Positions 1 through 64,000 of a stretch of 64,000 nt of DNA are shown here, in pieces (the stretch's first letter is position 1; every line of letters starts with the position of its first letter). The translations under genes were made by a program, and so were the position numbers. A model generated the notes under the pieces. The model did no database searches and was not told the DNA's origin. It saw only the letters and a program-made list of their open reading frames with translations. This stretch comes from Tritonibacter horizontis (GTDB lineage Bacteria > Pseudomonadota > Alphaproteobacteria > Rhodobacterales > Rhodobacteraceae), in NCBI RefSeq assembly GCF_001518015.1, contig NZ_LPUY01000135.1:1-64000 (forward strand), in the 5' to 3' direction.

Positions 1-1438
1 GGGCGGGCGGCTGGTCTTGTACCACCGTGCGGGCGCGGGCCGGCATGGCACCACCCAGAGCGCTGCGGCGCGCGCGCAGATACGTCATCTCGGCGCTGTC
101 CTCGGCGGGTTTGAGAAAGCGCAGTGCCTCGACGTCCTGATCCGACAGCGGCAGGTCAAACCGGTCGCGGTATTCTGCCAGCGCGGCGAGGTCGAGTTTC
201 TTCGCCTGGTGCGCCGTCATCCGGCTTTCGCCCGCCTGACCCATGCCATAGCCCTTTTTGGTCTTGGCAAGGATCACTGTCGGGCGCCCCTTATGCGCCT
301 TAGCAGCGGCAAAGGCGGCATAAAGCTTGCGGAAGTCATGGCCGCCGCGTTTCAGCCGGTTGATTTCCTCATCCGTCATATGGGCGACCAGCGCGCGGGT
401 GGCAGGATCGGCGTCAAAGAACTTGGCCCGGTTGTAATCACCATCCTTGGAGCCAAGGTCCTGATACTGACCGTCCACCGTTTCCGAGAACCGCTTGAGC
501 AGGGCGTGGTCGGTATCGCGGGCAAAAAGCCCGTCCCATTCCGACCCCCATAGAACCTTGATGACGTTCCAGCCGGCGCCGATGAACAGGCTCTCCAGCT
601 CCTGGATGATCTGACCGTTGCCGCGCACCGGCCCATCCAGCCGCTGCAGGTTGCAGTTCACGATAAAGGTGAGGTTATCAAGTCCCTCGCGCGCCGCCAG
701 TGTCAGACCCGCCAGCGCCTCGGGTTCGTCCATCTCACCGTCGCCAAAGACCCCCCAGACGTGGCGGTCGGCGGTATCGGCCAGGCCGCGATGCTCAAGG
801 TACCGCATGTAGCGCGCCTGATAGACGGCGTTGATCGGCCCGATCCCCATCGAGCCGGTCGGCAGTTGCCAAAACTCCGGCATCAGCCAGGGGTGCGGAT
901 AGGAGGACAGCCCGTTGCCGCTGACCTCGCGGCGATAATGCGCCAATTGGTCCTCGCTCAAACGCCCCTCGAGAAAGGCGCGGGCATAGACGCCAGGGGC
1001 GGAATGGGGCTGGTAGTAGACCAAATCGCCGCCGAAATCCTCGGTGCGGGCGCGGAAGAAATGGTTGAACCCCATCTCAAAAATTTCTGCCGCTGACGCA
1101 TAAGAGGCGATATGGCCACCGAGGCCACCATAGGCGTTGTTCGCCCGCACCACCATCGCCAGCGCATTCCAGCGCATGATCGACGTCAGTCTTTCTTCTA
1201 TCTCCAGGTCGCCAGGATAGGCGCCTTGCTGGGAGACGGGAATGGTGTTGCGATAGGCGGAATAGGGCTGGCCACTGGTAAAGACGCCTTCGCGGCGGGC
1301 GGCGTCCTCCATCTTGCGCAACAGATAGGTCGCGCGGCCGCCACCGTCCGTGTCGATCACAGAGCCGAGCGAGTCGAGCCATTCCCGGGTTTCCTGTGGA
1401 TCCTCGTCAAGGTCTGCGGCAGTGTTGAATTGGGTCAT
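1..1438 (-). CDS. aceE: Pyruvate dehydrogenase E1 component, homodimeric type (partial, 3' end beyond window)
   Basis: This is the E1 subunit that decarboxylates pyruvate with thiamine diphosphate and passes the acetyl group to E2 lipoyl. The visible 479 N-terminal residues start MTQFNTAADLDEDPQETREW. They include the E1 region NAYGGLGGHIASYAS (about residues 101-115) and a thiamine-diphosphate motif that opens with GDGEMDEPEA at about residue 232 and closes with NCNLQRLDG about 29 residues later. The frame stays open to base 1, so the C-terminal half lies outside. The start is set by ATG at 1438 behind GGAGGAGA. Homodimeric AceE is about 890 residues, so roughly half is present. Nothing in the visible part looks broken. 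Confidence 0.95.
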   Translation of the reverse strand, partial: MTQFNTAADLDEDPQETREWLDSLGSVIDTDGGGRATYLLRKMEDAARREGVFTSGQPYSAYRNTIPVSQQGAYPGDLEIEERLTSIMRWNALAMVVRANNAYGGLGGHIASYASAAEIFEMGFNHFFRARTEDFGGDLVYYQPHSAPGVYARAFLEGRLSEDQLAHYRREVSGNGLSSYPHPWLMPEFWQLPTGSMGIGPINAVYQARYMRYLEHRGLADTADRHVWGVFGDGEMDEPEALAGLTLAAREGLDNLTFIVNCNLQRLDGPVRGNGQIIQELESLFIGAGWNVIKVLWGSEWDGLFARDTDHALLKRFSETVDGQYQDLGSKDGDYNRAKFFDADPATRALVAHMTDEEINRLKRGGHDFRKLYAAFAAAKAHKGRPTVILAKTKKGYGMGQAGESRMTAHQAKKLDLAALAEYRDRFDLPLSDQDVEALRFLKPAEDSAEMTYLRARRSALGGAMPARARTVVQDQPPA

Positions 1439-1675
1439 AGGTTATCTCCTCCGGCGGTCGGTCCTTTGCCGGAAATCCTAGGAGGAACGGCCAAACATGT
1501 GCTGCCGAAGTCACCGCAGGCCGGTGGCGTGTGCCGCAGAATGTGCTGGGGAATGTCGAATGTCCGGCAGCTTCTGCCAAAGCCGGGACAAGCCGCGAAT
1601 TTGTGTCTTTGTGAGCGTGGTGGGCCTGCCTAGATCATTGGGCAGATGACGCAACGAAACTTGGAGAGACAACCG
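1439..1675. other. Intergenic region between divergent aceE and the FMN reductase gene
   Basis: This 237-bp spacer separates divergent genes and must carry both promoters. I see the aceE ribosome site next to 1438 and GGAGAG just before 1676. I found no convincing palindrome or small gene in it. Confidence 0.4.
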
Positions 1676-2227
1676 ATGACCGAGATCACAGCCGCCATGC
1701 TGGTCGGCAGCCTGCGCACCGGGTCAATCAACCAAAGACTGGCCCGCGCCATTGCCCGTTACGCGCCTGACACTCTGCGATTTCGTTGGATCGAAATGCA
1801 GGACATGCCGTTTTACAATGGCGATCTGGAGGTGGACCGCCCAGCGGCAGTGCGCGCTTTTGTTGCCGCGATGCAGGAGGTGGAGGCCGCATGTATCGTG
1901 ACCCCGGAATACAACAGATCCATTCCGGCGCTGCTGAAGAATGCCATCGACTGGGGGTCAAAGCCCGCCGCCGAGAATGTGTGGCGGGACCGGGTGATTG
2001 CAATGACCGGGGCGTCGCCCGGCGGTATTGGCACCGCCGTCGGCCAGCAGCATTTGCGGCAGATCCTTGCCATTCAAAGTGCCACAGTGCTGCCGGGCGA
2101 GACCTATATCAGCTTCAAGACGCCAGACATGATCGCCGAGGACGGCGAGATTGCAGATCCGGAGGTGCGGGCGTTTATTGCCGGGTTTGCGGCGCGATTT
2201 GCGGCATTGGCGCTGCGGATGCGCTAA
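1676..2227 (+). CDS. NADPH-dependent FMN reductase family protein
   Basis: A 183-residue flavodoxin-fold protein. The FMN phosphate loop is GSLRTGSINQRLA near the N-terminus, and the family signature PEYNRSIPALLKNAIDW lies near residues 80-97. Members reduce FMN or quinones with NAD(P)H in the cytoplasm (YieF/ChrR and azoreductase-like); the substrate is not predictable. An ATG 30 bases upstream is in frame, but ATG 1676 has GGAGAG at the right distance and starts directly at the first beta strand, so I chose it. It is convergent with the Lrp gene, with 6 bases between the stops. Confidence 0.88.
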   Translation: MTEITAAMLVGSLRTGSINQRLARAIARYAPDTLRFRWIEMQDMPFYNGDLEVDRPAAVRAFVAAMQEVEAACIVTPEYNRSIPALLKNAIDWGSKPAAENVWRDRVIAMTGASPGGIGTAVGQQHLRQILAIQSATVLPGETYISFKTPDMIAEDGEIADPEVRAFIAGFAARFAALALRMR

Positions 2228-2233
2228 TGGTCG

Positions 2234-2704
2234 CTAGCCGGTCGGCAGGGCGGTTTTATATTTCACCTGTTTCAGCGCAAAGCTGGATTTGATGTTGGCG
2301 ACCCCCGGCACGGTCGTCAGTTCACGCAGGATGAACCGTTCCAGTGCGGCCAGGTCCGGCACCACAAGCCGGACAAGATAATCGCTATCCCCGGTCATCA
2401 GATAACATTCCATGACCTCGGGGATGGCGTTCATCTTGCTTTCGAAATTGCGCAATGCCTTTTCGACCTGACGTTCCAGTGTGACCTGGACAAACACGGT
2501 CATTGCCAGGCCAAGCGCTTCGGGGTCGGCCAGGGCGACATAGCCGCGCAGCACTCCGTCGCGCTCCAACTGGCGCACGCGGGTGAGGCAGGGAGAGGGC
2601 GACAGGCCAATCCGGGCCGACAATTCCACATTGGTCAGTTTGCCGTTTGCCTGCAGCTCTTTCAGAATGCGCAGGTCGGTGCGATCAAGTGACTTTCGCG
2701 GCAT
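2234..2704 (-). CDS. Lrp/AsnC family transcriptional regulator
   Basis: A 156-residue protein. The N-terminal winged helix-turn-helix ([20 protein letters not shown], then the recognition segment [19 protein letters not shown]) is followed by a C-terminal RAM ligand-binding domain ([19 protein letters not shown]). It is a feast/famine-type regulator, usually sensing an amino acid. I preferred ATG 2704 ([10 protein letters not shown]) over an ATG 36 bases upstream because it has GGAGAC and matches the family length. It is divergent from the SnoaL-like gene at 2895, but its target cannot be told from sequence. The palindrome in the shared spacer looks LysR-type rather than Lrp-type. Confidence 0.9.
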
Positions 2705-2784
2705 AATCTGCTGTCTCCTTCCCAAGTATTGGCCAGGCATACCGTAAAGGGGGTTCTGACGCCTACATGCGCGTTCGCCTATGG

Positions 2785-2803
2785 TGATGCCTGAAAAGTA
2801 TCA
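2785..2803. promoter_or_regulatory. Putative LysR-type operator (site 1 of 4)
   Basis: The sequence TGATGCCTGAAAAGTATCA has a 7-base left arm identical to the sites at 6916 and 22085, and a right arm matching GGCATCA at 5 of 7 bases. It contains T-N11-A, the LysR core. It lies 92 bases before the start of the 2895 gene. Assignment to the paralogous LysR proteins at 7008 and 17466 is inferred. Confidence 0.5.
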
Positions 2804-2894
2804 TCTGGGCGGATTTGAGGTCGCGTCAAACATCCCCCGTCTTCCTAGGTTTGATGAACTTCGCAACAGGACGCGAGAACAGAGGGAGGTCACG

Positions 2895-3278
2895 ATGACG
2901 GACACAAAGGATTGCGCCGCGCTTCAGGCGCGAGAACATGCGCGGTGTGCGGCGCTGATGGCAGGGGATGCCGAGGCGCTTGATCCGATGTTGGCGGACG
3001 ACCTCGTTCACATTCACCTGAACGGCATGGCGGATGGCAAAGCCAGCTATCTGGCCGGTGTGCGCGATGCCTATCGCTTTCGCGGGCTCAGCCGTGGCGA
3101 CCTGACAATCCGCAGCTATGGGGATTTCGCAGTGATGACGGGTCCCCTGTCGCAACAGCTTGAGGTGCTGTCGACCGGGCAAGTCATGGATGTGCGCGCA
3201 ATGACCACCCAGACGTGGCTCCGGCAGAGCGGTGAGTGGGTCCTCAATACCTGCCACAGCACGCCGCTGCAAAGCTGA
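2895..3278 (+). CDS. SnoaL/NTF2-like protein (DUF4440-type)
   Basis: A 127-residue single-domain alpha+beta barrel protein. Characteristic segments are ALMAGDAEALDPMLADDLVHIH in the N-terminal half, RSYGDFAVMTG in the middle, and a C-terminal strand ending WVLNTCHSTP. NTF2-fold proteins of this kind are small hydrolases, isomerases or ligand-binding proteins, and no activity can be assigned. ATG 2895 behind GGGAGG fits the domain, whereas a longer in-frame extension upstream crosses the putative operator and has no ribosome site. It is the first gene of a four-gene same-strand run (2895-6745), with 25 bases to the FAH gene. Confidence 0.8.
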   Translation: MTDTKDCAALQAREHARCAALMAGDAEALDPMLADDLVHIHLNGMADGKASYLAGVRDAYRFRGLSRGDLTIRSYGDFAVMTGPLSQQLEVLSTGQVMDVRAMTTQTWLRQSGEWVLNTCHSTPLQS

Positions 3279-3303
3279 ACAAAGAATACAAGGACATACC
3301 CGA

Positions 3304-4173
3304 ATGCCTCTGGCCCTCTTCTCTACCGCAACAACATCGCCACGCCTTGGCAAGGTGATTGGTGACCGGATCATCGACCTGGCCGAGGCGGCGCCAGGCT
3401 TGCCCGCAACTGTGATCGAATTCCTTGTCGCCGGAGAGTCTGCCCGTCAGGCTTATGATGCGGTCAACCCGGATAGCCCCGGCGCCCGCCCTCTATCGGA
3501 TGTGCATCTGCACGCACCGGTCCCGGCGCCTGAGAAATATCTTGCGATCGGGATGAACTATTCCGATCACGGCGCGGAGGCTGAAAAGCTCGGTCTGACG
3601 GTGCCGGAATATCAGCTCTGGTTCAACAAGCAGGTCAGCTGCATTACCGGCCCGTTTGATGCGGTGGTGCTGCCGAAGGTCAGCGAGAAGCTGGACTATG
3701 AGGCCGAACTGGCTGTTGTGATTGGCAAGACATGCCGAAATGTACCGCGCGAAAAGGCGCGCGATGTGATCGGTGGCTATATGGTCGCCAATGACGTGTC
3801 TGCGCGGGACTGGCAGCTGCGCACTGGCACGATGACCCTGGGCAAGTCCTTTGATACCCACGGTCCGATCGGCCCCTGGCTGACGCTCGATCATGAGGTG
3901 GTTGACCCGCAGGCGCTGACTGTGCGGATGCTGGTCAATGGTGTTGAAAAGCAAAAGGCGAACACCGCGTCGATGATTTTCGATATCTACGACCAGATCG
4001 CCTATCTGTCGCAAGTCATGACACTGAAACCCGGCGACATTCTGGCCACCGGCACCCCTAGCGGCGTTGGCGTTGCCAAGGATCCGCCCGCGTTCCTGCA
4101 GGTGGGAGACGTGATGCGGACCGAGGTGGAGGGCCTTGGGTATATCGAAAACCGTGTCGTCGCGGACACGTGA
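3304..4173 (+). CDS. Fumarylacetoacetate hydrolase (FAH) family protein
   Basis: A 289-residue FAH-fold enzyme. The active-site segment is AIGMNYSDHGAEAEKLG, the metal-binding E-x-E is in DYEAELAVVIG, the Asp ligand region is ANDVSARDWQ, and the family end motif is GDILATGTPSGVG. FAH enzymes cleave or decarboxylate 2-oxo acids from ring fission (fumarylpyruvate, acylpyruvates, homoprotocatechuate products) using Mg or Mn. The start at 3304 is supported by AAGGAC and by homology beginning at MPLALFSTA. It sits between the SnoaL-like gene and the alpha/beta hydrolase, which suits late steps of an aromatic pathway. A second, only moderately similar FAH protein is encoded at 20182. Confidence 0.9.
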   Translation: MPLALFSTATTSPRLGKVIGDRIIDLAEAAPGLPATVIEFLVAGESARQAYDAVNPDSPGARPLSDVHLHAPVPAPEKYLAIGMNYSDHGAEAEKLGLTVPEYQLWFNKQVSCITGPFDAVVLPKVSEKLDYEAELAVVIGKTCRNVPREKARDVIGGYMVANDVSARDWQLRTGTMTLGKSFDTHGPIGPWLTLDHEVVDPQALTVRMLVNGVEKQKANTASMIFDIYDQIAYLSQVMTLKPGDILATGTPSGVGVAKDPPAFLQVGDVMRTEVEGLGYIENRVVADT

Positions 4174-4240
4174 ACCAAGAGAAAAGATAACCGGCCCGGC
4201 ATCGACCGGGCCAGTTTGCCGACCTGGGAGGATAAGGCAG

Positions 4241-5128
4241 ATGACGACAACAGACATTCAACCCTTCGAGGTTTCCCTCGGTGGTGATCCTCTGACCGGG
4301 CTTTGGGCTCGGGCGGAGCGGGCACCGGAAGACAACAAGCCGGTGATCCTTGCCATTCATGGCGGCACTTACACCGCGCAATATTTTCATGTGCCCGGAT
4401 GTTCGCTGATGGAACGGGCGCTGGCGCAGGGCTTTGATGTGATTGCGATTGACCGGCCCGGCTATGGCGGCAGCAAAGCGCTGCCCGATGCGGCGGATCT
4501 GATCCAGAAAAACGCAGACGCGCTGCTCCCACGAATTCCGGCGTTGCTTGAGGCCTTTGGCCGGGCGGGTGCCCCGGTCTTCATGATCGGGCATTCCATC
4601 GGCGGCGCGATCACCATCTCCATCGCGGCGGCTCAGCCGGATTGGGCGTTGACGGGGATCTCTGTGTCTGGCGTTGGCCTGCAGACCCCGCCCGAAAGCG
4701 CAATGGCATATGCGCAATTTCCCGACACCTACTTTGTCGATTTGCCCACCCCGATGAAGGACCAGCTGATGTTCGGTCCGGCCGAGACCCTTGCCACCGA
4801 CATGCCGGAGGCGAGCCATATGGCCAATACCCATTGCCCGCTGAACGAACTGAAGGATATCACCGGCGGCTGGCAAGACCGGCTGCGCGGCCTCTGCGCG
4901 ACTGTCACGGTTCCGGTCCAGACAAAACAGGGTGCCCATGAGGCGCTGTGGCTGATGGATGGAACGCTGGTCGAGGACTTTGGCGCCTGTTTCACCGCAG
5001 CGCCGCGTGTTGACGTGGGGGTGGTGGCCGATGCCGGCCATTGCATCGACTTTCACAAGGCGGGGGCCGCCTTTCAGGACGCGCAACTTGCATTTGCCCT
5101 GAGCACGCTGCCGGCAGCAGCTGACTGA
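4241..5128 (+). CDS. Alpha/beta hydrolase
   Basis: A 295-residue alpha/beta-hydrolase fold. The oxyanion segment is AIHGGTYTAQYF, the nucleophile elbow is GHSIGG, and the likely catalytic His is in DAGHCIDFH near the C-terminus. Such enzymes hydrolyse esters or meta-cleavage C-C bonds; the neighbouring FAH and extradiol genes make either plausible. ATG 4241 follows GGGAGGATAAGG at close spacing. There is no signal peptide, so it should act in the cytoplasm. A 67-base gap from the FAH gene suggests co-transcription. Confidence 0.85.
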   Translation: MTTTDIQPFEVSLGGDPLTGLWARAERAPEDNKPVILAIHGGTYTAQYFHVPGCSLMERALAQGFDVIAIDRPGYGGSKALPDAADLIQKNADALLPRIPALLEAFGRAGAPVFMIGHSIGGAITISIAAAQPDWALTGISVSGVGLQTPPESAMAYAQFPDTYFVDLPTPMKDQLMFGPAETLATDMPEASHMANTHCPLNELKDITGGWQDRLRGLCATVTVPVQTKQGAHEALWLMDGTLVEDFGACFTAAPRVDVGVVADAGHCIDFHKAGAAFQDAQLAFALSTLPAAAD

Positions 5129-5242
5129 GACCAACGAAATTGAACTCGGGCCTCCGCGACAGGCCTGAACCTCTGCCGATGTGTCGGGGGGGGCAGGCCT
5201 GTTGTGGATCGAAACAGACAGGACAGTTGAATGGAGGATCGC

Positions 5243-6745
5243 ATGGCTGGCATTCAGTCCCTTACAAAAATCGGCTCCCTCGCCGCCGTGGTGGCGCTAA
5301 GCACAACAACGGGCCTCTGCGCTGCAGAGCTTCTGGCGCTGCGGGATGTGGCGGTGGTCGATACGCGCAGTGGTGAAATCACCACCGGGCAGACCGTGAT
5401 GATCCGGGGTGACCGGATCGAGGACATTGTCGCCCTGGGGGCGGAGCCTGCCGAAAGCCATACGGTCATTGAAGGGGCCGGCCGTTATGTCGTGCCGGGC
5501 TACATGGACATGCATGCCCATGTGCTTGATGAGGCCGCGCATGGTGACCACGACCACTCCGCCGGCAACCATACGACCCAGGCGACCAAGCTGGAGCTGT
5601 TGCTGGTGAATGGCGTCACCGGGTTTCGGCAAATGTCGGGTTCAGCGGACATGATCGCAGCCGCCCGCGCATTGAATGCCGCCACTGCTGCGGGCGAGGT
5701 GGTCGCGCCGGAGGTGCTGCAGGTTCCGGGGGATATCTATCTTGGCCAGGCCCCGGCGCCGGACGCGGCGCGTGCCTTTGTCCGCGCGCAGCAGGCTGCA
5801 GGGGCGGATTTCGTAAAGATCGTGGCCGGTCCGCGTGAGGGCGCGTTGGCAGTCATGGACGAGGCCCGCAAGCTTGGGTTTGGTGTCGCGGGCCATCTGC
5901 CGGTGCCGGTCTCCACCGCCGAGGCCGTGGCGGCGGGATTTACCTCGTTCGAACATCTCGGTGCGACCCCTGGCAACATGTTGGACTGCGCCAAGGCAGG
6001 TGCAATGATCCGTACCAAGATGGTCGAGAACATGCCCAAGGGCCCGATGGAGCTGCCGCCGACGTTTTTGCTCAATCCGATGCTCTATACGGCAGAGAAG
6101 ATGGCACCGGCGCTCAAGGGTGTGCTGGGGACGTTTGACCCGGAAATGTGCGATACGCTGGCGGAATTGTTCATTGAAAAAGATGTCTGGCAGGTGCCCA
6201 CCCTGATCCGCATTCGCGGAATGAACTTTGGCGGGGCTGAGGCGTTTCGACAAGATCCAAACCTGAAGTATCTGCCAGCCGAGACGCGTGCGGTCTGGGA
6301 AGAACTGGGGATGCAATTCGACACAGGCCTCCCGGCAGAGACCAAATCCGTGGTGGAGGCGATCTATGGGCTGACCCAAAGGATCACCGGCCAATGGCAC
6401 GCATCTGGTGTGAAGATGCTGGCAGGGTCTGACCTTGGCGGGATCTGGGTCTTGCCCGGCTTTGGGCTCCACCGCGAATTTATTGAATTGGAGCAGGCGG
6501 GGCTTTCGCCGCTATCGGTCCTGCAAGCCACAACCCTGAACGCCGGCGAATTTCTGGGGCGCGCCGATGAGCTGGGCGTTGTTGCACCCGGTTTTCGGGC
6601 CGATCTGGTTCTGCTCGATGCCAATCCGATGGAAGCCGCCGGAAATCTTGCGGCGATCTCAGGCGTGATGACACGGGGCAGTTTCATTGACGCGGATGGC
6701 ATTACAGAAATCAAGCGGCGCATCGCGGAGAACGCGGCAGACTAG
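5243..6745 (+). CDS. Exported amidohydrolase, imidazolonepropionase-like
   Basis: A 500-residue amidohydrolase-superfamily enzyme with an N-terminal signal sequence (hydrophobic core about residues 10-27, likely cleavage after GLCAA). The metal site begins with DMHAHV (H91, H93). A Lys region FVKIVAG, His-containing GHLPVP and FEHLG, and Asp in AGSDLGG follow in order, as expected for a binuclear site. The family includes prolidase-like and organophosphate or ochratoxin-hydrolysing members; the substrate is unknown. ATG 5243 is chosen over ATG 5231 because GGAGG (5234-5238) lies inside the longer version at correct spacing. It ends a four-gene run and is probably periplasmic, upstream of transport. 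Confidence 0.85.
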   Translation: MAGIQSLTKIGSLAAVVALSTTTGLCAAELLALRDVAVVDTRSGEITTGQTVMIRGDRIEDIVALGAEPAESHTVIEGAGRYVVPGYMDMHAHVLDEAAHGDHDHSAGNHTTQATKLELLLVNGVTGFRQMSGSADMIAAARALNAATAAGEVVAPEVLQVPGDIYLGQAPAPDAARAFVRAQQAAGADFVKIVAGPREGALAVMDEARKLGFGVAGHLPVPVSTAEAVAAGFTSFEHLGATPGNMLDCAKAGAMIRTKMVENMPKGPMELPPTFLLNPMLYTAEKMAPALKGVLGTFDPEMCDTLAELFIEKDVWQVPTLIRIRGMNFGGAEAFRQDPNLKYLPAETRAVWEELGMQFDTGLPAETKSVVEAIYGLTQRITGQWHASGVKMLAGSDLGGIWVLPGFGLHREFIELEQAGLSPLSVLQATTLNAGEFLGRADELGVVAPGFRADLVLLDANPMEAAGNLAAISGVMTRGSFIDADGITEIKRRIAENAAD

Positions 6746-6915
6746 TTTCAGATGTGGTCCCAACACAGGCGGTCGCTCTTTCGGGGCGGCCGCTGACCGT
6801 TTTGTTCGGCAGGGAAGCCCGGAGGCTGGCGCGAACGCCGGAAAGGCCCGACCGCGGGCCTGGTATTGGCCCGCCGTGCGCAAGGCCGAGTCCCACTGAT
6901 CTGGTCGTGCAGGCA

Positions 6916-6934
6916 TGATGCCGAACAGGCATCA
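6916..6934. promoter_or_regulatory. Putative LysR-type operator (site 2 of 4)
   Basis: TGATGCCGAACAGGCATCA is a perfect 7-base inverted repeat with a 5-base spacer, containing the LysR core T-N11-A (6919-6931). It is 74 bases before the lysR start at 7008, where autoregulation is typical. The same arms recur exactly at 22085. The rest of the 6746-7007 spacer holds a G+C hairpin at 6844-6861 without a T-run. Confidence 0.65.
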
Positions 6935-7007
6935 ATTTTGCGAAACATGAACCCTGTTGCAATAGCCCACCGCCTCGCGGATCATACACTGCAAAGGGAA
7001 GGACAAC

Positions 7008-7943
7008 ATGCCGATCAAACTCACACATTTGCGCGATGTGGTGGCAGCGGCAGAGCTCGGTAGTCTGCGAGCCGCCTCACGTCACCTTGGTATCGCGCAA
7101 CCGGCTATCAGCCGCAGCATCCGCGAAATCGAAAACGAACTGGGCGCGACGCTGTTCCAGCGCCACCAGCAGGGTATTCGGCTTACAGCCGTTGGCGAGG
7201 CGTTCTTGCGGCGTGCGCTGATGGTACAATCCGAATTGCGCCGCGCCCGCGAGGAAGTGGAGCAGATGAAAGGGGAACTCGGCGGCCATGTCACTGTCGG
7301 GATGTCTACGGTTTCCACCTTTACCATGATGCCCTCCGCGATCCGGGCCTTCCGGCAAAAATATCCGCGCGCCATCGTCAAGGTGACCGAAGGCTTTTTT
7401 CAGGACATTGAAAGCGCAATGATGAGCGGCCAGGTGGATTTCTACGTGGGACCGTTCAATCCGACCCGGCGCAACACTGGCCTGATCACCGAAGGGTTGT
7501 TTGAGCATAATCGGGCGGTGATCGGACGTCGGGGTCATCCCCTGTCCGGGGCAGAGAGGCTGGAAGACCTGTTTGAGGCGGAATGGGTGAAACAGACCAT
7601 GTCAGAACGCGAGACGGAGGCGGATTTTGAGCTGCCCTTTACCCGTCGTGGCCTGCCGGAACCGCGTATCGTCATGTACACGACCTCTGCCACCGCGACG
7701 CTCCTGGCGGTGGCAAACAGCGATCTTCTGACCATTGTTCCCGCCAGCATGCTGGGCCGCCCAATTGCCGCCGAAGACTACGAGGTTTTCCATATGGAAG
7801 ACAGTTTGAACGCGCCTCCGATCAGCCTGGTCCGGCGGGCGGATCTCCCGTTGACCCCACTTGCGGAATATCTCTCCGACATGGTGCGCCGTGTCGGTCT
7901 TCAAGTGGCCAATGCAGGTAAAGCGACCACAGTCAGGAGATAA
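7008..7943 (+). CDS. LysR family transcriptional regulator (paralogue 1)
   Basis: A 311-residue LysR protein. The N-terminal winged HTH (LRAASRHLGIAQPAISRSI about residues 20-38) is followed by a periplasmic-binding-type effector domain. The effector domain shares runs such as RAREE, FRQKYPR, EGFFQDIE, DFYVGP and VIGRRGHPLSGAERL with the regulator at 17466, so the two are clear paralogues. The start at 7008 has GGGAAGGACAAC. It stands between the exported-amidohydrolase operon and the SDR/TAXI operon on the same strand, and probably controls one or both. The palindrome at 6916 is its likely own operator. Confidence 0.93.
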   Translation: MPIKLTHLRDVVAAAELGSLRAASRHLGIAQPAISRSIREIENELGATLFQRHQQGIRLTAVGEAFLRRALMVQSELRRAREEVEQMKGELGGHVTVGMSTVSTFTMMPSAIRAFRQKYPRAIVKVTEGFFQDIESAMMSGQVDFYVGPFNPTRRNTGLITEGLFEHNRAVIGRRGHPLSGAERLEDLFEAEWVKQTMSERETEADFELPFTRRGLPEPRIVMYTTSATATLLAVANSDLLTIVPASMLGRPIAAEDYEVFHMEDSLNAPPISLVRRADLPLTPLAEYLSDMVRRVGLQVANAGKATTVRR

Positions 7944-8044
7944 CAATCAGGTATCGTTTCCGTCAAAAAGGCATCTTATTTGCATGCTCCTGATATCGTG
8001 GAGTGACCTCGACGGGGGCGACCCCGAAACAGTCGGGGAAGCGC

Positions 8045-8839
8045 ATGCAGGATCAGGCTAAAGCTCATCGGACCGGGGCCGCTGGAACGAGGTTACGGGG
8101 GCGGGTGATCCTGCTAACGGGTGCGGCGCAGGGGATCGGAGCCCAGTATGCCCGGGCTCTTGCCGCTGAAGGCGCCCATCTGGCGCTCTGCGATATTGAG
8201 GCACCGACCGCAATTTTGGCAGAGCTTCACGCGGCGGGATATCCGGCGATGGGTGGACCGTGTGATGTGACGGACCGGCAGGCAGTGACCCGGTTTGTCG
8301 CCGAGGCGACCGAGACGCTTGGCCCTTGCACCGGTTTGGTGAACAACGCTGCGATTTTCGCGGCCCTCACGCCGGGTCGGTTCGAAGACATCCCCTCTGA
8401 CCAGTTCGATCGCGTATTGCAGGTCAATGTGCGGGGCACGTTTGAATGTATCCGCGCAGTGTTGCCGGGGATGCGGGCGGCGGGATACGGCAAGATCGTC
8501 AACATCGCCTCCGGCACTGCCTTCAAGGGCACGCCGGGGCTATTGCACTATACGGCGTCCAAGGGGGCCGTCATCGCGCTGACCCGTGTTGCGGCGCGCG
8601 AGGCCGGACCGCTGGGGGTACGCATCAATTGTCTGACGCCAGGTTTCACCCTGAGCGAAGGGCTGATCGGCGCCGAAAGCACCGAGGAAATCAACCGCAT
8701 GACTGTCGCTTCGCGCTGCCTGCAGCGCGACATGCTGCCAGAGGATCTCTCCGGCACGCTTGCGTATCTGTTGTCTGCCGACAGCGATTTCATGACCGGA
8801 CAAAACATCGTCATCGACGGAGGTTCGGTGATGCATTGA
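8045..8839 (+). CDS. SDR family oxidoreductase
   Basis: A 264-residue classical short-chain dehydrogenase. The NAD(P) motif TGAAQGIG lies at residues 25-32, NNAAIF is present, the active site is YTASKG with an upstream Ser, and the C-terminal segment FMTGQNIVIDGG closes the fold. An acidic residue after the second strand (LALCDIE) suggests NAD preference. ATG 8045 follows GGGGAAGC; an in-frame GTG 42 bases upstream lacks a better site. It begins a six-gene run to 15354. It would oxidise an alcohol on the imported substrate or an intermediate, but the exact substrate is unknown. Confidence 0.88.
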   Translation: MQDQAKAHRTGAAGTRLRGRVILLTGAAQGIGAQYARALAAEGAHLALCDIEAPTAILAELHAAGYPAMGGPCDVTDRQAVTRFVAEATETLGPCTGLVNNAAIFAALTPGRFEDIPSDQFDRVLQVNVRGTFECIRAVLPGMRAAGYGKIVNIASGTAFKGTPGLLHYTASKGAVIALTRVAAREAGPLGVRINCLTPGFTLSEGLIGAESTEEINRMTVASRCLQRDMLPEDLSGTLAYLLSADSDFMTGQNIVIDGGSVMH

Positions 8840-8909
8840 CGCAGACCGCGCCGGGGAGGGCGCGGTGAGAGAGACCCCTGCAAAACGGGGGAACATGGGA
8901 GGAAAAAAC

Positions 8910-9881
8910 ATGACACATTCGACATTCGCTGCTGGTTTGGCGGCGCTGACCTGCATGGGGTCCGCAATGGGTTCGGCGGCATCGGCGCAGGTTCTGACGC
9001 TTTCGACAACCAATCCTGGCGGCCTGACCCATTCTATCGGCACAGCCATCGCCCGCACGGTGACAGAGCAGAGCGATGTGCGCTTGGTGGTGGTTCCAGC
9101 AGGCGGGTCCCCGATGCCCGCCGTCGCCGGAGGCGAGGCCGATTGCGGGGTCAACGTGGCATTTGACCTTGCCTATTATGTCACCGGTACCGGGTTCTAT
9201 GCGGAACAGGGTGCCCATCCGTCGTTGCGGATGACGGCAGCCGTTCTGGATTCTCAGGTCGCGCTTTATGTGAAAACCGACGCCGCCGAGACGTCTGTAT
9301 CGGATCTCAAAGGGCTGCGGGTTCCCGGCGGGCTCAATGCGCAGGCGGCCATCGGGCAGGTCTACGACACGTATCTGGCGCTTGGCGGTCTTGACCGGGC
9401 CGATGTCGACAGCATCCCGACCCAAAGCATCGTCCAGGCGGCGGATGACTTCAGCGCGGGGCGCAACGATACCTTTCTGTTCTCGGTTGGTGCAGCCAAA
9501 GTGCTGGAGGTCGACAGTTCCGTCGGGGGGCTACGTGCGCTGACGGTGGCAAATACCGACGAAACCCGTGCCATCCTGAACGATGGGCTGCCGGGCGCAA
9601 AGTTTCTGGAGTTGGACCCCGGCGTAAGCAGCCAGATCGCGGCGCCGACCAACGTCATTGCTTATGACATGGTTCTGCTTTGCGCCGAAAGCGTACCGGA
9701 TGACGCCGTGGCGGCGATGACCCGTGTCATCCATGACCACAAGGCAGATCTGGCCGCGGCCTTTGCACCAATGGCACGTTTTGACCCCGCTGCGATGGCA
9801 CCGGAGGTGCCGGGTGTCACCTACCATCCGGGCGCGATTGCGGCGCTGGGGGCGGTCGGGCTCTGGCCTCAAACGAACTAA
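8910..9881 (+). CDS. TAXI family TRAP transporter solute-binding protein
   Basis: A 323-residue periplasmic receptor with a signal peptide (cleavage likely ASA-QV near residue 26). The mature start VLTLSTTNPGGLTHSIGTAI and the segment VVVPAGGSPMPAVAGGEADCG match TAXI (TRAP-associated extracytoplasmic immunogenic) receptors. These bind small organic acids and deliver them to a fused 4TM-12TM permease, encoded next at 9974. ATG 8910 follows GGGAGGAAAAAAC. The location between an SDR and catabolic enzymes suggests it imports the compound degraded here. Confidence 0.9.
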   Translation: MTHSTFAAGLAALTCMGSAMGSAASAQVLTLSTTNPGGLTHSIGTAIARTVTEQSDVRLVVVPAGGSPMPAVAGGEADCGVNVAFDLAYYVTGTGFYAEQGAHPSLRMTAAVLDSQVALYVKTDAAETSVSDLKGLRVPGGLNAQAAIGQVYDTYLALGGLDRADVDSIPTQSIVQAADDFSAGRNDTFLFSVGAAKVLEVDSSVGGLRALTVANTDETRAILNDGLPGAKFLELDPGVSSQIAAPTNVIAYDMVLLCAESVPDDAVAAMTRVIHDHKADLAAAFAPMARFDPAAMAPEVPGVTYHPGAIAALGAVGLWPQTN

Positions 9882-9973
9882 GGCCGAACGGACCCGGCCC
9901 GTTCTGTCGGGCGGGCACTCTGTAGCGATGGCCTCTTGTCGGGCCTCAGAACAACACGAAAGACCATTTGAAC

Positions 9974-11914
9974 ATGTCCAAGGAGTCAAGTCCGCCCCCA
10001 GCGGACGCGCGTGGCATCCCCACCAGAGCTTTCGCCAGCTGTCTTGCTGCGCTGATCCCACTTGCCACGCTCGTCTGGGCGCTTGATCTCCCACGGCAGG
10101 TCGGGCTGCTGCTTTATCCTGAAACCTTTGGTGGTTTGGTCCTGGCGCTGGGGTTGGCGTTGGTCTTTATTGCTGTGCCGGCGGGACAGGGGCGGCGGCG
10201 AGACCGGACGCCCTGGTATGACCTGATCCTCGCCTTGCTGGGGTTTGTGGCTTGTAGCTGCCTTGGCCTGTTCTTTCCCGACCTGTCGATCGCCGCGCTG
10301 CGTACGCCGTTTGGGCTCGGGGTGTCGGCGGTTCTGGTGGTGCTGTTTCTGGAGGGGGCCCGGCGCACCGCAGGGGTCCCCATCATGTTGGTCGCGGTCG
10401 GCTTTCTGGGGGTCGGTCTCATTGCGCATATGCTGCCATCGCCTCTGACGGGCCGGATGGTGCGACCGGAGAGCCTGCTTTGGTATCTGGCCTGGAACAA
10501 CAGCGGCTTTCTCGGCACGCCAACCAAGGTGGTGGTGAGCGTCGTGATCGCATTTGTCCTGTTTGGGCAGGCCCTTTTTCTGACCGGAGGTGCGGGGTTC
10601 TTCACCGATCTTTCGATGGCGTTGATGGGGCGGTTTCGCGGCGGTCAGGCAAAGATCGCAATCATCGCTTCCGCCTTGTTCGGCACCATTTCGGGCAGCA
10701 CTGTTGCCAATATCGTGTCCACAGGCGTTATCACGATCCCGATGATGAAACGGGCCGGTTATCGCCCTCACATCGCGGGGGCGGTGGAAACCGTGGCATC
10801 GACCGGCGGTCAGTTGATGCCACCGGTGATGGGGGTTGCGGCCTTCCTGATCGCGGAGTTTCTGCAAATCTCGTATGGCGCCGTCGCGCTGGCGGCCTTG
10901 GTGCCATCGGTCATTTATTTCGCGGCCCTGTTCATTCAGGTCGATCTGGAGGCGGCCCGTCGTGGGATCGCCCGTGTCCCCGCAGCCGAGATTCCCGGTC
11001 TGGGAGGGGTTCTCAGGGCCGGCTGGTACATTCCGGTGCCGTTTGGAATCCTGATCGCCTGCATCTTCTGGCTGAACGTACCGCTCGACCTCTCGGCGCT
11101 TTATGCAACGGGTGCGGTTTTGCTCAGCGGGGTCGTCTTTGGTTACAAGGGGCAGCGCCTGACGTTGGCGCGGGTGTCAGACGTTCTGACGTCGACCGGA
11201 CGTGGCACCCTGGACATTCTGATGATCGCGCCTTTGGCCGGGCTGGTGATCGGGGTGCTGAATGTATCGGGGCTCAGCTTTACCCTGGCGATGAGCCTGG
11301 TCGAGATGGCAGGGGGCAATGTCGTGATCCTGCTCTTGTTGACCGGAGGTGTCAGCATTCTGCTTGGCATGGGCATGCCGACCGTAGGCGTATATATTCT
11401 GCTCGCCACGTTGGTGGCGCCCGCGCTTGTCGAAGCCGGGATTGCGCCGCTCGCCGCGCATCTTTTCATCTTTTACTACGGTATGTTGTCCATGGTGACC
11501 CCGCCTGTGGCCATCGGCGCCTTTGCCGCGGCCTCGATCAGCGGGGCCAGTCCGATGCGGACCGGGTTTGCCGCTATGCGGTTCGGTTGGGTGGCCTTTG
11601 TGATCCCATTCCTCTTTGTTTTCTCCCCGTCGCTCTTGTTGCAGGGAACCGCCGCTGAGGCCGCAGTGGACGCAGGAACGGCCTTGGCCGCGGTCTGGTT
11701 CATCGCGGCTGGATTCACCGGCTATGGCCTCCGTCGGTTGGAGGGGCTGGCGCGCGTGGCTTGCGCGTTGGCAGGGGTGGGACTGTTCCTGCCTGCCGGC
11801 CTTACCAACTGGAGCATCTGGGCCAATTGGGCAGGGGGTCTTCTGGGCGCAGGTTTGCTCGGGGCGGATTACTTGAAACGGGCAGGCCAATTGCCAAAGA
11901 AAGGGGCGCTCTGA
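9974..11914 (+). CDS. TRAP transporter fused permease (4TM-12TM, TAXI type)
   Basis: A 646-residue integral membrane protein that fuses the small (DctQ-like) and large (DctM-like) TRAP subunits. Many hydrophobic segments are visible. Large-subunit signatures are LFGTISGSTVANIVSTG (about residue 235) and the pseudo-repeat GMGMPTVGVYILLATLVAPAL (about residue 460). It works with the TAXI receptor at 8910 as a Na+- or H+-driven importer in the inner membrane. ATG 9974 is used; the TTG six bases earlier is possible. Its stop overlaps the next start (TGATG), so the amidohydrolase at 11914 is translationally coupled. Confidence 0.93.
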   Translation: MSKESSPPPADARGIPTRAFASCLAALIPLATLVWALDLPRQVGLLLYPETFGGLVLALGLALVFIAVPAGQGRRRDRTPWYDLILALLGFVACSCLGLFFPDLSIAALRTPFGLGVSAVLVVLFLEGARRTAGVPIMLVAVGFLGVGLIAHMLPSPLTGRMVRPESLLWYLAWNNSGFLGTPTKVVVSVVIAFVLFGQALFLTGGAGFFTDLSMALMGRFRGGQAKIAIIASALFGTISGSTVANIVSTGVITIPMMKRAGYRPHIAGAVETVASTGGQLMPPVMGVAAFLIAEFLQISYGAVALAALVPSVIYFAALFIQVDLEAARRGIARVPAAEIPGLGGVLRAGWYIPVPFGILIACIFWLNVPLDLSALYATGAVLLSGVVFGYKGQRLTLARVSDVLTSTGRGTLDILMIAPLAGLVIGVLNVSGLSFTLAMSLVEMAGGNVVILLLLTGGVSILLGMGMPTVGVYILLATLVAPALVEAGIAPLAAHLFIFYYGMLSMVTPPVAIGAFAAASISGASPMRTGFAAMRFGWVAFVIPFLFVFSPSLLLQGTAAEAAVDAGTALAAVWFIAAGFTGYGLRRLEGLARVACALAGVGLFLPAGLTNWSIWANWAGGLLGAGLLGADYLKRAGQLPKKGAL

Positions 11915-12909
11915 TGATCGTCGATATCTACACACACTTGTTTCCAAAGACCTATTTCGAGACCCTCCAGCGCGAGACATCGGGGCTTGGCAGCCTTGCT
12001 GCACGGATGAAAACGACCCCATCGGTGTTGGATCTCGAGGCGCGCTTTCGCCAGATGGATGCACATGGTGATTATCGGCAGGTTATCAGCCTGCCCGCGC
12101 CGACACTTGAGGAGATCGCGGATGCGCCGCTGGCGCAGCGCCTTGCGCGGCTTGCAAACGATGGGCTTGCGGAACTGGTTCAGCGCCATCCATCCCGGTT
12201 TCCGGCCTTCGTCGCGACCGTGGCGCTGAATGATGTTTCTGCGGCAGTGGCAGAAGCGCATCGCGCAGTGCGCATGCTCAACGCCAAAGGGATCCAGATC
12301 CATACCAATATGTGCGGCCGTCCTTTGGACGATCCGGCCTTTGAACCGATCTTTGCGGCGGCGCATGAGTTGGGCGTGCCGATCTGGCTGCATCCGACCC
12401 GCAGCGCCGCCCATAGCGACTATGCCACCGAGGCGAAATCGCGATTTGAAATGTGGTGGTGCTTTGGCTGGCCCTACGAAACATCGGTTGCCATGGCGCG
12501 GCTGGTCTTTTCCGGGCTTTTCGATCGGTATCCCGGTCTCAGGGTCATCACCCATCACCTTGGCGGCATGATCCCCTATTTCGACGGACGTATCGGCACC
12601 GGGATGGAGGTGCTTGGGACGCGAACACCGGATGAGGACTACAGCCAGGTCCTGTCGTCGCTCAAGCGCCCGCATATGGATTATTTCCGCGCGTTCTATG
12701 GCGATACGGCATTGATGGGTGGGACCAGCGGCCTGCATGCGGGGCTCGACTTCTTCGGGGCGGATCAGGTCGTTTTCGCCACCGACACGCCATTCGCTCC
12801 CATTGCGGAAACCATCGCGGCGGTGGACCAGCTGAACCTCACCCCCGAGGACCGCCAGAAAATAATGAGCGGCAACGCCGCGCGTCTGCTTGGCATGACG
12901 TTTGAGTGA
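11914..12909 (+). CDS. Amidohydrolase family 2 (ACMSD/LigW-like) protein
   Basis: A 331-residue TIM-barrel protein of the amidohydrolase_2 family, whose members decarboxylate or hydrate aromatic and ring-fission acids (aminocarboxymuconate semialdehyde, gamma-resorcylate, 5-carboxyvanillate, 4-oxalomesaconate). The usual N-terminal H-x-H metal pair is Y-T-H here (IYTHLFP, residues 5-11). Later ligand regions are present: IWLHPTRS, ITHHLGG and FATDTPF. The start codon overlaps the TRAP permease stop by one base. The product has no signal sequence and acts in the cytoplasm, presumably on the imported acid or a ring-fission product. Confidence 0.85.
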   Translation: MIVDIYTHLFPKTYFETLQRETSGLGSLAARMKTTPSVLDLEARFRQMDAHGDYRQVISLPAPTLEEIADAPLAQRLARLANDGLAELVQRHPSRFPAFVATVALNDVSAAVAEAHRAVRMLNAKGIQIHTNMCGRPLDDPAFEPIFAAAHELGVPIWLHPTRSAAHSDYATEAKSRFEMWWCFGWPYETSVAMARLVFSGLFDRYPGLRVITHHLGGMIPYFDGRIGTGMEVLGTRTPDEDYSQVLSSLKRPHMDYFRAFYGDTALMGGTSGLHAGLDFFGADQVVFATDTPFAPIAETIAAVDQLNLTPEDRQKIMSGNAARLLGMTFE

Positions 12910-12921
12910 GGAGCGACACAG

Positions 12922-13854
12922 ATGCCCAAGGATCTGACAGATTTTTCCACGCCGTTGTTTCAGCGGTTTCCAGGCGGGCGCATCGGCGATGCCAGCGCCT
13001 TGCATCTTTTTCACGCGCCGAATTCCATCTGTTCACAAAAGGTGCGGGCGGTGCTGGCGTTTCACCGGCTGCCCTATTGGTCGCACTCGCTGGATATATT
13101 CAAGGGTGAGACATACGCGCCCGAATATGTGCGCCTCCGTTTTGAGGCGTGTCGGTTGGCCGGACATCCATTGTCAGCGCGGCATCTGGGGTCGACCGCG
13201 GTTGAAAGCACCGGATGTGATGCCTGTGTGGTGCCGACGGTCATTGATGCGCTGTCAGGAGAGGTTCTGGTGGACAGCCTGCGCATCTGCCTGGCGATCG
13301 ACGCACAGGCCGGAGGTCAGCTGATGCCGGCGGCGCATGCTGATGCCATCCGGGCGGAACTGGCCATCGTGGACGACCTGCCGAACTACCAGAACCTTGC
13401 GGTGCGGGTGGTGCCCGGGAACGCGCCACGCAACAGTTTTGCCGCCAGTAAAGTCGCCCGCTGCGACGCGTTGTTGGCCGAACATGGCGCGGACCCGGCC
13501 CTAAGGGCCGCCTATGAAGCCAAGCGCGCAAAGGAGCAATCTGCGGCGGATCACCTCTTTGACGCCACCGCGCTTGAGGCGGCGCGCGCAGCCGTGGATG
13601 CGGCGCTTGCGGCGCTTGACCTGCGGCTGGCGGCACGGCGCGGGCCATGGCTCTTTGGGGATCAGCCGAGCATGGCGGATCTGTTCTGGGGGGCTGAGCT
13701 GATCCGCGCCGAGGACGTCGGTCACGCCGGAATCTGGCAAAACGGGCGCCTCCCTCACGTCGCGGCTTGGGTCAGACAGCTTGTAGAGCTGCCGGCGCTG
13801 CGCAGCGCGATCCTGGAGTTCCCGGGCGCCCGGTTGGCGCCACCGCAGAGCTGA
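12922..13854 (+). CDS. Glutathione S-transferase-like protein, resembling PcpC-type dehalogenase/isomerase
   Basis: A 310-residue, long GST. The N-terminal thioredoxin-fold segment LFHAPNSICSQKVRAVLAF carries the S-x-C-S-x-K active-site pattern that I recall from tetrachlorohydroquinone reductive dehalogenase PcpC and zeta-class isomerases. A cis-Pro strand VVPTVID follows, and an alpha-helical C-terminal domain includes GDQPSMADLFWGAELI. About 40 residues between DIFKGETYAPEYVRL and VVPTVID make it longer than usual. It sits 12 bases after the amidohydrolase and 33 before the aldehyde dehydrogenase. The role could be GSH-dependent isomerisation, beta-ether cleavage or dehalogenation; this is inferred, not shown. 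Confidence 0.75.
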   Translation: MPKDLTDFSTPLFQRFPGGRIGDASALHLFHAPNSICSQKVRAVLAFHRLPYWSHSLDIFKGETYAPEYVRLRFEACRLAGHPLSARHLGSTAVESTGCDACVVPTVIDALSGEVLVDSLRICLAIDAQAGGQLMPAAHADAIRAELAIVDDLPNYQNLAVRVVPGNAPRNSFAASKVARCDALLAEHGADPALRAAYEAKRAKEQSAADHLFDATALEAARAAVDAALAALDLRLAARRGPWLFGDQPSMADLFWGAELIRAEDVGHAGIWQNGRLPHVAAWVRQLVELPALRSAILEFPGARLAPPQS

Positions 13855-13887
13855 GGCTCGTCTCTTTCTCACCAAAAAGGGTATCTG

Positions 13888-15354
13888 ATGACCAACCAAA
13901 CCGTGACCGAACGGTCCCACTACATCAATGGCACCTGGGCACCGTCTGCGCGCCATTTCGACGTGTCCAACCCGCTGGACGACAGCCTGGTTGCCCGCGC
14001 TGCTGCCGGGACACGGGCCGAAGCGGATGCCGCTGTTGCCGCAGCGGATCAGGCTTTTCCGGGCTGGGCATCTCTGACCCCTGGCGCGCGTCAGGCTCTG
14101 TTTCTCAGGGCTGCGGACATCACCGAACGGCGCCATGATGACATCGTTCATTTGCTGGCAGTCGAAACGGGCACCGGCCGGGCCTTTGCTTCTTATCAGG
14201 TTCGTTTGTCGGCGAATTTGATGCGGCAGGCGGCCTCCTGGGGGTATCTGCCCTGCGGCGATATTTTGCGCAGCGACACGCCCGGACGGACGGCGATGGT
14301 GCAACGCAAACCGCTTGGTGTCGTTGCAGGTTTTACGCCGTGGAACGGGGCATTTTTCCTCGCTTGGCGCACAATCGTGCTGCCGATGGCCTTTGGCAAC
14401 ACCGTGGTCATCAAGCCGTCAGAACTTGCACCTGTGTCAGCGGGTCTCATCCAGGCGGAAATCCTGCATGAGGCCGGTTTTCCGGCCGGCAGTCTCAATG
14501 TGGTGACCCATGCTCCGGGAGAAGCCGCAGCTCTTTCGGATGCCTTTTTTGAAAGTCCCGCTGTGCGCAGTATCAATTTCACCGGGTCGGATCGCACCGC
14601 GCGCATTCTTGCGGCCCGTGCCGGTCAGGCGCTCAAGCGGATGGTGCTGGAACTCGGCGGGTACAACCCGATGCTGGTGCTTGACGACGCCGATGTTGAT
14701 CATGCCGTGCGGGCGGTGAATTTCGGTGCCTTCTTCCACCAGGGACAGATTTGCATGAACACCCGCAAGGTCTATGTGGCGCAGTCTATTCACGACGACT
14801 TTGTCGCGAGACTGGCAGAACGCACAGGTGGCCTTCTGGCAGGGGATCCCCTGGCCGAAGGCGTTGTGGTCGGGCCGCTTATCAATGATGCCGCCGTTGC
14901 TCTGACCAAATCGCGTATCCGCGACGCGGTGGACCAGGGGGCGACCCTTGTGACCGGCGGCACCTGCGAGGGGCGCGTCCATGCGCCGACAATCCTGACC
15001 CATGTACCCGATACGGTGCGTGCGACGCAGGGCTGTGAAGAGACCTTTGGACCGCTGCTGATTGTCGAGGCCTTTGATGATGCCGAAGCCGCATTCCAGA
15101 AGGCGCAGGACACGCCCTATGGGCTGAGTGCAGCAATCATGACGGGAGATGCGGCCAAAGGGCTGGAGATGGCCAGCCGTATGGACACCGGAATGGTACA
15201 TGTGAACGGAGCCACGATGGCCGGCGAGGCATCCTTGCCCAACGGCGGCGTCAAAGATTCCGGCTGGGGTCGGTCGGGCCACTATGCCGTTGAGGATTTT
15301 ACCGAACTCCGCCTTGCCACGCTGACTCATGGCGCGGGCACTTTCCCGTTCTGA
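13888..15354 (+). CDS. NAD(P)-dependent aldehyde dehydrogenase (benzaldehyde/vanillin-type)
   Basis: A 488-residue ALDH-superfamily enzyme with all key residues: Asn153 in TPWNG, Lys176 in VIKPSE, Glu255 in LELGGYNP and catalytic Cys289 in GQICMN. The overall pattern is that of salicylaldehyde, benzaldehyde and vanillin dehydrogenases, which convert aromatic aldehydes to acids. The start is at ATG 13888 behind AAAAAGGG. It ends the 8045-15354 run and is followed by a strong terminator. The aromatic-aldehyde assignment fits the nearby hydroxylase and extradiol dioxygenase, but the aldehyde may also be aliphatic. Confidence 0.92.
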   Translation: MTNQTVTERSHYINGTWAPSARHFDVSNPLDDSLVARAAAGTRAEADAAVAAADQAFPGWASLTPGARQALFLRAADITERRHDDIVHLLAVETGTGRAFASYQVRLSANLMRQAASWGYLPCGDILRSDTPGRTAMVQRKPLGVVAGFTPWNGAFFLAWRTIVLPMAFGNTVVIKPSELAPVSAGLIQAEILHEAGFPAGSLNVVTHAPGEAAALSDAFFESPAVRSINFTGSDRTARILAARAGQALKRMVLELGGYNPMLVLDDADVDHAVRAVNFGAFFHQGQICMNTRKVYVAQSIHDDFVARLAERTGGLLAGDPLAEGVVVGPLINDAAVALTKSRIRDAVDQGATLVTGGTCEGRVHAPTILTHVPDTVRATQGCEETFGPLLIVEAFDDAEAAFQKAQDTPYGLSAAIMTGDAAKGLEMASRMDTGMVHVNGATMAGEASLPNGGVKDSGWGRSGHYAVEDFTELRLATLTHGAGTFPF

Positions 15355-15396
15355 CCGGTTCCGGCCACACCCTGGGATCGGGGTGCGCCACACAAT

Positions 15397-15430
15397 AAAA
15401 AGAGGGGCTGATTTCTCGGCCCCTCTTTTT
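15397..15430. terminator. Bidirectional rho-independent terminator
   Basis: A perfect 12-base stem, AAAAAGAGGGGC at 15397-15408 pairing with GCCCCTCTTTTT at 15419-15430, has a 10-base loop, with a T-run on one side and an A-run on the other. It lies between the convergent ALDH gene and dctM and can terminate both. Confidence 0.92.
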
Positions 15431-15450
15431 GTTTGTCTCTGGTGGCGCGG

Positions 15451-16734
15451 TCAGCTGTCGAACATCATCAGGTTCATGCTGAAGAGCGAGATTTCGGGCA
15501 CAAAGGTGATCAACGCCAGCAGGGCAAGGAACACCGCAAAGAAGGGCAGCGTCCCACGGTAAATATCTGCGGCCCGCATTCCCAATGCCGATTGCGCCAC
15601 AAAGATGTTGATCCCAAAAGGCGGCGTAAAAAGGCCCACTGCAAGGTTCAACGTCATCACGATCCCGAAATGCACCTTGTCGATACCGAGTGTATCAACA
15701 ATTGGGATCAGAACCGGCGTCAGCAACAGGATCGCCGCAAGGGGATCCATGAAGCAGCCCCAGATCAAGAGCATGATGTTCACGGCGAGGAGGAACTGCC
15801 AGACGGACACATCAAGCGAGACAACCCAGGCCACCATGCTCTGTGGGATTTGGTTTACGGTCAGTACCCAGGAGAACAGACCTGCCGCAGCCACGATGAC
15901 GAGGATCTGTGCCGAAAACAGTACAGTTGTCGTGGCGCAGTTCAGGATGTCGGCCCAGCTGAGTTCGCGGAACACATAGCGGGTGACAATAATGGCGTAA
16001 AAACAGGCCACCGCAGCGGCTTCGGTCGGGGAAAATACGCCACCGTAGATGCCGCCGAGCACGATCACAGGGGCACCCAGCGCCCAGATTGCCCGCCCGG
16101 CGGCCCGCAGTATGCCACCGAGTGAGGCCCGGTTGCTGCTGCCAAACCCACCCAGGCGCGCGCGGATCATGATATAAAGCGCCAATACGCCCGCAAGCAG
16201 GAGGCCCGGAAGCACGCCCGCCGCATAGAGCCGCGGAATGGATGTCTCGGAGCTGGCACCATAGACAATCATCGGGATCGAGGGTGGAATAATGATGCCG
16301 ATGGCGCTGACGGATGTGATCATCCCGGCCGAAAAACTCTTGGGATAACCATCTTCCTGCATTGCCGGGTGCATCACCTTGCCGACAGAGGCGACCGCTG
16401 CCGCGCTTGACCCGGAGATCGCACCAAAGACGGTCGCGGTGCCGACGGTTGTCACGCCCAAGGCACCGGGCATTCGCCCGACGATGCTGCGGATGAAGTC
16501 CACCAACCTGAGCGATACGGTTCCGCGCGACATCAGTTCACCGGCAAAGATGAAATAGGGCACGGCCAGAAGGCCGTTCTGGCTGATGGCGCCAAACAGG
16601 TTCTGGTGCACCGCGTTCATCGGAATGTTCATGAAAAACGCCAGCGCAATCACCGAAGCCGCAAGCAGCACGACAAAGATTGGCAGGCCGAAGATCAGCA
16701 GCCCGGCAGGCAGCAATCCTAGTGCGAAAGTCAT
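15451..16734 (-). CDS. dctM: TRAP transporter large permease subunit (DctM)
   Basis: A 427-residue protein with about 12 hydrophobic segments and TRAP large-subunit motifs: YFIFAGELMSRGTVSLRLV, ATVFGAISGSSAAAVASVG and GLFTPPFGINIFVAQS. It forms the ion-coupled channel with DctQ (16731-17237). The start ATG 16734 overlaps the dctQ stop (ATGA), showing translational coupling. No receptor gene follows in this operon; the nearest unpaired DctP is at 22230 on the other strand. It faces the ALDH gene across a shared terminator. Confidence 0.93.
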   Translation of the reverse strand: MTFALGLLPAGLLIFGLPIFVVLLAASVIALAFFMNIPMNAVHQNLFGAISQNGLLAVPYFIFAGELMSRGTVSLRLVDFIRSIVGRMPGALGVTTVGTATVFGAISGSSAAAVASVGKVMHPAMQEDGYPKSFSAGMITSVSAIGIIIPPSIPMIVYGASSETSIPRLYAAGVLPGLLLAGVLALYIMIRARLGGFGSSNRASLGGILRAAGRAIWALGAPVIVLGGIYGGVFSPTEAAAVACFYAIIVTRYVFRELSWADILNCATTTVLFSAQILVIVAAAGLFSWVLTVNQIPQSMVAWVVSLDVSVWQFLLAVNIMLLIWGCFMDPLAAILLLTPVLIPIVDTLGIDKVHFGIVMTLNLAVGLFTPPFGINIFVAQSALGMRAADIYRGTLPFFAVFLALLALITFVPEISLFSMNLMMFDS

Positions 16735-17237
16735 ATCGGATGCTCCTCTGCGGTGATGTCGGAAACGGGCGCGTTCACCAGCACGGCACAAAGTCGCCAG
16801 AGCGCGATCAGCGCCATGCAAATCAGGCTCAGTGTGATTGTGCTGTGAAAAATCCAGAGTGGAAGCCGCGCGGCATCGCTGGTCATACCAAAGCGGAAAA
16901 CCCGCGCGACATAGGCCCAGGACAGCCAGGCCACCCATCCGCAGATGGCCGCAGTTATCGCTTGTTGCAACGCGCCTATGGGGCGTTGCCAGCCTGTCGG
17001 GAGCATCGCAACGATCATGTTCATCGAAATTTCTGTCCGTCGCCAGCTGACCACAATGGCCCCGATCCAGGTCACGACGATCATCGCAAAGATCGCGACC
17101 TCGTCAGCCCAGAGCAATGCTGCGTTGAAGATATAGCGCGCGACGACGTTCCAGACCGATAGGGCCACCATCGCCAGCAGTGCCAGCCCCAGAAGCGTCG
17201 CAAGGGCAGTCATGCCCCGGCCAATGATGCGCTCCAT
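16731..17237 (-). CDS. dctQ: TRAP transporter small permease subunit (DctQ)
   Basis: A 168-residue protein with four hydrophobic segments, containing VWNVVARYIFNAALLWADEVAIF, the DctQ signature in which an aromatic/Arg/Tyr segment precedes W-x-D/E-E. It pairs with DctM (overlap ATGA). ATG 17237 is behind GGAGGAGGAAC; upstream sequence in frame does not resemble the family. It is divergent from lysR at 17466, with the 228-base spacer carrying a putative LysR operator at 17356. Confidence 0.92.
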   Translation of the reverse strand: MERIIGRGMTALATLLGLALLAMVALSVWNVVARYIFNAALLWADEVAIFAMIVVTWIGAIVVSWRRTEISMNMIVAMLPTGWQRPIGALQQAITAAICGWVAWLSWAYVARVFRFGMTSDAARLPLWIFHSTITLSLICMALIALWRLCAVLVNAPVSDITAEEHPI

Positions 17238-17355
17238 CTGTTGTTCCTCCTCCTTGTTGGAGGTCTCCCGCCTCCGGCCCGCACAAAACCTGTGGCGGGC
17301 ATCTATCTTTCTACAGGGCGAAGTCACAGCGGTTAGATGCCTCATTTGTCCCGGT

Positions 17356-17374
17356 GATGCTGATTTTGCATCGC
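17356..17374. promoter_or_regulatory. Putative LysR-type operator (site 3 of 4)
   Basis: TGATGCTGATTTTGCATCG keeps TGATGC on the left and GCATC on the right, with core T-N11-A at 17359-17371. It is less symmetric than sites 2 and 4. It lies between divergent dctQ and lysR, 119 bases before dctQ and 92 before lysR. Single half-sites GATGCC (17338) and GCATCG (17444) flank it. Confidence 0.5.
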
Positions 17375-17465
17375 CTATAGGTGAAAGCTGCGGTTTTGGT
17401 GCCATGGCTGATACCTGAATTGCATAGATTGCCCACTGCGATTGCATCGTGCTATCGGGGAGCCC

Positions 17466-18371
17466 ATGAAATTCAACCAGCTCAGAGATTTTGTTGCCGT
17501 AGCCGAAAACGGTAGCCTGCGCGGGGCCGCGCGGGCGCTTGGATTGGCACAGCCGGCGATTACCCGATCCATTCAGGAACTGGAGCATTCGCTTGGCACA
17601 CAGCTTTTTATCCGCGAGGCCCGCGGCGTCCGGATGACGCCCATCGGCGAAGAATTCCTTGTGCGCGCCATGACCATTCTCGGCGAGGTACGTCGGGCGC
17701 GCGAGGCGGTGCATCAACAACAGGATGGCGTGGAGGGAGAGCTGGTCGTTGGCCTGTCCATTGCCGGGCATCTGGGGCTGTTTTCCGAGGCGCTGCGCCC
17801 GTTTCGCCGTCGTTATCCAAAGGTCCGGCTGCGACTGATCGAGGGATTCCTACCGACGCTTGAAGGGGATCTGCGCAATGGGCTGGTCGATATCTATGTC
17901 GGCCCGGTGCCCGAAGGGCTGCATCCGCCTGATCTGCATGTCACCAAGCTTTTTGACAATCAGCGGGTCGTGATTGGGCGCAAGGGGCATCCGTTGTCCG
18001 GGGTGCGCCGCCTGCAGGATCTGGAGGGGGCGGAATGGCTGACCACCTCGATCACGCACGAGGCGGTGGATGAGCTGGCACAGGTCTTTGCAGAAGAGGG
18101 CCTGCCGCCGCCGCAAATGGCAGCGCAATGCCAGTCGGCGCTGTCGATCCTGACGGTGCTGATGAATTCTGACATTCTGGCGATGGTGCCGGTGGAATGG
18201 GTGCAGACGCCGATGTTGAGCGGGTTGCTGGAGGCCTTCCAGCTGGAACACCCGTTTGCCGCACCGCCGCTGGTGATGGTGCACCGCACCGGCATTGGCC
18301 TGACGCCGGCAGGCGAGCATTTTTCCCACCTGATCCAGCGTGCCGCGCAGAAAGTAGATAGGCACGCCTGA
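17466..18371 (+). CDS. LysR family transcriptional regulator (paralogue 2)
   Basis: A 301-residue LysR protein, MKFNQLRDFVAVAENGSLRG followed by the HTH AARALGLAQPAITRSIQELE. The effector domain resembles that of the regulator at 7008 along its length (EGFLPTLEGDLRNG, DIYVGP, VIGRKGHPLSGVRRL). It is divergent from dctQM and immediately before the FAD hydroxylase/FAH/extradiol genes on the same strand. A role as activator of ring cleavage and TRAP uptake is the natural inference. The start at 17466 fits the LysR N-terminus; an in-frame upstream start adds only eight residues. Confidence 0.93.
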   Translation: MKFNQLRDFVAVAENGSLRGAARALGLAQPAITRSIQELEHSLGTQLFIREARGVRMTPIGEEFLVRAMTILGEVRRAREAVHQQQDGVEGELVVGLSIAGHLGLFSEALRPFRRRYPKVRLRLIEGFLPTLEGDLRNGLVDIYVGPVPEGLHPPDLHVTKLFDNQRVVIGRKGHPLSGVRRLQDLEGAEWLTTSITHEAVDELAQVFAEEGLPPPQMAAQCQSALSILTVLMNSDILAMVPVEWVQTPMLSGLLEAFQLEHPFAAPPLVMVHRTGIGLTPAGEHFSHLIQRAAQKVDRHA

Positions 18372-18467
18372 TACTAAAATCGTATCGCGCCGACATTTTT
18401 GAATTCTCTTTCAATCGCTCTGTTGGCGTCACCCTGTCCTGACACGACTGTGGAAGGAAGGAAAACC

Positions 18468-20153
18468 ATGACGCGGGTGACGACCGATGTGCTGATTGTT
18501 GGCGCAGGGCCTTGCGGGCTGATGTTGGCAAACGAACTGGGCCGCCGTGGCATTGCAGCCATGGTGGTGGATCGCGAGCCAACGGTCGCCACGGCCCCAC
18601 AGGCGAATGCGACCCAGGCCCGCACGATGGAGCATTACCGGCGCCTTGGCTTCGCCGCGGAGATCCGCGCGCTTGGTCTGCCGGCTCACCACGCCACCGA
18701 TGTAGCCTATTATACGACCTTTGCGGGCCATGAGCTTGCCCGGCACCAGATGCCTGCCTCGGGCGAGGCAGACCGGGTTGTCCGCGAGCAGGCACATCTT
18801 TGGAACGGGGCGGAACTGCCTCATCGCATTCCGCAAAGCCTGGTCGAGCAGACCCTCTGCCAACAGGCGCAGGCGCTGCCCGATATCGAGATTGCGTTCA
18901 ACACGGAACTTACCGGGTTTGTCGAGGACGACGCCGGGGTTCTGGCCGAGGTGCGAACGGCGGCGGGGCAGAGCTATCGCATCCGCGCGCGCTACCTTTT
19001 TGCGGCGGATGGCGGCAGCAGCATGGTGCGCAAACAGCTCGGCATTCGCTACGCGGGTGGGGATGCAAAAGCGCGCGATTTCATGGGCGGGCAAATGCTG
19101 TCGATCTACCTCGACGCGCCGGCCTTTTACGAGCTGAACCTGCCAAGGGCCTGGATGTACTGGACCTTCAACCGCCGTCGTCGCGCCCTGTTGGCGACAG
19201 TGGATGGGACTGGCGGCTTTGTGCTGCAAACCCAGCTGCGTGAGGGCGAGGACGCCGCGACGATGACGCAGGCAGAGGCGGGCGAGTTGTTCTTGCAAGC
19301 CGTCGGCAAAGAGATCCCCTATCGCCTTACCGGCATTGCCACCTGGCTGGCTGGCCGGGCGTTGGTGGCAGAGCGGTTCTGTCACGGGCGTGTCTTCCTG
19401 GGCGGCGATGCGGTGCATTTGTTCACCCCGACCGGTGGCATGGGTTACAACACCGCGATTGAAGATGCGGTCAATATCGGCTGGAAGCTTGCAGCGGTGC
19501 TCAAGGGGCAGGCAGGGGAGGGGCTTTTGGCCTCTTACGAAGCCGAGCGCAGGCCGGTCGCACTGCGCAATACCCGGTTCGCGATAGAGTTTGCCGATTC
19601 CGTGGGCCTTTATGTGCCGTCTCCCGCAATCGAGGACAGCGGCGCCGTGGGCGAGGCCGCGCGGGCGCGGGCGGGCGCCTATCTGCAGCAACATGCCGCT
19701 CGTGAATTCACGATCCCGGGTTTTACGTTTGGGGCCCGCTATGATGCTTCGCCGGTCATTTCCGCGGAACGTAGCCCAGCCCCACCAGATGCGGCTTCGG
19801 TCTATGTTCCCAGCGCCAAGCCGGGCGGGCGCGCGCCGCATGCCTGGTTGAGCGACGGGCGATCCTTGTTTGATGCCTTTGGTTTTGAATGGACCCTGTT
19901 GTGCCTTGGTGAAGATAGTGATGCGGCGGGCGACTTCCTGGTCGCGGCAGAGGCGCGGGGGATGACGCTCAAGATCCTCTATCTGCCACAGGAAGTACTG
20001 CTGCCGGATCTGTATGAGGCACCCTATGCGCTCATCCGTCCGGATCAGATTGTCGCCTGGCGCGGTGCCGCACCGGGGACGCGCGCGATTTCCACACTGT
20101 TTGACAAGCTCACCGCCCGCGCTGCTGTGCGCGCTGTGGCGGATGTGGCTTGA
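18468..20153 (+). CDS. FAD-dependent aromatic monooxygenase (PHBH/MhpA family)
   Basis: A 561-residue class A flavoprotein hydroxylase. The Rossmann motif GAGPCGLMLANELGRRG starts at residue 12, the DG motif is FAADGGSS (about 178-185), and the second FAD motif is GGDAVHLFTPTGGMGYN (about 312-328). A thioredoxin-like C-terminal domain follows, as in MhpA and phenol hydroxylases. It inserts one oxygen next to a ring hydroxyl using NAD(P)H and O2, giving a catechol for the dioxygenase at 21082. ATG 18468 follows GGAAGGAAGG. It is followed after 28 bases by the FAH gene, so these are likely one operon. Confidence 0.9.
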   Translation: MTRVTTDVLIVGAGPCGLMLANELGRRGIAAMVVDREPTVATAPQANATQARTMEHYRRLGFAAEIRALGLPAHHATDVAYYTTFAGHELARHQMPASGEADRVVREQAHLWNGAELPHRIPQSLVEQTLCQQAQALPDIEIAFNTELTGFVEDDAGVLAEVRTAAGQSYRIRARYLFAADGGSSMVRKQLGIRYAGGDAKARDFMGGQMLSIYLDAPAFYELNLPRAWMYWTFNRRRRALLATVDGTGGFVLQTQLREGEDAATMTQAEAGELFLQAVGKEIPYRLTGIATWLAGRALVAERFCHGRVFLGGDAVHLFTPTGGMGYNTAIEDAVNIGWKLAAVLKGQAGEGLLASYEAERRPVALRNTRFAIEFADSVGLYVPSPAIEDSGAVGEAARARAGAYLQQHAAREFTIPGFTFGARYDASPVISAERSPAPPDAASVYVPSAKPGGRAPHAWLSDGRSLFDAFGFEWTLLCLGEDSDAAGDFLVAAEARGMTLKILYLPQEVLLPDLYEAPYALIRPDQIVAWRGAAPGTRAISTLFDKLTARAAVRAVADVA

Positions 20154-20181
20154 AGCTGATCCATACACAAGGGAGACACAC

Positions 20182-21057
20182 ATGAAATTCGCGAGCTTTG
20201 CCAAAGATGGCCAGAGCGGCCTGGCTATCGAAACTGCAGATGGCTTTCGGGGCTTACTGGCGGATGCCCCCGGCTTTCCCGGCGATCTGCTGTCGCTGAT
20301 CCGCGCGGGGGGCGCGGCCTTGACGGACGCGGGCGAGTGCCTCGCCAAGGGGGAGGTCGTGGATGTCGACGCCGTCACCCTGCTTCCACCCGTAAGCGCA
20401 CCGGAAAAAATCGTCTGCGTCGGCTTGAACTACCGCGATCATTCTGCCGAGAGCGGGTTTGCCCAGCCGGAATTTCCCACCTTGTTTGGCCGGTTCAATT
20501 CGTCGTTGATCGGCCACGGCGCGCCGATCTTGCGGCCTGAAGTTTCTGAACAGCTCGACTATGAAGGTGAGCTGGCTGTGGTGATCGGTCGCGTGGCGCG
20601 CAATGTCAGCGCGGCGGAGGCGCTCGACTATGTAAGTGGCTATTCGATCTTCAACGATGCGTCTGTCCGGGACTATCAAACCAAAGCCCCGCAATGGACC
20701 GCTGGAAAGAACTTTGACGATACCGGTGCCTTCGGGCCGTGGTTCGTGACGGCCGATGCGCTGCCCCGGGGCTGCCTTGGTCTCTCCCTCATCACCCGGC
20801 TGAATGGGCAAGTGGTGCAGGAAGCGCAAATCGATCAGATGGTGTTTTCCGTTGCCCAGATCATATCCATTTGCTCCAGTTTTATGACGCTGAAGCCGGG
20901 CGATGTGATCGTGACAGGCACCCCGTCCGGCGTCGGGCTGGCGCGAGAGCCACAGCTCTGGATGAAAGAAGGCGATGTCTGCGAGGTCGAAATCACCGGC
21001 CTTGGCACGCTTTCGAACCCAATTCGAAACGCAGCCCCACTGGCGAAATCCGCCTGA
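20182..21057 (+). CDS. Fumarylacetoacetate hydrolase (FAH) family protein
   Basis: A 291-residue FAH-fold protein with an N-terminal cap of about 70 residues and a catalytic domain carrying CVGLNYRDHSAESGF, metal site DYEGELAVVIG, FNDASVRDYQ and GDVIVTGTPSGVG. It probably hydrolyses or tautomerises the 2-oxo acid made by extradiol cleavage. It lies between the hydroxylase and the dioxygenase with 24-28 base gaps and GGGAGAC before the start. It differs from the FAH protein at 3304 in length and cap region, so the two probably act at different steps rather than being duplicates. Confidence 0.9.
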   Translation: MKFASFAKDGQSGLAIETADGFRGLLADAPGFPGDLLSLIRAGGAALTDAGECLAKGEVVDVDAVTLLPPVSAPEKIVCVGLNYRDHSAESGFAQPEFPTLFGRFNSSLIGHGAPILRPEVSEQLDYEGELAVVIGRVARNVSAAEALDYVSGYSIFNDASVRDYQTKAPQWTAGKNFDDTGAFGPWFVTADALPRGCLGLSLITRLNGQVVQEAQIDQMVFSVAQIISICSSFMTLKPGDVIVTGTPSGVGLAREPQLWMKEGDVCEVEITGLGTLSNPIRNAAPLAKSA

Positions 21058-21081
21058 TACCACGGCACGAAGGGAGCAGAC

Positions 21082-22050
21082 ATGACCGCAATTACTGGCA
21101 AGGTGCAAATCACCAAACGCCCTGGCGAGCTGGGCATCCATTCGATGGACAGTTTCAACCTGATTGTGCCGGACCTGGGGCAAGCCCAGTCCTTTTACCA
21201 GAGTTTTGGCCTTGATGTCCGCGAGGAGGGGCAGGGGCTGGGGCTCTATACCGTGGGGTCCGATCATCGCTGGGCAAGCCTGACAGAAGGGGGGCGCAAG
21301 AAGCTCAACCACCTCAGCTTTGCCGTCTTCGAAGAGGATTTCGCCCCCATGCGCCGCCGGATCGAGGCTGCCGGCACGCGGATCATGGATGTGCCTTCCT
21401 ATCACGAGCAGACGACCGAGGGCTTCTGGATCAGCGATCCTTTCGGGATGATGATCGAAATCAAGGTGGCGCCCAAAAGCTCCCCTTGCGAAAAGGCACC
21501 CTTTTTGACGCGATCGGTGCCCGCCGGCCAGATGGGCGCCGTGCAGCGATCCCAGGCGCCGAAGGTGGAGCCGACCCGCCTTGCGCATTTGTTGGTCTTT
21601 ACCCCCTCGGTGCCGGACTCGCTGGCTTTTTACGCGCGCACGTTGGGGCTGCGATTGTCAGACCGGTCTGGCGACGGGATCTGCTTCATGCATGGGATCC
21701 ACGGCTCAGATCACCATCTGATCGCCTTTGCCAAGTCAGACGCCCCCGGTTTGCATCATTGTTCCTGGGACGTAAGCGATATCAACCAGATAGGCACCGG
21801 CGCCATGCAGATGGCCGACAAGGGCTATTCCGAAGGCTGGGGGCTGGGGCGGCACGTTCTCGGTTCCAATTACTTTCACTACGTAAAGGACCCATGGGGG
21901 AGCTATTCGGAATATTCCGCCGATATCGACTATATCCCGGTCGACCACGATTGGGACGCGGGCGACTACCCGGCAGAAGACAGTATCTATCTTTGGGGGC
22001 CGGATATTCCGGCGGATTTTGTTCACAACTACGAAAGCGACCCGGCCTGA
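21082..22050 (+). CDS. Two-domain vicinal oxygen chelate protein, type I extradiol ring-cleavage dioxygenase
   Basis: A 322-residue protein with two VOC domains, residues about 18-130 and 165-290. The C-terminal domain keeps the Fe(II) pattern His169 (LAHLLVF), His225/226 (LHHCSWD) and Glu277 (YSEYSAD). It also has the catalytic-His segment SDHHLIAFA seen in BphC/HpaD enzymes, and GRHVLGSNYFHYVKDPWG near the end. It should cleave a catechol next to a hydroxyl with O2. ATG 21082 follows GGGAGC. It forms one unit with the hydroxylase and FAH genes. The preferred catechol is unknown. Confidence 0.85.
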   Translation: MTAITGKVQITKRPGELGIHSMDSFNLIVPDLGQAQSFYQSFGLDVREEGQGLGLYTVGSDHRWASLTEGGRKKLNHLSFAVFEEDFAPMRRRIEAAGTRIMDVPSYHEQTTEGFWISDPFGMMIEIKVAPKSSPCEKAPFLTRSVPAGQMGAVQRSQAPKVEPTRLAHLLVFTPSVPDSLAFYARTLGLRLSDRSGDGICFMHGIHGSDHHLIAFAKSDAPGLHHCSWDVSDINQIGTGAMQMADKGYSEGWGLGRHVLGSNYFHYVKDPWGSYSEYSADIDYIPVDHDWDAGDYPAEDSIYLWGPDIPADFVHNYESDPA

Positions 22051-22084
22051 CTGGGCCAGGTTCGGTCGACCGGAGCGCGTGCCG

Positions 22085-22103
22085 TGATGCCTGGCAGGCA
22101 TCA
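22085..22103. promoter_or_regulatory. Putative LysR-type operator (site 4 of 4)
   Basis: TGATGCCTGGCAGGCATCA is a perfect 7-base inverted repeat with a 5-base spacer and the same arms as the site at 6916; T-N11-A spans 22088-22100. It lies 127 bases before dctP (22230), so dctP probably has its own regulated promoter after the dioxygenase gene. Confidence 0.65.
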
Positions 22104-22229
22104 CCACATCGGCATCGCTATCTGGATTGGTGGTGGGCATCGCGGCAAGACTTTCATCCAAACTCTTCTGGTGCATGGGGCGAGGAGGCCCCGCGTTCCG
22201 GGCGAACAACCTATTCAGGGAGGAACACA

Positions 22230-23255
22230 ATGACACTCAGAACGACCCTCGGGTCCACACTCAGGGCGCTGAGCTGCGCCACCATTTTTGCCATGAGCAC
22301 GGTACAGGCCGCGATGGCTGCGGATTACGTGCTCAAGGTTTCGGCCCCAATTCCACCCACCGAAAAAGATGTGGTCTACGCTTGGATGGTGGCCTTTGAG
22401 AAAGGTGTCGAGGCCAGCAGCAATGGCCGTATCGATGTCCAGCTATACCCTGCGAACCAGCTTGGTCAGTTGCCCGCCGCCATTGAGGGCGTGGCGATGG
22501 GAACAATCGAAGTGACCTTTTCGATTATTGGCTTCTTTTCCTCCATCGACCCGCGTTTTCAGGTGCTGGATGCAGGCGGATTGTTCTCCACCCCGGAGAT
22601 GGCAATGACCAGCCTGCAAAAACCAGAAGTGCGGGAGATGTTTTCTGATTTTGGCGCCAGTGCGGGGGTCCAGCCGCTGACGGTTCTGATCGACGGTCAG
22701 GGGGTGGTCATCTCAAAGGACCCGATCGAGCATATGGTTGATTTCATCGGCAAGAAGGTGCGCAGCGGAGGCGCGACGCCATTGCTGAACGAACCGCTTC
22801 GGGCTGTTGGCGCGTCGCCGGTGGCGATGTCGCTGGGCGAAGTGCTGCCCGCCCTCCAGACCGGGACCATTGATGCGGCCACCAACAGCATGGGGGTGGT
22901 CAATGCCTTCAAGATGTATGACGCGGCAAAGAATGTGACCTATCTTCCGGGCAACTTCACCACTGTCGGGGCCGTTGTGAACAAGGACTTCCTTGCCATG
23001 ATCGGGCCGGAACTCGCCGAGGTCGTCTATGCCGAAGCGGCAAAGGCCGAGGCGGTGGTCTTCCGTCATCTTGCCAATGTTGAAAAGCTTGACGCCGCCT
23101 GGGAGGCGAATGGCGGCCGGGTGATCCGGATGCGACCAACCGAGGTCAGAACCTACCTGACCACCATCGCCCCCGTCATTTCAGATCTTCTGAAGCAGAG
23201 CGATCAGATGCAGGCGGATTACGACGTCTTGGCAAGAGCCGCGCAATCCGAGTAG
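22230..23255 (+). CDS. dctP: TRAP transporter solute-binding protein (DctP family)
   Basis: A 341-residue periplasmic receptor with a signal peptide (cleavage near AMA-ADY, residue 30). Typical DctP segments are FEKGVEASSNGRIDVQLYPANQLGQ, IGKKVRSGGATPLLNEPLRAVG (with the usual carboxylate-binding Arg) and LQTGTIDAATNS. It is an orphan receptor: no permease adjoins it, and the most economical partner is the receptor-less DctQM at 15451-17237. ATG 22230 follows GGGAGGAAC. It probably captures an aromatic or ring-derived carboxylate for the enzymes encoded just upstream. Confidence 0.92.
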   Translation: MTLRTTLGSTLRALSCATIFAMSTVQAAMAADYVLKVSAPIPPTEKDVVYAWMVAFEKGVEASSNGRIDVQLYPANQLGQLPAAIEGVAMGTIEVTFSIIGFFSSIDPRFQVLDAGGLFSTPEMAMTSLQKPEVREMFSDFGASAGVQPLTVLIDGQGVVISKDPIEHMVDFIGKKVRSGGATPLLNEPLRAVGASPVAMSLGEVLPALQTGTIDAATNSMGVVNAFKMYDAAKNVTYLPGNFTTVGAVVNKDFLAMIGPELAEVVYAEAAKAEAVVFRHLANVEKLDAAWEANGGRVIRMRPTEVRTYLTTIAPVISDLLKQSDQMQADYDVLARAAQSE

Positions 23256-23263
23256 AAAACACC

Positions 23264-23295
23264 TCTGCCATCGCGTTCCACGACGCGATGGCAGA
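23264..23295. terminator. Hairpin between convergent genes, probable terminator
   Basis: A 13-base stem (TCTGCCATCGCGT at 23264-23276 with its complement at 23283-23295) has a 6-base loop and lies between dctP and the convergent ABC operon. There is no clear T-run, so it may need Rho or act only on RNA stability. Confidence 0.6.
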
Positions 23296-23336
23296 TGCGC
23301 TGCCCGACGGGGCGCGGTCGACGTGCCAAAGCAACG

Positions 23337-24410
23337 TCAGAGCGCCGCTTCTGTGATCGGGTCAAAGAGGTGCACTTTGTCTGGATCAATGGCCAGTTGC
23401 ACCCTGTCACCAACCGAAATGTTACGGCGGTCAGACAAGACCACGGTAATGTCGTTCCGGTCGCCCGCGCCGACGTAAGTGGTGGATCCGGTGGACTCGA
23501 TGACGCCAACCCGAACGGCAAAATTGTTGTCTCCGGTGCTGGCCATCGACAGATGCTCCGGCCGCAGGCCCACGATGACATCCTGATTGGCGGCGGCAGG
23601 ACGGCCGAGCCTGAGCGTCGGCTGGCCGTCCAACGCGAGGTCGACCGATGTGCCATCCCCATTGGTCCGGCCGGGGATAAAATTCATCGCGGGCGAGCCG
23701 ATGAAACCGGCGACAAATTTCGACGCTGGCCTGTCATAAAGATCCAGCGGCGCGCCCTGCTGTTCGATCACACCGGCGCGCAGGACCACCACATGATCGG
23801 CCATCGTCATTGCTTCGATCTGGTCATGGGTGACGTAAACCGATGTGGCGCCCAACCGGTCGTGCAGCGCCCGGATTTCCTTGCGCATATGCACCCGGAG
23901 CGAGGCATCAAGATTGGAAAGCGGTTCATCAAACAGGAACACCTTGGGGCGTCTGACAATCGCGCGACCCATCGCGACCCTCTGCCGTTGCCCGCCCGAC
24001 AGCTCTCGCGGATAGCGGTCCAGCAGGGTTTCAAGGCCGATTGTCGCCGCAACCTCTTCGGCCATTTTGCGAGCTTGGGCCTTTGGCGTCTTTTTCAGGC
24101 GCAGCGAGTAGGTCAGATTGTCGATGACTTTCATATGCGGATACAGCGCGTAGGACTGGAACACCATCGCCACATCGCGCCGCCGGGGGGGCATGTCGTT
24201 GACCACCTCGTCGGTGATCTTCATGACGCCGCCGGTAATGCTCTCCAGCCCGGCGATTGAGCGGAGCAGGGTTGACTTCCCGCAACCGGAGGGACCGACT
24301 AGCGCGACGAAGGACCCGTTCGGGATCGACAGGTTGATGTCCTTCAACGCATGGAAGCCACCATAGTGTTTGTCCACGCCCGTCAGTTCGATTTGCAGGT
24401 TCTGCGTCAT
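23337..24410 (-). CDS. ugpC: Sugar ABC transporter ATP-binding protein (UgpC/MalK type)
   Basis: A 357-residue ATPase. Walker [10 protein letters not shown] is at about residues 39-47, the signature is [14 protein letters not shown], Walker B is [13 protein letters not shown] and the H-loop is [12 protein letters not shown]-terminal OB/TOBE domain ([12 protein letters not shown]) is typical of carbohydrate importers of the CUT1 family. It energises the two permeases at 24410 and 25234. Its start shares one base with the stop of the upstream permease gene (TAATG). It is the last gene of the six-gene operon. The gene symbol marks the family, not a proven glycerol-phosphate role. Confidence 0.93.
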
Positions 24411-25234
24411 TATTTGAGAGCTCCCGAAGTGAGACCGGCGACGATACGCTGTTGCAACAGCACAAAGGCGGCAAGGATGGGCGTCACGTAGATCGACGCA
24501 TAGGCCATGATGTTGTTCCACTCGACAGTGTTGGGCCCCATGAAGGCATTCAGGCCGACCGATGCGGGCTGCAGGCTCACGTCCTGGATGATGGATTTCG
24601 AATAGACGAATTCGCCGAAGGCCTGCATGAAGATCAGGATGGCAGAAACCAGAACGCCATTGCGCGCCAGCGGCAGCACCACGGACCAGAAGGCTCCGAT
24701 ACGCGAATTGCCATCGACCAGCGCGGCCTCTTCCAGTTCGGCCGGGACGGCCATGAAGGTGGCACGCACCAGGATCACGAAGAACGGCATCGCCTTGGCC
24801 GTGACCGCCAGGATTACTGCAAACCGGGGATAGTCCAGCAATCCGAGCGCCGAAAAACCGACGAACAAGGGCGTGACCATGAGTGAGGCCGGCAGCACCT
24901 GCAGCATCAACACCAGAAACAGCGCCAGATTGATCCAGCCGTTGCGATACCGCGCCAGCACATAGGCGCAGCCCGTGCCAAGCGTCGCCACAAGGACCAT
25001 TGTGCCGGTCGCGATCACCAGCGAATTCCAGATGAAACGCCCCATGTCGCGGATTTCCCAGACATGGGCAAAGACGCCCCATTGCGGATCGGTGGGCACA
25101 AAGGTTGGCGGGTAGGAAAAAATCTCGGAGCCGGATTTGATCGCGGTGACATACATCCAGTAAAGCGGGAACAGGTAGACCAGCGCAAAGATGATCGCCA
25201 GGGCCAGATACAGCCGGTTCATGTTGCGTGTCAT
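24410..25234 (-). CDS. Carbohydrate ABC transporter permease (MalG type)
   Basis: A 274-residue permease with six hydrophobic segments and the EAA loop EEAALVDGNSRIGAFWSVVLP that contacts the ATPase. It ends in a short cytoplasmic tail typical of MalG-like CUT1 subunits. The start overlaps the stop of the MalF-type gene (ATGA), and the stop overlaps the ATPase start. With the 25234 permease it forms the inner-membrane channel for the sugar bound by the 26207 receptor. Confidence 0.93.
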   Translation of the reverse strand: MTRNMNRLYLALAIIFALVYLFPLYWMYVTAIKSGSEIFSYPPTFVPTDPQWGVFAHVWEIRDMGRFIWNSLVIATGTMVLVATLGTGCAYVLARYRNGWINLALFLVLMLQVLPASLMVTPLFVGFSALGLLDYPRFAVILAVTAKAMPFFVILVRATFMAVPAELEEAALVDGNSRIGAFWSVVLPLARNGVLVSAILIFMQAFGEFVYSKSIIQDVSLQPASVGLNAFMGPNTVEWNNIMAYASIYVTPILAAFVLLQQRIVAGLTSGALK

Positions 25235-26136
25235 CAGCCCCGCACCTCGTGCCGGGTGGAGCGGACGTAGAAGACCGACGCGATCATCACAAAGGCGATC
25301 ATGATCGTTGAAATTGCCGCGCCGCGGGCAAAATCATACTGCCGGAACGATAGCTCCCAGGCCCAGTATTGTGCCACATTGGACGAATTGGCAGGGCCGC
25401 CGCTGGTGATGGCGGCGAACAGGTCAAACTGTTGCAGTGTGAAAATCAGCCCCAGGCAGATCACCGCCCCGGTGGTCGAGCGCATCATCGGCACCGTGAT
25501 CGTCCAGAATTGCTGAAATGCGGTGGCTCCGTCCAGCGAGGCTGCCTCGTAAAGGTCCTTCGGGATGCCCGCCAGGCCCACCGACAGCAGGATCATGTTG
25601 AATGCCGTGCCCAGCCAGATGTTGGTGATGACGACCGCCCAGAGCGAATAGTCGATGTCCGATCGCCAAAAGATGTTTTTGGAAATGAGGCCGAGACTGT
25701 CGAGGATATAGTTCAGCACGCCAAAATCGCCGGCGAGAATCCAGTTCCATGTCGCGCCGACAACCAGCCCCGGCATCACCCAGGACACCAGAAACAATCC
25801 CCGAATGAAGGTGGACCCCCGAAAACCGGTGTTAAAGAAAACCGCCAGCGCAAAACCAAGCAGGAATTGCCCGCCGATGGAGCAGGTGACAAAGATCACC
25901 GTATTCCACATGATCGGCCAGAATTCGGGCTGGGCCAGCAGGGCACGATAGTTGTCAAGGCCGACAAAGGGGCGAAAGACGTCGCCAAGGCTGAACAGGT
26001 CTACTTCCTGAAAGCTCATCAGAACGTTGTAAAGCAGCGGCAGGCCTGAAAACAGGATCAGGAAAACAAGCGGTATCCCGACCAGCAACAGGTCAAAGCC
26101 CACACCGTCCACGATGCTTGATTTGATGCGGCGCAT
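25234..26136 (-). CDS. Carbohydrate ABC transporter permease (MalF type)
   Basis: A 300-residue permease with six hydrophobic segments and the EAA loop YEAASLDGATAFQQFWTITVP. ATG 26136 (MRRIKSSIVDG) follows GAGGGAAGACGAC; longer in-frame sequence upstream does not resemble the family. The 70-base gap to the receptor gene contains a 9-base hairpin (26166-26189). It is translationally coupled to the next permease by ATGA. Confidence 0.92.
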   Translation of the reverse strand: MRRIKSSIVDGVGFDLLLVGIPLVFLILFSGLPLLYNVLMSFQEVDLFSLGDVFRPFVGLDNYRALLAQPEFWPIMWNTVIFVTCSIGGQFLLGFALAVFFNTGFRGSTFIRGLFLVSWVMPGLVVGATWNWILAGDFGVLNYILDSLGLISKNIFWRSDIDYSLWAVVITNIWLGTAFNMILLSVGLAGIPKDLYEAASLDGATAFQQFWTITVPMMRSTTGAVICLGLIFTLQQFDLFAAITSGGPANSSNVAQYWAWELSFRQYDFARGAAISTIMIAFVMIASVFYVRSTRHEVRG

Positions 26137-26165
26137 GTCGTCTTCCCTCGCTGACAGGCACGAGA

Positions 26166-26189
26166 CGCGCGACGTGTCATCGTCGCGCG
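26166..26189 (-). terminator. Intercistronic hairpin after the solute-binding gene
   Basis: CGCGCGACG at 26166-26174 pairs perfectly with CGTCGCGCG at 26181-26189 across a 6-base loop, between the receptor and first permease genes. No T-run follows on the minus strand. It more likely protects or partially ends the receptor mRNA than fully terminates it, which would raise receptor over permease levels. Confidence 0.5.
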
Positions 26190-26206
26190 CCTTGGGTTGT
26201 ATCGGA

Positions 26207-27427
26207 TCAGTCGGCCAGCACCGCGTCAATCGACGTCTGCGCCCGGTTCAATGCGTCTTCGGCGGTCATCTGACCCGTCAGAGCGAGTTGAATTGCGTCC
26301 TGGATCGACTTGGAGATTTTCGGCCATTCCGGGTGTGGACCCCGGGCCTGTGCATATTGCAGCTGCTCCAGAAACACCTGAAGCGCGGCATCTTTTGGGG
26401 CAACTCCGGTTGGGGGCAGTTCGATGTCGGACCGGGCTGGCAATTGGCCGAACTCCGGGAACAGACGATGGTCCTGGCTTGCGAAATACTCGATGGCCTG
26501 GAACGCTTCGTCAGGATGATCGGTATTGGCAAAAATCGCCCAGTTGAAATCCCCCATGGCAGAGGCCCGCTGCGCGCCCTCTTCGGGCACCGGCAGCAGA
26601 GCGACACGCCAGTTGAATTTCGCTTCCTCGACCATGCGGTTCAATTCCCAAGGTCCGGAAATCGCCATGGCAGCATTGCCAGAGTTGAACGTGCCGGTGG
26701 AATCCCATTGCCCGCGCGTCAGCGTATCGGGCGAGGCGAGGCCCTCGTCCAACAGCGTTTTCCACAGGTTCAGCGCCTCGACCGCGCCATCTGTGTTGAT
26801 TTTGTCATAGCCGCCGCCGGACATCTGGGCCCAGGGCAGGAACTGGAACGTGCCTTCCTCGCTGGCCTTGGCCGAAAAGGCGATGCCATAGACCGATTCT
26901 TCAGGATTGTTCAGCGTGCGGGCTGTCTCGACCAGCTCTGCCCAGGTTTCGGGCGGGCTGTCGGCGTCCAGGCCAGCCTTTTCAAACGCATCAGCGTTGT
27001 AATAAAGCGCGATGGTATTGGTTGCTTTGGGCACGCCGTACAGCCGGTCGTTCCAGGTGACCGAATTCAACGGGCCGGGAAAATACGCATCTGCATTGAT
27101 GATCTCGGACTCTGCCACCCTGTCGGTCAGGTCCAGAAACGCGCCACGGGCCGCAAACAGCGCATGTTCGGGGTTGTCGACGGCGATAATATCGGGCGCC
27201 TGACCGGTGGCAAAGGCGCGCATGGATTCCGTCACTACGTCGTCAAACTGGATCAGCCGATAATCAACGGTGATCCCGTTGTCCATCTCGCTGAATTCAC
27301 GGGCGAGGTTCATCGCCGGCTGGTTCTCTTTGTCCAGCGACCAGACCGTGATGGTCACATCCTCAGCTTGCGCAACGGCGCCGACCGACAGCAAGACCGC
27401 GCTGCTGATACTTGTTAGATATCTCAT
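26207..27427 (-). CDS. Extracellular sugar-binding protein of ABC transporter
   Basis: A 406-residue type-1 solute-binding protein (MalE/UgpB class) with a signal peptide cleaved near AQA-ED (about residue 21). Characteristic segments are [46 protein letters not shown] and [12 protein letters not shown]. It captures a carbohydrate in the periplasm. The start ATG 27427 (MRYLTSISS) lies behind GGAGGAGAG; an in-frame extension upstream lacks a signal sequence. It follows the isomerase gene by 26 bases. Substrate inferred as a sugar or polyol from the neighbouring dehydrogenase and isomerase. Confidence 0.93.
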
Positions 27428-27453
27428 TGGGTTCTCTCCTCCTCTGATGTTCG

Positions 27454-28392
27454 TCAGGTCTTCTCGAGCGAAGGGTCCCCCCCGCCATAGCGAGCCGCGT
27501 CGCTGACGAACGACCCGCCTCTGCACGTCTTGAGGTAATTGAGCGCATGCACCTGCCCGGTCATTTCGAGCGCGTCGCGATAGACCGGATCATGCCAGCC
27601 TTCGATGTCGATCGACCCCTTGTAGCCGGCCAAGCGCAATTCAGAGATAATGTCGGTCCAGTTGCTATCACCGAACCCGGGCGTGCGCATGAACACGAAG
27701 GGATGTTTGCCGAAAATCCCGTGTTCGCGGATCACGTCGTGGCGAATGGTGGCGTCCTTCCCGTGGACATGGAAAATCTTGTCGGCCCATTTGCGGATCT
27801 GCGGCAGCGGGTCGATGAGGTAAACCATCTGATGGCAGGGTTCCCATTCCAGGCCGATATTGTCAGCCGACAACGCGTTGAACATCAACTCCCAGGCATC
27901 GGGATTGTGGGCGATGTTCCAGTCACCGGTTTGCCAGTTGCCATCCATGGCGCAATTCTCGAACGCGATGCGGATGCCCTTGTCCGCCGCCCGCTTTGCC
28001 AGATCGCCCCAGATTTCGGTGTAACGCGGCAGGCTCTCTGGCAGCGGTTTGCCGCGCAGGCGTCCGGTGAAACCGGCGACGCACGTGGCGCCGAAGTGAT
28101 GCGCATTGTCGATACATTGCTTCCACCCCTCGAGGGTTTCGAGGTCCATGGCCTCTCCCTCCAGCGGGTTTCCGAACATGCCGATGGTGGACATGGTGAT
28201 ATCCCGGTCGCCAATGGCATCGCGGCAGCGCTTGCCCAGCTCCGCAACGTCCTGCCCTGCGGTGGTCTGCCAGAAGAAGGGTTCGAAACTCTCGAACCCG
28301 TGGTCCGCGATCTGTCTGATGTTCTCGGCCGCATCGCCGCCGTTGGCGGAGACCATCGTGCCGATCCGGATGTCTTTGGCTGGGTTGTCCAT
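27454..28392 (-). CDS. Sugar phosphate isomerase/epimerase (xylose isomerase-like TIM barrel)
   Basis: A 312-residue AP-endonuclease-2/IolE-like TIM barrel. Segments that suit a metal site are [27 protein letters not shown] and DIEGWHD. Family members isomerise or epimerise sugars, or dehydrate inosose. The start overlaps the dehydrogenase stop (TGATG), so the two enzymes are made together. With the Gfo/Idh dehydrogenase this suggests oxidation of a sugar or cyclitol followed by isomerisation. Confidence 0.9.
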
Positions 28393-29432
28393 CAGTGCGT
28401 GATTTCCTGTGCTATGTTGATTTTTCGGCCGGCTTTGGCGCTCTCGATGGCCCCGAACACCATCGCGAGGGAGTGCAGGTTGTCCGTGCTGTCGGTTTCG
28501 GCCGTCTGGCCTGTTTCCAGCGCATCAAGGAAAGCTGCCAGAACAGAGGCATGGTCTTCGGTCTCGCGCGGATCAGGTGCCATCGGCACGTCGATCTGTT
28601 TGAGCGGCCGCAGGAAGCCCTCGTCACTGTTGGTGACGTGTGCCTCGAACTGCTCCAGCCCGTCCCAGGTCAGGGTGCCCCGGGTTCCGGTGATGCGCCA
28701 GGCGGCGTCCCAGGATGTCCGCTTTCCTTCCGCGCACCAACTGCCTCGGTAGGTGAAGAAGGGGCCGTGCTCCATCTCGAAAATCGCAAAGGCGGAGGCA
28801 CCATGCGCGTACCATGATCCGGTGGGGTTGGTTTCCTGGCAAAAAACGCTACCCGCGTTCTGACCGCACAGGAAACGTGCCGCATCGAAATGGTGGATCG
28901 CCATGTCCAGCAGCAAAACGTGATCCATCTGATCCCGAAAGCCGCCGAAATGCGCCCCGATAAAGAAATCTGCATGAATGCCAGTGACTTCGCCCAATGC
29001 GCCACTGTCCAAAAAGGCGCGGATCCGGCGGATTCCGTCCTTGTATCGACGGTTCTGCGTGACAGCGAACAGACGGTTGGACGATCTGGCCAGGTCGGTG
29101 AGTTCGCGCGCCTCAGCCATGCTGTTGGCCATGGGTTTTTCCGACAACACATGCTTGCCCGCGATCAGAGCGGCCCGCACGACAGAGGCGCGTGCCTCTG
29201 GCGGGGTCACATCGAACACCAGATCGCAGTCGACAGATTGCATCGCCTCGTCGACGCTTGCAAAAATCGGCAGCCCCTCAAGCCCGGAAACCGCCGCCAG
29301 ATCTTGTGCGGTTTTGGGGCTGCGATCAACCAGGCCAACCAGGTTTACCCGGTCCGCCACATAGGGCCTCTGGGTGATGGCCTTGACCCAAACATTGGCC
29401 ATGCCACCACACCCCACAAGCAGTGCTTGCAT
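28392..29432 (-). CDS. Gfo/Idh/MocA family oxidoreductase
   Basis: A 346-residue NAD(P)-dependent sugar or inositol dehydrogenase. The nucleotide motif GCGGMANVWVKAI begins at about residue 8, SEKPMANS is at about 98-105, and the catalytic-region segment DMAIHHFDAARFL follows. ATG 29432 (MQALLVG) lies behind GGGAGGAG; a longer in-frame version would run into the operator and lacks a ribosome site. It is the first gene of the operon that runs down to 23337, facing the LacI gene across two operator palindromes. Confidence 0.92.
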   Translation of the reverse strand: MQALLVGCGGMANVWVKAITQRPYVADRVNLVGLVDRSPKTAQDLAAVSGLEGLPIFASVDEAMQSVDCDLVFDVTPPEARASVVRAALIAGKHVLSEKPMANSMAEARELTDLARSSNRLFAVTQNRRYKDGIRRIRAFLDSGALGEVTGIHADFFIGAHFGGFRDQMDHVLLLDMAIHHFDAARFLCGQNAGSVFCQETNPTGSWYAHGASAFAIFEMEHGPFFTYRGSWCAEGKRTSWDAAWRITGTRGTLTWDGLEQFEAHVTNSDEGFLRPLKQIDVPMAPDPRETEDHASVLAAFLDALETGQTAETDSTDNLHSLAMVFGAIESAKAGRKINIAQEITH

Positions 29433-29494
29433 CGTATTTCTCCTCCCAAAAGGCCGTGTTTTGGCCTTCAGAAAACGTTTCCCATACGAAGACA

Positions 29495-29524
29495 TCAATC
29501 TCCGTAAACGTTTACGGAGATTGA
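29495..29524. promoter_or_regulatory. LacI-family operator O1, perfect 30-bp palindrome
   Basis: The core CTCCGTAAACGTTTACGGAG (29500-29519) is symmetric about the central CG and the symmetry continues without mismatch to 29495 and 29524. Centred 78 bases before the dehydrogenase start and 97 before the lacI gene start. The central CG is the LacI/PurR hinge-binding step. Confidence 0.85.
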
Positions 29525-29558
29525 AATACCGCTTGGATCTGGATGAGTCAATCGAAAT

Positions 29559-29572
29559 CGTAAACGTTTACG
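29559..29572. promoter_or_regulatory. LacI-family operator O2
   Basis: CGTAAACGTTTACG is a perfect 14-bp palindrome identical to the core of O1, with centres 56 bases apart. It lies 34 bases before the regulator start and could serve looping or autorepression. A weaker half-matching GAAAACGTTTC sits at 29471-29481. Confidence 0.8.
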
Positions 29573-29605
29573 GCAATCTTCCCTTGCCGTGGGAGACGTG
29601 ACAGA

Positions 29606-30661
29606 ATGCACCCGAACCGGAGGACCCGCACATTGACAAGCATCAAGGATTTGGCCCGACACCTCGACATTTCGATCGGGACAGTATCGCGTGCACTCAA
29701 CAACAAGACCGACGTCAGTCAGGAGACCAAATCGAAGGTCCTGAAAGCCGCGGCTGAGCTTGGCTATGTCCCGAACCAGGCCGGGCGGTCGCTGAGCAAA
29801 GGCAAGACCAATGTGATCGGATTCGTGCTGGAAACCGACAGCGAAGGGATGATGCAGGGGGATCTGTTCTTCATCCGGGTCTTTGACGGCATGCAATCGG
29901 TGCTGACAAAGCGGGGGCTAAATCTGGTGGCGCTCCTGTCGCCTTCGAACGTCGAACCGGAGGCGTATCTGCAACAGATCGTTGCCCGCCGGTTCACCGA
30001 TGCGCTGGTGTTGTCGTCTATTCATCGCAACGATGCGCGGATCAATTTTCTCAACCAGCAGGGCATGCCCTTTGCGACGCTAGGCCGGTCGCTGGTGGAT
30101 GGGGGCCAGCCCTGGCTTGACCTTGATTTTGATGGCGTGGTCGAAGACGCCATTGCAAGGTTGACGCAAAAGGGCCATCGGACCATCGCCCTTGCGCTGC
30201 CGCGCAACGATCTGAACCTGCGTCACATCATGATCGAAAGCTATCGCAAGAACATCGCCAAGGCCGGATTGCAGCTGGATGAAGACCTGATGATCAGGAT
30301 CAGTCCGGGCGACCGGGCAGGGGTCACCCTTGTCCATCAGCTGATCAATATGCCACAAAAGCCGACGGCAGTGATCTACTCGGATCATATCCTGCCGTTC
30401 GGGATTTATCGTGGCCTTGCCGACCTTGGGCTGACGCCCGGTGTCGATCTGTCGTTGATCGGCGTGGGCACCCGGTTGGCGGCGTTTCTGACGCCTGATC
30501 TGACCTACTATCGGTTCAACCTGTTCGACCTGGGGGTGCGTATCGCAGAGGCGCTGTTGACCATTATGGATGACCCGACCGCTGCCGAAGGCCGCCCCGT
30601 GGTCCGGGAAAGCGTGCCCTTCACTTTCATCGAAGGCCAAAGCATCGCCGACCTGACCTGA
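29606..30661 (+). CDS. LacI family transcriptional regulator
   Basis: A 351-residue repressor. The N-terminal HTH and hinge (SIKDLARHLDISIGTVSRAL, then a hinge ending PNQAGRSLSKGKT) precede a type-1 periplasmic-binding-like effector domain (VIGFVLETDS, IYSDHILPFGIYRGL, SLIGVG). It is divergent from the sugar operon and almost surely binds the palindromes at 29495 and 29559. A TTG at 29633, 9 bases after GGAGG and directly before TSIKDLA, is an attractive alternative start; it would shorten the protein by nine residues to the family's usual N-terminus. Confidence 0.92.
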   Translation: MHPNRRTRTLTSIKDLARHLDISIGTVSRALNNKTDVSQETKSKVLKAAAELGYVPNQAGRSLSKGKTNVIGFVLETDSEGMMQGDLFFIRVFDGMQSVLTKRGLNLVALLSPSNVEPEAYLQQIVARRFTDALVLSSIHRNDARINFLNQQGMPFATLGRSLVDGGQPWLDLDFDGVVEDAIARLTQKGHRTIALALPRNDLNLRHIMIESYRKNIAKAGLQLDEDLMIRISPGDRAGVTLVHQLINMPQKPTAVIYSDHILPFGIYRGLADLGLTPGVDLSLIGVGTRLAAFLTPDLTYYRFNLFDLGVRIAEALLTIMDDPTAAEGRPVVRESVPFTFIEGQSIADLT

Positions 30662-30698
30662 GCGCAATTGCGCCGGGAGGCAGGCCTGGGTCGCGCGG

Positions 30699-32351
30699 TC
30701 ATGCTGTCGGGCCGAAGGTTTCGTGACGAATTTGATCGGGCCGAATGCCGCGCTGTTCAAGCACCTCGGTCAGCCCGGCGATGAATTCGGCTGGTCCGCA
30801 TATCATGTAATGTGCCTCTGGACCGGCTCGGAGCGCCATCAGGTCATCGACCGTCATGCGCCCCTCGGTGACGTTGATCGGTAGCGGGCGATCCTCCGGG
30901 CGGGGGGTGGAATAGAAGGTCCGCACTGTCGCATTTAATGCGCGTGCCGCCAGTTGTGCGACCTCCCCGCGAAACGCATGTGCGGCGCCGTTTCGGACGC
31001 CCTGGAGGAACCAGACCCGGCGATTGGACTGGGCTGCGACAACCGCGTGAAACATGGCGAGCATGGGCGTCACGCCCACGCCCGCGCTGACCAGTACCAA
31101 CGGGGTATCGCCGTTCGGCAGCGTAAAATCTCCGGAGGGTGCGCCTGCGTTGATCAGGTCGCCTGTTTCAGTCTGATCGTGCAGGAACTTGGATACGCGC
31201 CCCTGGGCCTCGCGCTTGACGCTGATGCGGTAGGCGCGCGGGCTGACCGGGCCAGACAGCGTGTAGGTGCGTTGTACCGAATCCGAAGTGTTCGTCGCTT
31301 GGCCGATGGATTGATCCGGAGCGCCAACAACCACAGGCAGATATTGCCCGGGCAGGAAGGGTGCCAGCGCCCGCCCATCTTCAGGTTCAAGGTGAAACGA
31401 CGTAATGTCGCTGCTTTCGATGTCCTTTCTGGTGATCCGGAGCGTTCGGTTCGCGGCCGCATCGGTACGCCAGCGCAGCGAGAGCGCGTGGGGCCGTTCG
31501 ACCACGCGATCAATTGTGATCAGAATTTCGCGCCGGGCCTGCGGGTCGGCGCTGCCTGTTCCGTCCCAGAGGATTTGCGCCCGACCGGTCAGGTGCAACA
31601 GCCCGCCGGTGGCAAAATCGACAAATAGCAATCCGACACGCGGATCTTGCAGAAGGTTGCCGATGGTGTTGAAAAAATTGTTGCCGGTGTAGTCGGGCAT
31701 GCGCAGGCTCCGCGGTCCCGCGATTTCGACGAAGCCCGGTTTCCCACCGCGATGAGAGGCATCAAAACTGGCCCGCCCTGCGTCCCCCAACCCGGATCCT
31801 ATGAACAGCGTATCCGCGGAGGCAATCCAGCGTTTCTGCGGTTCGGACAGGTCTCTGTCGGTCCGGGGTGGGGGGCGGCGGTCTGCTGGCTCATCGGCCC
31901 GGACCCAATCGCGCTCGTGGATGTATTGTGGGCAGTTGCCAAAGCTTTGGGTGACTGAAAGTGCCAGCCCGGTCTCGGTGGCCCTCAGCTGCCCGTTTAC
32001 CCGGTTGCGCCGCCTGGTTGCCAGGTCGATGCCGAGAATACCCAAGGCGGCGCCCGGCACGAAGCCAGGCGCCAAAGGGTCCGCTGCGCCAAGTCCTGCT
32101 GGCAGCGTCAGCAGCTGAGCAGAGGGGGACGCGACATCGCCATCTTGTGTTTCCAGCATCGAAACCCATCGTGCTCCGGACGTATCTGCCCCGGCCACAA
32201 CGAGAAACGGCAGCGACTCGAAAAACATGCGGTGCTGATCCGGCATATGATCCCGGATGAACCGGCTTGACGTTGCGGCCTGCCGTGCAACGCCTGCGCG
32301 GCCCTGGGCGATGATCTCACCCTCGTGAAATGGGGTCTCAGGGCGTGTCAT
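30699..32351 (-). CDS. PNPOx-like flavin-binding domain fused to FNR-type reductase
   Basis: A 550-residue fusion. The N-terminal about 310 residues (FHEGEIIAQGRAG, FVEIAGPRSLRMPDYTGNN, GLLFVDFATGGLLHLTG) are pyridoxamine-oxidase-like, a split-barrel FMN fold. The C-terminal part is a ferredoxin-reductase module with FAD motif RTYTLSGP and NAD motif LVSAGVGVTPMLAMF, ending HETFGPTA. Related proteins I recall often continue into a 2Fe-2S ferredoxin domain after this point, which is absent here. It probably moves electrons from NAD(P)H through FAD to a flavin- or substrate-bound site. It lies 74 bases after the GST gene on the same strand, opposite a LysR gene. Confidence 0.85.
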   Translation of the reverse strand: MTRPETPFHEGEIIAQGRAGVARQAATSSRFIRDHMPDQHRMFFESLPFLVVAGADTSGARWVSMLETQDGDVASPSAQLLTLPAGLGAADPLAPGFVPGAALGILGIDLATRRRNRVNGQLRATETGLALSVTQSFGNCPQYIHERDWVRADEPADRRPPPRTDRDLSEPQKRWIASADTLFIGSGLGDAGRASFDASHRGGKPGFVEIAGPRSLRMPDYTGNNFFNTIGNLLQDPRVGLLFVDFATGGLLHLTGRAQILWDGTGSADPQARREILITIDRVVERPHALSLRWRTDAAANRTLRITRKDIESSDITSFHLEPEDGRALAPFLPGQYLPVVVGAPDQSIGQATNTSDSVQRTYTLSGPVSPRAYRISVKREAQGRVSKFLHDQTETGDLINAGAPSGDFTLPNGDTPLVLVSAGVGVTPMLAMFHAVVAAQSNRRVWFLQGVRNGAAHAFRGEVAQLAARALNATVRTFYSTPRPEDRPLPINVTEGRMTVDDLMALRAGPEAHYMICGPAEFIAGLTEVLEQRGIRPDQIRHETFGPTA

Positions 32352-32425
32352 ATCGGATCTCCGTTGGCCCGCGTGCCCTCGCGGAGCGAAGGCGGGGCTG
32401 ATGAGGTTTCAGACAAGGGTGAGGG

Positions 32426-33061
32426 TCAGGCCAGCGCGGCGGAGCGCACCATCCCGATGAAACGCGGAAGCGCTTCGATCCGGTCGAGCCAGGCCCGGAT
32501 GGCGGGGTAAGGTGCCAGCGAAACGCCGCCTTCTGGCGCGTGTGCGATGTAGCTATAGCCCGCCACATCCGCCAGACATGGCCGGTCCAGCGCGAGCCAC
32601 TCCCGTGTCTTCAGATGAGAGTCCATCATCGTGAACAAAGCCTCTGCCTTTGCCTTGGCTGTCTCGTGATCGAGAGGCGCGCCAAACAGGGTGACAAGGC
32701 GGGCGGAGCAGGGTCCTTGATAGATTTCACCAGCGGCTATCGACAGCCAGCGCTGAACCTCGGCCCGTTCAGTCGCGGTTCGGCCGGCCCATTCGTCCAG
32801 ATCACCGTATTGGTCCGCCAGATAGACAATGATCGCGTTGGAGTCGCTCAGGGTCAGGCCATTGTCCTCAATCGCGGGAACCTGGCCGAAGGGGCTGATC
32901 GCGAGAAACTCTGGCCGTTTATGGGCGCCGTTCATCATATCCAGGTCGATGGTTTCGTAAGGGACGTCAAGCAGGGCAAGCATCAACTCTACCCTGTGAC
33001 AGTGGCCGGATTTCGGGGTCCGGTACAGTTTTACCGGGGCGGTGTCGGACGTGTTTGTCAT
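32426..33061 (-). CDS. Glutathione S-transferase
   Basis: A 211-residue GST. The N-terminal thioredoxin fold (KLYRTPKSGHCHRVELMLAL, with Ser/Cys at the expected active-site turn), the cis-Pro segment FGQVPAIEDNG and the GSH contact LSDSNAIIVYLA are followed by a helical C-terminal domain (PCLADVAGYSYIAHA). It conjugates or reduces electrophiles with glutathione. It is the first gene of a pair with the fusion reductase at 30699 and is divergent from lysR at 33195. Confidence 0.92.
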   Translation of the reverse strand: MTNTSDTAPVKLYRTPKSGHCHRVELMLALLDVPYETIDLDMMNGAHKRPEFLAISPFGQVPAIEDNGLTLSDSNAIIVYLADQYGDLDEWAGRTATERAEVQRWLSIAAGEIYQGPCSARLVTLFGAPLDHETAKAKAEALFTMMDSHLKTREWLALDRPCLADVAGYSYIAHAPEGGVSLAPYPAIRAWLDRIEALPRFIGMVRSAALA

Positions 33062-33142
33062 AGGCGTGCTCCTTCATGCAGGGGTCAAAGGCAGCGTCAG
33101 CTGCGATGAGCCAAAGATAGGATCGGCACTCTGGATAGATAA

Positions 33143-33156
33143 TCATACGAATATGA
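33143..33156. promoter_or_regulatory. Candidate LysR operator in GST/lysR spacer
   Basis: TCATACGAATATGA has perfect 5-base arms around a 4-base spacer, in the AT-rich centre of a divergent spacer, followed by a possible -10 (TATTAAT at 33170). The link to the adjacent LysR protein is positional only. Confidence 0.35.
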
Positions 33157-33194
33157 ACTATATTAATGCAGATTCTGAACTAATCAGGTGTGAC

Positions 33195-34094
33195 ATGGAC
33201 CGGCTACAAGCGTTGAGAATTTTCGTTGCCGTGGCGGAGGCCGAGAGTTTTGTTGGCGGCGCACGGTCACTTGGGCTTAGCGGTCCAACCGCGACACGGG
33301 CGGTTGGAGCCTTGGAAGACGCGTTGGGGGCGCGATTGCTGGTTCGTACCACGCGACGCGTCCGGTTGACCGATGTCGGGCGCGATTTTGTCGAGGACGT
33401 GCGAGAGATCCTGGCGCAATTGCGCTTGGCAGAGAATGCGGTAACCGGGGCGGTCCAAACACCGACGGGCCTTTTGCGTATCACAGCGCCGCAGGAATTC
33501 GGCCGACTCTACATCGCGCCGCTTGTGGCGGACTTCCTCGATGTTTGGCCGGATGTCAGGATCGAATTGCTGCTGGTGGACCGGACGGTCAACCTGGTCG
33601 AGGAGGGTCACGACGTGGCGCTGCGCATTGGCGAGCTGCCGTCGTCGGGTCTGTTGGCGCTGCGCGTGGGGTCGGTGCGCCGGGTGCTGTGCGGCGCGCC
33701 ATCCTATTTCGAGCGGTTCGGCCAGCCCACCGCCCCAGCCGACCTGACCGAGCGCCACCGCACTATTGCAACGGGAAATACTCAACGAGACTGGCGCTTC
33801 GGGTCGGATCCGCAAACGGTCGTTCGGCTTGATCCGCAGCTTACCGTCAACAGTGTTGCCGCCTCGATCGAGATCGCGCGACACGGCTGGGGCCTGTGTC
33901 GGGCGTTGTCCTATCAGGTGGCGGAGGACCTGAAATGCGGTCGGCTGGTCCCGGCTCTCGAAGCATATGAACCCACGCCGCTGCCGGTTCATATCGTCCA
34001 TCCGGCGGGGCGGAAGACGCCTGCAAAACTGCGGGCTTTCGTTGATTTCGCCAGTGCCCATCTGCGACAGGTTCCGGCCCTGAGGGACAGCTGA
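33195..34094 (+). CDS. LysR family transcriptional regulator
   Basis: A 299-residue LysR protein of the CrgA/DmlR-like group: MDRLQALRIFVAVAEAESFV, HTH GGARSLGLSGPTATRAV, and an effector domain with IAPLVADFLDVWPDVRIELL and EEGHDVALRIGELPSSGL. ATG 33195 starts at the canonical family N-terminus; longer in-frame sequence upstream is spacer. It is divergent from the GST/reductase pair and probably their regulator, likely responding to an electrophile or aromatic ligand. Confidence 0.93.
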   Translation: MDRLQALRIFVAVAEAESFVGGARSLGLSGPTATRAVGALEDALGARLLVRTTRRVRLTDVGRDFVEDVREILAQLRLAENAVTGAVQTPTGLLRITAPQEFGRLYIAPLVADFLDVWPDVRIELLLVDRTVNLVEEGHDVALRIGELPSSGLLALRVGSVRRVLCGAPSYFERFGQPTAPADLTERHRTIATGNTQRDWRFGSDPQTVVRLDPQLTVNSVAASIEIARHGWGLCRALSYQVAEDLKCGRLVPALEAYEPTPLPVHIVHPAGRKTPAKLRAFVDFASAHLRQVPALRDS

Positions 34095-34148
34095 GGCTGG
34101 CCACCCCGTGCGATCCGCGACACATGGCCTCCGCGCCCGGCGGGTCGT

Positions 34149-34790
34149 TCAACTGCTGTCCGGGGTGCTTCTTGCGGAAGCATAGGCCTGACACATGGCA
34201 ATCAACTCGACGCGCAGCGCGTCCCCGTTTGTCGCGTCGAGGCCCCGTTCGAAAGCATTTCGCACCGCGCCAAAGATCACAGTGACCAGTGTCAGGTTGA
34301 TGGCAGCAGGATCGCGGAATGTCACATCCGAGGCGCTGCGCAGCATGGTTTCTGTGGCGGCACTTGTGCGCGCTGCAAAATCGTGGATCAGGGCTGCGTT
34401 GTCCATTTCAACGACCGATCGATACAACGCCCGCGTGACATCGGCACGCTCTGTCTTGGCGGTCCAATAGGTGTTGACGAGCGCCTCTATCATGTCGGTG
34501 ACGGGTGCGCCGTGGTTGGTGGTGCAGGTGGTCTCGATCCGCTGCGCCAAAAGATCCAGATACTGCGCGTTCAGGGCATAGATCAACGCCTGTTTGTTGG
34601 GGAAATACTGGTACATCGTGCCGACGGAAACGCCCGCCCGCTCTGCTACATTTGTCGTAGTCAAACCGGCGATCCCGCCGCGCAGCAAAACCTGAATGGT
34701 GGCTTCGAGAATCGCGTCAACGGTGACTTTGGCACGCTGTTGGCGTGGTGTTTTACGGGGGATTAGGCCCGGTGGTGCGGTGAGGGTCAT
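34149..34790 (-). CDS. TetR family transcriptional regulator
   Basis: A 213-residue repressor. The N-terminal HTH is TTTNVAERAGVSVGTMYQYFPNK (about residues 43-65), followed by a helical ligand-binding domain (YRSVVEMDNAALIHDF). It is divergent from the SDR at 34860, with only 69 bases between starts, so it very likely controls that gene. The spacer has a weak TGAA-N6-TTCA repeat but no strong palindrome. Confidence 0.92.
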   Translation of the reverse strand: MTLTAPPGLIPRKTPRQQRAKVTVDAILEATIQVLLRGGIAGLTTTNVAERAGVSVGTMYQYFPNKQALIYALNAQYLDLLAQRIETTCTTNHGAPVTDMIEALVNTYWTAKTERADVTRALYRSVVEMDNAALIHDFAARTSAATETMLRSASDVTFRDPAAINLTLVTVIFGAVRNAFERGLDATNGDALRVELIAMCQAYASARSTPDSS

Positions 34791-34859
34791 ATGCGAATCC
34801 CATACCTGAACATTCCTTCATATATTCTGCGGGACCACCTGAAAGGAAAGGAAATTCGG

Positions 34860-35579
34860 ATGGAACAGCAACCAATTGCGCTGGTTACCGGCGCGAACAA
34901 AGGCATCGGTCTTGAGATCGCACGCCAGCTTGCTCAGGCTGGGGTGCATGTGATCGTCGGGGCGCGGGATCCAGTCAGAGCCGAAAAGGCGCTTGCCAAT
35001 TTGCAGGCCAGTGGCGTGCAGGCGGAGTGGGTCAAGGTGGACCTGAATGACACCGAAAGCCTTGCTGGTGCGGCAACAGAAATCGCCACAAGGCATGGGC
35101 ATCTCGACATTCTGGTAAACAACGCCGGCATTTTTGATTTTTCCGATGGCGCACCAGAAAAAGCCGACATTGCTAGCGTGCGTAAGGTGCTCGAAACGAA
35201 CTTTTTGGGCACACTGGCGGTCACACAAGCCATGTTGCCGCTGTTGCGCAAGGCGACCGCGGCGCGGATCATCAATATTTCCAGTTCCCTTGGGTCGTTG
35301 GCCGTCAACGGCGACCCGGACTCGCCCTATTTTGCAGCCCGTTTCATCGGCTACAACGCCTCCAAGGCGGCGTTGAATATGCTGACGGTGCAACTCGCGG
35401 AAGAATTGCGTGATAGCGGTATCAAGGTGAACTCCGTCAGTCCGGGCTTTGTGAAGACCGACCTGACCGGCATGGGTCATATGAACCCGGAAGAGGGCGC
35501 AGTCCTGCCGGTGCGCTACGCTCTGGGCGGAGATGAGACCGGAACCTTTGTGGAGCCGGACGGCGTTACGCCCTGGTAG
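34860..35579 (+). CDS. SDR family oxidoreductase (carbonyl reductase-like)
   Basis: A 239-residue SDR. The cofactor motif TGANKGIGLEIA is at about residues 12-23, and an Arg in GARDP after the second strand suggests NADPH. NNAGIF, the catalytic Ser region NISSSLGSL, the YNASKAALN active site and the motif VNSVSPGFVKTDLTG follow. It resembles human CBR1-type carbonyl reductases that detoxify reactive aldehydes or quinones. ATG 34860 follows GAAAGGAAAGG. It is probably derepressed by the TetR ligand. Confidence 0.9.
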   Translation: MEQQPIALVTGANKGIGLEIARQLAQAGVHVIVGARDPVRAEKALANLQASGVQAEWVKVDLNDTESLAGAATEIATRHGHLDILVNNAGIFDFSDGAPEKADIASVRKVLETNFLGTLAVTQAMLPLLRKATAARIINISSSLGSLAVNGDPDSPYFAARFIGYNASKAALNMLTVQLAEELRDSGIKVNSVSPGFVKTDLTGMGHMNPEEGAVLPVRYALGGDETGTFVEPDGVTPW

Positions 35580-35707
35580 CAGGGGACAGGCCATCATTCC
35601 TGGATGACGCAGGTGTTGTGCGAGGTGGGCTTTGCCGGGCCTGCCTCGCGATCTGTTCCGGGCAGCAAGTCGGGGTGGGGAGGCCGATCTGCGCAAGGCA
35701 GGTCTTG

Positions 35708-36613
35708 TCAGGCCTTTGCAAGTACATCATCCACAACATCCAGGAAAATCTGGATTTTTGGGACGCGCCCAAGCTGGCGATGGTACAGACAATAGAGCGA
35801 AACCAGGGCACCGGACCAATCCGGCAGCACCGGTGTCAATCGCCCAGCGGCGACACTTTCTGTCGCCAGAATATCACTGAGAAGACCAACACCCGCCCCC
35901 GCACAGACGAGCCTTTCCGTCAGGATCGGATCGTCGACTTCGACTGCGGGGGGCCGTTCGATGACAAATGTTTCGTGCGTGTTGAAAAGCTCCCAAAACG
36001 TGCAGTCCCGACGCATCCGCATTCTGTGGGCCACAAGCGGCACGTACATAAGGTCGCTGGGGGTCACGATCGGGTGCTCGGCGCAAAACGACGGTGCTGC
36101 GTACAGGCTCTGCTTCAGCTGCCCCAGTTTTCTGTAGACCAGGGCACTGTCTGCTGGTTCGCCCATGCGAATGGCAATGTCGACGCTTTCGCCGATTAGA
36201 TCGACATTGAGATGGCTGGTCTTCACATCAACCGACACATCGGGACACATCTCCCGGTATCGCGCCAGGATTGTCGGCATCAGGGAATGGGCAAAGCTGA
36301 AGGAGGTCGCAACGCGCAAGATCCCGGTGGTCGGCGCATCGGGCGTATGAAATCCGACCATGCTGCGGTCGATCTGTTCAACATGGTGACCAACGGCATC
36401 CAGCAATTGGCGACCTTCGTCAGTCAGAGAAACACGGCGAGTCGAACGCAGCAACAATGTGGTGCCCAATGCGGTTTCAAGGTTCTGCAGGCGACGGCTG
36501 ACCGTGCTGGGCGGTAATTTCAAACGGTCCGCTGCCGCAGAAAAGCTTTCTGAGCGGGCGATCTCGATCAAGAGACGCAGGTCGTTGAGATCAGGTGTCG
36601 GTCCGGGTTTCAT
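35708..36613 (-). CDS. LysR family transcriptional regulator
   Basis: A 301-residue LysR protein, with the HTH near residues 22-42 (SAAADRLKLPPSTVSRRLQ) and an effector domain (RVATSFSFAHSLMPTILARY, DIAIRMGEPADSALVYRKLG). It is divergent from the exported metallo-hydrolase at 36715, 101 bases between starts. The 17-base inverted repeat at 36622-36638 lies directly before its start, an arrangement seen with autorepression. The 128-base region between 35580 and 35707 holds nothing recognisable. Confidence 0.93.
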   Translation of the reverse strand: MKPGPTPDLNDLRLLIEIARSESFSAAADRLKLPPSTVSRRLQNLETALGTTLLLRSTRRVSLTDEGRQLLDAVGHHVEQIDRSMVGFHTPDAPTTGILRVATSFSFAHSLMPTILARYREMCPDVSVDVKTSHLNVDLIGESVDIAIRMGEPADSALVYRKLGQLKQSLYAAPSFCAEHPIVTPSDLMYVPLVAHRMRMRRDCTFWELFNTHETFVIERPPAVEVDDPILTERLVCAGAGVGLLSDILATESVAAGRLTPVLPDWSGALVSLYCLYHRQLGRVPKIQIFLDVVDDVLAKA

Positions 36614-36621
36614 GGAAAATC

Positions 36622-36638
36622 TGGAATAGTGCCTTCCA
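36622..36638. promoter_or_regulatory. Candidate operator beside lysR
   Basis: TGGAATAGTGCCTTCCA has perfect 5-base arms with a 7-base spacer and begins 9 bases upstream of the lysR start at 36613, 77 bases before the metallo-hydrolase gene. Assignment is positional. Confidence 0.4.
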
Positions 36639-36714
36639 TTTTGAGGGGGTAATCACCGCTTAGGCCTCTCCCTAGGTATTCGGCATCGGTTCGAACATCA
36701 TACAGGAGAAGACC

Positions 36715-37674
36715 ATGACAACGCGTCGAAACATGTTGGGCTTTCTTGCAGGGGCAGCTGCGCTGTCGGCGTCGCCGCGATTTGCGTTTTCTGCCGCTCC
36801 ATTTTCATCGGTGGGCAATTCAGGGTACTACAGGCTGAAGTTCGGTCGGTTTGAGATCACGGCGCTCTCTGATGGCACGTTGGCTTTGCCAATGGCTCAG
36901 ATCTACCAAAACGAGTCTGAGGGCGAAATACAAGCTGCGCTTGATCAAAATTTTCTTGGATCCGAGCCGCATATCTCCATCAACGCCTATCTGGTCAATG
37001 ATGGCACACAGCTGGTCCTGATCGACGCTGGTACGGGAACCCTATTCGGTCCGGATGCGGGCAAGCTGATCCGGCATATGATGGTCTCGGGCTATCAACC
37101 CGAACAGGTCGATGCGGTGTTGCTGACGCATATTCACGCCGACCATTCAGGTGGCCTTACGGTTGCCGGCAAGGCCGTTTTTCCAAATGCGACAGTTTAT
37201 GTGCCGCAGCGTGAATACGCCTTCTGGATCAATCGCGAGGGTCTCACGGCGCCAACCGCAGAGATGAAAACGGATCTGCAGCGCGCGCAGGTCTCGCTTG
37301 CGCCATATATCAAGACCGGGCGTGTGGTGCGTTTTGCCGATGATGCTGACCCGTTGCCCAATTTTGGCTCCATTCTCCGGCCAGGTCACACCCCGGGACA
37401 TAGCTCTATCGTCCTTAAGACAGAGGCGGGCGAGCAATTGGTTTTCTGGGGGGACATCATCCATGGCGACTATATCCAATTTGATAGTCCGGATATCTAC
37501 GTGAGTTTTGACGTGGATGGCGCGCAGGCCGCCGCAACCCGCAGGCGTGTGCTGGCGGAAGCGGCGGACAAACACTATCTGGTTGCGGGGGCGCATCTTC
37601 CCTTTCCTGGGATTGGACGGGTGGCGCGGGATGAGACGCTCTATCGTTTTGTGCCGCTTAACTACGAAATTTAG
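36715..37674 (+). CDS. Exported MBL-fold metallo-hydrolase
   Basis: A 319-residue metallo-beta-lactamase-fold enzyme. The N-terminus TTRRNMLGFLAGAAALSA is a Tat-like leader with twin Arg. The zinc site begins with THIHADHSGG (about residues 138-147), then HTPGHSS, WGDIIHGD and GAHLPFPG supply the remaining ligands. The family includes lactonases and alkylsulfatase- or methyl-parathion-hydrolase-like enzymes. It is probably periplasmic. It stands alone, divergent from LysR, so regulation by a small ligand is likely. Quorum-signal lactonase activity is possible but not shown. Confidence 0.88.
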   Translation: MTTRRNMLGFLAGAAALSASPRFAFSAAPFSSVGNSGYYRLKFGRFEITALSDGTLALPMAQIYQNESEGEIQAALDQNFLGSEPHISINAYLVNDGTQLVLIDAGTGTLFGPDAGKLIRHMMVSGYQPEQVDAVLLTHIHADHSGGLTVAGKAVFPNATVYVPQREYAFWINREGLTAPTAEMKTDLQRAQVSLAPYIKTGRVVRFADDADPLPNFGSILRPGHTPGHSSIVLKTEAGEQLVFWGDIIHGDYIQFDSPDIYVSFDVDGAQAAATRRRVLAEAADKHYLVAGAHLPFPGIGRVARDETLYRFVPLNYEI

Positions 37675-37708
37675 GGTCGCCCGCCGACAGCGCTTCAGAA
37701 CCCGACCA

Positions 37709-38419
37709 TCAGCGCCGGGTCGCGCTCCACTGGTCAAAGTCGCGCTGCGCGGCTTCCAGTGCCTCGATATTGAGGATCCGGGTCACCAGGGCCCGGTTCA
37801 GGGCGCGCACCCGTTTGTTCAGCGGTTCGGTTTCTTCGGCATCGACCCCGAGCTTGTCATAAAGCGCCAGCAGGCGGTTTTGCACGGTGCGCAGTGACAT
37901 GCCCCGGCGTTCGGCGATCCGCTTGTCCTGCAGGCCGATCGCCAAGTCCAAGAGCACCGCAAATTCGCTGTCGTCGAGGGTTGCCCAGGGGGTGGCCTGA
38001 CGGCGCTGCAGGCGGTGGATCTCGCGATCCACCATGATTTGCCCTTCGATCAGCACTGCCCGCAGTGCCAGTTTCAACCGGTCGCGGGGCGCGGTCTTGA
38101 GCACATACCCATAGGCGCTATCCTCTGGCACGATGGCGGTGATGCCGCGCAGATAGGCCTCATCGGCGTAATTCGACCAGAACAGGATGCGGGTTTCCGG
38201 CCTCTCCTGCCACAAGGTCCGGGCGGCCTCGATCCCATTGCGGGTGGCCATGCGCAGGTCCATCACCACGGCCTGGATCGACAGCAGTCGGGCTTCGCGC
38301 TCGGCCTCGGCCCCGTTCTGGGCATGAAAAATCTCAGAGACTTCGGGCAGGGCATCGGCCAGCATCTCCTCCATCCAGGAGGCGTGAAACTGATCGTCTT
38401 CGACAAGCAGAACCTTCAT
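37709..38419 (-). CDS. Response regulator with LuxR/NarL-type output domain
   Basis: A 236-residue regulator. The receiver domain has acidic pair Glu7/Asp8/Asp9, phospho-acceptor Asp54 (VVMDLRM), and Lys109 in the YVLKTA segment. A C-terminal HTH about residues 147-195 (DKRIAERRGMSLRTVQNRLLALY) is a LuxR-type helix pair. Its start overlaps the kinase stop (ATGA), so it is the partner of that kinase. The pair is divergent from the ABC operon at 39789, and the tandem repeats at 39639-39678 are its likely targets. Confidence 0.93.
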   Translation of the reverse strand: MKVLLVEDDQFHASWMEEMLADALPEVSEIFHAQNGAEAEREARLLSIQAVVMDLRMATRNGIEAARTLWQERPETRILFWSNYADEAYLRGITAIVPEDSAYGYVLKTAPRDRLKLALRAVLIEGQIMVDREIHRLQRRQATPWATLDDSEFAVLLDLAIGLQDKRIAERRGMSLRTVQNRLLALYDKLGVDAEETEPLNKRVRALNRALVTRILNIEALEAAQRDFDQWSATRR

Positions 38420-39573
38420 GGCGACTCCAATGATACAGCGACGCGGGTGCCCGCCTCGGAGCGAATATCCAGCGTCGCTGAAATCAGCCGGGCACGGGTG
38501 CGGATATGGGCGAGGCCCGATTGGCGGGCCGGGGCGGCGGGGATACCACAGCCATTGTCGGCAATTTCGACCGACAGGCGGTGCGGGGCCGGGTGGTCGA
38601 TAATGATCTCGACCCGGCTGGCGCCGGAATGACGGCAGGCGTTGTTGATCGCCTCTTGAGCGATACGAAACAGCGCGGTGCGCACCAGCGGCGCCAGCGT
38701 GTCGGCGGCCCCGTCTGTGCGATCCTCGACCGTCACCGTCATCGGCGCAAGTCCAGCGGCGCGCTCCAGGTGCACCCGAACCGCATGGGCAAAGCCGAAG
38801 AGGTCCAGCACCGTCGGCACAGCTGTGTCGATGATGCGGCGCAGATCGGCGATGGTTTCGTTCAACCGGCTGGCCAGCATATCGCGCGCCAGAGGCGGAT
38901 CGCCCGTTACCTCGCGCAGCAGCCGTGACAGATCCGCCAGCGTCTGGTCGTGCAGGTCCATGCCGATACGCTGGCGTTCCTGTTCCAGCGCCTGGGTCAG
39001 TTCCAGCGCCCCCCGGCGCAGCCCATCATCACTGTCGCGCGGGGCTGATGCGGTGCGGCGGGCGCGTTCGGCGCTGTGCAGGGTCTGGACGCAGGGCGCC
39101 AGAATGGCCGCGATGGCCTGGGCACGGCTGACGGTTTCGGCGGTATAAAGCCCATGGGCAGAATGCGAAATGTTCAGCGTCCCTATGATTTTGCCTCCCA
39201 CCGACATCAAGACATTGACGCGACTGCGCAGACGATGGTTCAGGATCGGCTCGCAACTGGCGCCGGGATAGGTGTAGCGCGGATCCTCGGTGGCATCGGC
39301 GGTCAGCATATGGTCGCATTGCCCCATCAGCAATTCGCGGATCGGTGCATAGGCAATCCGACCCGAGGCCCGTGACCAACGGGTGCGGATGCCGACCTCA
39401 TAACTGACCACCCAACCGGGACGATCCAGCAGACAGAGATCCGCATGGGTGAAGGGGATCAGCTCGGCGATGTCACTGGCCACCGCCTCTAGGGCGGAGG
39501 TCACATCGGTGCGCGCGGCCAGATGCGCGGCGATACGGTCGAGCGCGCTTGGCGGCTCTGTCGTGGTGATCAT
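38416..39573 (-). CDS. GAF-domain sensor histidine kinase (HisKA_3 type)
   Basis: A 385-residue soluble kinase. A GAF-like sensor domain (about residues 25-170) is followed by the dimerisation box ERQRIGMDLHDQTLADLSRL with phospho-acceptor His208, and an ATP-binding domain (N-box NNACRHSG, G-box IADNGCGIPA). No membrane segments are visible, so it senses a cytoplasmic cue, possibly a small molecule or redox state. ATG 39573 follows GGGAGGAGCC; in-frame sequence upstream is spacer. The kinase and regulator form one operon. Confidence 0.93.
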   Translation of the reverse strand: MITTTEPPSALDRIAAHLAARTDVTSALEAVASDIAELIPFTHADLCLLDRPGWVVSYEVGIRTRWSRASGRIAYAPIRELLMGQCDHMLTADATEDPRYTYPGASCEPILNHRLRSRVNVLMSVGGKIIGTLNISHSAHGLYTAETVSRAQAIAAILAPCVQTLHSAERARRTASAPRDSDDGLRRGALELTQALEQERQRIGMDLHDQTLADLSRLLREVTGDPPLARDMLASRLNETIADLRRIIDTAVPTVLDLFGFAHAVRVHLERAAGLAPMTVTVEDRTDGAADTLAPLVRTALFRIAQEAINNACRHSGASRVEIIIDHPAPHRLSVEIADNGCGIPAAPARQSGLAHIRTRARLISATLDIRSEAGTRVAVSLESP

Positions 39574-39638
39574 CGCGGCTCCTCCCTTGCGCGTTCCCGC
39601 AAGAATGCCCCGCTGCGAGGCAAATGGAAACACTGTCA

Positions 39639-39678
39639 CCCGCAAGTTTGCTGCGGGAACCCGCAACAGGTCTGCGGG
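39639..39678. promoter_or_regulatory. Two tandem inverted repeats, probable response-regulator binding sites
   Basis: CCCGCA-N7-TGCGGG occurs twice, at 39639-39657 and 39660-39678, centres 21 bases apart (two helical turns). A further half-site CCCGCA lies at 39596-39601, 43 bases upstream of the first. They sit in the spacer between the divergent kinase and the ABC receptor gene. Confidence 0.65.
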
Positions 39679-39788
39679 CGGTTGCCTTTACAGCCGCGCC
39701 AGACTGACGGCACCATTCCTGCGACCGGATCCGCAGAGGAGGCGAGGCCCGGCTGACAGGAGCGCGCGCAAGCGCAGGGAGGACCAAG

Positions 39789-40793
39789 ATGAAAAACCAT
39801 TTTACGGGCGCAGCTGTGCTGGCGCTGATTGCGGGGGCTGTGGCCGCTGACACGGCCGACAAGCGTATCGCGCTATCCAACAACTATGCCGGAAATTCGT
39901 GGCGTCAGGCCATGTTGTCGACGTTTCAGGAAACCGCCGATCAGGCGGTGGCCGATGGCATTGTCGCCGCTGCCGATGCCTATACCACCTCTGAGAACCA
40001 GCCAACGGAGCAGGCCGCGCAGATCCAGAACATGATCCTGCAAGGCTATGATGCGATTGTCCTGAATGCGGCCTCCCCAACAGCGCTGAATGGCGCGGTC
40101 AAGGAAGCCTGCGACGCGGGTCTTGTCGTCGTCAGCTTTGACGGCATCGTGACCGAACCCTGCGCCTGGCGCATCGCGGTGGATTTTGCCGCCATGGGCA
40201 AGGAAGAGATCGACTATCTCGCGACACGCCTGCCCGATGGCGGCAACTTGCTTGAAATCCGCGGTCTGGCCGGGGTGTTCGTCGATGATGAGATCTCCAA
40301 AGGGATCCATGCGGGCGTTGCCGAGCACGACAAATTCGACATCGTCGGGTCGGTGCATGGCGACTGGGCTCAGGACGTGGCGCAAAAGGCCGTCGCCGGT
40401 ATCCTGCCCTCGCTGCCTGAGGTCGTCGGTGTGGCCACGCAAGGTGGCGATGGCTATGGCGTCGCCCAGGCCTTTGCCGCGGCGGGGCGCGACACGCCGC
40501 TGATCGTGCTGGGCAACCGCCAGGACGAACTCAAGTGGTGGGCCGAGCAGCGCGATGCCAACGGCTATGAAACGCTGTCGCTGTCGATTGCGCCGGGCGT
40601 TGCATCGCTGGCTTTCTGGGTGTCGCAGCAGATCCTCGATGGCAAGGAGGTGCCAAAGGATCTGACGGTGCCGTTCCTCAAGATCACCCAAGCGGATCTG
40701 GACGCGACCCTGGCGTCCACGCCCGAAGGGTCGGTGGCCAATACGGTCTACACGCTGGAAGACGCGCAAGCGGTCATCGAAGCGGCCGAATGA
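39789..40793 (+). CDS. Ribose-type ABC transporter solute-binding protein
   Basis: A 334-residue periplasmic-binding-protein-1 receptor (RbsB/XylF class) with a signal peptide (cleavage near AVA-AD, residue 20). The motif QNMILQGYDAIVLNAASPTALN and the hinge region VATQGGDGYGVAQAF are typical of sugar receptors. ATG 39789 follows AGGGAGGACC. It is followed by an intrinsic-terminator-like hairpin before the ATPase gene, as often seen when the receptor is made in excess. The ligand is a pentose, hexose or similar polyol by family. Confidence 0.9.
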   Translation: MKNHFTGAAVLALIAGAVAADTADKRIALSNNYAGNSWRQAMLSTFQETADQAVADGIVAAADAYTTSENQPTEQAAQIQNMILQGYDAIVLNAASPTALNGAVKEACDAGLVVVSFDGIVTEPCAWRIAVDFAAMGKEEIDYLATRLPDGGNLLEIRGLAGVFVDDEISKGIHAGVAEHDKFDIVGSVHGDWAQDVAQKAVAGILPSLPEVVGVATQGGDGYGVAQAFAAAGRDTPLIVLGNRQDELKWWAEQRDANGYETLSLSIAPGVASLAFWVSQQILDGKEVPKDLTVPFLKITQADLDATLASTPEGSVANTVYTLEDAQAVIEAAE

Positions 40794-40805
40794 GCCACCC
40801 TGAAC

Positions 40806-40839
40806 GCCCCCGTGTGCTGCGGCATGCGGGGGCTTTTTT
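40806..40839 (+). terminator. Intrinsic terminator/attenuator after the receptor gene
   Basis: GCCCCCG at 40806-40812 pairs with CGGGGGC at 40827-40833, followed directly by six T. It lies between the receptor stop and the ATPase start, so it probably reduces downstream transcription. Confidence 0.85.
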
Positions 40840-40853
40840 GACGCGAGGTCGTG

Positions 40854-42299
40854 ATGAGCGGAACAGAAACCGGGCCGGTGGTGGTTGAACTCACCAATGC
40901 GGCGAAACATTTCGGGCCGGTGCGCGCGCTGGACGGGGTATCGCTGCGCGTACATCCCGGTGATTGCGTCGGGCTGGTCGGCCACAATGGTGCGGGAAAA
41001 TCGACGCTGGTGAACCTGGTGAACGGCGCGTTGGCGCCCACGGGCGGGAGCGTGACCTTTCCCGGCGGCACCGACGGCGTCCGGGCAGTCTTTCAGGAAC
41101 TGTCGCTCTGCCCGAACCTGACTGTGGCCGAAAACCTGCGAGTTTCGCATCCCGGCCTGACGGGGCTGCGCTGGCGCCGGGCGGCGCGGGCGGAAATCGG
41201 CGCATCGCTGGACAGGGTTTTCCCCGACCACGGCATTGATGTCGATGCACCGGTGGACACGCTGAGCATCGCGCAACGCCAGATGGTCGAGATCGCCATC
41301 GGCTTTGCCCCCCGGGCAGGGCAGGCGCGACTGGTGATCCTGGACGAACCGACAAGCGCGCTGGATGCCGGCATCGCCGAGCAATTGCTGGCTCATGTGC
41401 GCCGGTTCTGCGCGGCGGGTGGTGCCGTGATCTTCATCAGCCACATGATGGGAGAGATTTTTTCCGTCGCCAATCGGATCGTCGTCCTGAAGGACGGCAG
41501 ATCGGTGGCGGAGCGCCCAGCGGCGGAGTTTACCCGTCAGGGGCTGGTCGATGCCATGGGACATGTCGTGACCGCCGCTGCAGCCGCCGCAGCCCGCGCC
41601 GCGCCGGGTGAGATTGTGATCGAGGCCGAAGGCCTCAACGCGCGCCGGGGCGAGATTGTCGGCCTGTCGGGTCTGGCCGGCCACGGGCAGGCGGCAGCGC
41701 TGGCACGGATCTATCTGGCGCGGACGTCGGGCTGGCGAACAGCTGGGCCGTCGCGGTCAAAGCAGACGGCGAATGCGGTTTTTGTCGCGGGTGATCGTGG
41801 CCGTGACGGGGTGTTCCCGCTCTGGTCGATCCTGCGCAACGTTTCGATTTCGGTCCTTGGGCGCGACGCCCGCGCCGGTGTCGTAAACCGCCGGGCGGAG
41901 CGTACCCTTGCAGAGGACTGGCGTCGCCGCATTGGCATCCGCACCGACAATCTGGACAACCCGCTGTTGTCGCTGTCAGGCGGCAACCAGCAGAAGGTGT
42001 TGTTCGCCCGCGCGCTGGCCTCGGACGCGGAGGTGGTCATCATGGACGACCCGATGCGCGGGGTCGACGTGGGCACCAAGCAGGACGTCTATGCGATGAT
42101 CCGCGCGGAGGCCGCCAAGGGGCGCACCTTTCTTTGGTATTCAACCGAGACAGAGGAGGTCTGCCAATGCGACCGGGTCTTTGTCTTTCGCAACGGTACC
42201 ATCAGCGCCGAGCTGACCGGTGCCGACATCACGGAGGAAAAGATACTGGAAGCCTCGTTTGAAATGCAGGACGCCCTCCCACAGGTGGTGCCCGCATGA
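40854..42299 (+). CDS. Sugar ABC transporter ATP-binding protein, two-domain (RbsA/XylG type)
   Basis: A 481-residue tandem ATPase. Domain 1 has Walker [10 protein letters not shown] (residues 43-51), [12 protein letters not shown] and Walker [12 protein letters not shown]. Domain 2 has the degenerate Walker [15 protein letters not shown], signature [15 protein letters not shown] and Walker [13 protein letters not shown]. Degeneracy of the second Walker A is usual for this family. Domain 2 is rather short, so the whole is slightly below the usual 495-510 residues. The ATG at 40854 follows GAGGTC. It is coupled to the first permease by ATGA. Confidence 0.92.
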
Positions 42300-43216
42300 A
42301 CCGTTATCGCATTCTGTTGCCGGTCGTCTCGCTGGCGGTCCTGTTGGGGCTGACCTTCTGGATGCAGCCCCGCGCCATGAGCTATTTCGGCGTCAATCTG
42401 CTGTTCAATCTGGCGGTGCCGATTGCGCTGGCGACGGTCGCACAGATGTTCATCATCATGGTGAATGACATTGACCTGTCGATCGGCGCCTTTGTCAGTC
42501 TGGCGGCATGTGTCACGGCGACATGGCTGAACGATGCGCCTCTGATTGGCCTGCTGGCGATGGCGGCTCTGATCCTGGCCTATGCCGGGATGGGGGCCGT
42601 AATCCACGCGTTAGAGCTTCCGGCCATCGTGGTGACCCTGGGCATGTCCTTTGTCTGGGGCGGGCTGGCCCTGTTTTTACTGCCGACACCGGGAGGCGCG
42701 GCGCCGGAATGGCTGCGAGCGATCATGAAGGTAAAGCCGCCACTCGTGCCAATGGCTGTGGTTGCCGCCCTACTAATCGCGGGGGTCACCCACCTGCTGG
42801 TGATCCGTGCCGGGTTGGGGACGGTCCTGCGCGGCGTCGGTGGCAATCCGCGCGCCTTGACGCGGGCGGGGTGGAACGTGATGCAGCTGAAGGCGCTGGC
42901 CTATGCCGGGGCGGGCCTGTTTGGCGTGCTGGCTGGCATGGCCCTGGTCGGGTTGACCACCGCAGCGGACGCCAATATCGCGCTGCGTTATACCTTGCTG
43001 TCCATTGCCGGTGTCATCCTGGGCGGCGGTGAATTCACCGGCGGCAAGGTCAGCCCGGTGGGGGCTGTAATTGGCGCGCTGACATTGACGCTTGCGGCCT
43101 CATTTCTGTCCTTCATGCGGCTGTCGCCGGATTGGCAGATCGGCGCACAGGGTGCGATTCTGATCCTGGTGCTGACGGCGCGGCTGATCTTTGCCCGCCG
43201 GGGAGAAACGACATGA
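42296..43216 (+). CDS. Sugar ABC transporter permease (RbsC type)
   Basis: A 306-residue permease with about 8-10 hydrophobic segments and the RbsC-family segments [47 protein letters not shown] and [18 protein letters not shown]. It overlaps the ATPase stop and the next permease start, both ATGA, so the three are translated as a unit. It pairs with the 43213 permease as a heterodimer. Confidence 0.93.
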
Positions 43217-44157
43217 GCCTTGCAGGAATGACATCGAAGCCCTGGATCTGGGCCTGGGCTGCCGCCGCATTGGCGTTTGCCGCGACGCTGGTGTTGACCC
43301 AGGGGCGTGGCGCAGGCGAGCTGGCCTATGCGGCGCTGAGCTTCGGGGCCTTTGCCGCGATTGTCGGGCTGGGGCAGATGCTGGTCATCACGCTGGGGCC
43401 GGGCAATGTCGATCTGTCGATCCCGGCCACCATGACGCTGGCCGCTACTTTGGCGCTGAAGTTCATGGGGTCCGATCCTGGAACCGCTCTGCCGGGACTG
43501 GCCATCGCGCTGGCTGTCGGGCTTGGGGTCGGGGCGGCGAACTTTGCTCTGATTTTTTTGCTGCGGCTGCCGCCGATCATCGCCACGCTGGCAGCCTCGC
43601 TGATCTATCAGAGCCTCGCGATCTGGTCGAACCGGGGCCTGCGGATCAAGCCACCGACAGGACTGGCCGAATTCGCCACCGGTCGCTTTCTCGGACTGCC
43701 CAATGTGGCCTGGGTCGGGCTGGCGCTGGCGCTGATGGTCTGGGTCCTGCTGGAACGCAGCCTCTGGGGACGTTGGCTGCTGGCTTCGGGGCAGAACCTG
43801 CGCGCCGCCCGGCTGGCGGGTGTTCCTGTCGAGGCGGTACGCGCCGCGACCTACCTTGCCGTGGCGGTCTTTGCCGCGTTGGCGGGCTATCTCCTGGCGA
43901 GCTTCTCGGGCGGCGCGGCGCTGAACATGGGGGCGGAGTATCTGCTGATGTCGATTGCCGTTGTGGTGATCGGGGGCAGCTCCATCGCCGGGGGCAATTC
44001 GAACGTACCTGGCGTCTGGGGCGCGGCGCTGTTCATGTTCCTGGTGGTTTCCATGCTGAACAGCTATGGCGCCGCGGCCGGGGTGCGCAACGTGCTGACC
44101 GGCACCATCATCATCGCAATCGTCATCGCCGCCAGCAGCCGGAGGGCCCGCATATGA
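43213..44157 (+). CDS. Sugar ABC transporter permease (RbsC type), second subunit
   Basis: A 314-residue permease with similar topology and motifs: LGPGNVDLSIPATMTLAA, LPPIIATLAASLIYQSLA, SGQNLRAARLAGVP and VVVIGGSSIAGGNSNVPG. The start overlaps the first permease stop, and its own stop overlaps the lactonase start (ATATGA). Two different permease genes in place of one are common for RbsC systems of Rhizobiales and Rhodobacterales. Confidence 0.93.
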   Translation: MSLAGMTSKPWIWAWAAAALAFAATLVLTQGRGAGELAYAALSFGAFAAIVGLGQMLVITLGPGNVDLSIPATMTLAATLALKFMGSDPGTALPGLAIALAVGLGVGAANFALIFLLRLPPIIATLAASLIYQSLAIWSNRGLRIKPPTGLAEFATGRFLGLPNVAWVGLALALMVWVLLERSLWGRWLLASGQNLRAARLAGVPVEAVRAATYLAVAVFAALAGYLLASFSGGAALNMGAEYLLMSIAVVVIGGSSIAGGNSNVPGVWGAALFMFLVVSMLNSYGAAAGVRNVLTGTIIIAIVIAASSRRARI

Positions 44158-45089
44158 TCACCTTGCCACCGCATTTGCAGGTGCACGACCCGCGCTTTGC
44201 CGCGCTGGTGCACCCGATGTCCAAGCTGGAGCGCATCGCCGAGGGGTTCACATGGACCGAGGGGCCGGTCTGGTTCGGCGATCGTGATTGCCTGCTGTTT
44301 TCGGACATCCCGTCGCGCCGCATCCTGCGCTGGTCCGAGGCCGACGGCCTGAGCGTCTATCGCAATGACAGCGGGTTCAACAACGGCAATACGCGGGATC
44401 GGCAGGGCCGGTTGATCGGCTGCCGTCACGGGCCGCGTGACGTGGTGCGCACCGAATATGACGGGACACTAACCGTGCTGGCGCGCACCTGGCAGGGCAA
44501 GCGGCTGAATTCCCCCAATGATGTGGTGGTCAGTTCCGACGGGGCGGTGTGGTTCACCGATCCCACCTATGGCATCCTGTCGAATTTTGAAGGCTTCCGA
44601 ACCCCGCCGGAGCAACCCGCCCGCAATGTCTACCGCCTGTCGTCCGAGGGCGACCTGTCGGTGGTGGCCGGCGATTTTGTGCAACCAAACGGCCTGTGTT
44701 TTTCGCCGGACGAAACACGGCTGTATATCGCAGAAAGCGGGTCAAGCCATGACGACGACGTGCCTGCGGTGATCCGCGTATTCGACGTGACCGGGAACCG
44801 GTTGGAGGATGGAGGCGTCTTTGCCACCATTGATGACGGGCTGCCCGACGGGCTGCGCTGTGACATGCAGGGCAACCTGTGGAGTTCAGCGCGCGACGGG
44901 GTGCATTGCTTTGACCCGCAGGGCGTCCTGCTGGGCAAGATTCTGGTGCCGGAAACCGTGTCGAACCTGTGCTTTGGCGGAGCGGACGGGCAGCGGCTGT
45001 TCATCACCGCTACCACCGGCGTTTATCGCACCTTTGTCGATGTCATGGGGGCGGAACCCTGGACCCGTGGACGGCTCTGTGCGGGGTAG
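44154..45089 (+). CDS. SMP-30/gluconolactonase family lactonase
   Basis: A 311-residue six-bladed beta-propeller. Metal-ligand regions are TEGPVWFGDR (Glu), SPNDVVVSSDG (Asn), VQPNGLCFSPDE and IDDGLPDGLRCDMQG (Asp). It hydrolyses a sugar lactone to the aldonic acid, the step after oxidation of an aldose. There is no signal peptide, so it acts in the cytoplasm. It is coupled to the permease gene, so the imported sugar is probably handled by an oxidative, non-phosphorylating route. No sugar dehydrogenase is encoded on the same strand here; the GMC enzyme at 45095 is a candidate. Confidence 0.9.
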   Translation: MITLPPHLQVHDPRFAALVHPMSKLERIAEGFTWTEGPVWFGDRDCLLFSDIPSRRILRWSEADGLSVYRNDSGFNNGNTRDRQGRLIGCRHGPRDVVRTEYDGTLTVLARTWQGKRLNSPNDVVVSSDGAVWFTDPTYGILSNFEGFRTPPEQPARNVYRLSSEGDLSVVAGDFVQPNGLCFSPDETRLYIAESGSSHDDDVPAVIRVFDVTGNRLEDGGVFATIDDGLPDGLRCDMQGNLWSSARDGVHCFDPQGVLLGKILVPETVSNLCFGGADGQRLFITATTGVYRTFVDVMGAEPWTRGRLCAG

Positions 45090-45094
45090 GTGGG

Positions 45095-46705
45095 CTAGGG
45101 CGCGGCGCGGATCATATCGGCGGCTTTTTCTGCGATCATCGTGACGGGCGCATGCGTGTTGCCAGAGACGATTGTCGGCATGATCGAGGCATCGGCGACC
45201 CGTAGGCCAGTGATCCCGTGCACCCGTAAGGCGCTGTCGACAACCGCCATCGGATCGTCCCCCATCCGCGCGGTGCCAACGGGATGAAAGATGGTCGTGC
45301 CCACCTGTCCTGCGGCGGCGATCAGATCTTCTGCGCTTTGCGCCTTGGGGCCGGGCAGCATTTCTTCGGGGTGATAGGGTAGCATCGCGTTGGTCTGCAT
45401 CAGTTTGCGGGCAATCTGCAAACTCTCAACGGCAACAATCCGGTCCTGTTCGGCGCTCAGATACTGTGGCCGGATCTCTGGCGCGCCCCTCACGTCCTGA
45501 CTGCGAAGATGGACGGTGCCACGGCTTTTAGGGCGCAGATTGCAGACCGATACCGTCATGCCGGGGTAGCGGTGCAGTGGCGTGCCAAAACTGTCGAGAG
45601 ACAGCGGTTGGACGTGAAATTCGATATTGGAACTGGCCTCGCGTTCAGATGAACGGCAGAAGATGCCCAATTGGCTTGGGGCCATGGCCATCGGCCCACT
45701 CCGCCGCAGCATATATTCCAGCCCAATCAGTGCCTTGCCCGCAAGGCTGGCGACACGGTCATTCAGCGTTCGCGCGCCTGTGACCTTCCAGACGGTGCGC
45801 AGTTGCAGGTGATCCTGCAGGTTCTCTCCAACGCCGGGCAGCGCATGGCGGGTCTCGATCCCATGTTGCGACAGGATCTCTGGCGCGCCGATGCCGGACA
45901 GCTCGAGGATCTGCGGCGTACCGATGGCCCCGGCGGACAGGATGACCTCGCGCCGGGCACGGGCTGTGCGAGATTGCCCCTGCAGGCTGAAACGGACCCC
46001 GGTGCAGCGCCGCCCGTCCAGCAGTATTTGTTCCACATGGGCGTTGGTGACAATTCGCAGGTTGCGGCGTTTGCGCGCTGGATCAAGGAAGGCTTTTCGC
46101 GCATTCCAGCGCAGGCCGCGGCGCTGATTGACGGGGAAATACCCGCTCCCTTCGTTATCGCCGTCGTTGAAATCCTGCGTCGGGGCAATGCCGATTTCTT
46201 CGGCCGCCTGGGACACCGTGTCGAGGATCGGCCAGCTCAATCGCTGTTGTTCCACCCGCAATTCGCCGCCTGTTCCGTGAAACTCATCCGCTGGACCCCA
46301 GTGATGTTCCGATTTGCGGAAATAGGGCAGGATGTCGTCCCATCCCCAGCCCGCGTTGCCCATCTGGCGCCATTGGTCGTAGTCCCGCGCCTGTCCCCGC
46401 ATGTAGATCATGCCATTGATCGACGAGCAGCCGCCGAGGAGTTTGCCGCGCGTATAGTTCAAAGCGCGCCCGCCAAGCCCGGTCTCGGACTCGGTCCGAA
46501 AGCACCAGTCGGATTTTGGATTGCCCATGGTGTATAAATACCCCATCGGCACATGCACCCAGAAACGATTGTCGCTGCCGCCGGCCTCCAGCAGCAGCAC
46601 GCGGCATGTCGGATCGGCGCTGAGCCGGTTGGCCATAACGCATCCCGCCGATCCGGCGCCAACCACGACATAGTCATACTCTTCTGTTTCGACTTGGTTC
46701 GTCAC
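45095..46705 (-). CDS. GMC family FAD-dependent oxidoreductase (choline dehydrogenase-like)
   Basis: A 536-residue flavoprotein. The FAD motif GAGSAGCVMANRLSADP is at about residues 16-32, YTRGKLLGGCSSINGMIYMRG is the second GMC signature, and HPVGTARMG and SGNTHAPVTMIAEKAAD supply the C-terminal active site. The usual Asn of the NTN segment is His. It oxidises an alcohol to an aldehyde or ketone. The start overlaps the FAH stop (ATGA). The gene is the distal member of the 45095-51807 minus-strand run. It converges with the lactonase gene with 5 bases between stops. Confidence 0.92.
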   Translation of the reverse strand: MTNQVETEEYDYVVVGAGSAGCVMANRLSADPTCRVLLLEAGGSDNRFWVHVPMGYLYTMGNPKSDWCFRTESETGLGGRALNYTRGKLLGGCSSINGMIYMRGQARDYDQWRQMGNAGWGWDDILPYFRKSEHHWGPADEFHGTGGELRVEQQRLSWPILDTVSQAAEEIGIAPTQDFNDGDNEGSGYFPVNQRRGLRWNARKAFLDPARKRRNLRIVTNAHVEQILLDGRRCTGVRFSLQGQSRTARARREVILSAGAIGTPQILELSGIGAPEILSQHGIETRHALPGVGENLQDHLQLRTVWKVTGARTLNDRVASLAGKALIGLEYMLRRSGPMAMAPSQLGIFCRSSEREASSNIEFHVQPLSLDSFGTPLHRYPGMTVSVCNLRPKSRGTVHLRSQDVRGAPEIRPQYLSAEQDRIVAVESLQIARKLMQTNAMLPYHPEEMLPGPKAQSAEDLIAAAGQVGTTIFHPVGTARMGDDPMAVVDSALRVHGITGLRVADASIMPTIVSGNTHAPVTMIAEKAADMIRAAP

Positions 46706-47553
46706 GATGCAGCCCTACGCACGCATTTCTGTTGCTGGACGCCCAGCCCGTCAATCTCCAGCCGCATGACCTGCCCTTCTTTCAGGAAGACCTGCGGGCG
46801 CAGGCCCAGCCCGACACCAGGGGGGGTGCCGGTGGTTACCACATCGCCGGGTTCCAGCGTCATGAAGCCGCTGAGATAGCTGACCAGGTGATCAATTCCA
46901 AAGATCAACGTCCGGGTGGAACCGGTCTGCCTGCGCACGCCGTCCACATCCAGCTGCATGTTCAGATCATGCGGGTCGGCGATCTCGTCTGCGGTCACCA
47001 GCCAGGGCCCCATGGGGGCAAAGCTGTCGTGGCTCTTTCCCTTGGTCCATTGGCCCTGCCGTTCGGCCTGCCAGGCCCGTTCGGAGACATCGTTGAGGAT
47101 CATATAGCCGGCCACATGAGACAGGGCGTCTTCTTTCGAGACGTTCTTGGCGCGGGTGCCGATGACGAATGCCAACTCAACCTCCCAGTCGACCTTCTCG
47201 GCGCCGAGGGGTAACTCTACCTCGTCATTGGGGCCTGTGATGGCGCTTGTGGCCTTCAGGAACACAATCGGCTCGCTTGGGACCTCCAGTCCGGACTCGG
47301 CGGCATGGTCGGAGTAGTTCAGCCCGATGCAGACCAGTTTCCCGACCTTGCCGACACAGGGACCGAAGCGGGGCGTGCCGGGCACGCGCGGCAGATCGGA
47401 GGGGTCAAGGGCAGCAAGCCGCTGCAGGGTTGCAGGGGCGAGGGTGCTCCCGTCGATATCACTCACCTGGTCAGAGAGGTCGCGCAGCGTACCGTCGGCA
47501 TCAATCAATCCCGGGCGTTCTTCGCCCACCTGCCCATAGCGCACCAGTTTCAT
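46702..47553 (-). CDS. Fumarylacetoacetate hydrolase family protein (2,4-diketo-acid hydrolase-like)
   Basis: A 283-residue FAH protein with KLVCIGLNYSDHAAES, metal site DWEVELAFVIG, LNDVSERAWQ and GDVVTTGTPPGVG. This subgroup includes hydrolases of 2,4-diketo-3-deoxy sugar acids (L-fuconate and L-rhamnonate pathways) as well as ureidoglycolate-type annotations. Its neighbours are a GMC oxidoreductase, a TRAP importer and a hydroxyacid dehydrogenase, so a sugar-acid route is more likely than an aromatic one. GMC translation is coupled by ATGA overlap. The 109-base gap to dctM holds a nine-base poly-C run. Confidence 0.9.
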   Translation of the reverse strand: MKLVRYGQVGEERPGLIDADGTLRDLSDQVSDIDGSTLAPATLQRLAALDPSDLPRVPGTPRFGPCVGKVGKLVCIGLNYSDHAAESGLEVPSEPIVFLKATSAITGPNDEVELPLGAEKVDWEVELAFVIGTRAKNVSKEDALSHVAGYMILNDVSERAWQAERQGQWTKGKSHDSFAPMGPWLVTADEIADPHDLNMQLDVDGVRRQTGSTRTLIFGIDHLVSYLSGFMTLEPGDVVTTGTPPGVGLGLRPQVFLKEGQVMRLEIDGLGVQQQKCVRRAAS

Positions 47554-47639
47554 GTCGTCATACCTTTTGTTTATAAGGGGTTGAGAGCAACGCTCCTGCC
47601 CGTAGGGGGTGGGGGTCGTGCTGCATCACAGGAGACCCG

Positions 47640-47648
47640 CCCCCCCCC
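47640..47648. repeat. Homopolymer run of nine C
   Basis: Nine C in a row in the dctM-FAH spacer, 15 bases after the dctM stop on the minus strand. Homopolymers this long can vary in length; here a change would alter only the spacer. Confidence 0.7.
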
Positions 47649-47662
47649 AGGGCACGGCGCTG

Positions 47663-48988
47663 TCAGTAGACCGCGATTTGCGGAAACAGGATCAACAAGC
47701 CGACGGCCAGAACCTGCAAACAGATGAAGGGCAGTAGCGATCGAAAGATCTCGCCCAGGGAAATATCGGGCGGGGTGACGCTCTTCAGGTAGAAGGCGGC
47801 CGGCCCGAAGGGCGGGGTCAGGAACGACACCTGCATGTTCATCGCAAACAGGACGCCGAACCAGATCGGATCCAGCCCGAGGTCACGGATCACCGGAACA
47901 AAGATCGGCATTGTCAGAAGTGCAATGCCGACCCAGTCCAGGAACATCCCCAGCAGGAAAAGGATCAGCATCATCACCAGAATGATCACGGTCGTGTTGT
48001 CAGAGACCCCCGTGATCAGGGACGAGATGAACTCGATCCCGCCCATCAGGTTGTAGACACCAACCAACGCGCTGGCACCGATCCCGATCCAGACAATCAT
48101 GCCAACGGTGGTCAGCGTATGACCCGCAGCGTCAAGCAACATGGCAAAACTGAATTCGCGCCGCAGAATGGTGGACAGGATCACGCCCGCGACGCCGACA
48201 GCCGAGGCCTCGGTCACGGAGGCGATCCCACCGTAGATGGACCCCAGAACGAAGAAGACCACCAGCATGGGCAGGACCAGCCCGCGCATCAGCGCCAATT
48301 GCTCGTTGCGGGGCATCTTTTCCACCACCGGAGTCGGGGCGGCATCTGGGTCTGTGTAGGAACGGTACAAAACATAGGCCACATAAAAGCTCGCCAGCAT
48401 GAAACCGGGAACGAAAGACGCCGTGAACAGCTCTCCGACCGATACATTCGCGGTCAGGCCATAGATGATCAGCACGATGGACGGGGGCACCATGGTGCCA
48501 AGCGAACCGCCGGCACAAACCACACCGATGGCCAGCCGCCTATCATAGCCCTGGCGCAACATCTGCGGCAGGGCGACAAGTCCCAGCAGGACGATTTCGC
48601 CGCCGATGATGCCGCTCATCGCTGCCAGGATGACCGCGACAAAGATCGTCTGAACCGCGACCCCGCCCCGCACCCGGCCGGCGATCAGCTTCATCGCGTC
48701 AAACAGATCGCGTGCAATCCCGGACCGGTCGAGGATCGCGGCCATTAGCACAAACATCGGTACGGAGACAAAGACGAAGGAGGTGACGAAGGAATACACC
48801 CGGCTGGTGATCAGCGGCACCGAGGCCGGCCCGAACCAGCCAAGCGCAAAAATCAGCGCCACGAGAAGCGTGACCAGTGCCAGCGGCATGCCTGTCAGCA
48901 ACAATGCGAGCAGGAGACCGAACATCACCAGCGTGCCCAGCTCGACGCCGAGGTTGCTCAGATCCGAGAGTGTAGAGAGGAATTGCAT
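47663..48988 (-). CDS. dctM: TRAP transporter large permease subunit (DctM)
   Basis: A 441-residue membrane protein with about 12 hydrophobic segments. VSVPMFVLMAAILDRSGIA, AAMSGIIGGEIVLLG and MQVSFLTPPFGPAAFYLKS are in the expected places. It overlaps dctQ (TGATG). It belongs to the larger DctM class often linked with medium-size DctQ proteins. It works with DctQ (48988) and DctP (49642) as an Na+-coupled importer. Confidence 0.93.
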   Translation of the reverse strand: MQFLSTLSDLSNLGVELGTLVMFGLLLALLLTGMPLALVTLLVALIFALGWFGPASVPLITSRVYSFVTSFVFVSVPMFVLMAAILDRSGIARDLFDAMKLIAGRVRGGVAVQTIFVAVILAAMSGIIGGEIVLLGLVALPQMLRQGYDRRLAIGVVCAGGSLGTMVPPSIVLIIYGLTANVSVGELFTASFVPGFMLASFYVAYVLYRSYTDPDAAPTPVVEKMPRNEQLALMRGLVLPMLVVFFVLGSIYGGIASVTEASAVGVAGVILSTILRREFSFAMLLDAAGHTLTTVGMIVWIGIGASALVGVYNLMGGIEFISSLITGVSDNTTVIILVMMLILFLLGMFLDWVGIALLTMPIFVPVIRDLGLDPIWFGVLFAMNMQVSFLTPPFGPAAFYLKSVTPPDISLGEIFRSLLPFICLQVLAVGLLILFPQIAVY

Positions 48989-49578
48989 CAGCCACCCGTC
49001 TTTCCGTGCCCGCGCGCCAGCCGCAGGTAGTTGAAGGCCAGCGTCAGAAACTGGCCGCACATGATGATGAGAACGAAAAACAGGAAAATCTTGACGAAGG
49101 CGGGCGCGGGTGAATTCCAGGCGCTGCCACTGGTTTCGAGATAGAGATCCCCGGAGGGACGAAAGACTGCCTTTTTGACCATGCGCCAGGCGGCCCAGGC
49201 GAAGAACCCTGTGGAGACAGCACAGGTAAGCGAGATCACGGCATCAAGAATTTGCCGCGCCCGGCCCGTAATCAGATCGTAGAGCAGCACTACCCGGATG
49301 TGCGAATTGCGGCAAACGCAGAGCAAACCGCCAAAGACAAAGGTGATCGCACTCAGGAAGGTAGAGGTCTCATGGGCCCAGGTGGTGGGCGCGTTGAAGA
49401 AATACCGCATCACCACTTCAAGCACGAGGGTCGCCATTGCCAGCAGGATCCCGATAGCAAAGAGCAGGGACACCCGGTCAATGAGCCAGCCGAGCCGCCC
49501 GGCCTGTGGAAGCGGCCGCCTGCGTTCGGCCACCGCATCGGGTATCGCCTCCTGGGCGATGTTGTCACGTTGCGCCAT
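48988..49578 (-). CDS. dctQ: TRAP transporter small permease subunit (DctQ)
   Basis: A 196-residue protein with an N-terminal cytoplasmic extension of about 30 residues and four hydrophobic segments. The DctQ signature is VVMRYFFNAPTTWAHETSTF. Its stop overlaps the dctM start by one base. A 63-base gap separates it from dctP, containing a weak AGCCC/GGGCT hairpin at 49619-49642. Confidence 0.92.
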   Translation of the reverse strand: MAQRDNIAQEAIPDAVAERRRPLPQAGRLGWLIDRVSLLFAIGILLAMATLVLEVVMRYFFNAPTTWAHETSTFLSAITFVFGGLLCVCRNSHIRVVLLYDLITGRARQILDAVISLTCAVSTGFFAWAAWRMVKKAVFRPSGDLYLETSGSAWNSPAPAFVKIFLFFVLIIMCGQFLTLAFNYLRLARGHGKTGG

Positions 49579-49641
49579 AGTTTACGTCCAGATCGTTGGG
49601 AAAAATCGGACGGACAGCAGCCCTGCCCGCCCGGAGGGGGC

Positions 49642-50664
49642 TCAGTCGAGCATGCCTTGCTTGTCCAGATAGGTGGTCAGTCGGTCATAAACCTTCTGAG
49701 CATTTTCAGACTGACCCGCGACGTTTTCCCATTGCTCCATCGCGATGGTCCGGAAACGGGCGCGCTCGCCCGTGGACCAGTTGTGCACGGTGATGTTGGG
49801 GTTGGCCTTGGCCTCGGCAAAGGCCTCGAGATCCTTGATCGACAGCTGTGCCACCATATCCGACGCAAGGTCGCGCACGGAAACGGTGAGAATCTCCTGC
49901 AGGTCCTCGGGCAAGCTGTTCCATTTGTCGAGGTTCATCGACACTTCGACCAGGGGCATGGAGTGAAAACCGGGATAAACCGGGTGATTGCCGGCGTCAT
50001 GCAATCCCTGCGCCTGGTTGGTCGAGAACACGGTGGAGTCGGCCGCGTCGATGACGCCCTTGTCCAGCGCCGTGAAAACTTCGGCATAGGGCAGGTTCAC
50101 CGGCACCGCGCCGGCAGCTGCAAACACTTGCTGGATCAACCCTTCGGGGGCACGCACCTTCAGCCCTTTAAGATCGTCGACACCCTCCAGCGGCTTCTTC
50201 GAGACAAAACCCTCAAGCCCGGTCGTAGTCGCGCCAACAAAGTGCAGGTTATAAGGGGCCTCCAGCTCGGCCATCAGTTCATTGCCGCCACCATAGCGCA
50301 TAAAGCGGAACATTTCTTCGGGCGAAGACCATGCGCCAATCGGGTTGGCGATGAGGCCAAAGGCGGGGTCCTTGCCGGAGAAATAGCTGACGTCGGTAAT
50401 GTGGCCGTCCAGAATGCCGGCGCCCACCGCGTCCTGGGTTTCATTGTATTCCACGACCGAACCCACCGGCAGCAGTTCGATTTCCACCCGTCCGCCGGTC
50501 ATGGCGCCGACGCGTTCGGTCCATTCCTTCTGGATTTGAAAGTTGGAGTTGCCCGCCGGGTCGACCGATTGGAATTTGAAAGAGAACTCCTGTGCAAACG
50601 CAGGCAGCCCCGCCGAAGCGGTCAAGATTGCCGCAGCAATCACCGTGTTGAAAATATTAGCCAT
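49642..50664 (-). CDS. dctP: TRAP transporter solute-binding protein (DctP)
   Basis: A 340-residue receptor with a signal peptide (AFA-QE, about residue 24). Segments KFQSVDPAGNSNFQIQKEW, DLKGLKVRAPEGLIQQVF (conserved Arg) and TALDKGVIDAADSTVFSTN are typical. ATG 50664 follows GGGAGGAGC; an in-frame extension upstream lacks a signal-like start. The ligand is probably a hydroxy or keto acid, judging by the adjacent D-2-hydroxyacid dehydrogenase. It is the second gene of the run from 51807. Confidence 0.92.
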   Translation of the reverse strand: MANIFNTVIAAAILTASAGLPAFAQEFSFKFQSVDPAGNSNFQIQKEWTERVGAMTGGRVEIELLPVGSVVEYNETQDAVGAGILDGHITDVSYFSGKDPAFGLIANPIGAWSSPEEMFRFMRYGGGNELMAELEAPYNLHFVGATTTGLEGFVSKKPLEGVDDLKGLKVRAPEGLIQQVFAAAGAVPVNLPYAEVFTALDKGVIDAADSTVFSTNQAQGLHDAGNHPVYPGFHSMPLVEVSMNLDKWNSLPEDLQEILTVSVRDLASDMVAQLSIKDLEAFAEAKANPNITVHNWSTGERARFRTIAMEQWENVAGQSENAQKVYDRLTTYLDKQGMLD

Positions 50665-50772
50665 TTTTGCTCCTCCCATGGATACTCTGGCATTCTCGGT
50701 CGACCTGTCCCAGGACAGGCGCAACCGTTTCCGCGACGGACTCCGCCGCGGGGTTCCTCCCTCCGGCGACAG

Positions 50773-51807
50773 CTACTCTGCTGCGATCGGGGTCTGTTTC
50801 GGGGTGTTGACGAGGTTTCGGATACGTCCCTCATTCAGGCACAACATGGCAGTTTCCACGGCGAGGCGACGGGCGTCGGCGACGCTTTCCGGGCTTGACC
50901 AGGCTGCGTGCGGCGACAGCAGCAGCCGTTCACCGACCAGCGGATCTTGGCGCCCTTCATAGGCGACTGAAACCGGGTCGTCGCTGGCGGGCGGCTCAAC
51001 CGGAAGCACATCCAATGCGGCACCGGCGATAACATTTGTCCGCAATGCCTCCAAAAGGGCAGGGACATCAACGATGGCCCCGCGCGCGGTGTTGATCAGC
51101 AAGGCCTCCGGTTTCATCCGGGCCAGCGTTTCGGCGTTGATCATGTTGCGGGTCGTATCCGTCAGCGGGCAATGCAAGCTGACAACGTCACTGATTTCCA
51201 GCAGAGCGCCGAGGCTTTCGACCCGCTGGACGCCAACCGCGATCTCGCTCCCACGGGAGACATAGGGATCATAGCACACGACGTTCAGGCCAAACCCCTT
51301 GGCCCGCAGCGCCGTTGCTGTTCCGATACGGCCAAGCCCGACAATCCCCAATGTCCGGCCACGCAACCGCCCCATCAGCGGTGCAAGCGCATGGTCAAAT
51401 CCTGTCTGAGGGGAGGCCATCAGGGCGCGATGATACGAGGTCAGGCCGCGTTTGAAGTTCAGCATCATCGCGATGGCATGATCGGCCACTTCGCTGGTGC
51501 CATAGTCTGGCGTGTTGCACACAGGGATGCCCTTCGCCGCTGCAGCCTCCAGGTCGATGTGATCAAAACCCACGCCGGCCCGAACGATGACGCGGCAACG
51601 CTCCAGCTTGTCGATCACCTGTGCGTCGATTGGCATCTCGTGCCAGACCACCAATGCATCCGCCTTGCTCCAATCCGCGTCGGGAATGGCCTCGGGGCGG
51701 CGCGCACGGTGGATGCACCAGTCCACGCCACTGCCGGCCGTCTCGCGCTCGATCGTGGCATCATCCGGGTATTGCGCGTCTGGGGTCAGCAGTTGGAACC
51801 GGGTCAT
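50773..51807 (-). CDS. D-2-hydroxyacid dehydrogenase (NAD-dependent)
   Basis: A 344-residue D-isomer-specific dehydrogenase. NAD motif GIVGLGRIGTATALRAKGFG is at about residues 151-170, substrate Arg is in NTARGAIVD, catalytic Glu in VLPVEPP, and catalytic His in SPHAAWSS. CtBP- or SerA-like phylogeny is possible. It interconverts a 2-keto acid and D-2-hydroxy acid. ATG 51807 starts at the domain boundary. It is the first gene of the minus-strand operon and is divergent from gntR (51993). The 108-base gap to dctP contains only a short hairpin (50704-50719). Confidence 0.92.
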   Translation of the reverse strand: MTRFQLLTPDAQYPDDATIERETAGSGVDWCIHRARRPEAIPDADWSKADALVVWHEMPIDAQVIDKLERCRVIVRAGVGFDHIDLEAAAAKGIPVCNTPDYGTSEVADHAIAMMLNFKRGLTSYHRALMASPQTGFDHALAPLMGRLRGRTLGIVGLGRIGTATALRAKGFGLNVVCYDPYVSRGSEIAVGVQRVESLGALLEISDVVSLHCPLTDTTRNMINAETLARMKPEALLINTARGAIVDVPALLEALRTNVIAGAALDVLPVEPPASDDPVSVAYEGRQDPLVGERLLLSPHAAWSSPESVADARRLAVETAMLCLNEGRIRNLVNTPKQTPIAAE

Positions 51808-51838
51808 GTGATGGGCTTCCTCTCTCAAAGTACACCAT

Positions 51839-51850
51839 CTAGAATTCTAG
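51839..51850. promoter_or_regulatory. Putative GntR operator
   Basis: CTAGAATTCTAG is a perfect 12-bp palindrome, 32 bases before the dehydrogenase start and 143 before gntR, in the AT-rich part of the spacer. FadR-subfamily GntR proteins usually bind short palindromes of this type; the assignment is positional. Confidence 0.55.
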
Positions 51851-51992
51851 TATGAAAACAATTTGTCAAGCACCTTCTGATGTCGTATTCGATAGGAGGG
51901 GGCGGTTCGCCCGGTTGCGGACAGGGTGACAAGGGCGTGACCCAAGTTGTGGATCTGGCTGAATTCAGGCCAAGGGTGAAAAGGAAACCAAA

Positions 51993-52688
51993 GTGTCGTT
52001 GAGCCAACAAGCGTTTGATCGCATTCAGAAAGCCATCGTTTCGGGGGCTTTGGATTTTGGCGAACGCCTCTCCGAGATGCAGATCGCGGAGGCACTTGGC
52101 ATGAGCAAGGCACCGGTCCGGACGGCCTTTTTCAAACTGCGGGATATTCGCCTCGTCAATATCGTGCCGCAGGCGGGCACATATGTCTTTTCGCCGACTC
52201 GCGCGGATGTCTTCGAGATGAGCACCTTTCGCGCGGTGTTGGAAACGGCCGGGTTGCGGCTGTCGATGGCACAGCGACCTTCCGTGGTGCAAAGCGAACT
52301 GGAAGCGACAGTCGTGGCAATGGAAAAGGCGATCGCGGACGCGGATTGGAAAGCCTATGAAACGGCGGATATGGATTTCCATCAGGTGTTTATCCGCAAC
52401 TCGTCCAACAGCTATCTGCCGCAGGCGTTTGATCTTACCGCATCCGCCATCAAGGCGCTGCGCGTGCGGCTGCAGGGCGGTGAAGGCGGGTATCGCAAGC
52501 AGTCGTATGACGAGCACAAGCTGATCCTGCACCATGTTCAGAGCCAGGATGTCGACAAAGCCACCAAGACGCTGGAAGAACATATCATGGTGATCAACTC
52601 CTCCAGTCTGGAACTACCGGCCGCCGGGACCGTGCGTTCAAAGGGTAGAACCCGCACGTTTGAAGCCTACCGGGAGCTGTTTCGCTAA
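51993..52688 (+). CDS. GntR family transcriptional regulator (FadR/FCD subfamily)
   Basis: A 231-residue regulator. The winged HTH MQIAEALGMSKAPVRTAFFK (about residues 29-48) precedes an FCD effector domain with metal-ligand style residues (ADMDFHQVFIRNS, EHKLILHHV, LEEHI). The start codon is GTG 51993, supported by AAAAGGAAACC; no ATG nearby fits. It is divergent from the hydroxyacid dehydrogenase/TRAP operon and likely controls it, probably as a repressor released by an organic acid. Confidence 0.92.
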   Translation: MSLSQQAFDRIQKAIVSGALDFGERLSEMQIAEALGMSKAPVRTAFFKLRDIRLVNIVPQAGTYVFSPTRADVFEMSTFRAVLETAGLRLSMAQRPSVVQSELEATVVAMEKAIADADWKAYETADMDFHQVFIRNSSNSYLPQAFDLTASAIKALRVRLQGGEGGYRKQSYDEHKLILHHVQSQDVDKATKTLEEHIMVINSSSLELPAAGTVRSKGRTRTFEAYRELFR

Positions 52689-52894
52689 CGGCCCTCAGGC
52701 ACGGAGCTTTGCAATCTGGAATGCCCCACGCTGTGGTGCAGGTGAACCCAGATTGGCGCTCGGACCGGCGGAGACTGGCGCGGGCCAATTCAGGGACCGT
52801 TTTGCCACCCGCCTTTGCGGATGGATTTTATCTGCTTTCCCATGGGGACCAGACGCAGTAGACGGGCTGATCCTCGGAAATTTGGAATAATAAT

Positions 52895-53440
52895 ATGGCC
52901 CAGAAATCAACCATCTATAGAGTCGAACTCTCGGTCTCCGATATGGATCGCCACTATTATGAAACCCATAAACTGACCATCGCAAAACATCCCTCGGAAA
53001 CGGATGAACGACTGATGGTCCGTATGTTGGCTTTTGCATTAAATGCCCATGAGCATCTTGAAATGGCAAAAGGTCTTTCAACGGATGACGAACCTGACAT
53101 TTGGCAGAAAAGCCTGAGTGGCGTGCTCAATGTGTGGGTGGCCCTGGGCCTGCCCAGCGAGAAAATTGTGCGTCAATCCTGCGCCAAGGCCGACCGTGTT
53201 GTCATCTACCCCTATGGTGGCAAAGCGGCAGACATCTGGTGGGAAAAGATCAAGAATTTCACCAACCGCTTTGATAATCTTCAGGTGGTCAATCTGTCTC
53301 AGACCGACACAAATGAGCTTGCCAAATTGCTAAGCCGCTCGATGAGACTGCAGGTCAACATTCAGGACGGTGAAGTGATGGTCAGCGTTGATGACAGCAT
53401 TGTCTATGTCACACCTGTTCAGTGGAAGGGTGGGGTGTAG
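52895..53440 (+). CDS. yaeQ: YaeQ family protein
   Basis: A 181-residue protein matching YaeQ from MAQKSTIYRVELSVSDMDR through WVALGLPSEKIVRQSCAKAD to VYVTPVQWKGG. The fold is a PD-(D/E)XK nuclease-like one, but no enzymatic role is established; YaeQ was reported to suppress loss of RfaH in E. coli. The gene is visibly lower in G+C and richer in AAA, TTT and ATT codons than neighbours. It is flanked by gaps of 206 and 184 bases with no partner gene. Start ATG 52895 is preceded by GGAA only. Confidence 0.88.
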   Translation: MAQKSTIYRVELSVSDMDRHYYETHKLTIAKHPSETDERLMVRMLAFALNAHEHLEMAKGLSTDDEPDIWQKSLSGVLNVWVALGLPSEKIVRQSCAKADRVVIYPYGGKAADIWWEKIKNFTNRFDNLQVVNLSQTDTNELAKLLSRSMRLQVNIQDGEVMVSVDDSIVYVTPVQWKGGV

Positions 53441-53624
53441 CGGATCAGGTTTTGACCTGGCCGTTTTCCCCTCCAAAGGATGCTGTTCCCGCAGATATGT
53501 TGCGCGCGGATCCACCTTGGCAGTTAGATGCAGTCGGATGCGGTCACAGTATCAGAGCCGACCTGGACCCATCGTGCGGCTCGGTCCAGTGCAAAAGAAA
53601 GCCAGCGCAAAGTGAAGGGGCCGC

Positions 53625-54233
53625 TCAGGCCGAAAGCAACATTTCAACCCGGCTATCCACCTCCTCCAGCATGCGCTCGCTGGACCATCCCGCACGCCCC
53701 TTGAACATATAGCCTTGCCGGATGTCAAAGAGCAGCGCCGCCCTGGATTTGGCCGGAAAATCGGGATCTAGCGTGCCTTTTTCTATTTCCCGCTCAAACC
53801 GCGCGGCGAGACGGTGTTCAGTGTCGGCAATCGCGGCTTCGACCCGCTCCGCCACCCCATCAACCTGTCCGACCGAGGCCACGACGCTGGAGGCAAGGAA
53901 ACAGCCCGTTGCGCCGCTTTCGTGCTCAGTCGCGGATCGGATGATTTCGGACAAAAAGGCACGCAGAGCTTTTTCAATATCCTCCTCCCCTTCCAGCGCC
54001 ACCAGAGGCGTGCAGGCATCCGCCGAGCAATAATAATCTATCGTCTTCAGATAGAGGCCGCGTTTGTCTCCGAACGCCGCATAAAGACTCGGGCCGGTGA
54101 TCCCCATGGCGCCGGTCAGGTCGCGCATGGAGGCACCATCATATCCCTTTTCCCAGAACACAGCCATCGCTTGAAGCAGGGCGGTGTTATAGTCAAAGGC
54201 GCGCGGGCGGCCTATTTTTTTTGTAACGTTCAA
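53625..54233 (-). CDS. TetR family transcriptional regulator
   Basis: A 202-residue repressor, GRPRAFDYNTALLQAMAVFW, HTH MRDLTGAMGITGPSLYAAFG, then a ligand-binding domain (GCFLASSVVASVG). The sensor part has Cys69 and Cys74 (YYCSADAC) and Cys111. It is divergent from the redoxin gene at 54304, with a palindrome at 54260-54281, so it very likely represses the redoxin/NTF2 pair. The cysteines make a redox or electrophile signal possible, but this is speculation. Confidence 0.92.
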   Translation of the reverse strand: MNVTKKIGRPRAFDYNTALLQAMAVFWEKGYDGASMRDLTGAMGITGPSLYAAFGDKRGLYLKTIDYYCSADACTPLVALEGEEDIEKALRAFLSEIIRSATEHESGATGCFLASSVVASVGQVDGVAERVEAAIADTEHRLAARFEREIEKGTLDPDFPAKSRAALLFDIRQGYMFKGRAGWSSERMLEEVDSRVEMLLSA

Positions 54234-54259
54234 TATGTAACTCTTGACGTTTCTGGTTT

Positions 54260-54281
54260 CTGATCATTATGTAACGATCAG
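54260..54281. promoter_or_regulatory. Putative TetR operator
   Basis: CTGATC at 54260-54265 and GATCAG at 54276-54281 form a 6-base inverted repeat with a 10-base, partly symmetric spacer. It overlaps the likely -10 region of the redoxin promoter (TTGACG at 54244-54249 is a plausible -35). Binding here would block transcription. Confidence 0.6.
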
Positions 54282-54303
54282 TACATATAGGAGATCACCC
54301 AAA

Positions 54304-54837
54304 TTGACCAGTGAAAAACGCGCCGCCAGAACTGTGTTTCCGGCGCTCAGCCTCCCTGTGCTTGCCGGTGGGACGCGCGACATTTCCAAACCAAAGGATG
54401 GTTTGGAATGGATGCTCGTTCTTGTTTATCGCGGCAAACATTGCCCGCTGTGCACGACCTACCTGCAACAGCTCAATTCGACTTTGCCCGACCTTAATGC
54501 GCAGGGGGTCGATGTGGTCGCGGTGTCTGCGGACAGCCGGGACCGCGCACTCGCCCAGATGGCAGACGTGGACCCGAAATTCGACGTCGCTTACGGGCTG
54601 ACCATCCCCCAGATGCAGGAAATGGGGCTCTATATCTCCAGCCCGCGCAACGGGATGGATGTCGAGGCCCCGTTCGCCGAACCCGGCCTGTTCGTTCTCG
54701 ACAATGCAGGGGTCCTGCAGATCGTCGATATTTCGAACGTTCCCTTTGCACGGCCGGATCTCGCCTGGATTGCCAAGGGGATCGGGTTCCGCCGCGGCCC
54801 CATGAAAGATGCGCCTGTCAACGGCACATATGCCTAA
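54304..54837 (+). CDS. Redoxin/AhpC-TSA-like protein
   Basis: A 177-residue thioredoxin-fold protein. The active-site segment RGKHCPLCTTYLQQL carries a CxxC (HCPLC) motif, and VVAVSADSRDRALAQM is typical of the peroxiredoxin/redoxin fold. TTG 54304 is preferred as start because TAGGAGAT precedes it and the in-frame upstream part crosses the operator. It is probably a thiol-dependent reductase for peroxides or a quinone. It forms a two-gene unit with the 54855 gene and is divergent from TetR. Confidence 0.85.
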   Translation: MTSEKRAARTVFPALSLPVLAGGTRDISKPKDGLEWMLVLVYRGKHCPLCTTYLQQLNSTLPDLNAQGVDVVAVSADSRDRALAQMADVDPKFDVAYGLTIPQMQEMGLYISSPRNGMDVEAPFAEPGLFVLDNAGVLQIVDISNVPFARPDLAWIAKGIGFRRGPMKDAPVNGTYA

Positions 54838-54854
54838 CACAAAGGAGAAAAGTG

Positions 54855-55253
54855 ATGACTGAGAACACCAAAGAGGCCCTGCTTGCCAAGGTTCAGGACC
54901 TGATGAAATACGGTACCAGCGCCAATATGGAAGAGCTGGACAAGATCTATCACAAGGACATCATTGTCATGGATCTCAACATCGACGGCCGCCTGGTCAG
55001 CCTGAAGAAACAAGGTTTCATGGAGATGTTGAAAGAGGCCTTCAAGGACAAGATCCCAGAAGACCACATGTGGTCGAAAATTCACAGCGCGACGGTAAAC
55101 GACGACCGTGGCCATGTTCTGATCTCCCGGAAAATTCCGGTTGGTGGCCCAAAGATGCATATCGAGCTGAGCATTGATTTCGTTTTTGAGGACGGCCGCT
55201 GGCAGGTCACACGGGAGGTCAACTTCAGCCGTCCCGATCGCGAAGCGGCCTGA
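54855..55253 (+). CDS. NTF2-like (SnoaL-type) protein
   Basis: A 132-residue protein of the NTF2 fold: NMEELDKIYHKDIIVMDLN, MEMLKEAFKDKIPEDHMW, and a last strand VFEDGRWQVTREVNF. Function is unknown; the fold is used for small-molecule binding or catalysis. ATG 54855 follows AAAGGAGAAAA; 17 bases after the redoxin stop, so the two are one operon. A 9-base inverted repeat at 55278-55319 with a 24-base loop lies just downstream and may end transcription. Confidence 0.82.
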   Translation: MTENTKEALLAKVQDLMKYGTSANMEELDKIYHKDIIVMDLNIDGRLVSLKKQGFMEMLKEAFKDKIPEDHMWSKIHSATVNDDRGHVLISRKIPVGGPKMHIELSIDFVFEDGRWQVTREVNFSRPDREAA

Positions 55254-55277
55254 ATCCTCACTGCGATTGTATAAGAC

Positions 55278-55319
55278 GACCCGACGAGCGGATGCCCCAT
55301 GGCACGGTCACGTCGGGTC
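55278..55319 (+). terminator. Inverted repeat after the NTF2-like gene
   Basis: GACCCGACG (55278-55286) is perfectly complementary to CGTCGGGTC (55311-55319); the loop is 24 bases, with no T-run. It may be a weak terminator. Confidence 0.35.
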
Positions 55320-55332
55320 AGATCCCCGCGTT

Positions 55333-55566
55333 TTATGTGGGTCCATGCTGCTTTTGCCTCAGGCGCCAATGTTGCTTGGGTCTGGCGGCGGTGGTGGTCA
55401 TCCGCCACCGCTGCATCGGGCCGAGTGCCCCAACAAGACTGACAATGCGAAACAATAGGCAGGCCCCGGAGCCGCCGTAAGCCGCGTAAAAGGCGTCTTC
55501 GTCGGCAAGGCCGGAGCTTGGACTCGCCAGCGGGAAGGCCGTGGACCGTTGGAGTGTATCAGGCAT
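55333..55566 (-). CDS. Possible small hypothetical protein
   Basis: A 77-residue open frame in an otherwise empty 426-base stretch (55254-55679). ATG 55566 has AAGAGGAAACC at a suitable distance and is divergent from lysR at 55680. The product starts MPDTLQRSTAFPLASPSSG, has a short hydrophobic stretch (ACLLFRIVSLVGALG) and a basic C-terminus. I recognise no family, so this may be chance. Confidence 0.3.
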   Translation of the reverse strand: MPDTLQRSTAFPLASPSSGLADEDAFYAAYGGSGACLLFRIVSLVGALGPMQRWRMTTTAARPKQHWRLRQKQHGPT

Positions 55567-55679
55567 GCAAGGTTTCCTCTTGGCAGCTATTCGCACAGCG
55601 TGCTTGACCTCAGCCCAGGATAGCGGCCAAGTGGACATTACAAAACGAAACGGTTTGAACTCTTCTTTGCAGAAGTGAA

Positions 55680-56561
55680 ATGATAGATTCGGGAAAGCCA
55701 CCCATCGGTGCAGCCAATGCTGAGGCCCAAACGGGCCCTCGGACCGGCGGCCCCGATTGGGAAAACCTCAACCTGTTTCTGGCCGTCGCCCGCGATGGCG
55801 GGTTATCGGCGGCGGCACGGAACACTGGGCGCAGTCCAGCAACCCTGGGGCGGCGCATGCAGGGGCTGGAACGCAGCATTGGCCGCGACCTGTTCGTCCG
55901 CCACGACCGCGGTTATCGGCTGACCAGTGAGGGCCAGGCGCTGTTTGCGGAGCTGACAGAGGTGGAGGCGCGGATCAGCCGGCTTACTCAACGTCCGGAC
56001 CCGGATGGTCTGCCGTTGGTCAAGGTTTCGGCAGGCACCTGGACGACGCTTGTGTTGCTGCGTGGTGTTGACAGCCTGGTGGGCACACCACCAGATATTC
56101 GCCTGCGTTTTGTCGCCGCGGAGCAAGTCCTGGATATCGCTCATCGAGAGGTGGTGATCGGCTTTCGCAATCGCCGCCCGACGGAAACGTCGCTGGCCGG
56201 GCGCAAACTGGCGGCGGTGGAGTTCGCCCCCTATGCCGCTGCGGGTGCGCCTGACCGCTGGATCCGCGTGGTCGCTGACACCCCATCTGCGCGCTGGGTT
56301 GCGCAAACCTCTGGCGGCGATACAGTTTGCGAAGTCAACAGTCCGCGCAATGCCCTGGATCTGGCGCTAGCGGGGCAGGGAACGGCTTTGCTGCCTTGTT
56401 TCATTGGGGACACTGAACCGGGGTTGCAGCGAGTTGGCAATGTGGTGTCGGAACTAAGCCACGACCAATGGCTGGTGACCCATGACGCTGACCGCCACCT
56501 GCCAGAGGTCCGGCGCGCCATAGATCGGATGTGCCGCTTGCTGTCACGCACCGGCGCCTGA
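55680..56561 (+). CDS. LysR family transcriptional regulator
   Basis: A 293-residue LysR protein with an unusual N-terminal extension of about 25 residues before WENLNLFLAVARDGGLSAA. The HTH is AARNTGRSPATLGRRMQGLE. It belongs to the group with short, TSSLAGRKLAAVEFAPYA-like effector domains. No obvious target sits divergently apart from the doubtful small frame at 55333, so its regulon is unclear. Start ATG 55680 has weak ribosome-site support (CAGAAG). Confidence 0.9.
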   Translation: MIDSGKPPIGAANAEAQTGPRTGGPDWENLNLFLAVARDGGLSAAARNTGRSPATLGRRMQGLERSIGRDLFVRHDRGYRLTSEGQALFAELTEVEARISRLTQRPDPDGLPLVKVSAGTWTTLVLLRGVDSLVGTPPDIRLRFVAAEQVLDIAHREVVIGFRNRRPTETSLAGRKLAAVEFAPYAAAGAPDRWIRVVADTPSARWVAQTSGGDTVCEVNSPRNALDLALAGQGTALLPCFIGDTEPGLQRVGNVVSELSHDQWLVTHDADRHLPEVRRAIDRMCRLLSRTGA

Positions 56562-56691
56562 GCTGGGGTCGCGCGCAGATCGGTCTGCTTGCCCAGAGCG
56601 ATGTGGCAGATTGCTTTGCCACACCATTTAGCAGATTTCGCACCCGGACTAGGCCCGGCCCCCGCATCTGCGCGCGGGGCCGGGCCAGGGA

Positions 56692-57435
56692 TCAGCTGAA
56701 CAGCAAACCACCATTGATGTCGACGTTGGTACCGGTCAGGAAGGCGGCATCATCGCTAGCCAGATAGGCCACCAGATTGGCGACATCTTCGGGCGTGCCC
56801 TGCCGTTTGAGCGGGGTGGCGGCTTCGACGTTGCGGCGCGCCTCATCCTTGGTAAAGATGTTGTGGAAATCCGTGTCGATCATGCCGGGGCAGAGGGCGT
56901 TTACACGGATGTCCGGACCCAGCTCTTTGGCCAGGCCACGTGTCAAGGTCATCACCGCCCCTTTTGATGTTGCATAGGCCACCGCGCCGCCGCCGCCGCC
57001 ATCGCGGCCGGCTTGCGATGCGACATTGACGATCGCCCCTTTGGACATATGCGGCAGGCAGGCCTTGATCATCGTGACCGTGCTGGTCAAGTTCAGGTTC
57101 ATCACCGCATGCCAATGATCCATCGACATCTCTGCCAGGGTTTTGCGGGCAATAAGGCCCCCGGCGTTGTTGACCAGAATGTCGACGCTGCCGAAAGTCT
57201 CAAGAGCCGTCGCCACCAGTGCTTCGGCGCTTTCCGCTTTGTTCAGGTCGCCCTGAACCGCAATTGCGCTGCCGCCGGCCGCTTCGATGTCCTTGACGAC
57301 CTGTTCGGCCCCCGCAGAGGATGCGAAATAATTGATGACAACGCGGGCGCCCTGTTCCGCCAGTTTCAGCGCACAGGCGCGTCCGATATCGCGTCCGCCA
57401 CCGGTGACGATTGCCGTCTTGCCTTGGAGGTTCAT
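56692..57435 (-). CDS. SDR family oxidoreductase (FabG/gluconate dehydrogenase-like)
   Basis: A 247-residue classical [17 protein letters not shown] (residues 9-22), [17 protein letters not shown] and the YATSKGAVM active site, then [17 protein letters not shown] 57435 follows GAAAGGAAAAACC. It is on the minus strand, divergent from gntR at 57821. With that regulator and the DctPQM at 58704 it probably forms one catabolic module for a hydroxy or sugar acid. Confidence 0.9.
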
Positions 57436-57820
57436 GGTTTTTCCTTTCACTGTCGTGTTCAACGACACGTCCTGCAATTTTGCCTGGGTGTCTTGTTGCC
57501 GGAGCAAGCCCTTCAGAAGAATGAACAGGCGCGACTTCTGGGAGACGCCGCGCCTGTCACCGATGCCGCGCAAGGAGCAGTCTCGATCAGCAAGCTGTCG
57601 CAACTCCCCCAGGCGCGGCGCCGTTCCCGCGGAACTGGGCCGCGTTTGGCGACTTCGGCACAAGGGGTGGCGTATTTGTCGCGGCTTGTCAATTCTTGTA
57701 TCCCAGATTGAATACTAAATACGACCGCTCTATACTAAGGCTGCGTCACTGCGCTCTGGGAAATCAACTGGCATTCATCGCCGCAACCCCATATTGAGCG
57801 TCGACGCGGGAGGAGCCACG
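57436..57820. other. Spacer between divergent SDR and gntR
   Basis: A 385-base region without a convincing gene. Near its right end the seven-base direct repeat ATACTAA occurs at 57712-57718 and 57732-57738, 20 bases apart (two helical turns), in an AT-rich stretch that may hold the gntR promoter or regulator sites. Confidence 0.4.
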
Positions 57821-58510
57821 ATGCCGAAAGTTGAAACTGCGCCGGAAGGCCGCTCCAGTGTCGAGCGAATCGTTGATTTCCTGTATAAGGAGATCACCTC
57901 CATGCGGATGCTTCCCGGAACGCGAATATCCGAGACAGACATCGCAGGAAAATTCGGCGTGTCCCGGCAACCTGTACGCGAAGCGTTCACTCATTTGGCA
58001 AATATGGACCTGATTCTGGTGCGCCCCAAACGGGCCACCGAGGTCAAAAAGCTCTCGATCAAGGCAATCGAAAAGAGCCGCTTCGTCCGCGCCGCCGTTG
58101 AGGCTGCCGCTCTGCGCGAAGCCGTTAAACACTGTGATGCCGCCGCCGGCTTTCAGCTGGAAGCCTTGCTGGCCTTGCAGAAAAAGGCCCTTGCAGAGCG
58201 CGACTACCGCGCGTTTTCAAAGTTGGACTACGATTTTCACAAGACGGTTTGTGACATCGGCAAGGTCCCCTATGCGTTCGAAGTGATTCGCGAAGAAAAA
58301 GAAAAAGTCGACCGGCTTTGTATGCTTGGCCTTGCGAAAGAAGACCGGATGCCTCTGCTGGTAGAGGATCATGAAGAGATCACCGACGCAATCAAGGCTG
58401 GCGATGCCGAACGCGCAGTCGACGCCGGCATGCTGCATCTGACTCGACTGGACGACACGATTAAGTCTATCCGCATCAACAGCGCAGCCTATTTCGACGA
58501 CAACGCATAA
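57821..58510 (+). CDS. GntR family transcriptional regulator (FadR/FCD subfamily)
   Basis: A 229-residue regulator. The winged HTH includes DIAGKFGVSRQPVREAFTHL (about residues 44-63) and the FCD domain carries KLDYDFHKTVCD and EDHEEITDAIKAGD with likely metal-binding residues. ATG 57821 has GGGAGGAGCC. It is 193 bases before the dctP gene on the same strand and probably controls the TRAP operon and the divergent SDR. Confidence 0.93.
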   Translation: MPKVETAPEGRSSVERIVDFLYKEITSMRMLPGTRISETDIAGKFGVSRQPVREAFTHLANMDLILVRPKRATEVKKLSIKAIEKSRFVRAAVEAAALREAVKHCDAAAGFQLEALLALQKKALAERDYRAFSKLDYDFHKTVCDIGKVPYAFEVIREEKEKVDRLCMLGLAKEDRMPLLVEDHEEITDAIKAGDAERAVDAGMLHLTRLDDTIKSIRINSAAYFDDNA

Positions 58511-58703
58511 TTCGCTGCGGCTGTCGCCCAGCCCCGCTTTCCAAGAGGTCCGTGCAGGGAAAACCCCCGCCGCTGACAACTTGAAGACCCAGCGCATAAG
58601 ATTCTTCTTGTATCCAAGTTTTGCGACAAGTAATCATGATGCTGCACATGGCCGCCAAAGAAAGCGCGCCGATCGAGTTGCATTCATGCAAGGGAGGAAT
58701 AGC

Positions 58704-59690
58704 ATGACATTCAATTTCCGCACTACATCACTTGCCCTGGCCTCGGCTGTGACGCTCGGGTTGGCATCTACTGCCGGCGCGACCGAAATGCGTGGCTGGA
58801 ACATTCACGTCGAAGACTACCCCGTGTCCCACGGCATGGAGGCCTTCATTTCCGAGGTCAGCGAAAAGACCGGCGGCGAGATCTCCGGCAAGGTCTATCA
58901 CAACGGCGTTTTGGGCTCGCAGCCGGACGCCATCGAACAAATGCGCCTCGGCGTCATGGATTTCGGTGTGTTCAGCCTTGGGCCGATGGGCCAATCTGTT
59001 CCCGAGACCAACGTCGTATCGCTGCCGTTCATCTTTGCCAGCGTGCCTGACATGTACCGCCTGATGGACGGTGAAGTGGGCGACGCCATCGGCGTTGGAA
59101 TGGAAGCCAAGGGAATCAAGGCGTTGGGTTGGTATGCCGCTGGCGCGCGCTCCTTCTATAACTCTGTCCGTCCGATCAACACGCCCGCAGACGTCGAAGG
59201 TCTGAAGGTCCGCGTGATGTCGAACGACCTGTTCGTCAAAATGGTCGAAAGCATGGACGGCAACGCCACCCCGATGGCCTTTGGTGAGGTCTATCAGTCG
59301 ATCAAGACCGGCGTTGTGGATGGCGCGGAAAACAACCCGCCGTCCTACGAGTCCACCAACCACTTTGAAGTCGCGAAATACTACTCGCTGACCGAGCACC
59401 TGATCATCCCCGAATGCCTCTGCATGAGCCTGAAAACCTGGGAAAAACTGACCCCGGAACAGCAGGACATCGTAATGACTGCCGGCCGCGCCAGCGCCGA
59501 GCATCAGCGTGAGCTCTGGGCCGAGCGTGAAGCGGCAAGCATGGAAGCCGTCACCGCAGGTGGCACCGTGGTCAACACCATCGCGGACAAGGCGCCGTTC
59601 CAGGAAGCAATGACCCCGGTCTACGAGGCATTCCTGGCCGCCAATCCGGAATTGACGGATCTGGTCAACATGATCCGCAACGCTGAATAA
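58704..59690 (+). CDS. dctP: TRAP transporter solute-binding protein (DctP)
   Basis: A 328-residue receptor with signal peptide (cleavage near AGA-TE, about residue 26). VSHGMEAFISEVSEKTGG, VEGLKVRVMSNDLFVKMV (binding Arg), MAFGEVYQSIKTGVVDGAE and WEKLTPEQQDIVMTAG are classical DctP segments. This class (YiaO/UxuP/SiaP-like) takes up sugar acids such as glucuronate or keto-gulonate. ATG 58704 follows GGGAGGAATAGC. It is followed by a stable hairpin before dctQ. Confidence 0.93.
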   Translation: MTFNFRTTSLALASAVTLGLASTAGATEMRGWNIHVEDYPVSHGMEAFISEVSEKTGGEISGKVYHNGVLGSQPDAIEQMRLGVMDFGVFSLGPMGQSVPETNVVSLPFIFASVPDMYRLMDGEVGDAIGVGMEAKGIKALGWYAAGARSFYNSVRPINTPADVEGLKVRVMSNDLFVKMVESMDGNATPMAFGEVYQSIKTGVVDGAENNPPSYESTNHFEVAKYYSLTEHLIIPECLCMSLKTWEKLTPEQQDIVMTAGRASAEHQRELWAEREAASMEAVTAGGTVVNTIADKAPFQEAMTPVYEAFLAANPELTDLVNMIRNAE

Positions 59691-59706
59691 GCGACGCGTA
59701 AACCCT

Positions 59707-59732
59707 GGGCGGGACCTTTCATGGTCCCGCCC
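59707..59732 (+). terminator. Intercistronic hairpin after dctP
   Basis: A perfect 10-base stem, GGGCGGGACC at 59707-59716 pairing with its complement at 59723-59732, has a 6-base loop, then TTGTTG. It lies 17 bases after the dctP stop and 17 before dctQ, so partial termination or 3'-end protection of the dctP mRNA is likely. Confidence 0.75.
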
Positions 59733-59749
59733 TTGTTGAAAGGCATCCC

Positions 59750-60280
59750 ATGACGTCCGAGCCCGTTCTCATCCGCAGGATTGAACACCTGCTTGACCTC
59801 CTGCGCCAGGCCTGTCTCGCAGCGGCCTCAGTGGCGCTGGTGACCCTGATCGTCACTTTTGGCTGGCTGGTTTTCGGCCGCTACGTGTTGAACGCAACAC
59901 CCACCTGGGTCGAACAACTGGCCCTGCTGCTGATCTGCTACATCGCCTTTCTCGGCGCGGCGGCCGGTGTGCGCGATGATACCCATATCGGCGTCAACCT
60001 GTTTCGCGACATGATGCCTCCCGTGGTGCAAAAACTTTTGATGATCCTCATCGACATTGCACTTGGCGTATTTGGGGCTGTGATGTTGTTCGCCGGACTG
60101 ACTCTGATGTCTTTTGGCTGGGACACATTGTTGCCGATGCTGAACATTCCCGAAACCGTGCGGACCGCAGCCATCACGTCGCTCGGCGGATTGATGATGC
60201 TCTTTGCGGGAACCCGCGCGCTGTTGCGGATCGTACGGTTTAGCGCCTGGACACCAAACTCCGAAAACGAGGAATTTTAA
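59750..60280 (+). CDS. dctQ: TRAP transporter small permease subunit (DctQ)
   Basis: A 176-residue protein with four hydrophobic segments and the signature VFGRYVLNATPTWVEQLALLL. It associates with DctM (60282). The stop is one base before the dctM TTG start. Confidence 0.92.
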   Translation: MTSEPVLIRRIEHLLDLLRQACLAAASVALVTLIVTFGWLVFGRYVLNATPTWVEQLALLLICYIAFLGAAAGVRDDTHIGVNLFRDMMPPVVQKLLMILIDIALGVFGAVMLFAGLTLMSFGWDTLLPMLNIPETVRTAAITSLGGLMMLFAGTRALLRIVRFSAWTPNSENEEF

Positions 60281-60281
60281 A

Positions 60282-61562
60282 TTGGGTCTTCTTTTGCTGC
60301 TTGGGGTGTTCGCCGTTGGCGTTGTCATCGGCGCGCCCGTTGCCTTTGCCATGGGGATCGCGGCCGCGGTGACCTTCTGGTTCGAGGGCTTCCCGACGCT
60401 GATCACGTTTCAGCGCGCCACGGCCGGAGTCTCCGTGTTTTCGCTGCTGGCCATTCCGTTTTTCATTTTCGCGGGCGAGATCATGCTGCATGGCGGTATC
60501 GCCAAACGGCTGGTCAATCTCGCCTCGGCGCTGGTGGGCCACTTCAAGGGCGGCCTGGCCATGGTCAACATCTTCTCCTCGATGTTGTTTGGCGGCATTT
60601 CCGGCTCTGCGGTGGCGGATATCTCGGCGCTTGGCTCCCTGCTGGTTCCCGTGATGAAAGAGCGCGGCTATCGGCCGGATTTTGCGGTCAATGTCACCGT
60701 AACCTCCTCCATTGCCGGCATCGTGATCCCACCAAGCCACAACATGATCATCTTTGCAGTGGCAGCGGGTGGCGGCATTTCCCTGTCCAAGCTGTTCCTG
60801 GCCGGCGTGATCCCTGGCATCCTGATGTGTGTCAGCCTGGCAATCGCCGCATGGATCCTGTCAGTGCGTCACAACTATCCCGCCGAACCCTTTCCGGGCT
60901 GGGGTGTTGTGGGACGCGCAGCGATGGACGCCATTCCGGGGTTCATGACGGCTGTCATCATCGTCGGCGGCACCCTGTCGGGCGTCTTCACGGTCACGGA
61001 ATCCGGTGCGTTTGGTGCCATCTACGCGCTACTTCTGACGGCCTTTTATTATCGCAGCCTCACTTGGAAGGCCTTGATGTTGTCGGTGACCGGCGCCGTG
61101 CGGACCACCGCGATGGTGATGATCCTGATCGCCTTTGCCAGCTCCTTTGCCTATCTTCTGGCGCTCTATCAGGTACCGGCAAAGCTGTCGGGGCTGCTCG
61201 GGGCGATCTCTGACAATCCCATCGTCATCCTGCTGATGATCAACGTGATCCTGCTGGTTCTCGGTATGATCATGGATATGGCGGCGCTGATCCTGATCTG
61301 TACGCCGATCTTCATGCCCATTGCGGTGGGGCTCGGGATGGATCCGACACAATTCGGCATCATGATGCTGATCAACCTCGGTATCGGTCTGTGCACTCCG
61401 CCTGTCGGCACCTGTCTCTTCGTTGGCTGTGCGGTCGGACGGGTCAAGATCGAGGACGCCGTGCGCACGATCTGGCCCTTCTACCTCGCGATCTTTGCCG
61501 CGCTGATGCTGGTCACCTATGTACCCGCCGTGTCGCTCTGGTTGCCGTCGGTAATGGAGTAA
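60282..61562 (+). CDS. dctM: TRAP transporter large permease subunit (DctM)
   Basis: A 426-residue membrane protein with about 12 hydrophobic segments; IPFFIFAGEIMLHGGIAKRL, SMLFGGISGSAVADISALG and NLGIGLCTPPVGTCLFVG are diagnostic. The start is TTG 60282, nine bases after GAGG and directly after the dctQ stop; an upstream in-frame ATG-like start inside dctQ gives a non-family N-terminus. It completes the dctPQM operon, which ends in the terminator at 61591. Confidence 0.92.
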   Translation: MGLLLLLGVFAVGVVIGAPVAFAMGIAAAVTFWFEGFPTLITFQRATAGVSVFSLLAIPFFIFAGEIMLHGGIAKRLVNLASALVGHFKGGLAMVNIFSSMLFGGISGSAVADISALGSLLVPVMKERGYRPDFAVNVTVTSSIAGIVIPPSHNMIIFAVAAGGGISLSKLFLAGVIPGILMCVSLAIAAWILSVRHNYPAEPFPGWGVVGRAAMDAIPGFMTAVIIVGGTLSGVFTVTESGAFGAIYALLLTAFYYRSLTWKALMLSVTGAVRTTAMVMILIAFASSFAYLLALYQVPAKLSGLLGAISDNPIVILLMINVILLVLGMIMDMAALILICTPIFMPIAVGLGMDPTQFGIMMLINLGIGLCTPPVGTCLFVGCAVGRVKIEDAVRTIWPFYLAIFAALMLVTYVPAVSLWLPSVME

Positions 61563-61590
61563 GCCGGCACGCCCACGCGCGCCACCGATC

Positions 61591-61625
61591 AAGTCCCCCG
61601 CCGAAACCTCTTCGGCGGGGGACTT
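61591..61625 (+). terminator. Strong stem-loop terminator
   Basis: A 15-base stem (61591-61605 with 61611-61625) and 5-base loop ACCTC are followed by TCC. It ends the dctPQM operon. Confidence 0.88.
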
Positions 61626-61679
61626 TCCATGTCAGCATGCATCCATGCAGGGTTTTGCTTTTGATACAGGAAGTGCACT

Positions 61680-61832
61680 TTGCTTGGGAAACCACGGAAA
61701 GTGCCGAACAAGACGCGTAAGGATGGTTATGTTAAAGATACCTCTCTGGCCGAGGCGATAGCCCAAGCCAGAGAGATTTCCATTCCGGTTCCACCTGTGC
61801 CCATCGTCATGAAAACCAGGCGCAGTCTGTGA
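61680..61832 (+). CDS. Possible small basic protein
   Basis: A 50-codon open frame with TTG start at 61680 behind CAGGAAG. The product is rich in Lys and Arg, with a Pro/Ile stretch before the C-terminal KTRRSL. A 9-base stem (CTCTCTGGC 61742-61750, GCCAGAGAG 61767-61775) falls inside it, so the region could be RNA structure instead. No family recognised. Confidence 0.25.
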   Translation: MLGKPRKVPNKTRKDGYVKDTSLAEAIAQAREISIPVPPVPIVMKTRRSL

Positions 61833-61840
61833 TCGACAGA

Positions 61841-62887
61841 TCAGCCGCGCTGGGGACCTTCCCGTTCGGCCGAGGCCGCCCAAAGGTTGATATCCATATC
61901 TTGTGCATAGCCATCAATGCGAGACAGTTCTTCTGCAGTGAACTCGAGATTATCGACTGCTCCGACGCAATCAATAACCTGTTCAGGCTTTGAGGCCCCG
62001 ATCAGCGCCGAGGTGACACGCCCGCCGCGCAGCACCCAGGCCAAAGCCATCTGCGCCAGTGTCTGGCCGCGCTCCTGGGCGATTTCGTTCAAGCTGCGGA
62101 TGCTGGCCAAGGCCGTGTCAGACAGAAAATCCTTGCGAAGAGATTTGCCTTGGGTTGCCCGACTGCCCTCGGGAATGCCGCCGAGGTATTTCGAACTCAA
62201 CATCCCTTGTGCCAGCGGTGAAAAGACAATCGACCCGATGCCGAGGTCTTCAAGCGTATCCACAAGCCCGTCCTCCTCGATCCAGCGGTTGAGCATCGAA
62301 TAGCTGGGCTGATGGATCAGGCAGGGCGTTCCCAGCTCTTTCAGGATGGCAGCGGCCTCGCGCGTGCGTTGCGCGTTGTAGGAAGAAATTCCGGCGTATA
62401 GCGCCCGCCCGGACCGCACGATGTGATCAAGCGCCATCATCGTTTCCTCAAGCGGGGTGTCGGGATCGAACCGGTGGGAATAGAAGATATCGACGTAATC
62501 CAACCCCATCCGCTTGAGCGATTGATCACAAGACGCGATGAGGTATTTGCGGCTGCCCCATTCACCATATGGGCCCGGCCACATGCCGTAACCCGCTTTC
62601 GAAGAAATGATCATTTCGTCCCGATAGGGCGCAAAGTCACTCTTCATCAGCGCGCCAAAGGCCGTTTCCGCCGATCCCGGCAACGGTCCATAATTGTTGG
62701 CCAGATCAAAATGCGTAATACCGAGATCAAATGCAGTCCGGGTGATCTCCCGCTTGGTCTCATGCGGGGTGTCGTCACCGAAATTGTGCCACAACCCCAA
62801 AGAAATCGCAGGAAGTTTCAGCCCTGAGCGGCCACAGCGGCGGTAGGGCATCTTGTCGTATCGGGTCTCTGCGGCGGTCCATGTCAT
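61841..62887 (-). CDS. Aldo/keto reductase (glyceraldehyde-3-phosphate reductase/YghZ-like)
   Basis: A 348-residue AKR. Conserved residues are Asp and Tyr of FDLANNYG, Lys in ISSKAGYG, His in YSHRFDP, and the NADPH-binding segment IGASKPEQV. It resembles E. coli YghZ (Gpr), which reduces methylglyoxal and glyceraldehyde-3-phosphate. ATG 62887 lies behind AAAGGATAG. Its place between a sugar-acid TRAP and a beta-propeller gene suggests a carbonyl intermediate in the same pathway. Confidence 0.92.
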   Translation of the reverse strand: MTWTAAETRYDKMPYRRCGRSGLKLPAISLGLWHNFGDDTPHETKREITRTAFDLGITHFDLANNYGPLPGSAETAFGALMKSDFAPYRDEMIISSKAGYGMWPGPYGEWGSRKYLIASCDQSLKRMGLDYVDIFYSHRFDPDTPLEETMMALDHIVRSGRALYAGISSYNAQRTREAAAILKELGTPCLIHQPSYSMLNRWIEEDGLVDTLEDLGIGSIVFSPLAQGMLSSKYLGGIPEGSRATQGKSLRKDFLSDTALASIRSLNEIAQERGQTLAQMALAWVLRGGRVTSALIGASKPEQVIDCVGAVDNLEFTAEELSRIDGYAQDMDINLWAASAEREGPQRG

Positions 62888-62948
62888 TGGTCTATCCTTT
62901 ATCGCTTTGTTCTTTTGCACCGAAGTGTTGAAACGGGTCGGCCTTCAG

Positions 62949-63770
62949 CTATTGGTGATATCGCACAAAGGCGAAGGCCTGACTGTCGGGACCCCAGCAG
63001 GGGACATTGATCGTGCCCTGCCCGCCAAAAAGATCGGTCAATTTCTCGCTCTTGCCACCCTGAGCAGGCATCAGCCTCAGTTCGACCTGCTTGCCAAAGG
63101 GGTGGCCCTGCGTGCCCGCCGGATAGGCCAGGTACAGCACATGTCGCCCGTCAGGTGACGGGTGCGGAAACCAGTTTACCGTGGCCTCATCCGTCATCCG
63201 TTCAAGGTCGCTGCCATCCAGACGCACCCGCCAGAGTTGAACCGAACCGTCCTGTTCGCCATTGAACCAGATCCAGGTGCCATCCGGGGTGAAATCCGGT
63301 CCGTCACAATGGTCAAACCCTTCGGTCACCTGGGTTTCGTGCCCTCCGCCGACCGGGATTGTGTAGACCTGATAGCCCGCGCCGCGATTTCCGACATAGG
63401 CCAATGTGGCGCCATCCGGCGACCAACCATGCCAGTAGGAGGGCGTCTTTTCCGTGACCCGCCGGGGCGTGCCGCCGCCAGCCGGCAGCGTGTAGATCGC
63501 GCTTTCGCCAGCTTCGGTCTGGTCACTGATCACCAAGGTATTACCGTCCGGCGAAATACCATGGTCGTTGTTGATCTGACTGGCAAATCCTGTGTCAATC
63601 GGGTGTCGCGTCGGCACATCAAGCGGCACGCTAAAGAGCCGCCCGTCACCGTTGACAATCAGCCCCGTGCCGTCGGGTCGCCAGTTCGGGGCCTCGATAT
63701 GTTCTCCGACAGACAGCAAGATCGTTTCCCTGCGGTGTTGCAGGTCATAGAGAACAATTTCGCTCTTCAT
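62949..63770 (-). CDS. TolB-like beta-propeller protein
   Basis: A 273-residue protein made of about six WD40/TolB-type repeats, recognisable by recurring NWRPDGTGL, GISPDGNTL, GWSPDGATL, DFTPDGTWI and HPSPDGRHV segments. There is no signal peptide, so unlike TolB it stays in the cytoplasm. Function unknown; such propellers act as scaffolds or lyase-like enzymes. It lies 61 bases upstream of the AKR gene on the same strand. Confidence 0.85.
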   Translation of the reverse strand: MKSEIVLYDLQHRRETILLSVGEHIEAPNWRPDGTGLIVNGDGRLFSVPLDVPTRHPIDTGFASQINNDHGISPDGNTLVISDQTEAGESAIYTLPAGGGTPRRVTEKTPSYWHGWSPDGATLAYVGNRGAGYQVYTIPVGGGHETQVTEGFDHCDGPDFTPDGTWIWFNGEQDGSVQLWRVRLDGSDLERMTDEATVNWFPHPSPDGRHVLYLAYPAGTQGHPFGKQVELRLMPAQGGKSEKLTDLFGGQGTINVPCWGPDSQAFAFVRYHQ

Positions 63771-63962
63771 CGCCGCGGTCCTTTTTCGGTTGTACCGACG
63801 CGTCATGCCATCGCGCAGAGTTGCTAGGCATATAGTTACGCAGAGGCCGTAGTGAAGTTCAAGACGCAGCACGGTGCGTTGCATGGGTGCCGACATCCTG
63901 CCGCAGGCTTGCCGAGGTCGGGCCAAAAGACCAGTTCGGCGAGCGTCCAGATGTTCGGACCT
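63771..63962. other. Spacer with no recognisable gene
   Basis: A 192-base stretch between the propeller gene and the right-edge gene. Nothing convincing seen. Confidence 0.3.
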
Positions 63963-64000
63963 TCAGTACAGGCTGTCCCGCAGATCCTCGACCTGCGTCG
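63963..64000 (-). CDS. C-terminal end of an unidentified gene (partial)
   Basis: The minus strand reads TQVEDLRDSLY followed by TGA at 63963-63965, with an open frame up to the right edge. This looks like the last 11 codons of a gene that continues outside the window. Too short to identify; it could be chance. Confidence 0.4.
   Translation of the reverse strand, partial: TQVEDLRDSLY

Follow-up and report, generated by a model that had tools for sequence, protein, structure and literature searches.

What controls the aromatic-type catabolic island at the left end of a Tritonibacter horizontis contig, and what part do the palindromes scattered between its genes play? The window, that is, the whole 64,000-nucleotide stretch analysed, had been described in a sequence-only reading as holding four copies of TGATGCC-N5-GGCATCA and a candidate LysR regulon. 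All four copies are real, but the count was too low: the set comprises eight boxes, six in the window and two on contig C82, spread over seven spacers and 31 kb. C82 very probably adjoins the left end of the window, because an AceE-type E1 gene split between the two is whole in a syntenic relative. The window carries the N-terminal part of this pyruvate-dehydrogenase-type gene (1..1438, minus strand), cut by the contig end, and C82 carries the remainder.

The boxes are given here without strand. Perfect 7-base arms around a 5-base spacer were confirmed at 6916..6934, centred 83 bp upstream of lysR-1, and at 22085..22103, centred 136 bp upstream of dctP. A related site announced at 2785..2803 (TGATGCC-TGAAA-AGTATCA) was also recovered, with two mismatches, centred 101 bp upstream of a SnoaL-type gene. 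The fourth, expected at 17356..17374, is present one base earlier (17355..17373, TGATGCTGATTTTGCATCG, three mismatches) between the divergent dctQM and lysR-2 genes, centred 102 bp upstream of the latter. A weaker second box, TGATACCTGAATTGCATAG at 17409..17427, lies 54 bp from it and 48 bp (centre) upstream of lysR-2; its membership in the set is less sure. Another box, TGATACTAAAATCGTATCG at 18369..18387, begins on the lysR-2 stop codon and is centred 90 bp upstream of a FAD monooxygenase gene. T-N11-A, noted earlier in each of the four sites, occurs within the inverted repeat of all eight. The claim that the four are non-coding holds if the SnoaL gene starts at 2895, but fails if the upstream ATG at 2781 is used, as the frame it opens runs through the 2785 box. 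The 2895 start, preceded by AGGGAGG, is the likelier since a stop codon separates box and SnoaL gene in relative G153.

These boxes stand before most of the island's gene units. The putative target unit at 2895..6745 (plus strand) encodes a SnoaL-like protein (DUF4440), a fumarylacetoacetate (FAA) hydrolase, an alpha/beta hydrolase and an amidohydrolase. LysR-1 (7008..7943, plus strand) is followed on the same strand by a unit at 8045..15354 encoding an SDR, an NMT1_3 binding protein that we take to be of the TAXI type, a fused TRAP permease, a decarboxylase-like amidohydrolase-2, a GST and an ALDH; this unit is perhaps read on from lysR-1. No box was found in the lysR-1/SDR, SDR/TAXI, TAXI/TRAP and ALDH/dctM spacers, nor at the start of the PDH operon or the FMN reductase gene of this genome. 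The dctM and dctQ genes (15451..17237, minus strand) precede LysR-2 (17466..18371, plus strand), a unit for the FAD monooxygenase, a second FAA hydrolase and an extradiol-type dioxygenase (18468..22050, plus strand), and the dctP binding-protein gene (22230..23255, plus strand). The dioxygenase is nearest to HpaD-type enzymes and an uncharacterised PDB protein, the monooxygenase to RebC and 2-hydroxybiphenyl monooxygenase, and amidohydrolase-2 to an uncharacterised hydrolase followed by 5-carboxyvanillate and gamma-resorcylate decarboxylases. A search of open-access papers returned no published cluster or box matching the island as a whole.

The presence of two paralogous LysR proteins in the region was borne out: both exceeded the Pfam cut-offs for an N-terminal HTH_1 and a C-terminal LysR_substrate domain, and they are 41% identical. 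A box was found beside all 21 LysR relatives that the searches recovered outside this genome and beside both of its own genes (23/23 loci), compared with one of 13 control LysR genes, drawn from the 35 other LysR-type matches of the genome. With a relaxed form, defined after the relatives' sites had been seen (≤1 mismatch, 300 bp upstream or 100 bp downstream), all 21 loci scored against a shuffle mean of 0.89 (maximum 3), some of these loci being near-copies. The strict form of our own cluster at two mismatches recovered 16 of the 21 and missed five (shuffle mean 1.02, maximum 5). Upstream sequence by itself gave 15/21 (relaxed) and 10/21 (strict). The subfamily with the box spans several genera of two families, and the consensus of the relatives' boxes is GATACC-N5-GGTATC. 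Boxes in five matching spacers of the syntenic G153 cluster align with ours column by column, among our boxes those at 2785, 17355, 18369 and 22085; both exact TGATRC-N7-GYATCA matches of G153 fall inside the cluster. The second LysR-1 copy of G153 had no upstream box at ≤1 mismatch, its box lying downstream only. In relative G092, the spacers FAH2, FMO1-DIOX1, LysR-2/DctP, TAXI and LysR-1 upstream held no box at three mismatches, and no exact TGATRC-type match was present. Among 17 other genomes of the genus, one of them 67% complete, the LysR pair was absent at E 1e-50 and exact matches numbered zero to two each.

With a probability of roughly 0.87, we consider the palindromes to be operators at which the LysR regulators of the island act, whether a given box serves one regulator or both. 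The LysR regulon proposed earlier is the best reading because the box accompanies the LysR subfamily, occupies matching spacers in G153 and is similar to LysR sites in the literature. A YGATRCC-N5-GGYATCR-type box would be contacted by LysR-1, by LysR-2 or by both, in tetrameric form. Candidate boxes precede the units for uptake, hydroxylation, ring cleavage and hydrolysis, as well as the lysR genes themselves. Binding of an aromatic substrate or ring-cleavage intermediate would then change the grip of LysR and help RNA polymerase to start; the action would thus be inducible activation, and the inducer is presumably aromatic. In the description given in the available text of PMC5603801, LysR-type regulators have one box at about -65 and another site at about -35 relative to the transcription start. 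Promoter-like matches near the window boxes showed no clear excess over shuffles, and no second-box spacing stood out around 27 primary boxes: distances of 31, 47 and 58 had four cases each, where the mean for any one distance was 0.91.

The boxes share several features with those of CatR, CatM, BenM, ClcR and TfdR: they are odd palindromes of a like kind containing T-N11-A, and they precede both operons for aromatic catabolism and the gene of the regulator itself. Published LysR-type sites include ATAC-N7-GTAT (PMC6628147, available part) and AkACC-N5-GGTAT (PMC6449761, available part), and the relatives' consensus contains ATACC-N5-GGTAT. The exact ATAC-N7-GTAT core occurs in just one of our eight boxes because G mostly replaces A; the degenerate ATRC-N7-GYAT is found in all eight. 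Our boxes further differ in an extra outer G..C pair and in occupying seven spacers over 31 kb. BenM and CatM are likewise paralogues with similar boxes (PMC6449761, same excerpt), but our regulators fall far under the listed NCBIfam cut-offs: 58.4 and 60.2 bits against 580 for CatM, and 64.8 bits against 600 for BenM with LysR-2, BenM being absent from the best 25 NCBIfam matches listed for LysR-1. Scores for PcaQ (140 and 125 bits) were also below the cut-off of 303.8. PnpR and PnpM of Pseudomonas sp. WBC-3 offer a parallel in the accessible portion of PMC5603801, with two paralogous LysR proteins on one aromatic pathway (44% homology there, 41% identity here) and, at pnpC, a T-N11-A site within the stretch that PnpM or PnpR protects. 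The box there reads GTT-N11-AAC, and footprints demonstrate its binding, whereas ours is known from sequence. By sequence, the solved structure nearest to LysR-1 is TsaR of Comamonas testosteroni (PDB 3fxq, E 7e-50). Its DNA site probably differs from our box, because its recognition helix reads QPALSAA as opposed to QPAISRS here.

How the two regulators would divide the boxes is a separate matter. The helix signature QPx[ILV][ST]RS was present in all 23 subfamily proteins and in none of six controls, and the helices of LysR-1 and LysR-2 are nearly identical. Both proteins may thus read the box, or the signature may be common to the subfamily through descent alone. We tentatively entertain that LysR proteins belonging to two distinct sides of the subfamily read the same box, as two sensors on one promoter set, each with its own intermediate, and with centre A+T content tuning dominance at each promoter. 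If true, two sensors would run an island that unites two catabolic modules. A single effector for all the units, as suggested in the sequence-only reading, would be another possibility. Equally doubtful, though compatible with the operator explanation as a variant of it, is that each box serves one LysR only, the arms being common by descent and the centre sorting LysR-1 from LysR-2 in two interleaved regulons. LysR-1-type and LysR-2-type proteins do form separate, supported sides of the tree, and A+T content of the central five bases was 0.40 beside LysR-1-type genes (5 boxes) compared with 0.79 beside LysR-2-type genes (14 boxes; permutation p about 0.003), a comparison of few boxes, chosen post hoc and partly from related strains. 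It omitted the L054 box, which belongs to neither group, the second of the G728 boxes, and three Y57 boxes located farther from the LysR gene of Y57; adding the Y57 boxes back left the LysR-1-type value at 0.40. Against such sorting, the helices are nearly identical and window boxes do not follow the adjoining regulator, the dctP box by the LysR-2 module being of the G+C-rich type. A second LysR gene was looked for in Y57 within a 20.9 kb stretch. The LysR-2-type genome G841 carries the intermediate L054 gene too.

A LysR regulon is an ordinary kind of gene control, and understanding of how such regulons work is unchanged. The operator reading expands four motif copies into a testable candidate regulon in which two regulators and eight boxes go with some twenty genes of an aromatic-type pathway that is as yet uncharacterised. 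It also provides a clean case for asking whether paralogous LysR proteins use the same operator jointly or divide it between them, and natural relatives with only one of the two regulators are available for comparison.

Binding by another regulator, such as the Lrp/AsnC-type protein encoded at 2234..2704, is highly unlikely. The 2785 box does sit between lrp and the SnoaL-type gene, and G153 has a counterpart 84% identical, but no Lrp match was found in those stretches of other relatives' genomes that were searched for it, though box and LysR are kept there, and the box goes with a LysR gene at every one of the 23 loci. RNA hairpins acting as terminators or processing sites are scarcely plausible. 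Perfect copies could fold into a hairpin of 7 base pairs closed by a 5-base loop, and the 22085 box lies 35 bases past the dioxygenase stop codon. However, the 17355 box separates divergent genes, as do boxes in five of the fetched stretches (L059, L061, L062, L063 and L064), and we rejected terminator hairpins for the window boxes because none of the six was listed as terminator-like.

Chance matches or a general genome repeat have negligible probability; taken together, the seven close boxes rule this explanation out. At ≤3 mismatches to TGATGCC-N5-GGCATCA the window count (7, with 6.21 expected) equals chance, so significance is confined to close matches. The genome-wide search called for by the sequence-only reading gave three matches at 0-1 mismatch, all inside the island; at ≤2 mismatches there were 29 (backwards control, 9), with five in the island but 24 elsewhere. 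For two wider forms, both defined after the sites had been seen, exact TGATRC-N7-GYATCA occurred five times in the 4.86 Mb genome, each time within the ~31 kb island, and exact YGATRC-N7-GYATCR seven times in the 31 kb island, above all 200 dinucleotide shuffles (mean 0.05, maximum 1), and not at all in window positions 23301..64000. The positional conservation of five boxes also argues against chance. Allowing one mismatch in TGATRC-N7-GYATCA gave 37 genome-wide matches, seven in the island (control, 10). Its exact form was found 51 times in 60 other genomes, at most four per genome; one of two matches in G215 sits within a called gene elsewhere. An outlier at C74:198305, with one end base changed, precedes an ORF without evident connection to the island and looks like chance. 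Further loose matches are present on contigs C79 and C48.

Palindromes of the TGATGCC-N5-GGCATCA type (boxes) form a real, conserved set of sites, very probably operators read by LysR-type regulators. The sequence-only reading had proposed a LysR regulon of four such sites; this was supported and extended to eight boxes, five of which have aligned counterparts in a syntenic relative; in relatives, too, such boxes lie beside LysR genes. Its suggestion of a single effector for all units is one possibility. A pattern scan found the palindrome without mismatch at window 6916–6934 and 22085–22103 and with two changes at 2785–2803, as claimed; the fourth site, with three changes, lies at 17355–17373, one base left of the 17356–17374 first reported. 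At three or fewer mismatches, seven window matches were seen against 6.21 expected, so loose matches alone carry no meaning. Allowing at most one mismatch, all three matches in the 4.86 Mb genome fell within the gene cluster; at two or fewer, 5 of 29 did (control, 9). The exact form TGATRC-N7-GYATCA gave five genomic matches, all in the cluster (backwards control, 1), although this form was drawn up after the sites at 2785 and on a second contig, C82, were known, so the count is not a blind test. Exact YGATRC-N7-GYATCR occurred seven times in the island (200 dinucleotide shuffles: mean 0.05, maximum 1) and was absent from the remaining 40.7 kb of the window. Exact TGATRC-type matches elsewhere numbered 51 over 60 genomes, with at most 4 per genome and 0–2 in each of the 17 other genus genomes.

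Contig C82 carries two of the five exact matches (65731 and 68242), and its end encodes the middle and C-terminal domains (PDH_E1_M, Transketolase_C_1) of a pyruvate-dehydrogenase-type E1, the N-terminal part of which (Transketolase_N) occupies the first 1438 bases of the window. The split gene comprises window 1–1438 and C82:71027–72240 (L006:13025–14241 in the stretch taken from C82), with the contig break between. Used as a query, the C82 part matched a single place in the whole genome. A relative, G153, has the two parts in a single open frame of 893 codons, after which the gene order matches ours: E2, E3, a VOC enzyme and a second FAD monooxygenase. No exact overlap of 15–499 bases was found between the contig ends, so the join is based on gene continuity and synteny. 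With this very probable join, the island spans ~31 kb (window 1–23300 plus L006:6401–14241). E2 and E3 genes sit with E1 inside a catabolic island, and E1 is also present in the clusters of G153 and a further relative, G768.

The eight boxes occupy seven spacers. By coordinates, box centres lie 149 bp upstream of a porin-like gene (our label; Pfam below cut-off), 113 bp upstream of the VOC–FMO2 unit (FMO, FAD monooxygenase), 101 bp upstream of the SnoaL-type gene, 83 bp upstream of lysR-1 (7008–7943, +), 102 and 48 bp upstream of lysR-2 (17466–18371, +) in a spacer shared with dctQM, 90 bp upstream of FMO1 and 136 bp upstream of dctP. No box at three mismatches was found at the PDH operon start, at FMN reductase, or in the lysR-1/SDR, SDR/TAXI, TAXI/TRAP and ALDH/dctM spacers. 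Box pairs 54–58 bp apart were seen in three promoters (window 17355–17427, L031:17028–17104 and L064:9709–9785, the latter two in fetched stretches); no preferred spacing between paired boxes stood out across 27 boxes.

Relatives of LysR-1 were found in 4/295 family genomes including our own (E 1e-50), 1/18 genus genomes (our own; E 1e-50), 3/385 genomes of the class (1e-60), 2/298 of a second family, f70 (1e-75), and 2/398 of the phylum (1e-65). A scan of named genomes gave a single match, Sphingomonas sp. Y57. LysR-2 was matched in 12/298 f70 genomes (1e-65). After removal of repeats, 21 LysR loci outside our genome were tested for a box. The form YGATRY-N7-RYATCR, drawn with part of these sites in view, was present at all 21 loci, with no more than one mismatch, in the 300 bp before or the 100 bp after the LysR gene (shuffles: mean 0.89, maximum 3), and at 15/21 upstream alone. 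The strict form derived from our cluster, with two mismatches tolerated, was present at 16/21 loci (shuffles: mean 1.02, maximum 5; upstream alone, 10/21) and absent from L025, L055, L045, L046 and L053. Several loci are near-copies in the tree (L042/L043, L045/L046, L048/L050), so the 21 are not fully independent. Both LysR genes of our genome have boxes beside them, as does 1 of 13 control LysR genes in either form, the controls being those fetched among its 35 other LysR matches.

Five spacer boxes in G153 align column by column with ours, within spacers that are otherwise 47–56% identical: LysR-2/DctQ, LysR-2/FMO1, DIOX1/DctP (DIOX1, extradiol-type dioxygenase), VOC2 and SnoaL/Lrp, with 1, 2, 2, 0 and 3 strict-form mismatches, respectively. 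A sixth lies upstream of a lysR-1 copy at 214322, outside the syntenic position (3 strict mismatches, 0 relaxed), and additional boxes occur at 221338 and 233569. The other copy of lysR-1 is accompanied by a close box on its downstream side only, the spacer after FMO2 lacks a good box, and no porin-like counterpart was found in the G153 stretches. This cluster holds two LysR-1-type genes (C22:221394–222287 and 214322–215242) and one LysR-2-type gene. Among the matches listed, G153 has two exact TGATRC matches, both inside its cluster; G215 has two, one upstream of its LysR-1 gene and one within a called gene elsewhere; and G092 has none. In G092, boxes with two mismatches occupy the LysR-2/FMO1 and LysR-1/next-gene spacers, and five other spacers are without one at three mismatches. 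Directly after the box in our lysR-2/FMO1 spacer, a second stretch (18388–18425) is conserved with G153 and is possibly a promoter or activation site.

Both regulators are LysR-type by Pfam and are 41% identical; other LysR matches of the genome covering at least 200 residues reach at most 27%. The recognition helix QPx[ILV][ST]RS is present in 23/23 subfamily members and 0/6 control proteins (drawn from the 13 fetched controls), a signature that common descent alone could produce. The box resembles the BenM/CatM site ATAC-N7-GTAT (PMC6628147) and the AkACC-N5-GGTAT site of CatR/CatM, ClcR and TfdR (PMC6449761). ATAC-N7-GTAT is exact in 1/8 of our boxes and ATRC-N7-GYAT in 8/8, and the relatives' consensus includes ATACC-N5-GGTAT. 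Both proteins score well under the NCBIfam cut-offs for the CatM and PcaQ families, as does LysR-2 for BenM, and the nearest solved relative, TsaR, differs in its recognition helix.

Separate switches could be read from the tree, which places LysR-1-type and LysR-2-type genes on separate sides (98/99 support; L054 in neither group), and from box-centre A+T, which is 0.79 beside LysR-2-type genes (14 boxes) versus 0.40 beside LysR-1-type genes (5 boxes). Centre A+T in the window's own boxes is not sorted by neighbouring LysR gene. G215 and G768 yielded only the LysR-1 type and most f70 genomes with a LysR-2 match only the LysR-2 type, and the box accompanies either alone. Paralogues sharing one site have precedents in BenM/CatM (PMC6449761) and PnpR/PnpM (PMC5603801). 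We favor recognition of a shared box by both proteins, possibly with unequal affinity.

The island encodes two FAD monooxygenases of aromatic-hydroxylase type, an extradiol-type dioxygenase, a VOC protein, two FAA hydrolases, an aldehyde dehydrogenase nearest HpaE, a decarboxylase-like amidohydrolase, GST, SDR, two TRAP-type uptake systems and the pyruvate-dehydrogenase-type complex, a set that would fit aromatic acid meta-cleavage. The Amidohydrolase-2 protein (11917–12909) resembles 5-carboxyvanillate and gamma-resorcylate decarboxylases, hinting at a carboxylated phenol as substrate. We infer that Tritonibacter horizontis acquired the island, since the LysR pair, the genes searched for, is absent from the other 17 genus genomes. 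The two TRAP-type systems in this one cluster are different (8910–11914; 15451–17237 with 22230–23255). In the latter, dctP lies 5 kb from dctQM on the opposite strand; G092 has all three genes together.
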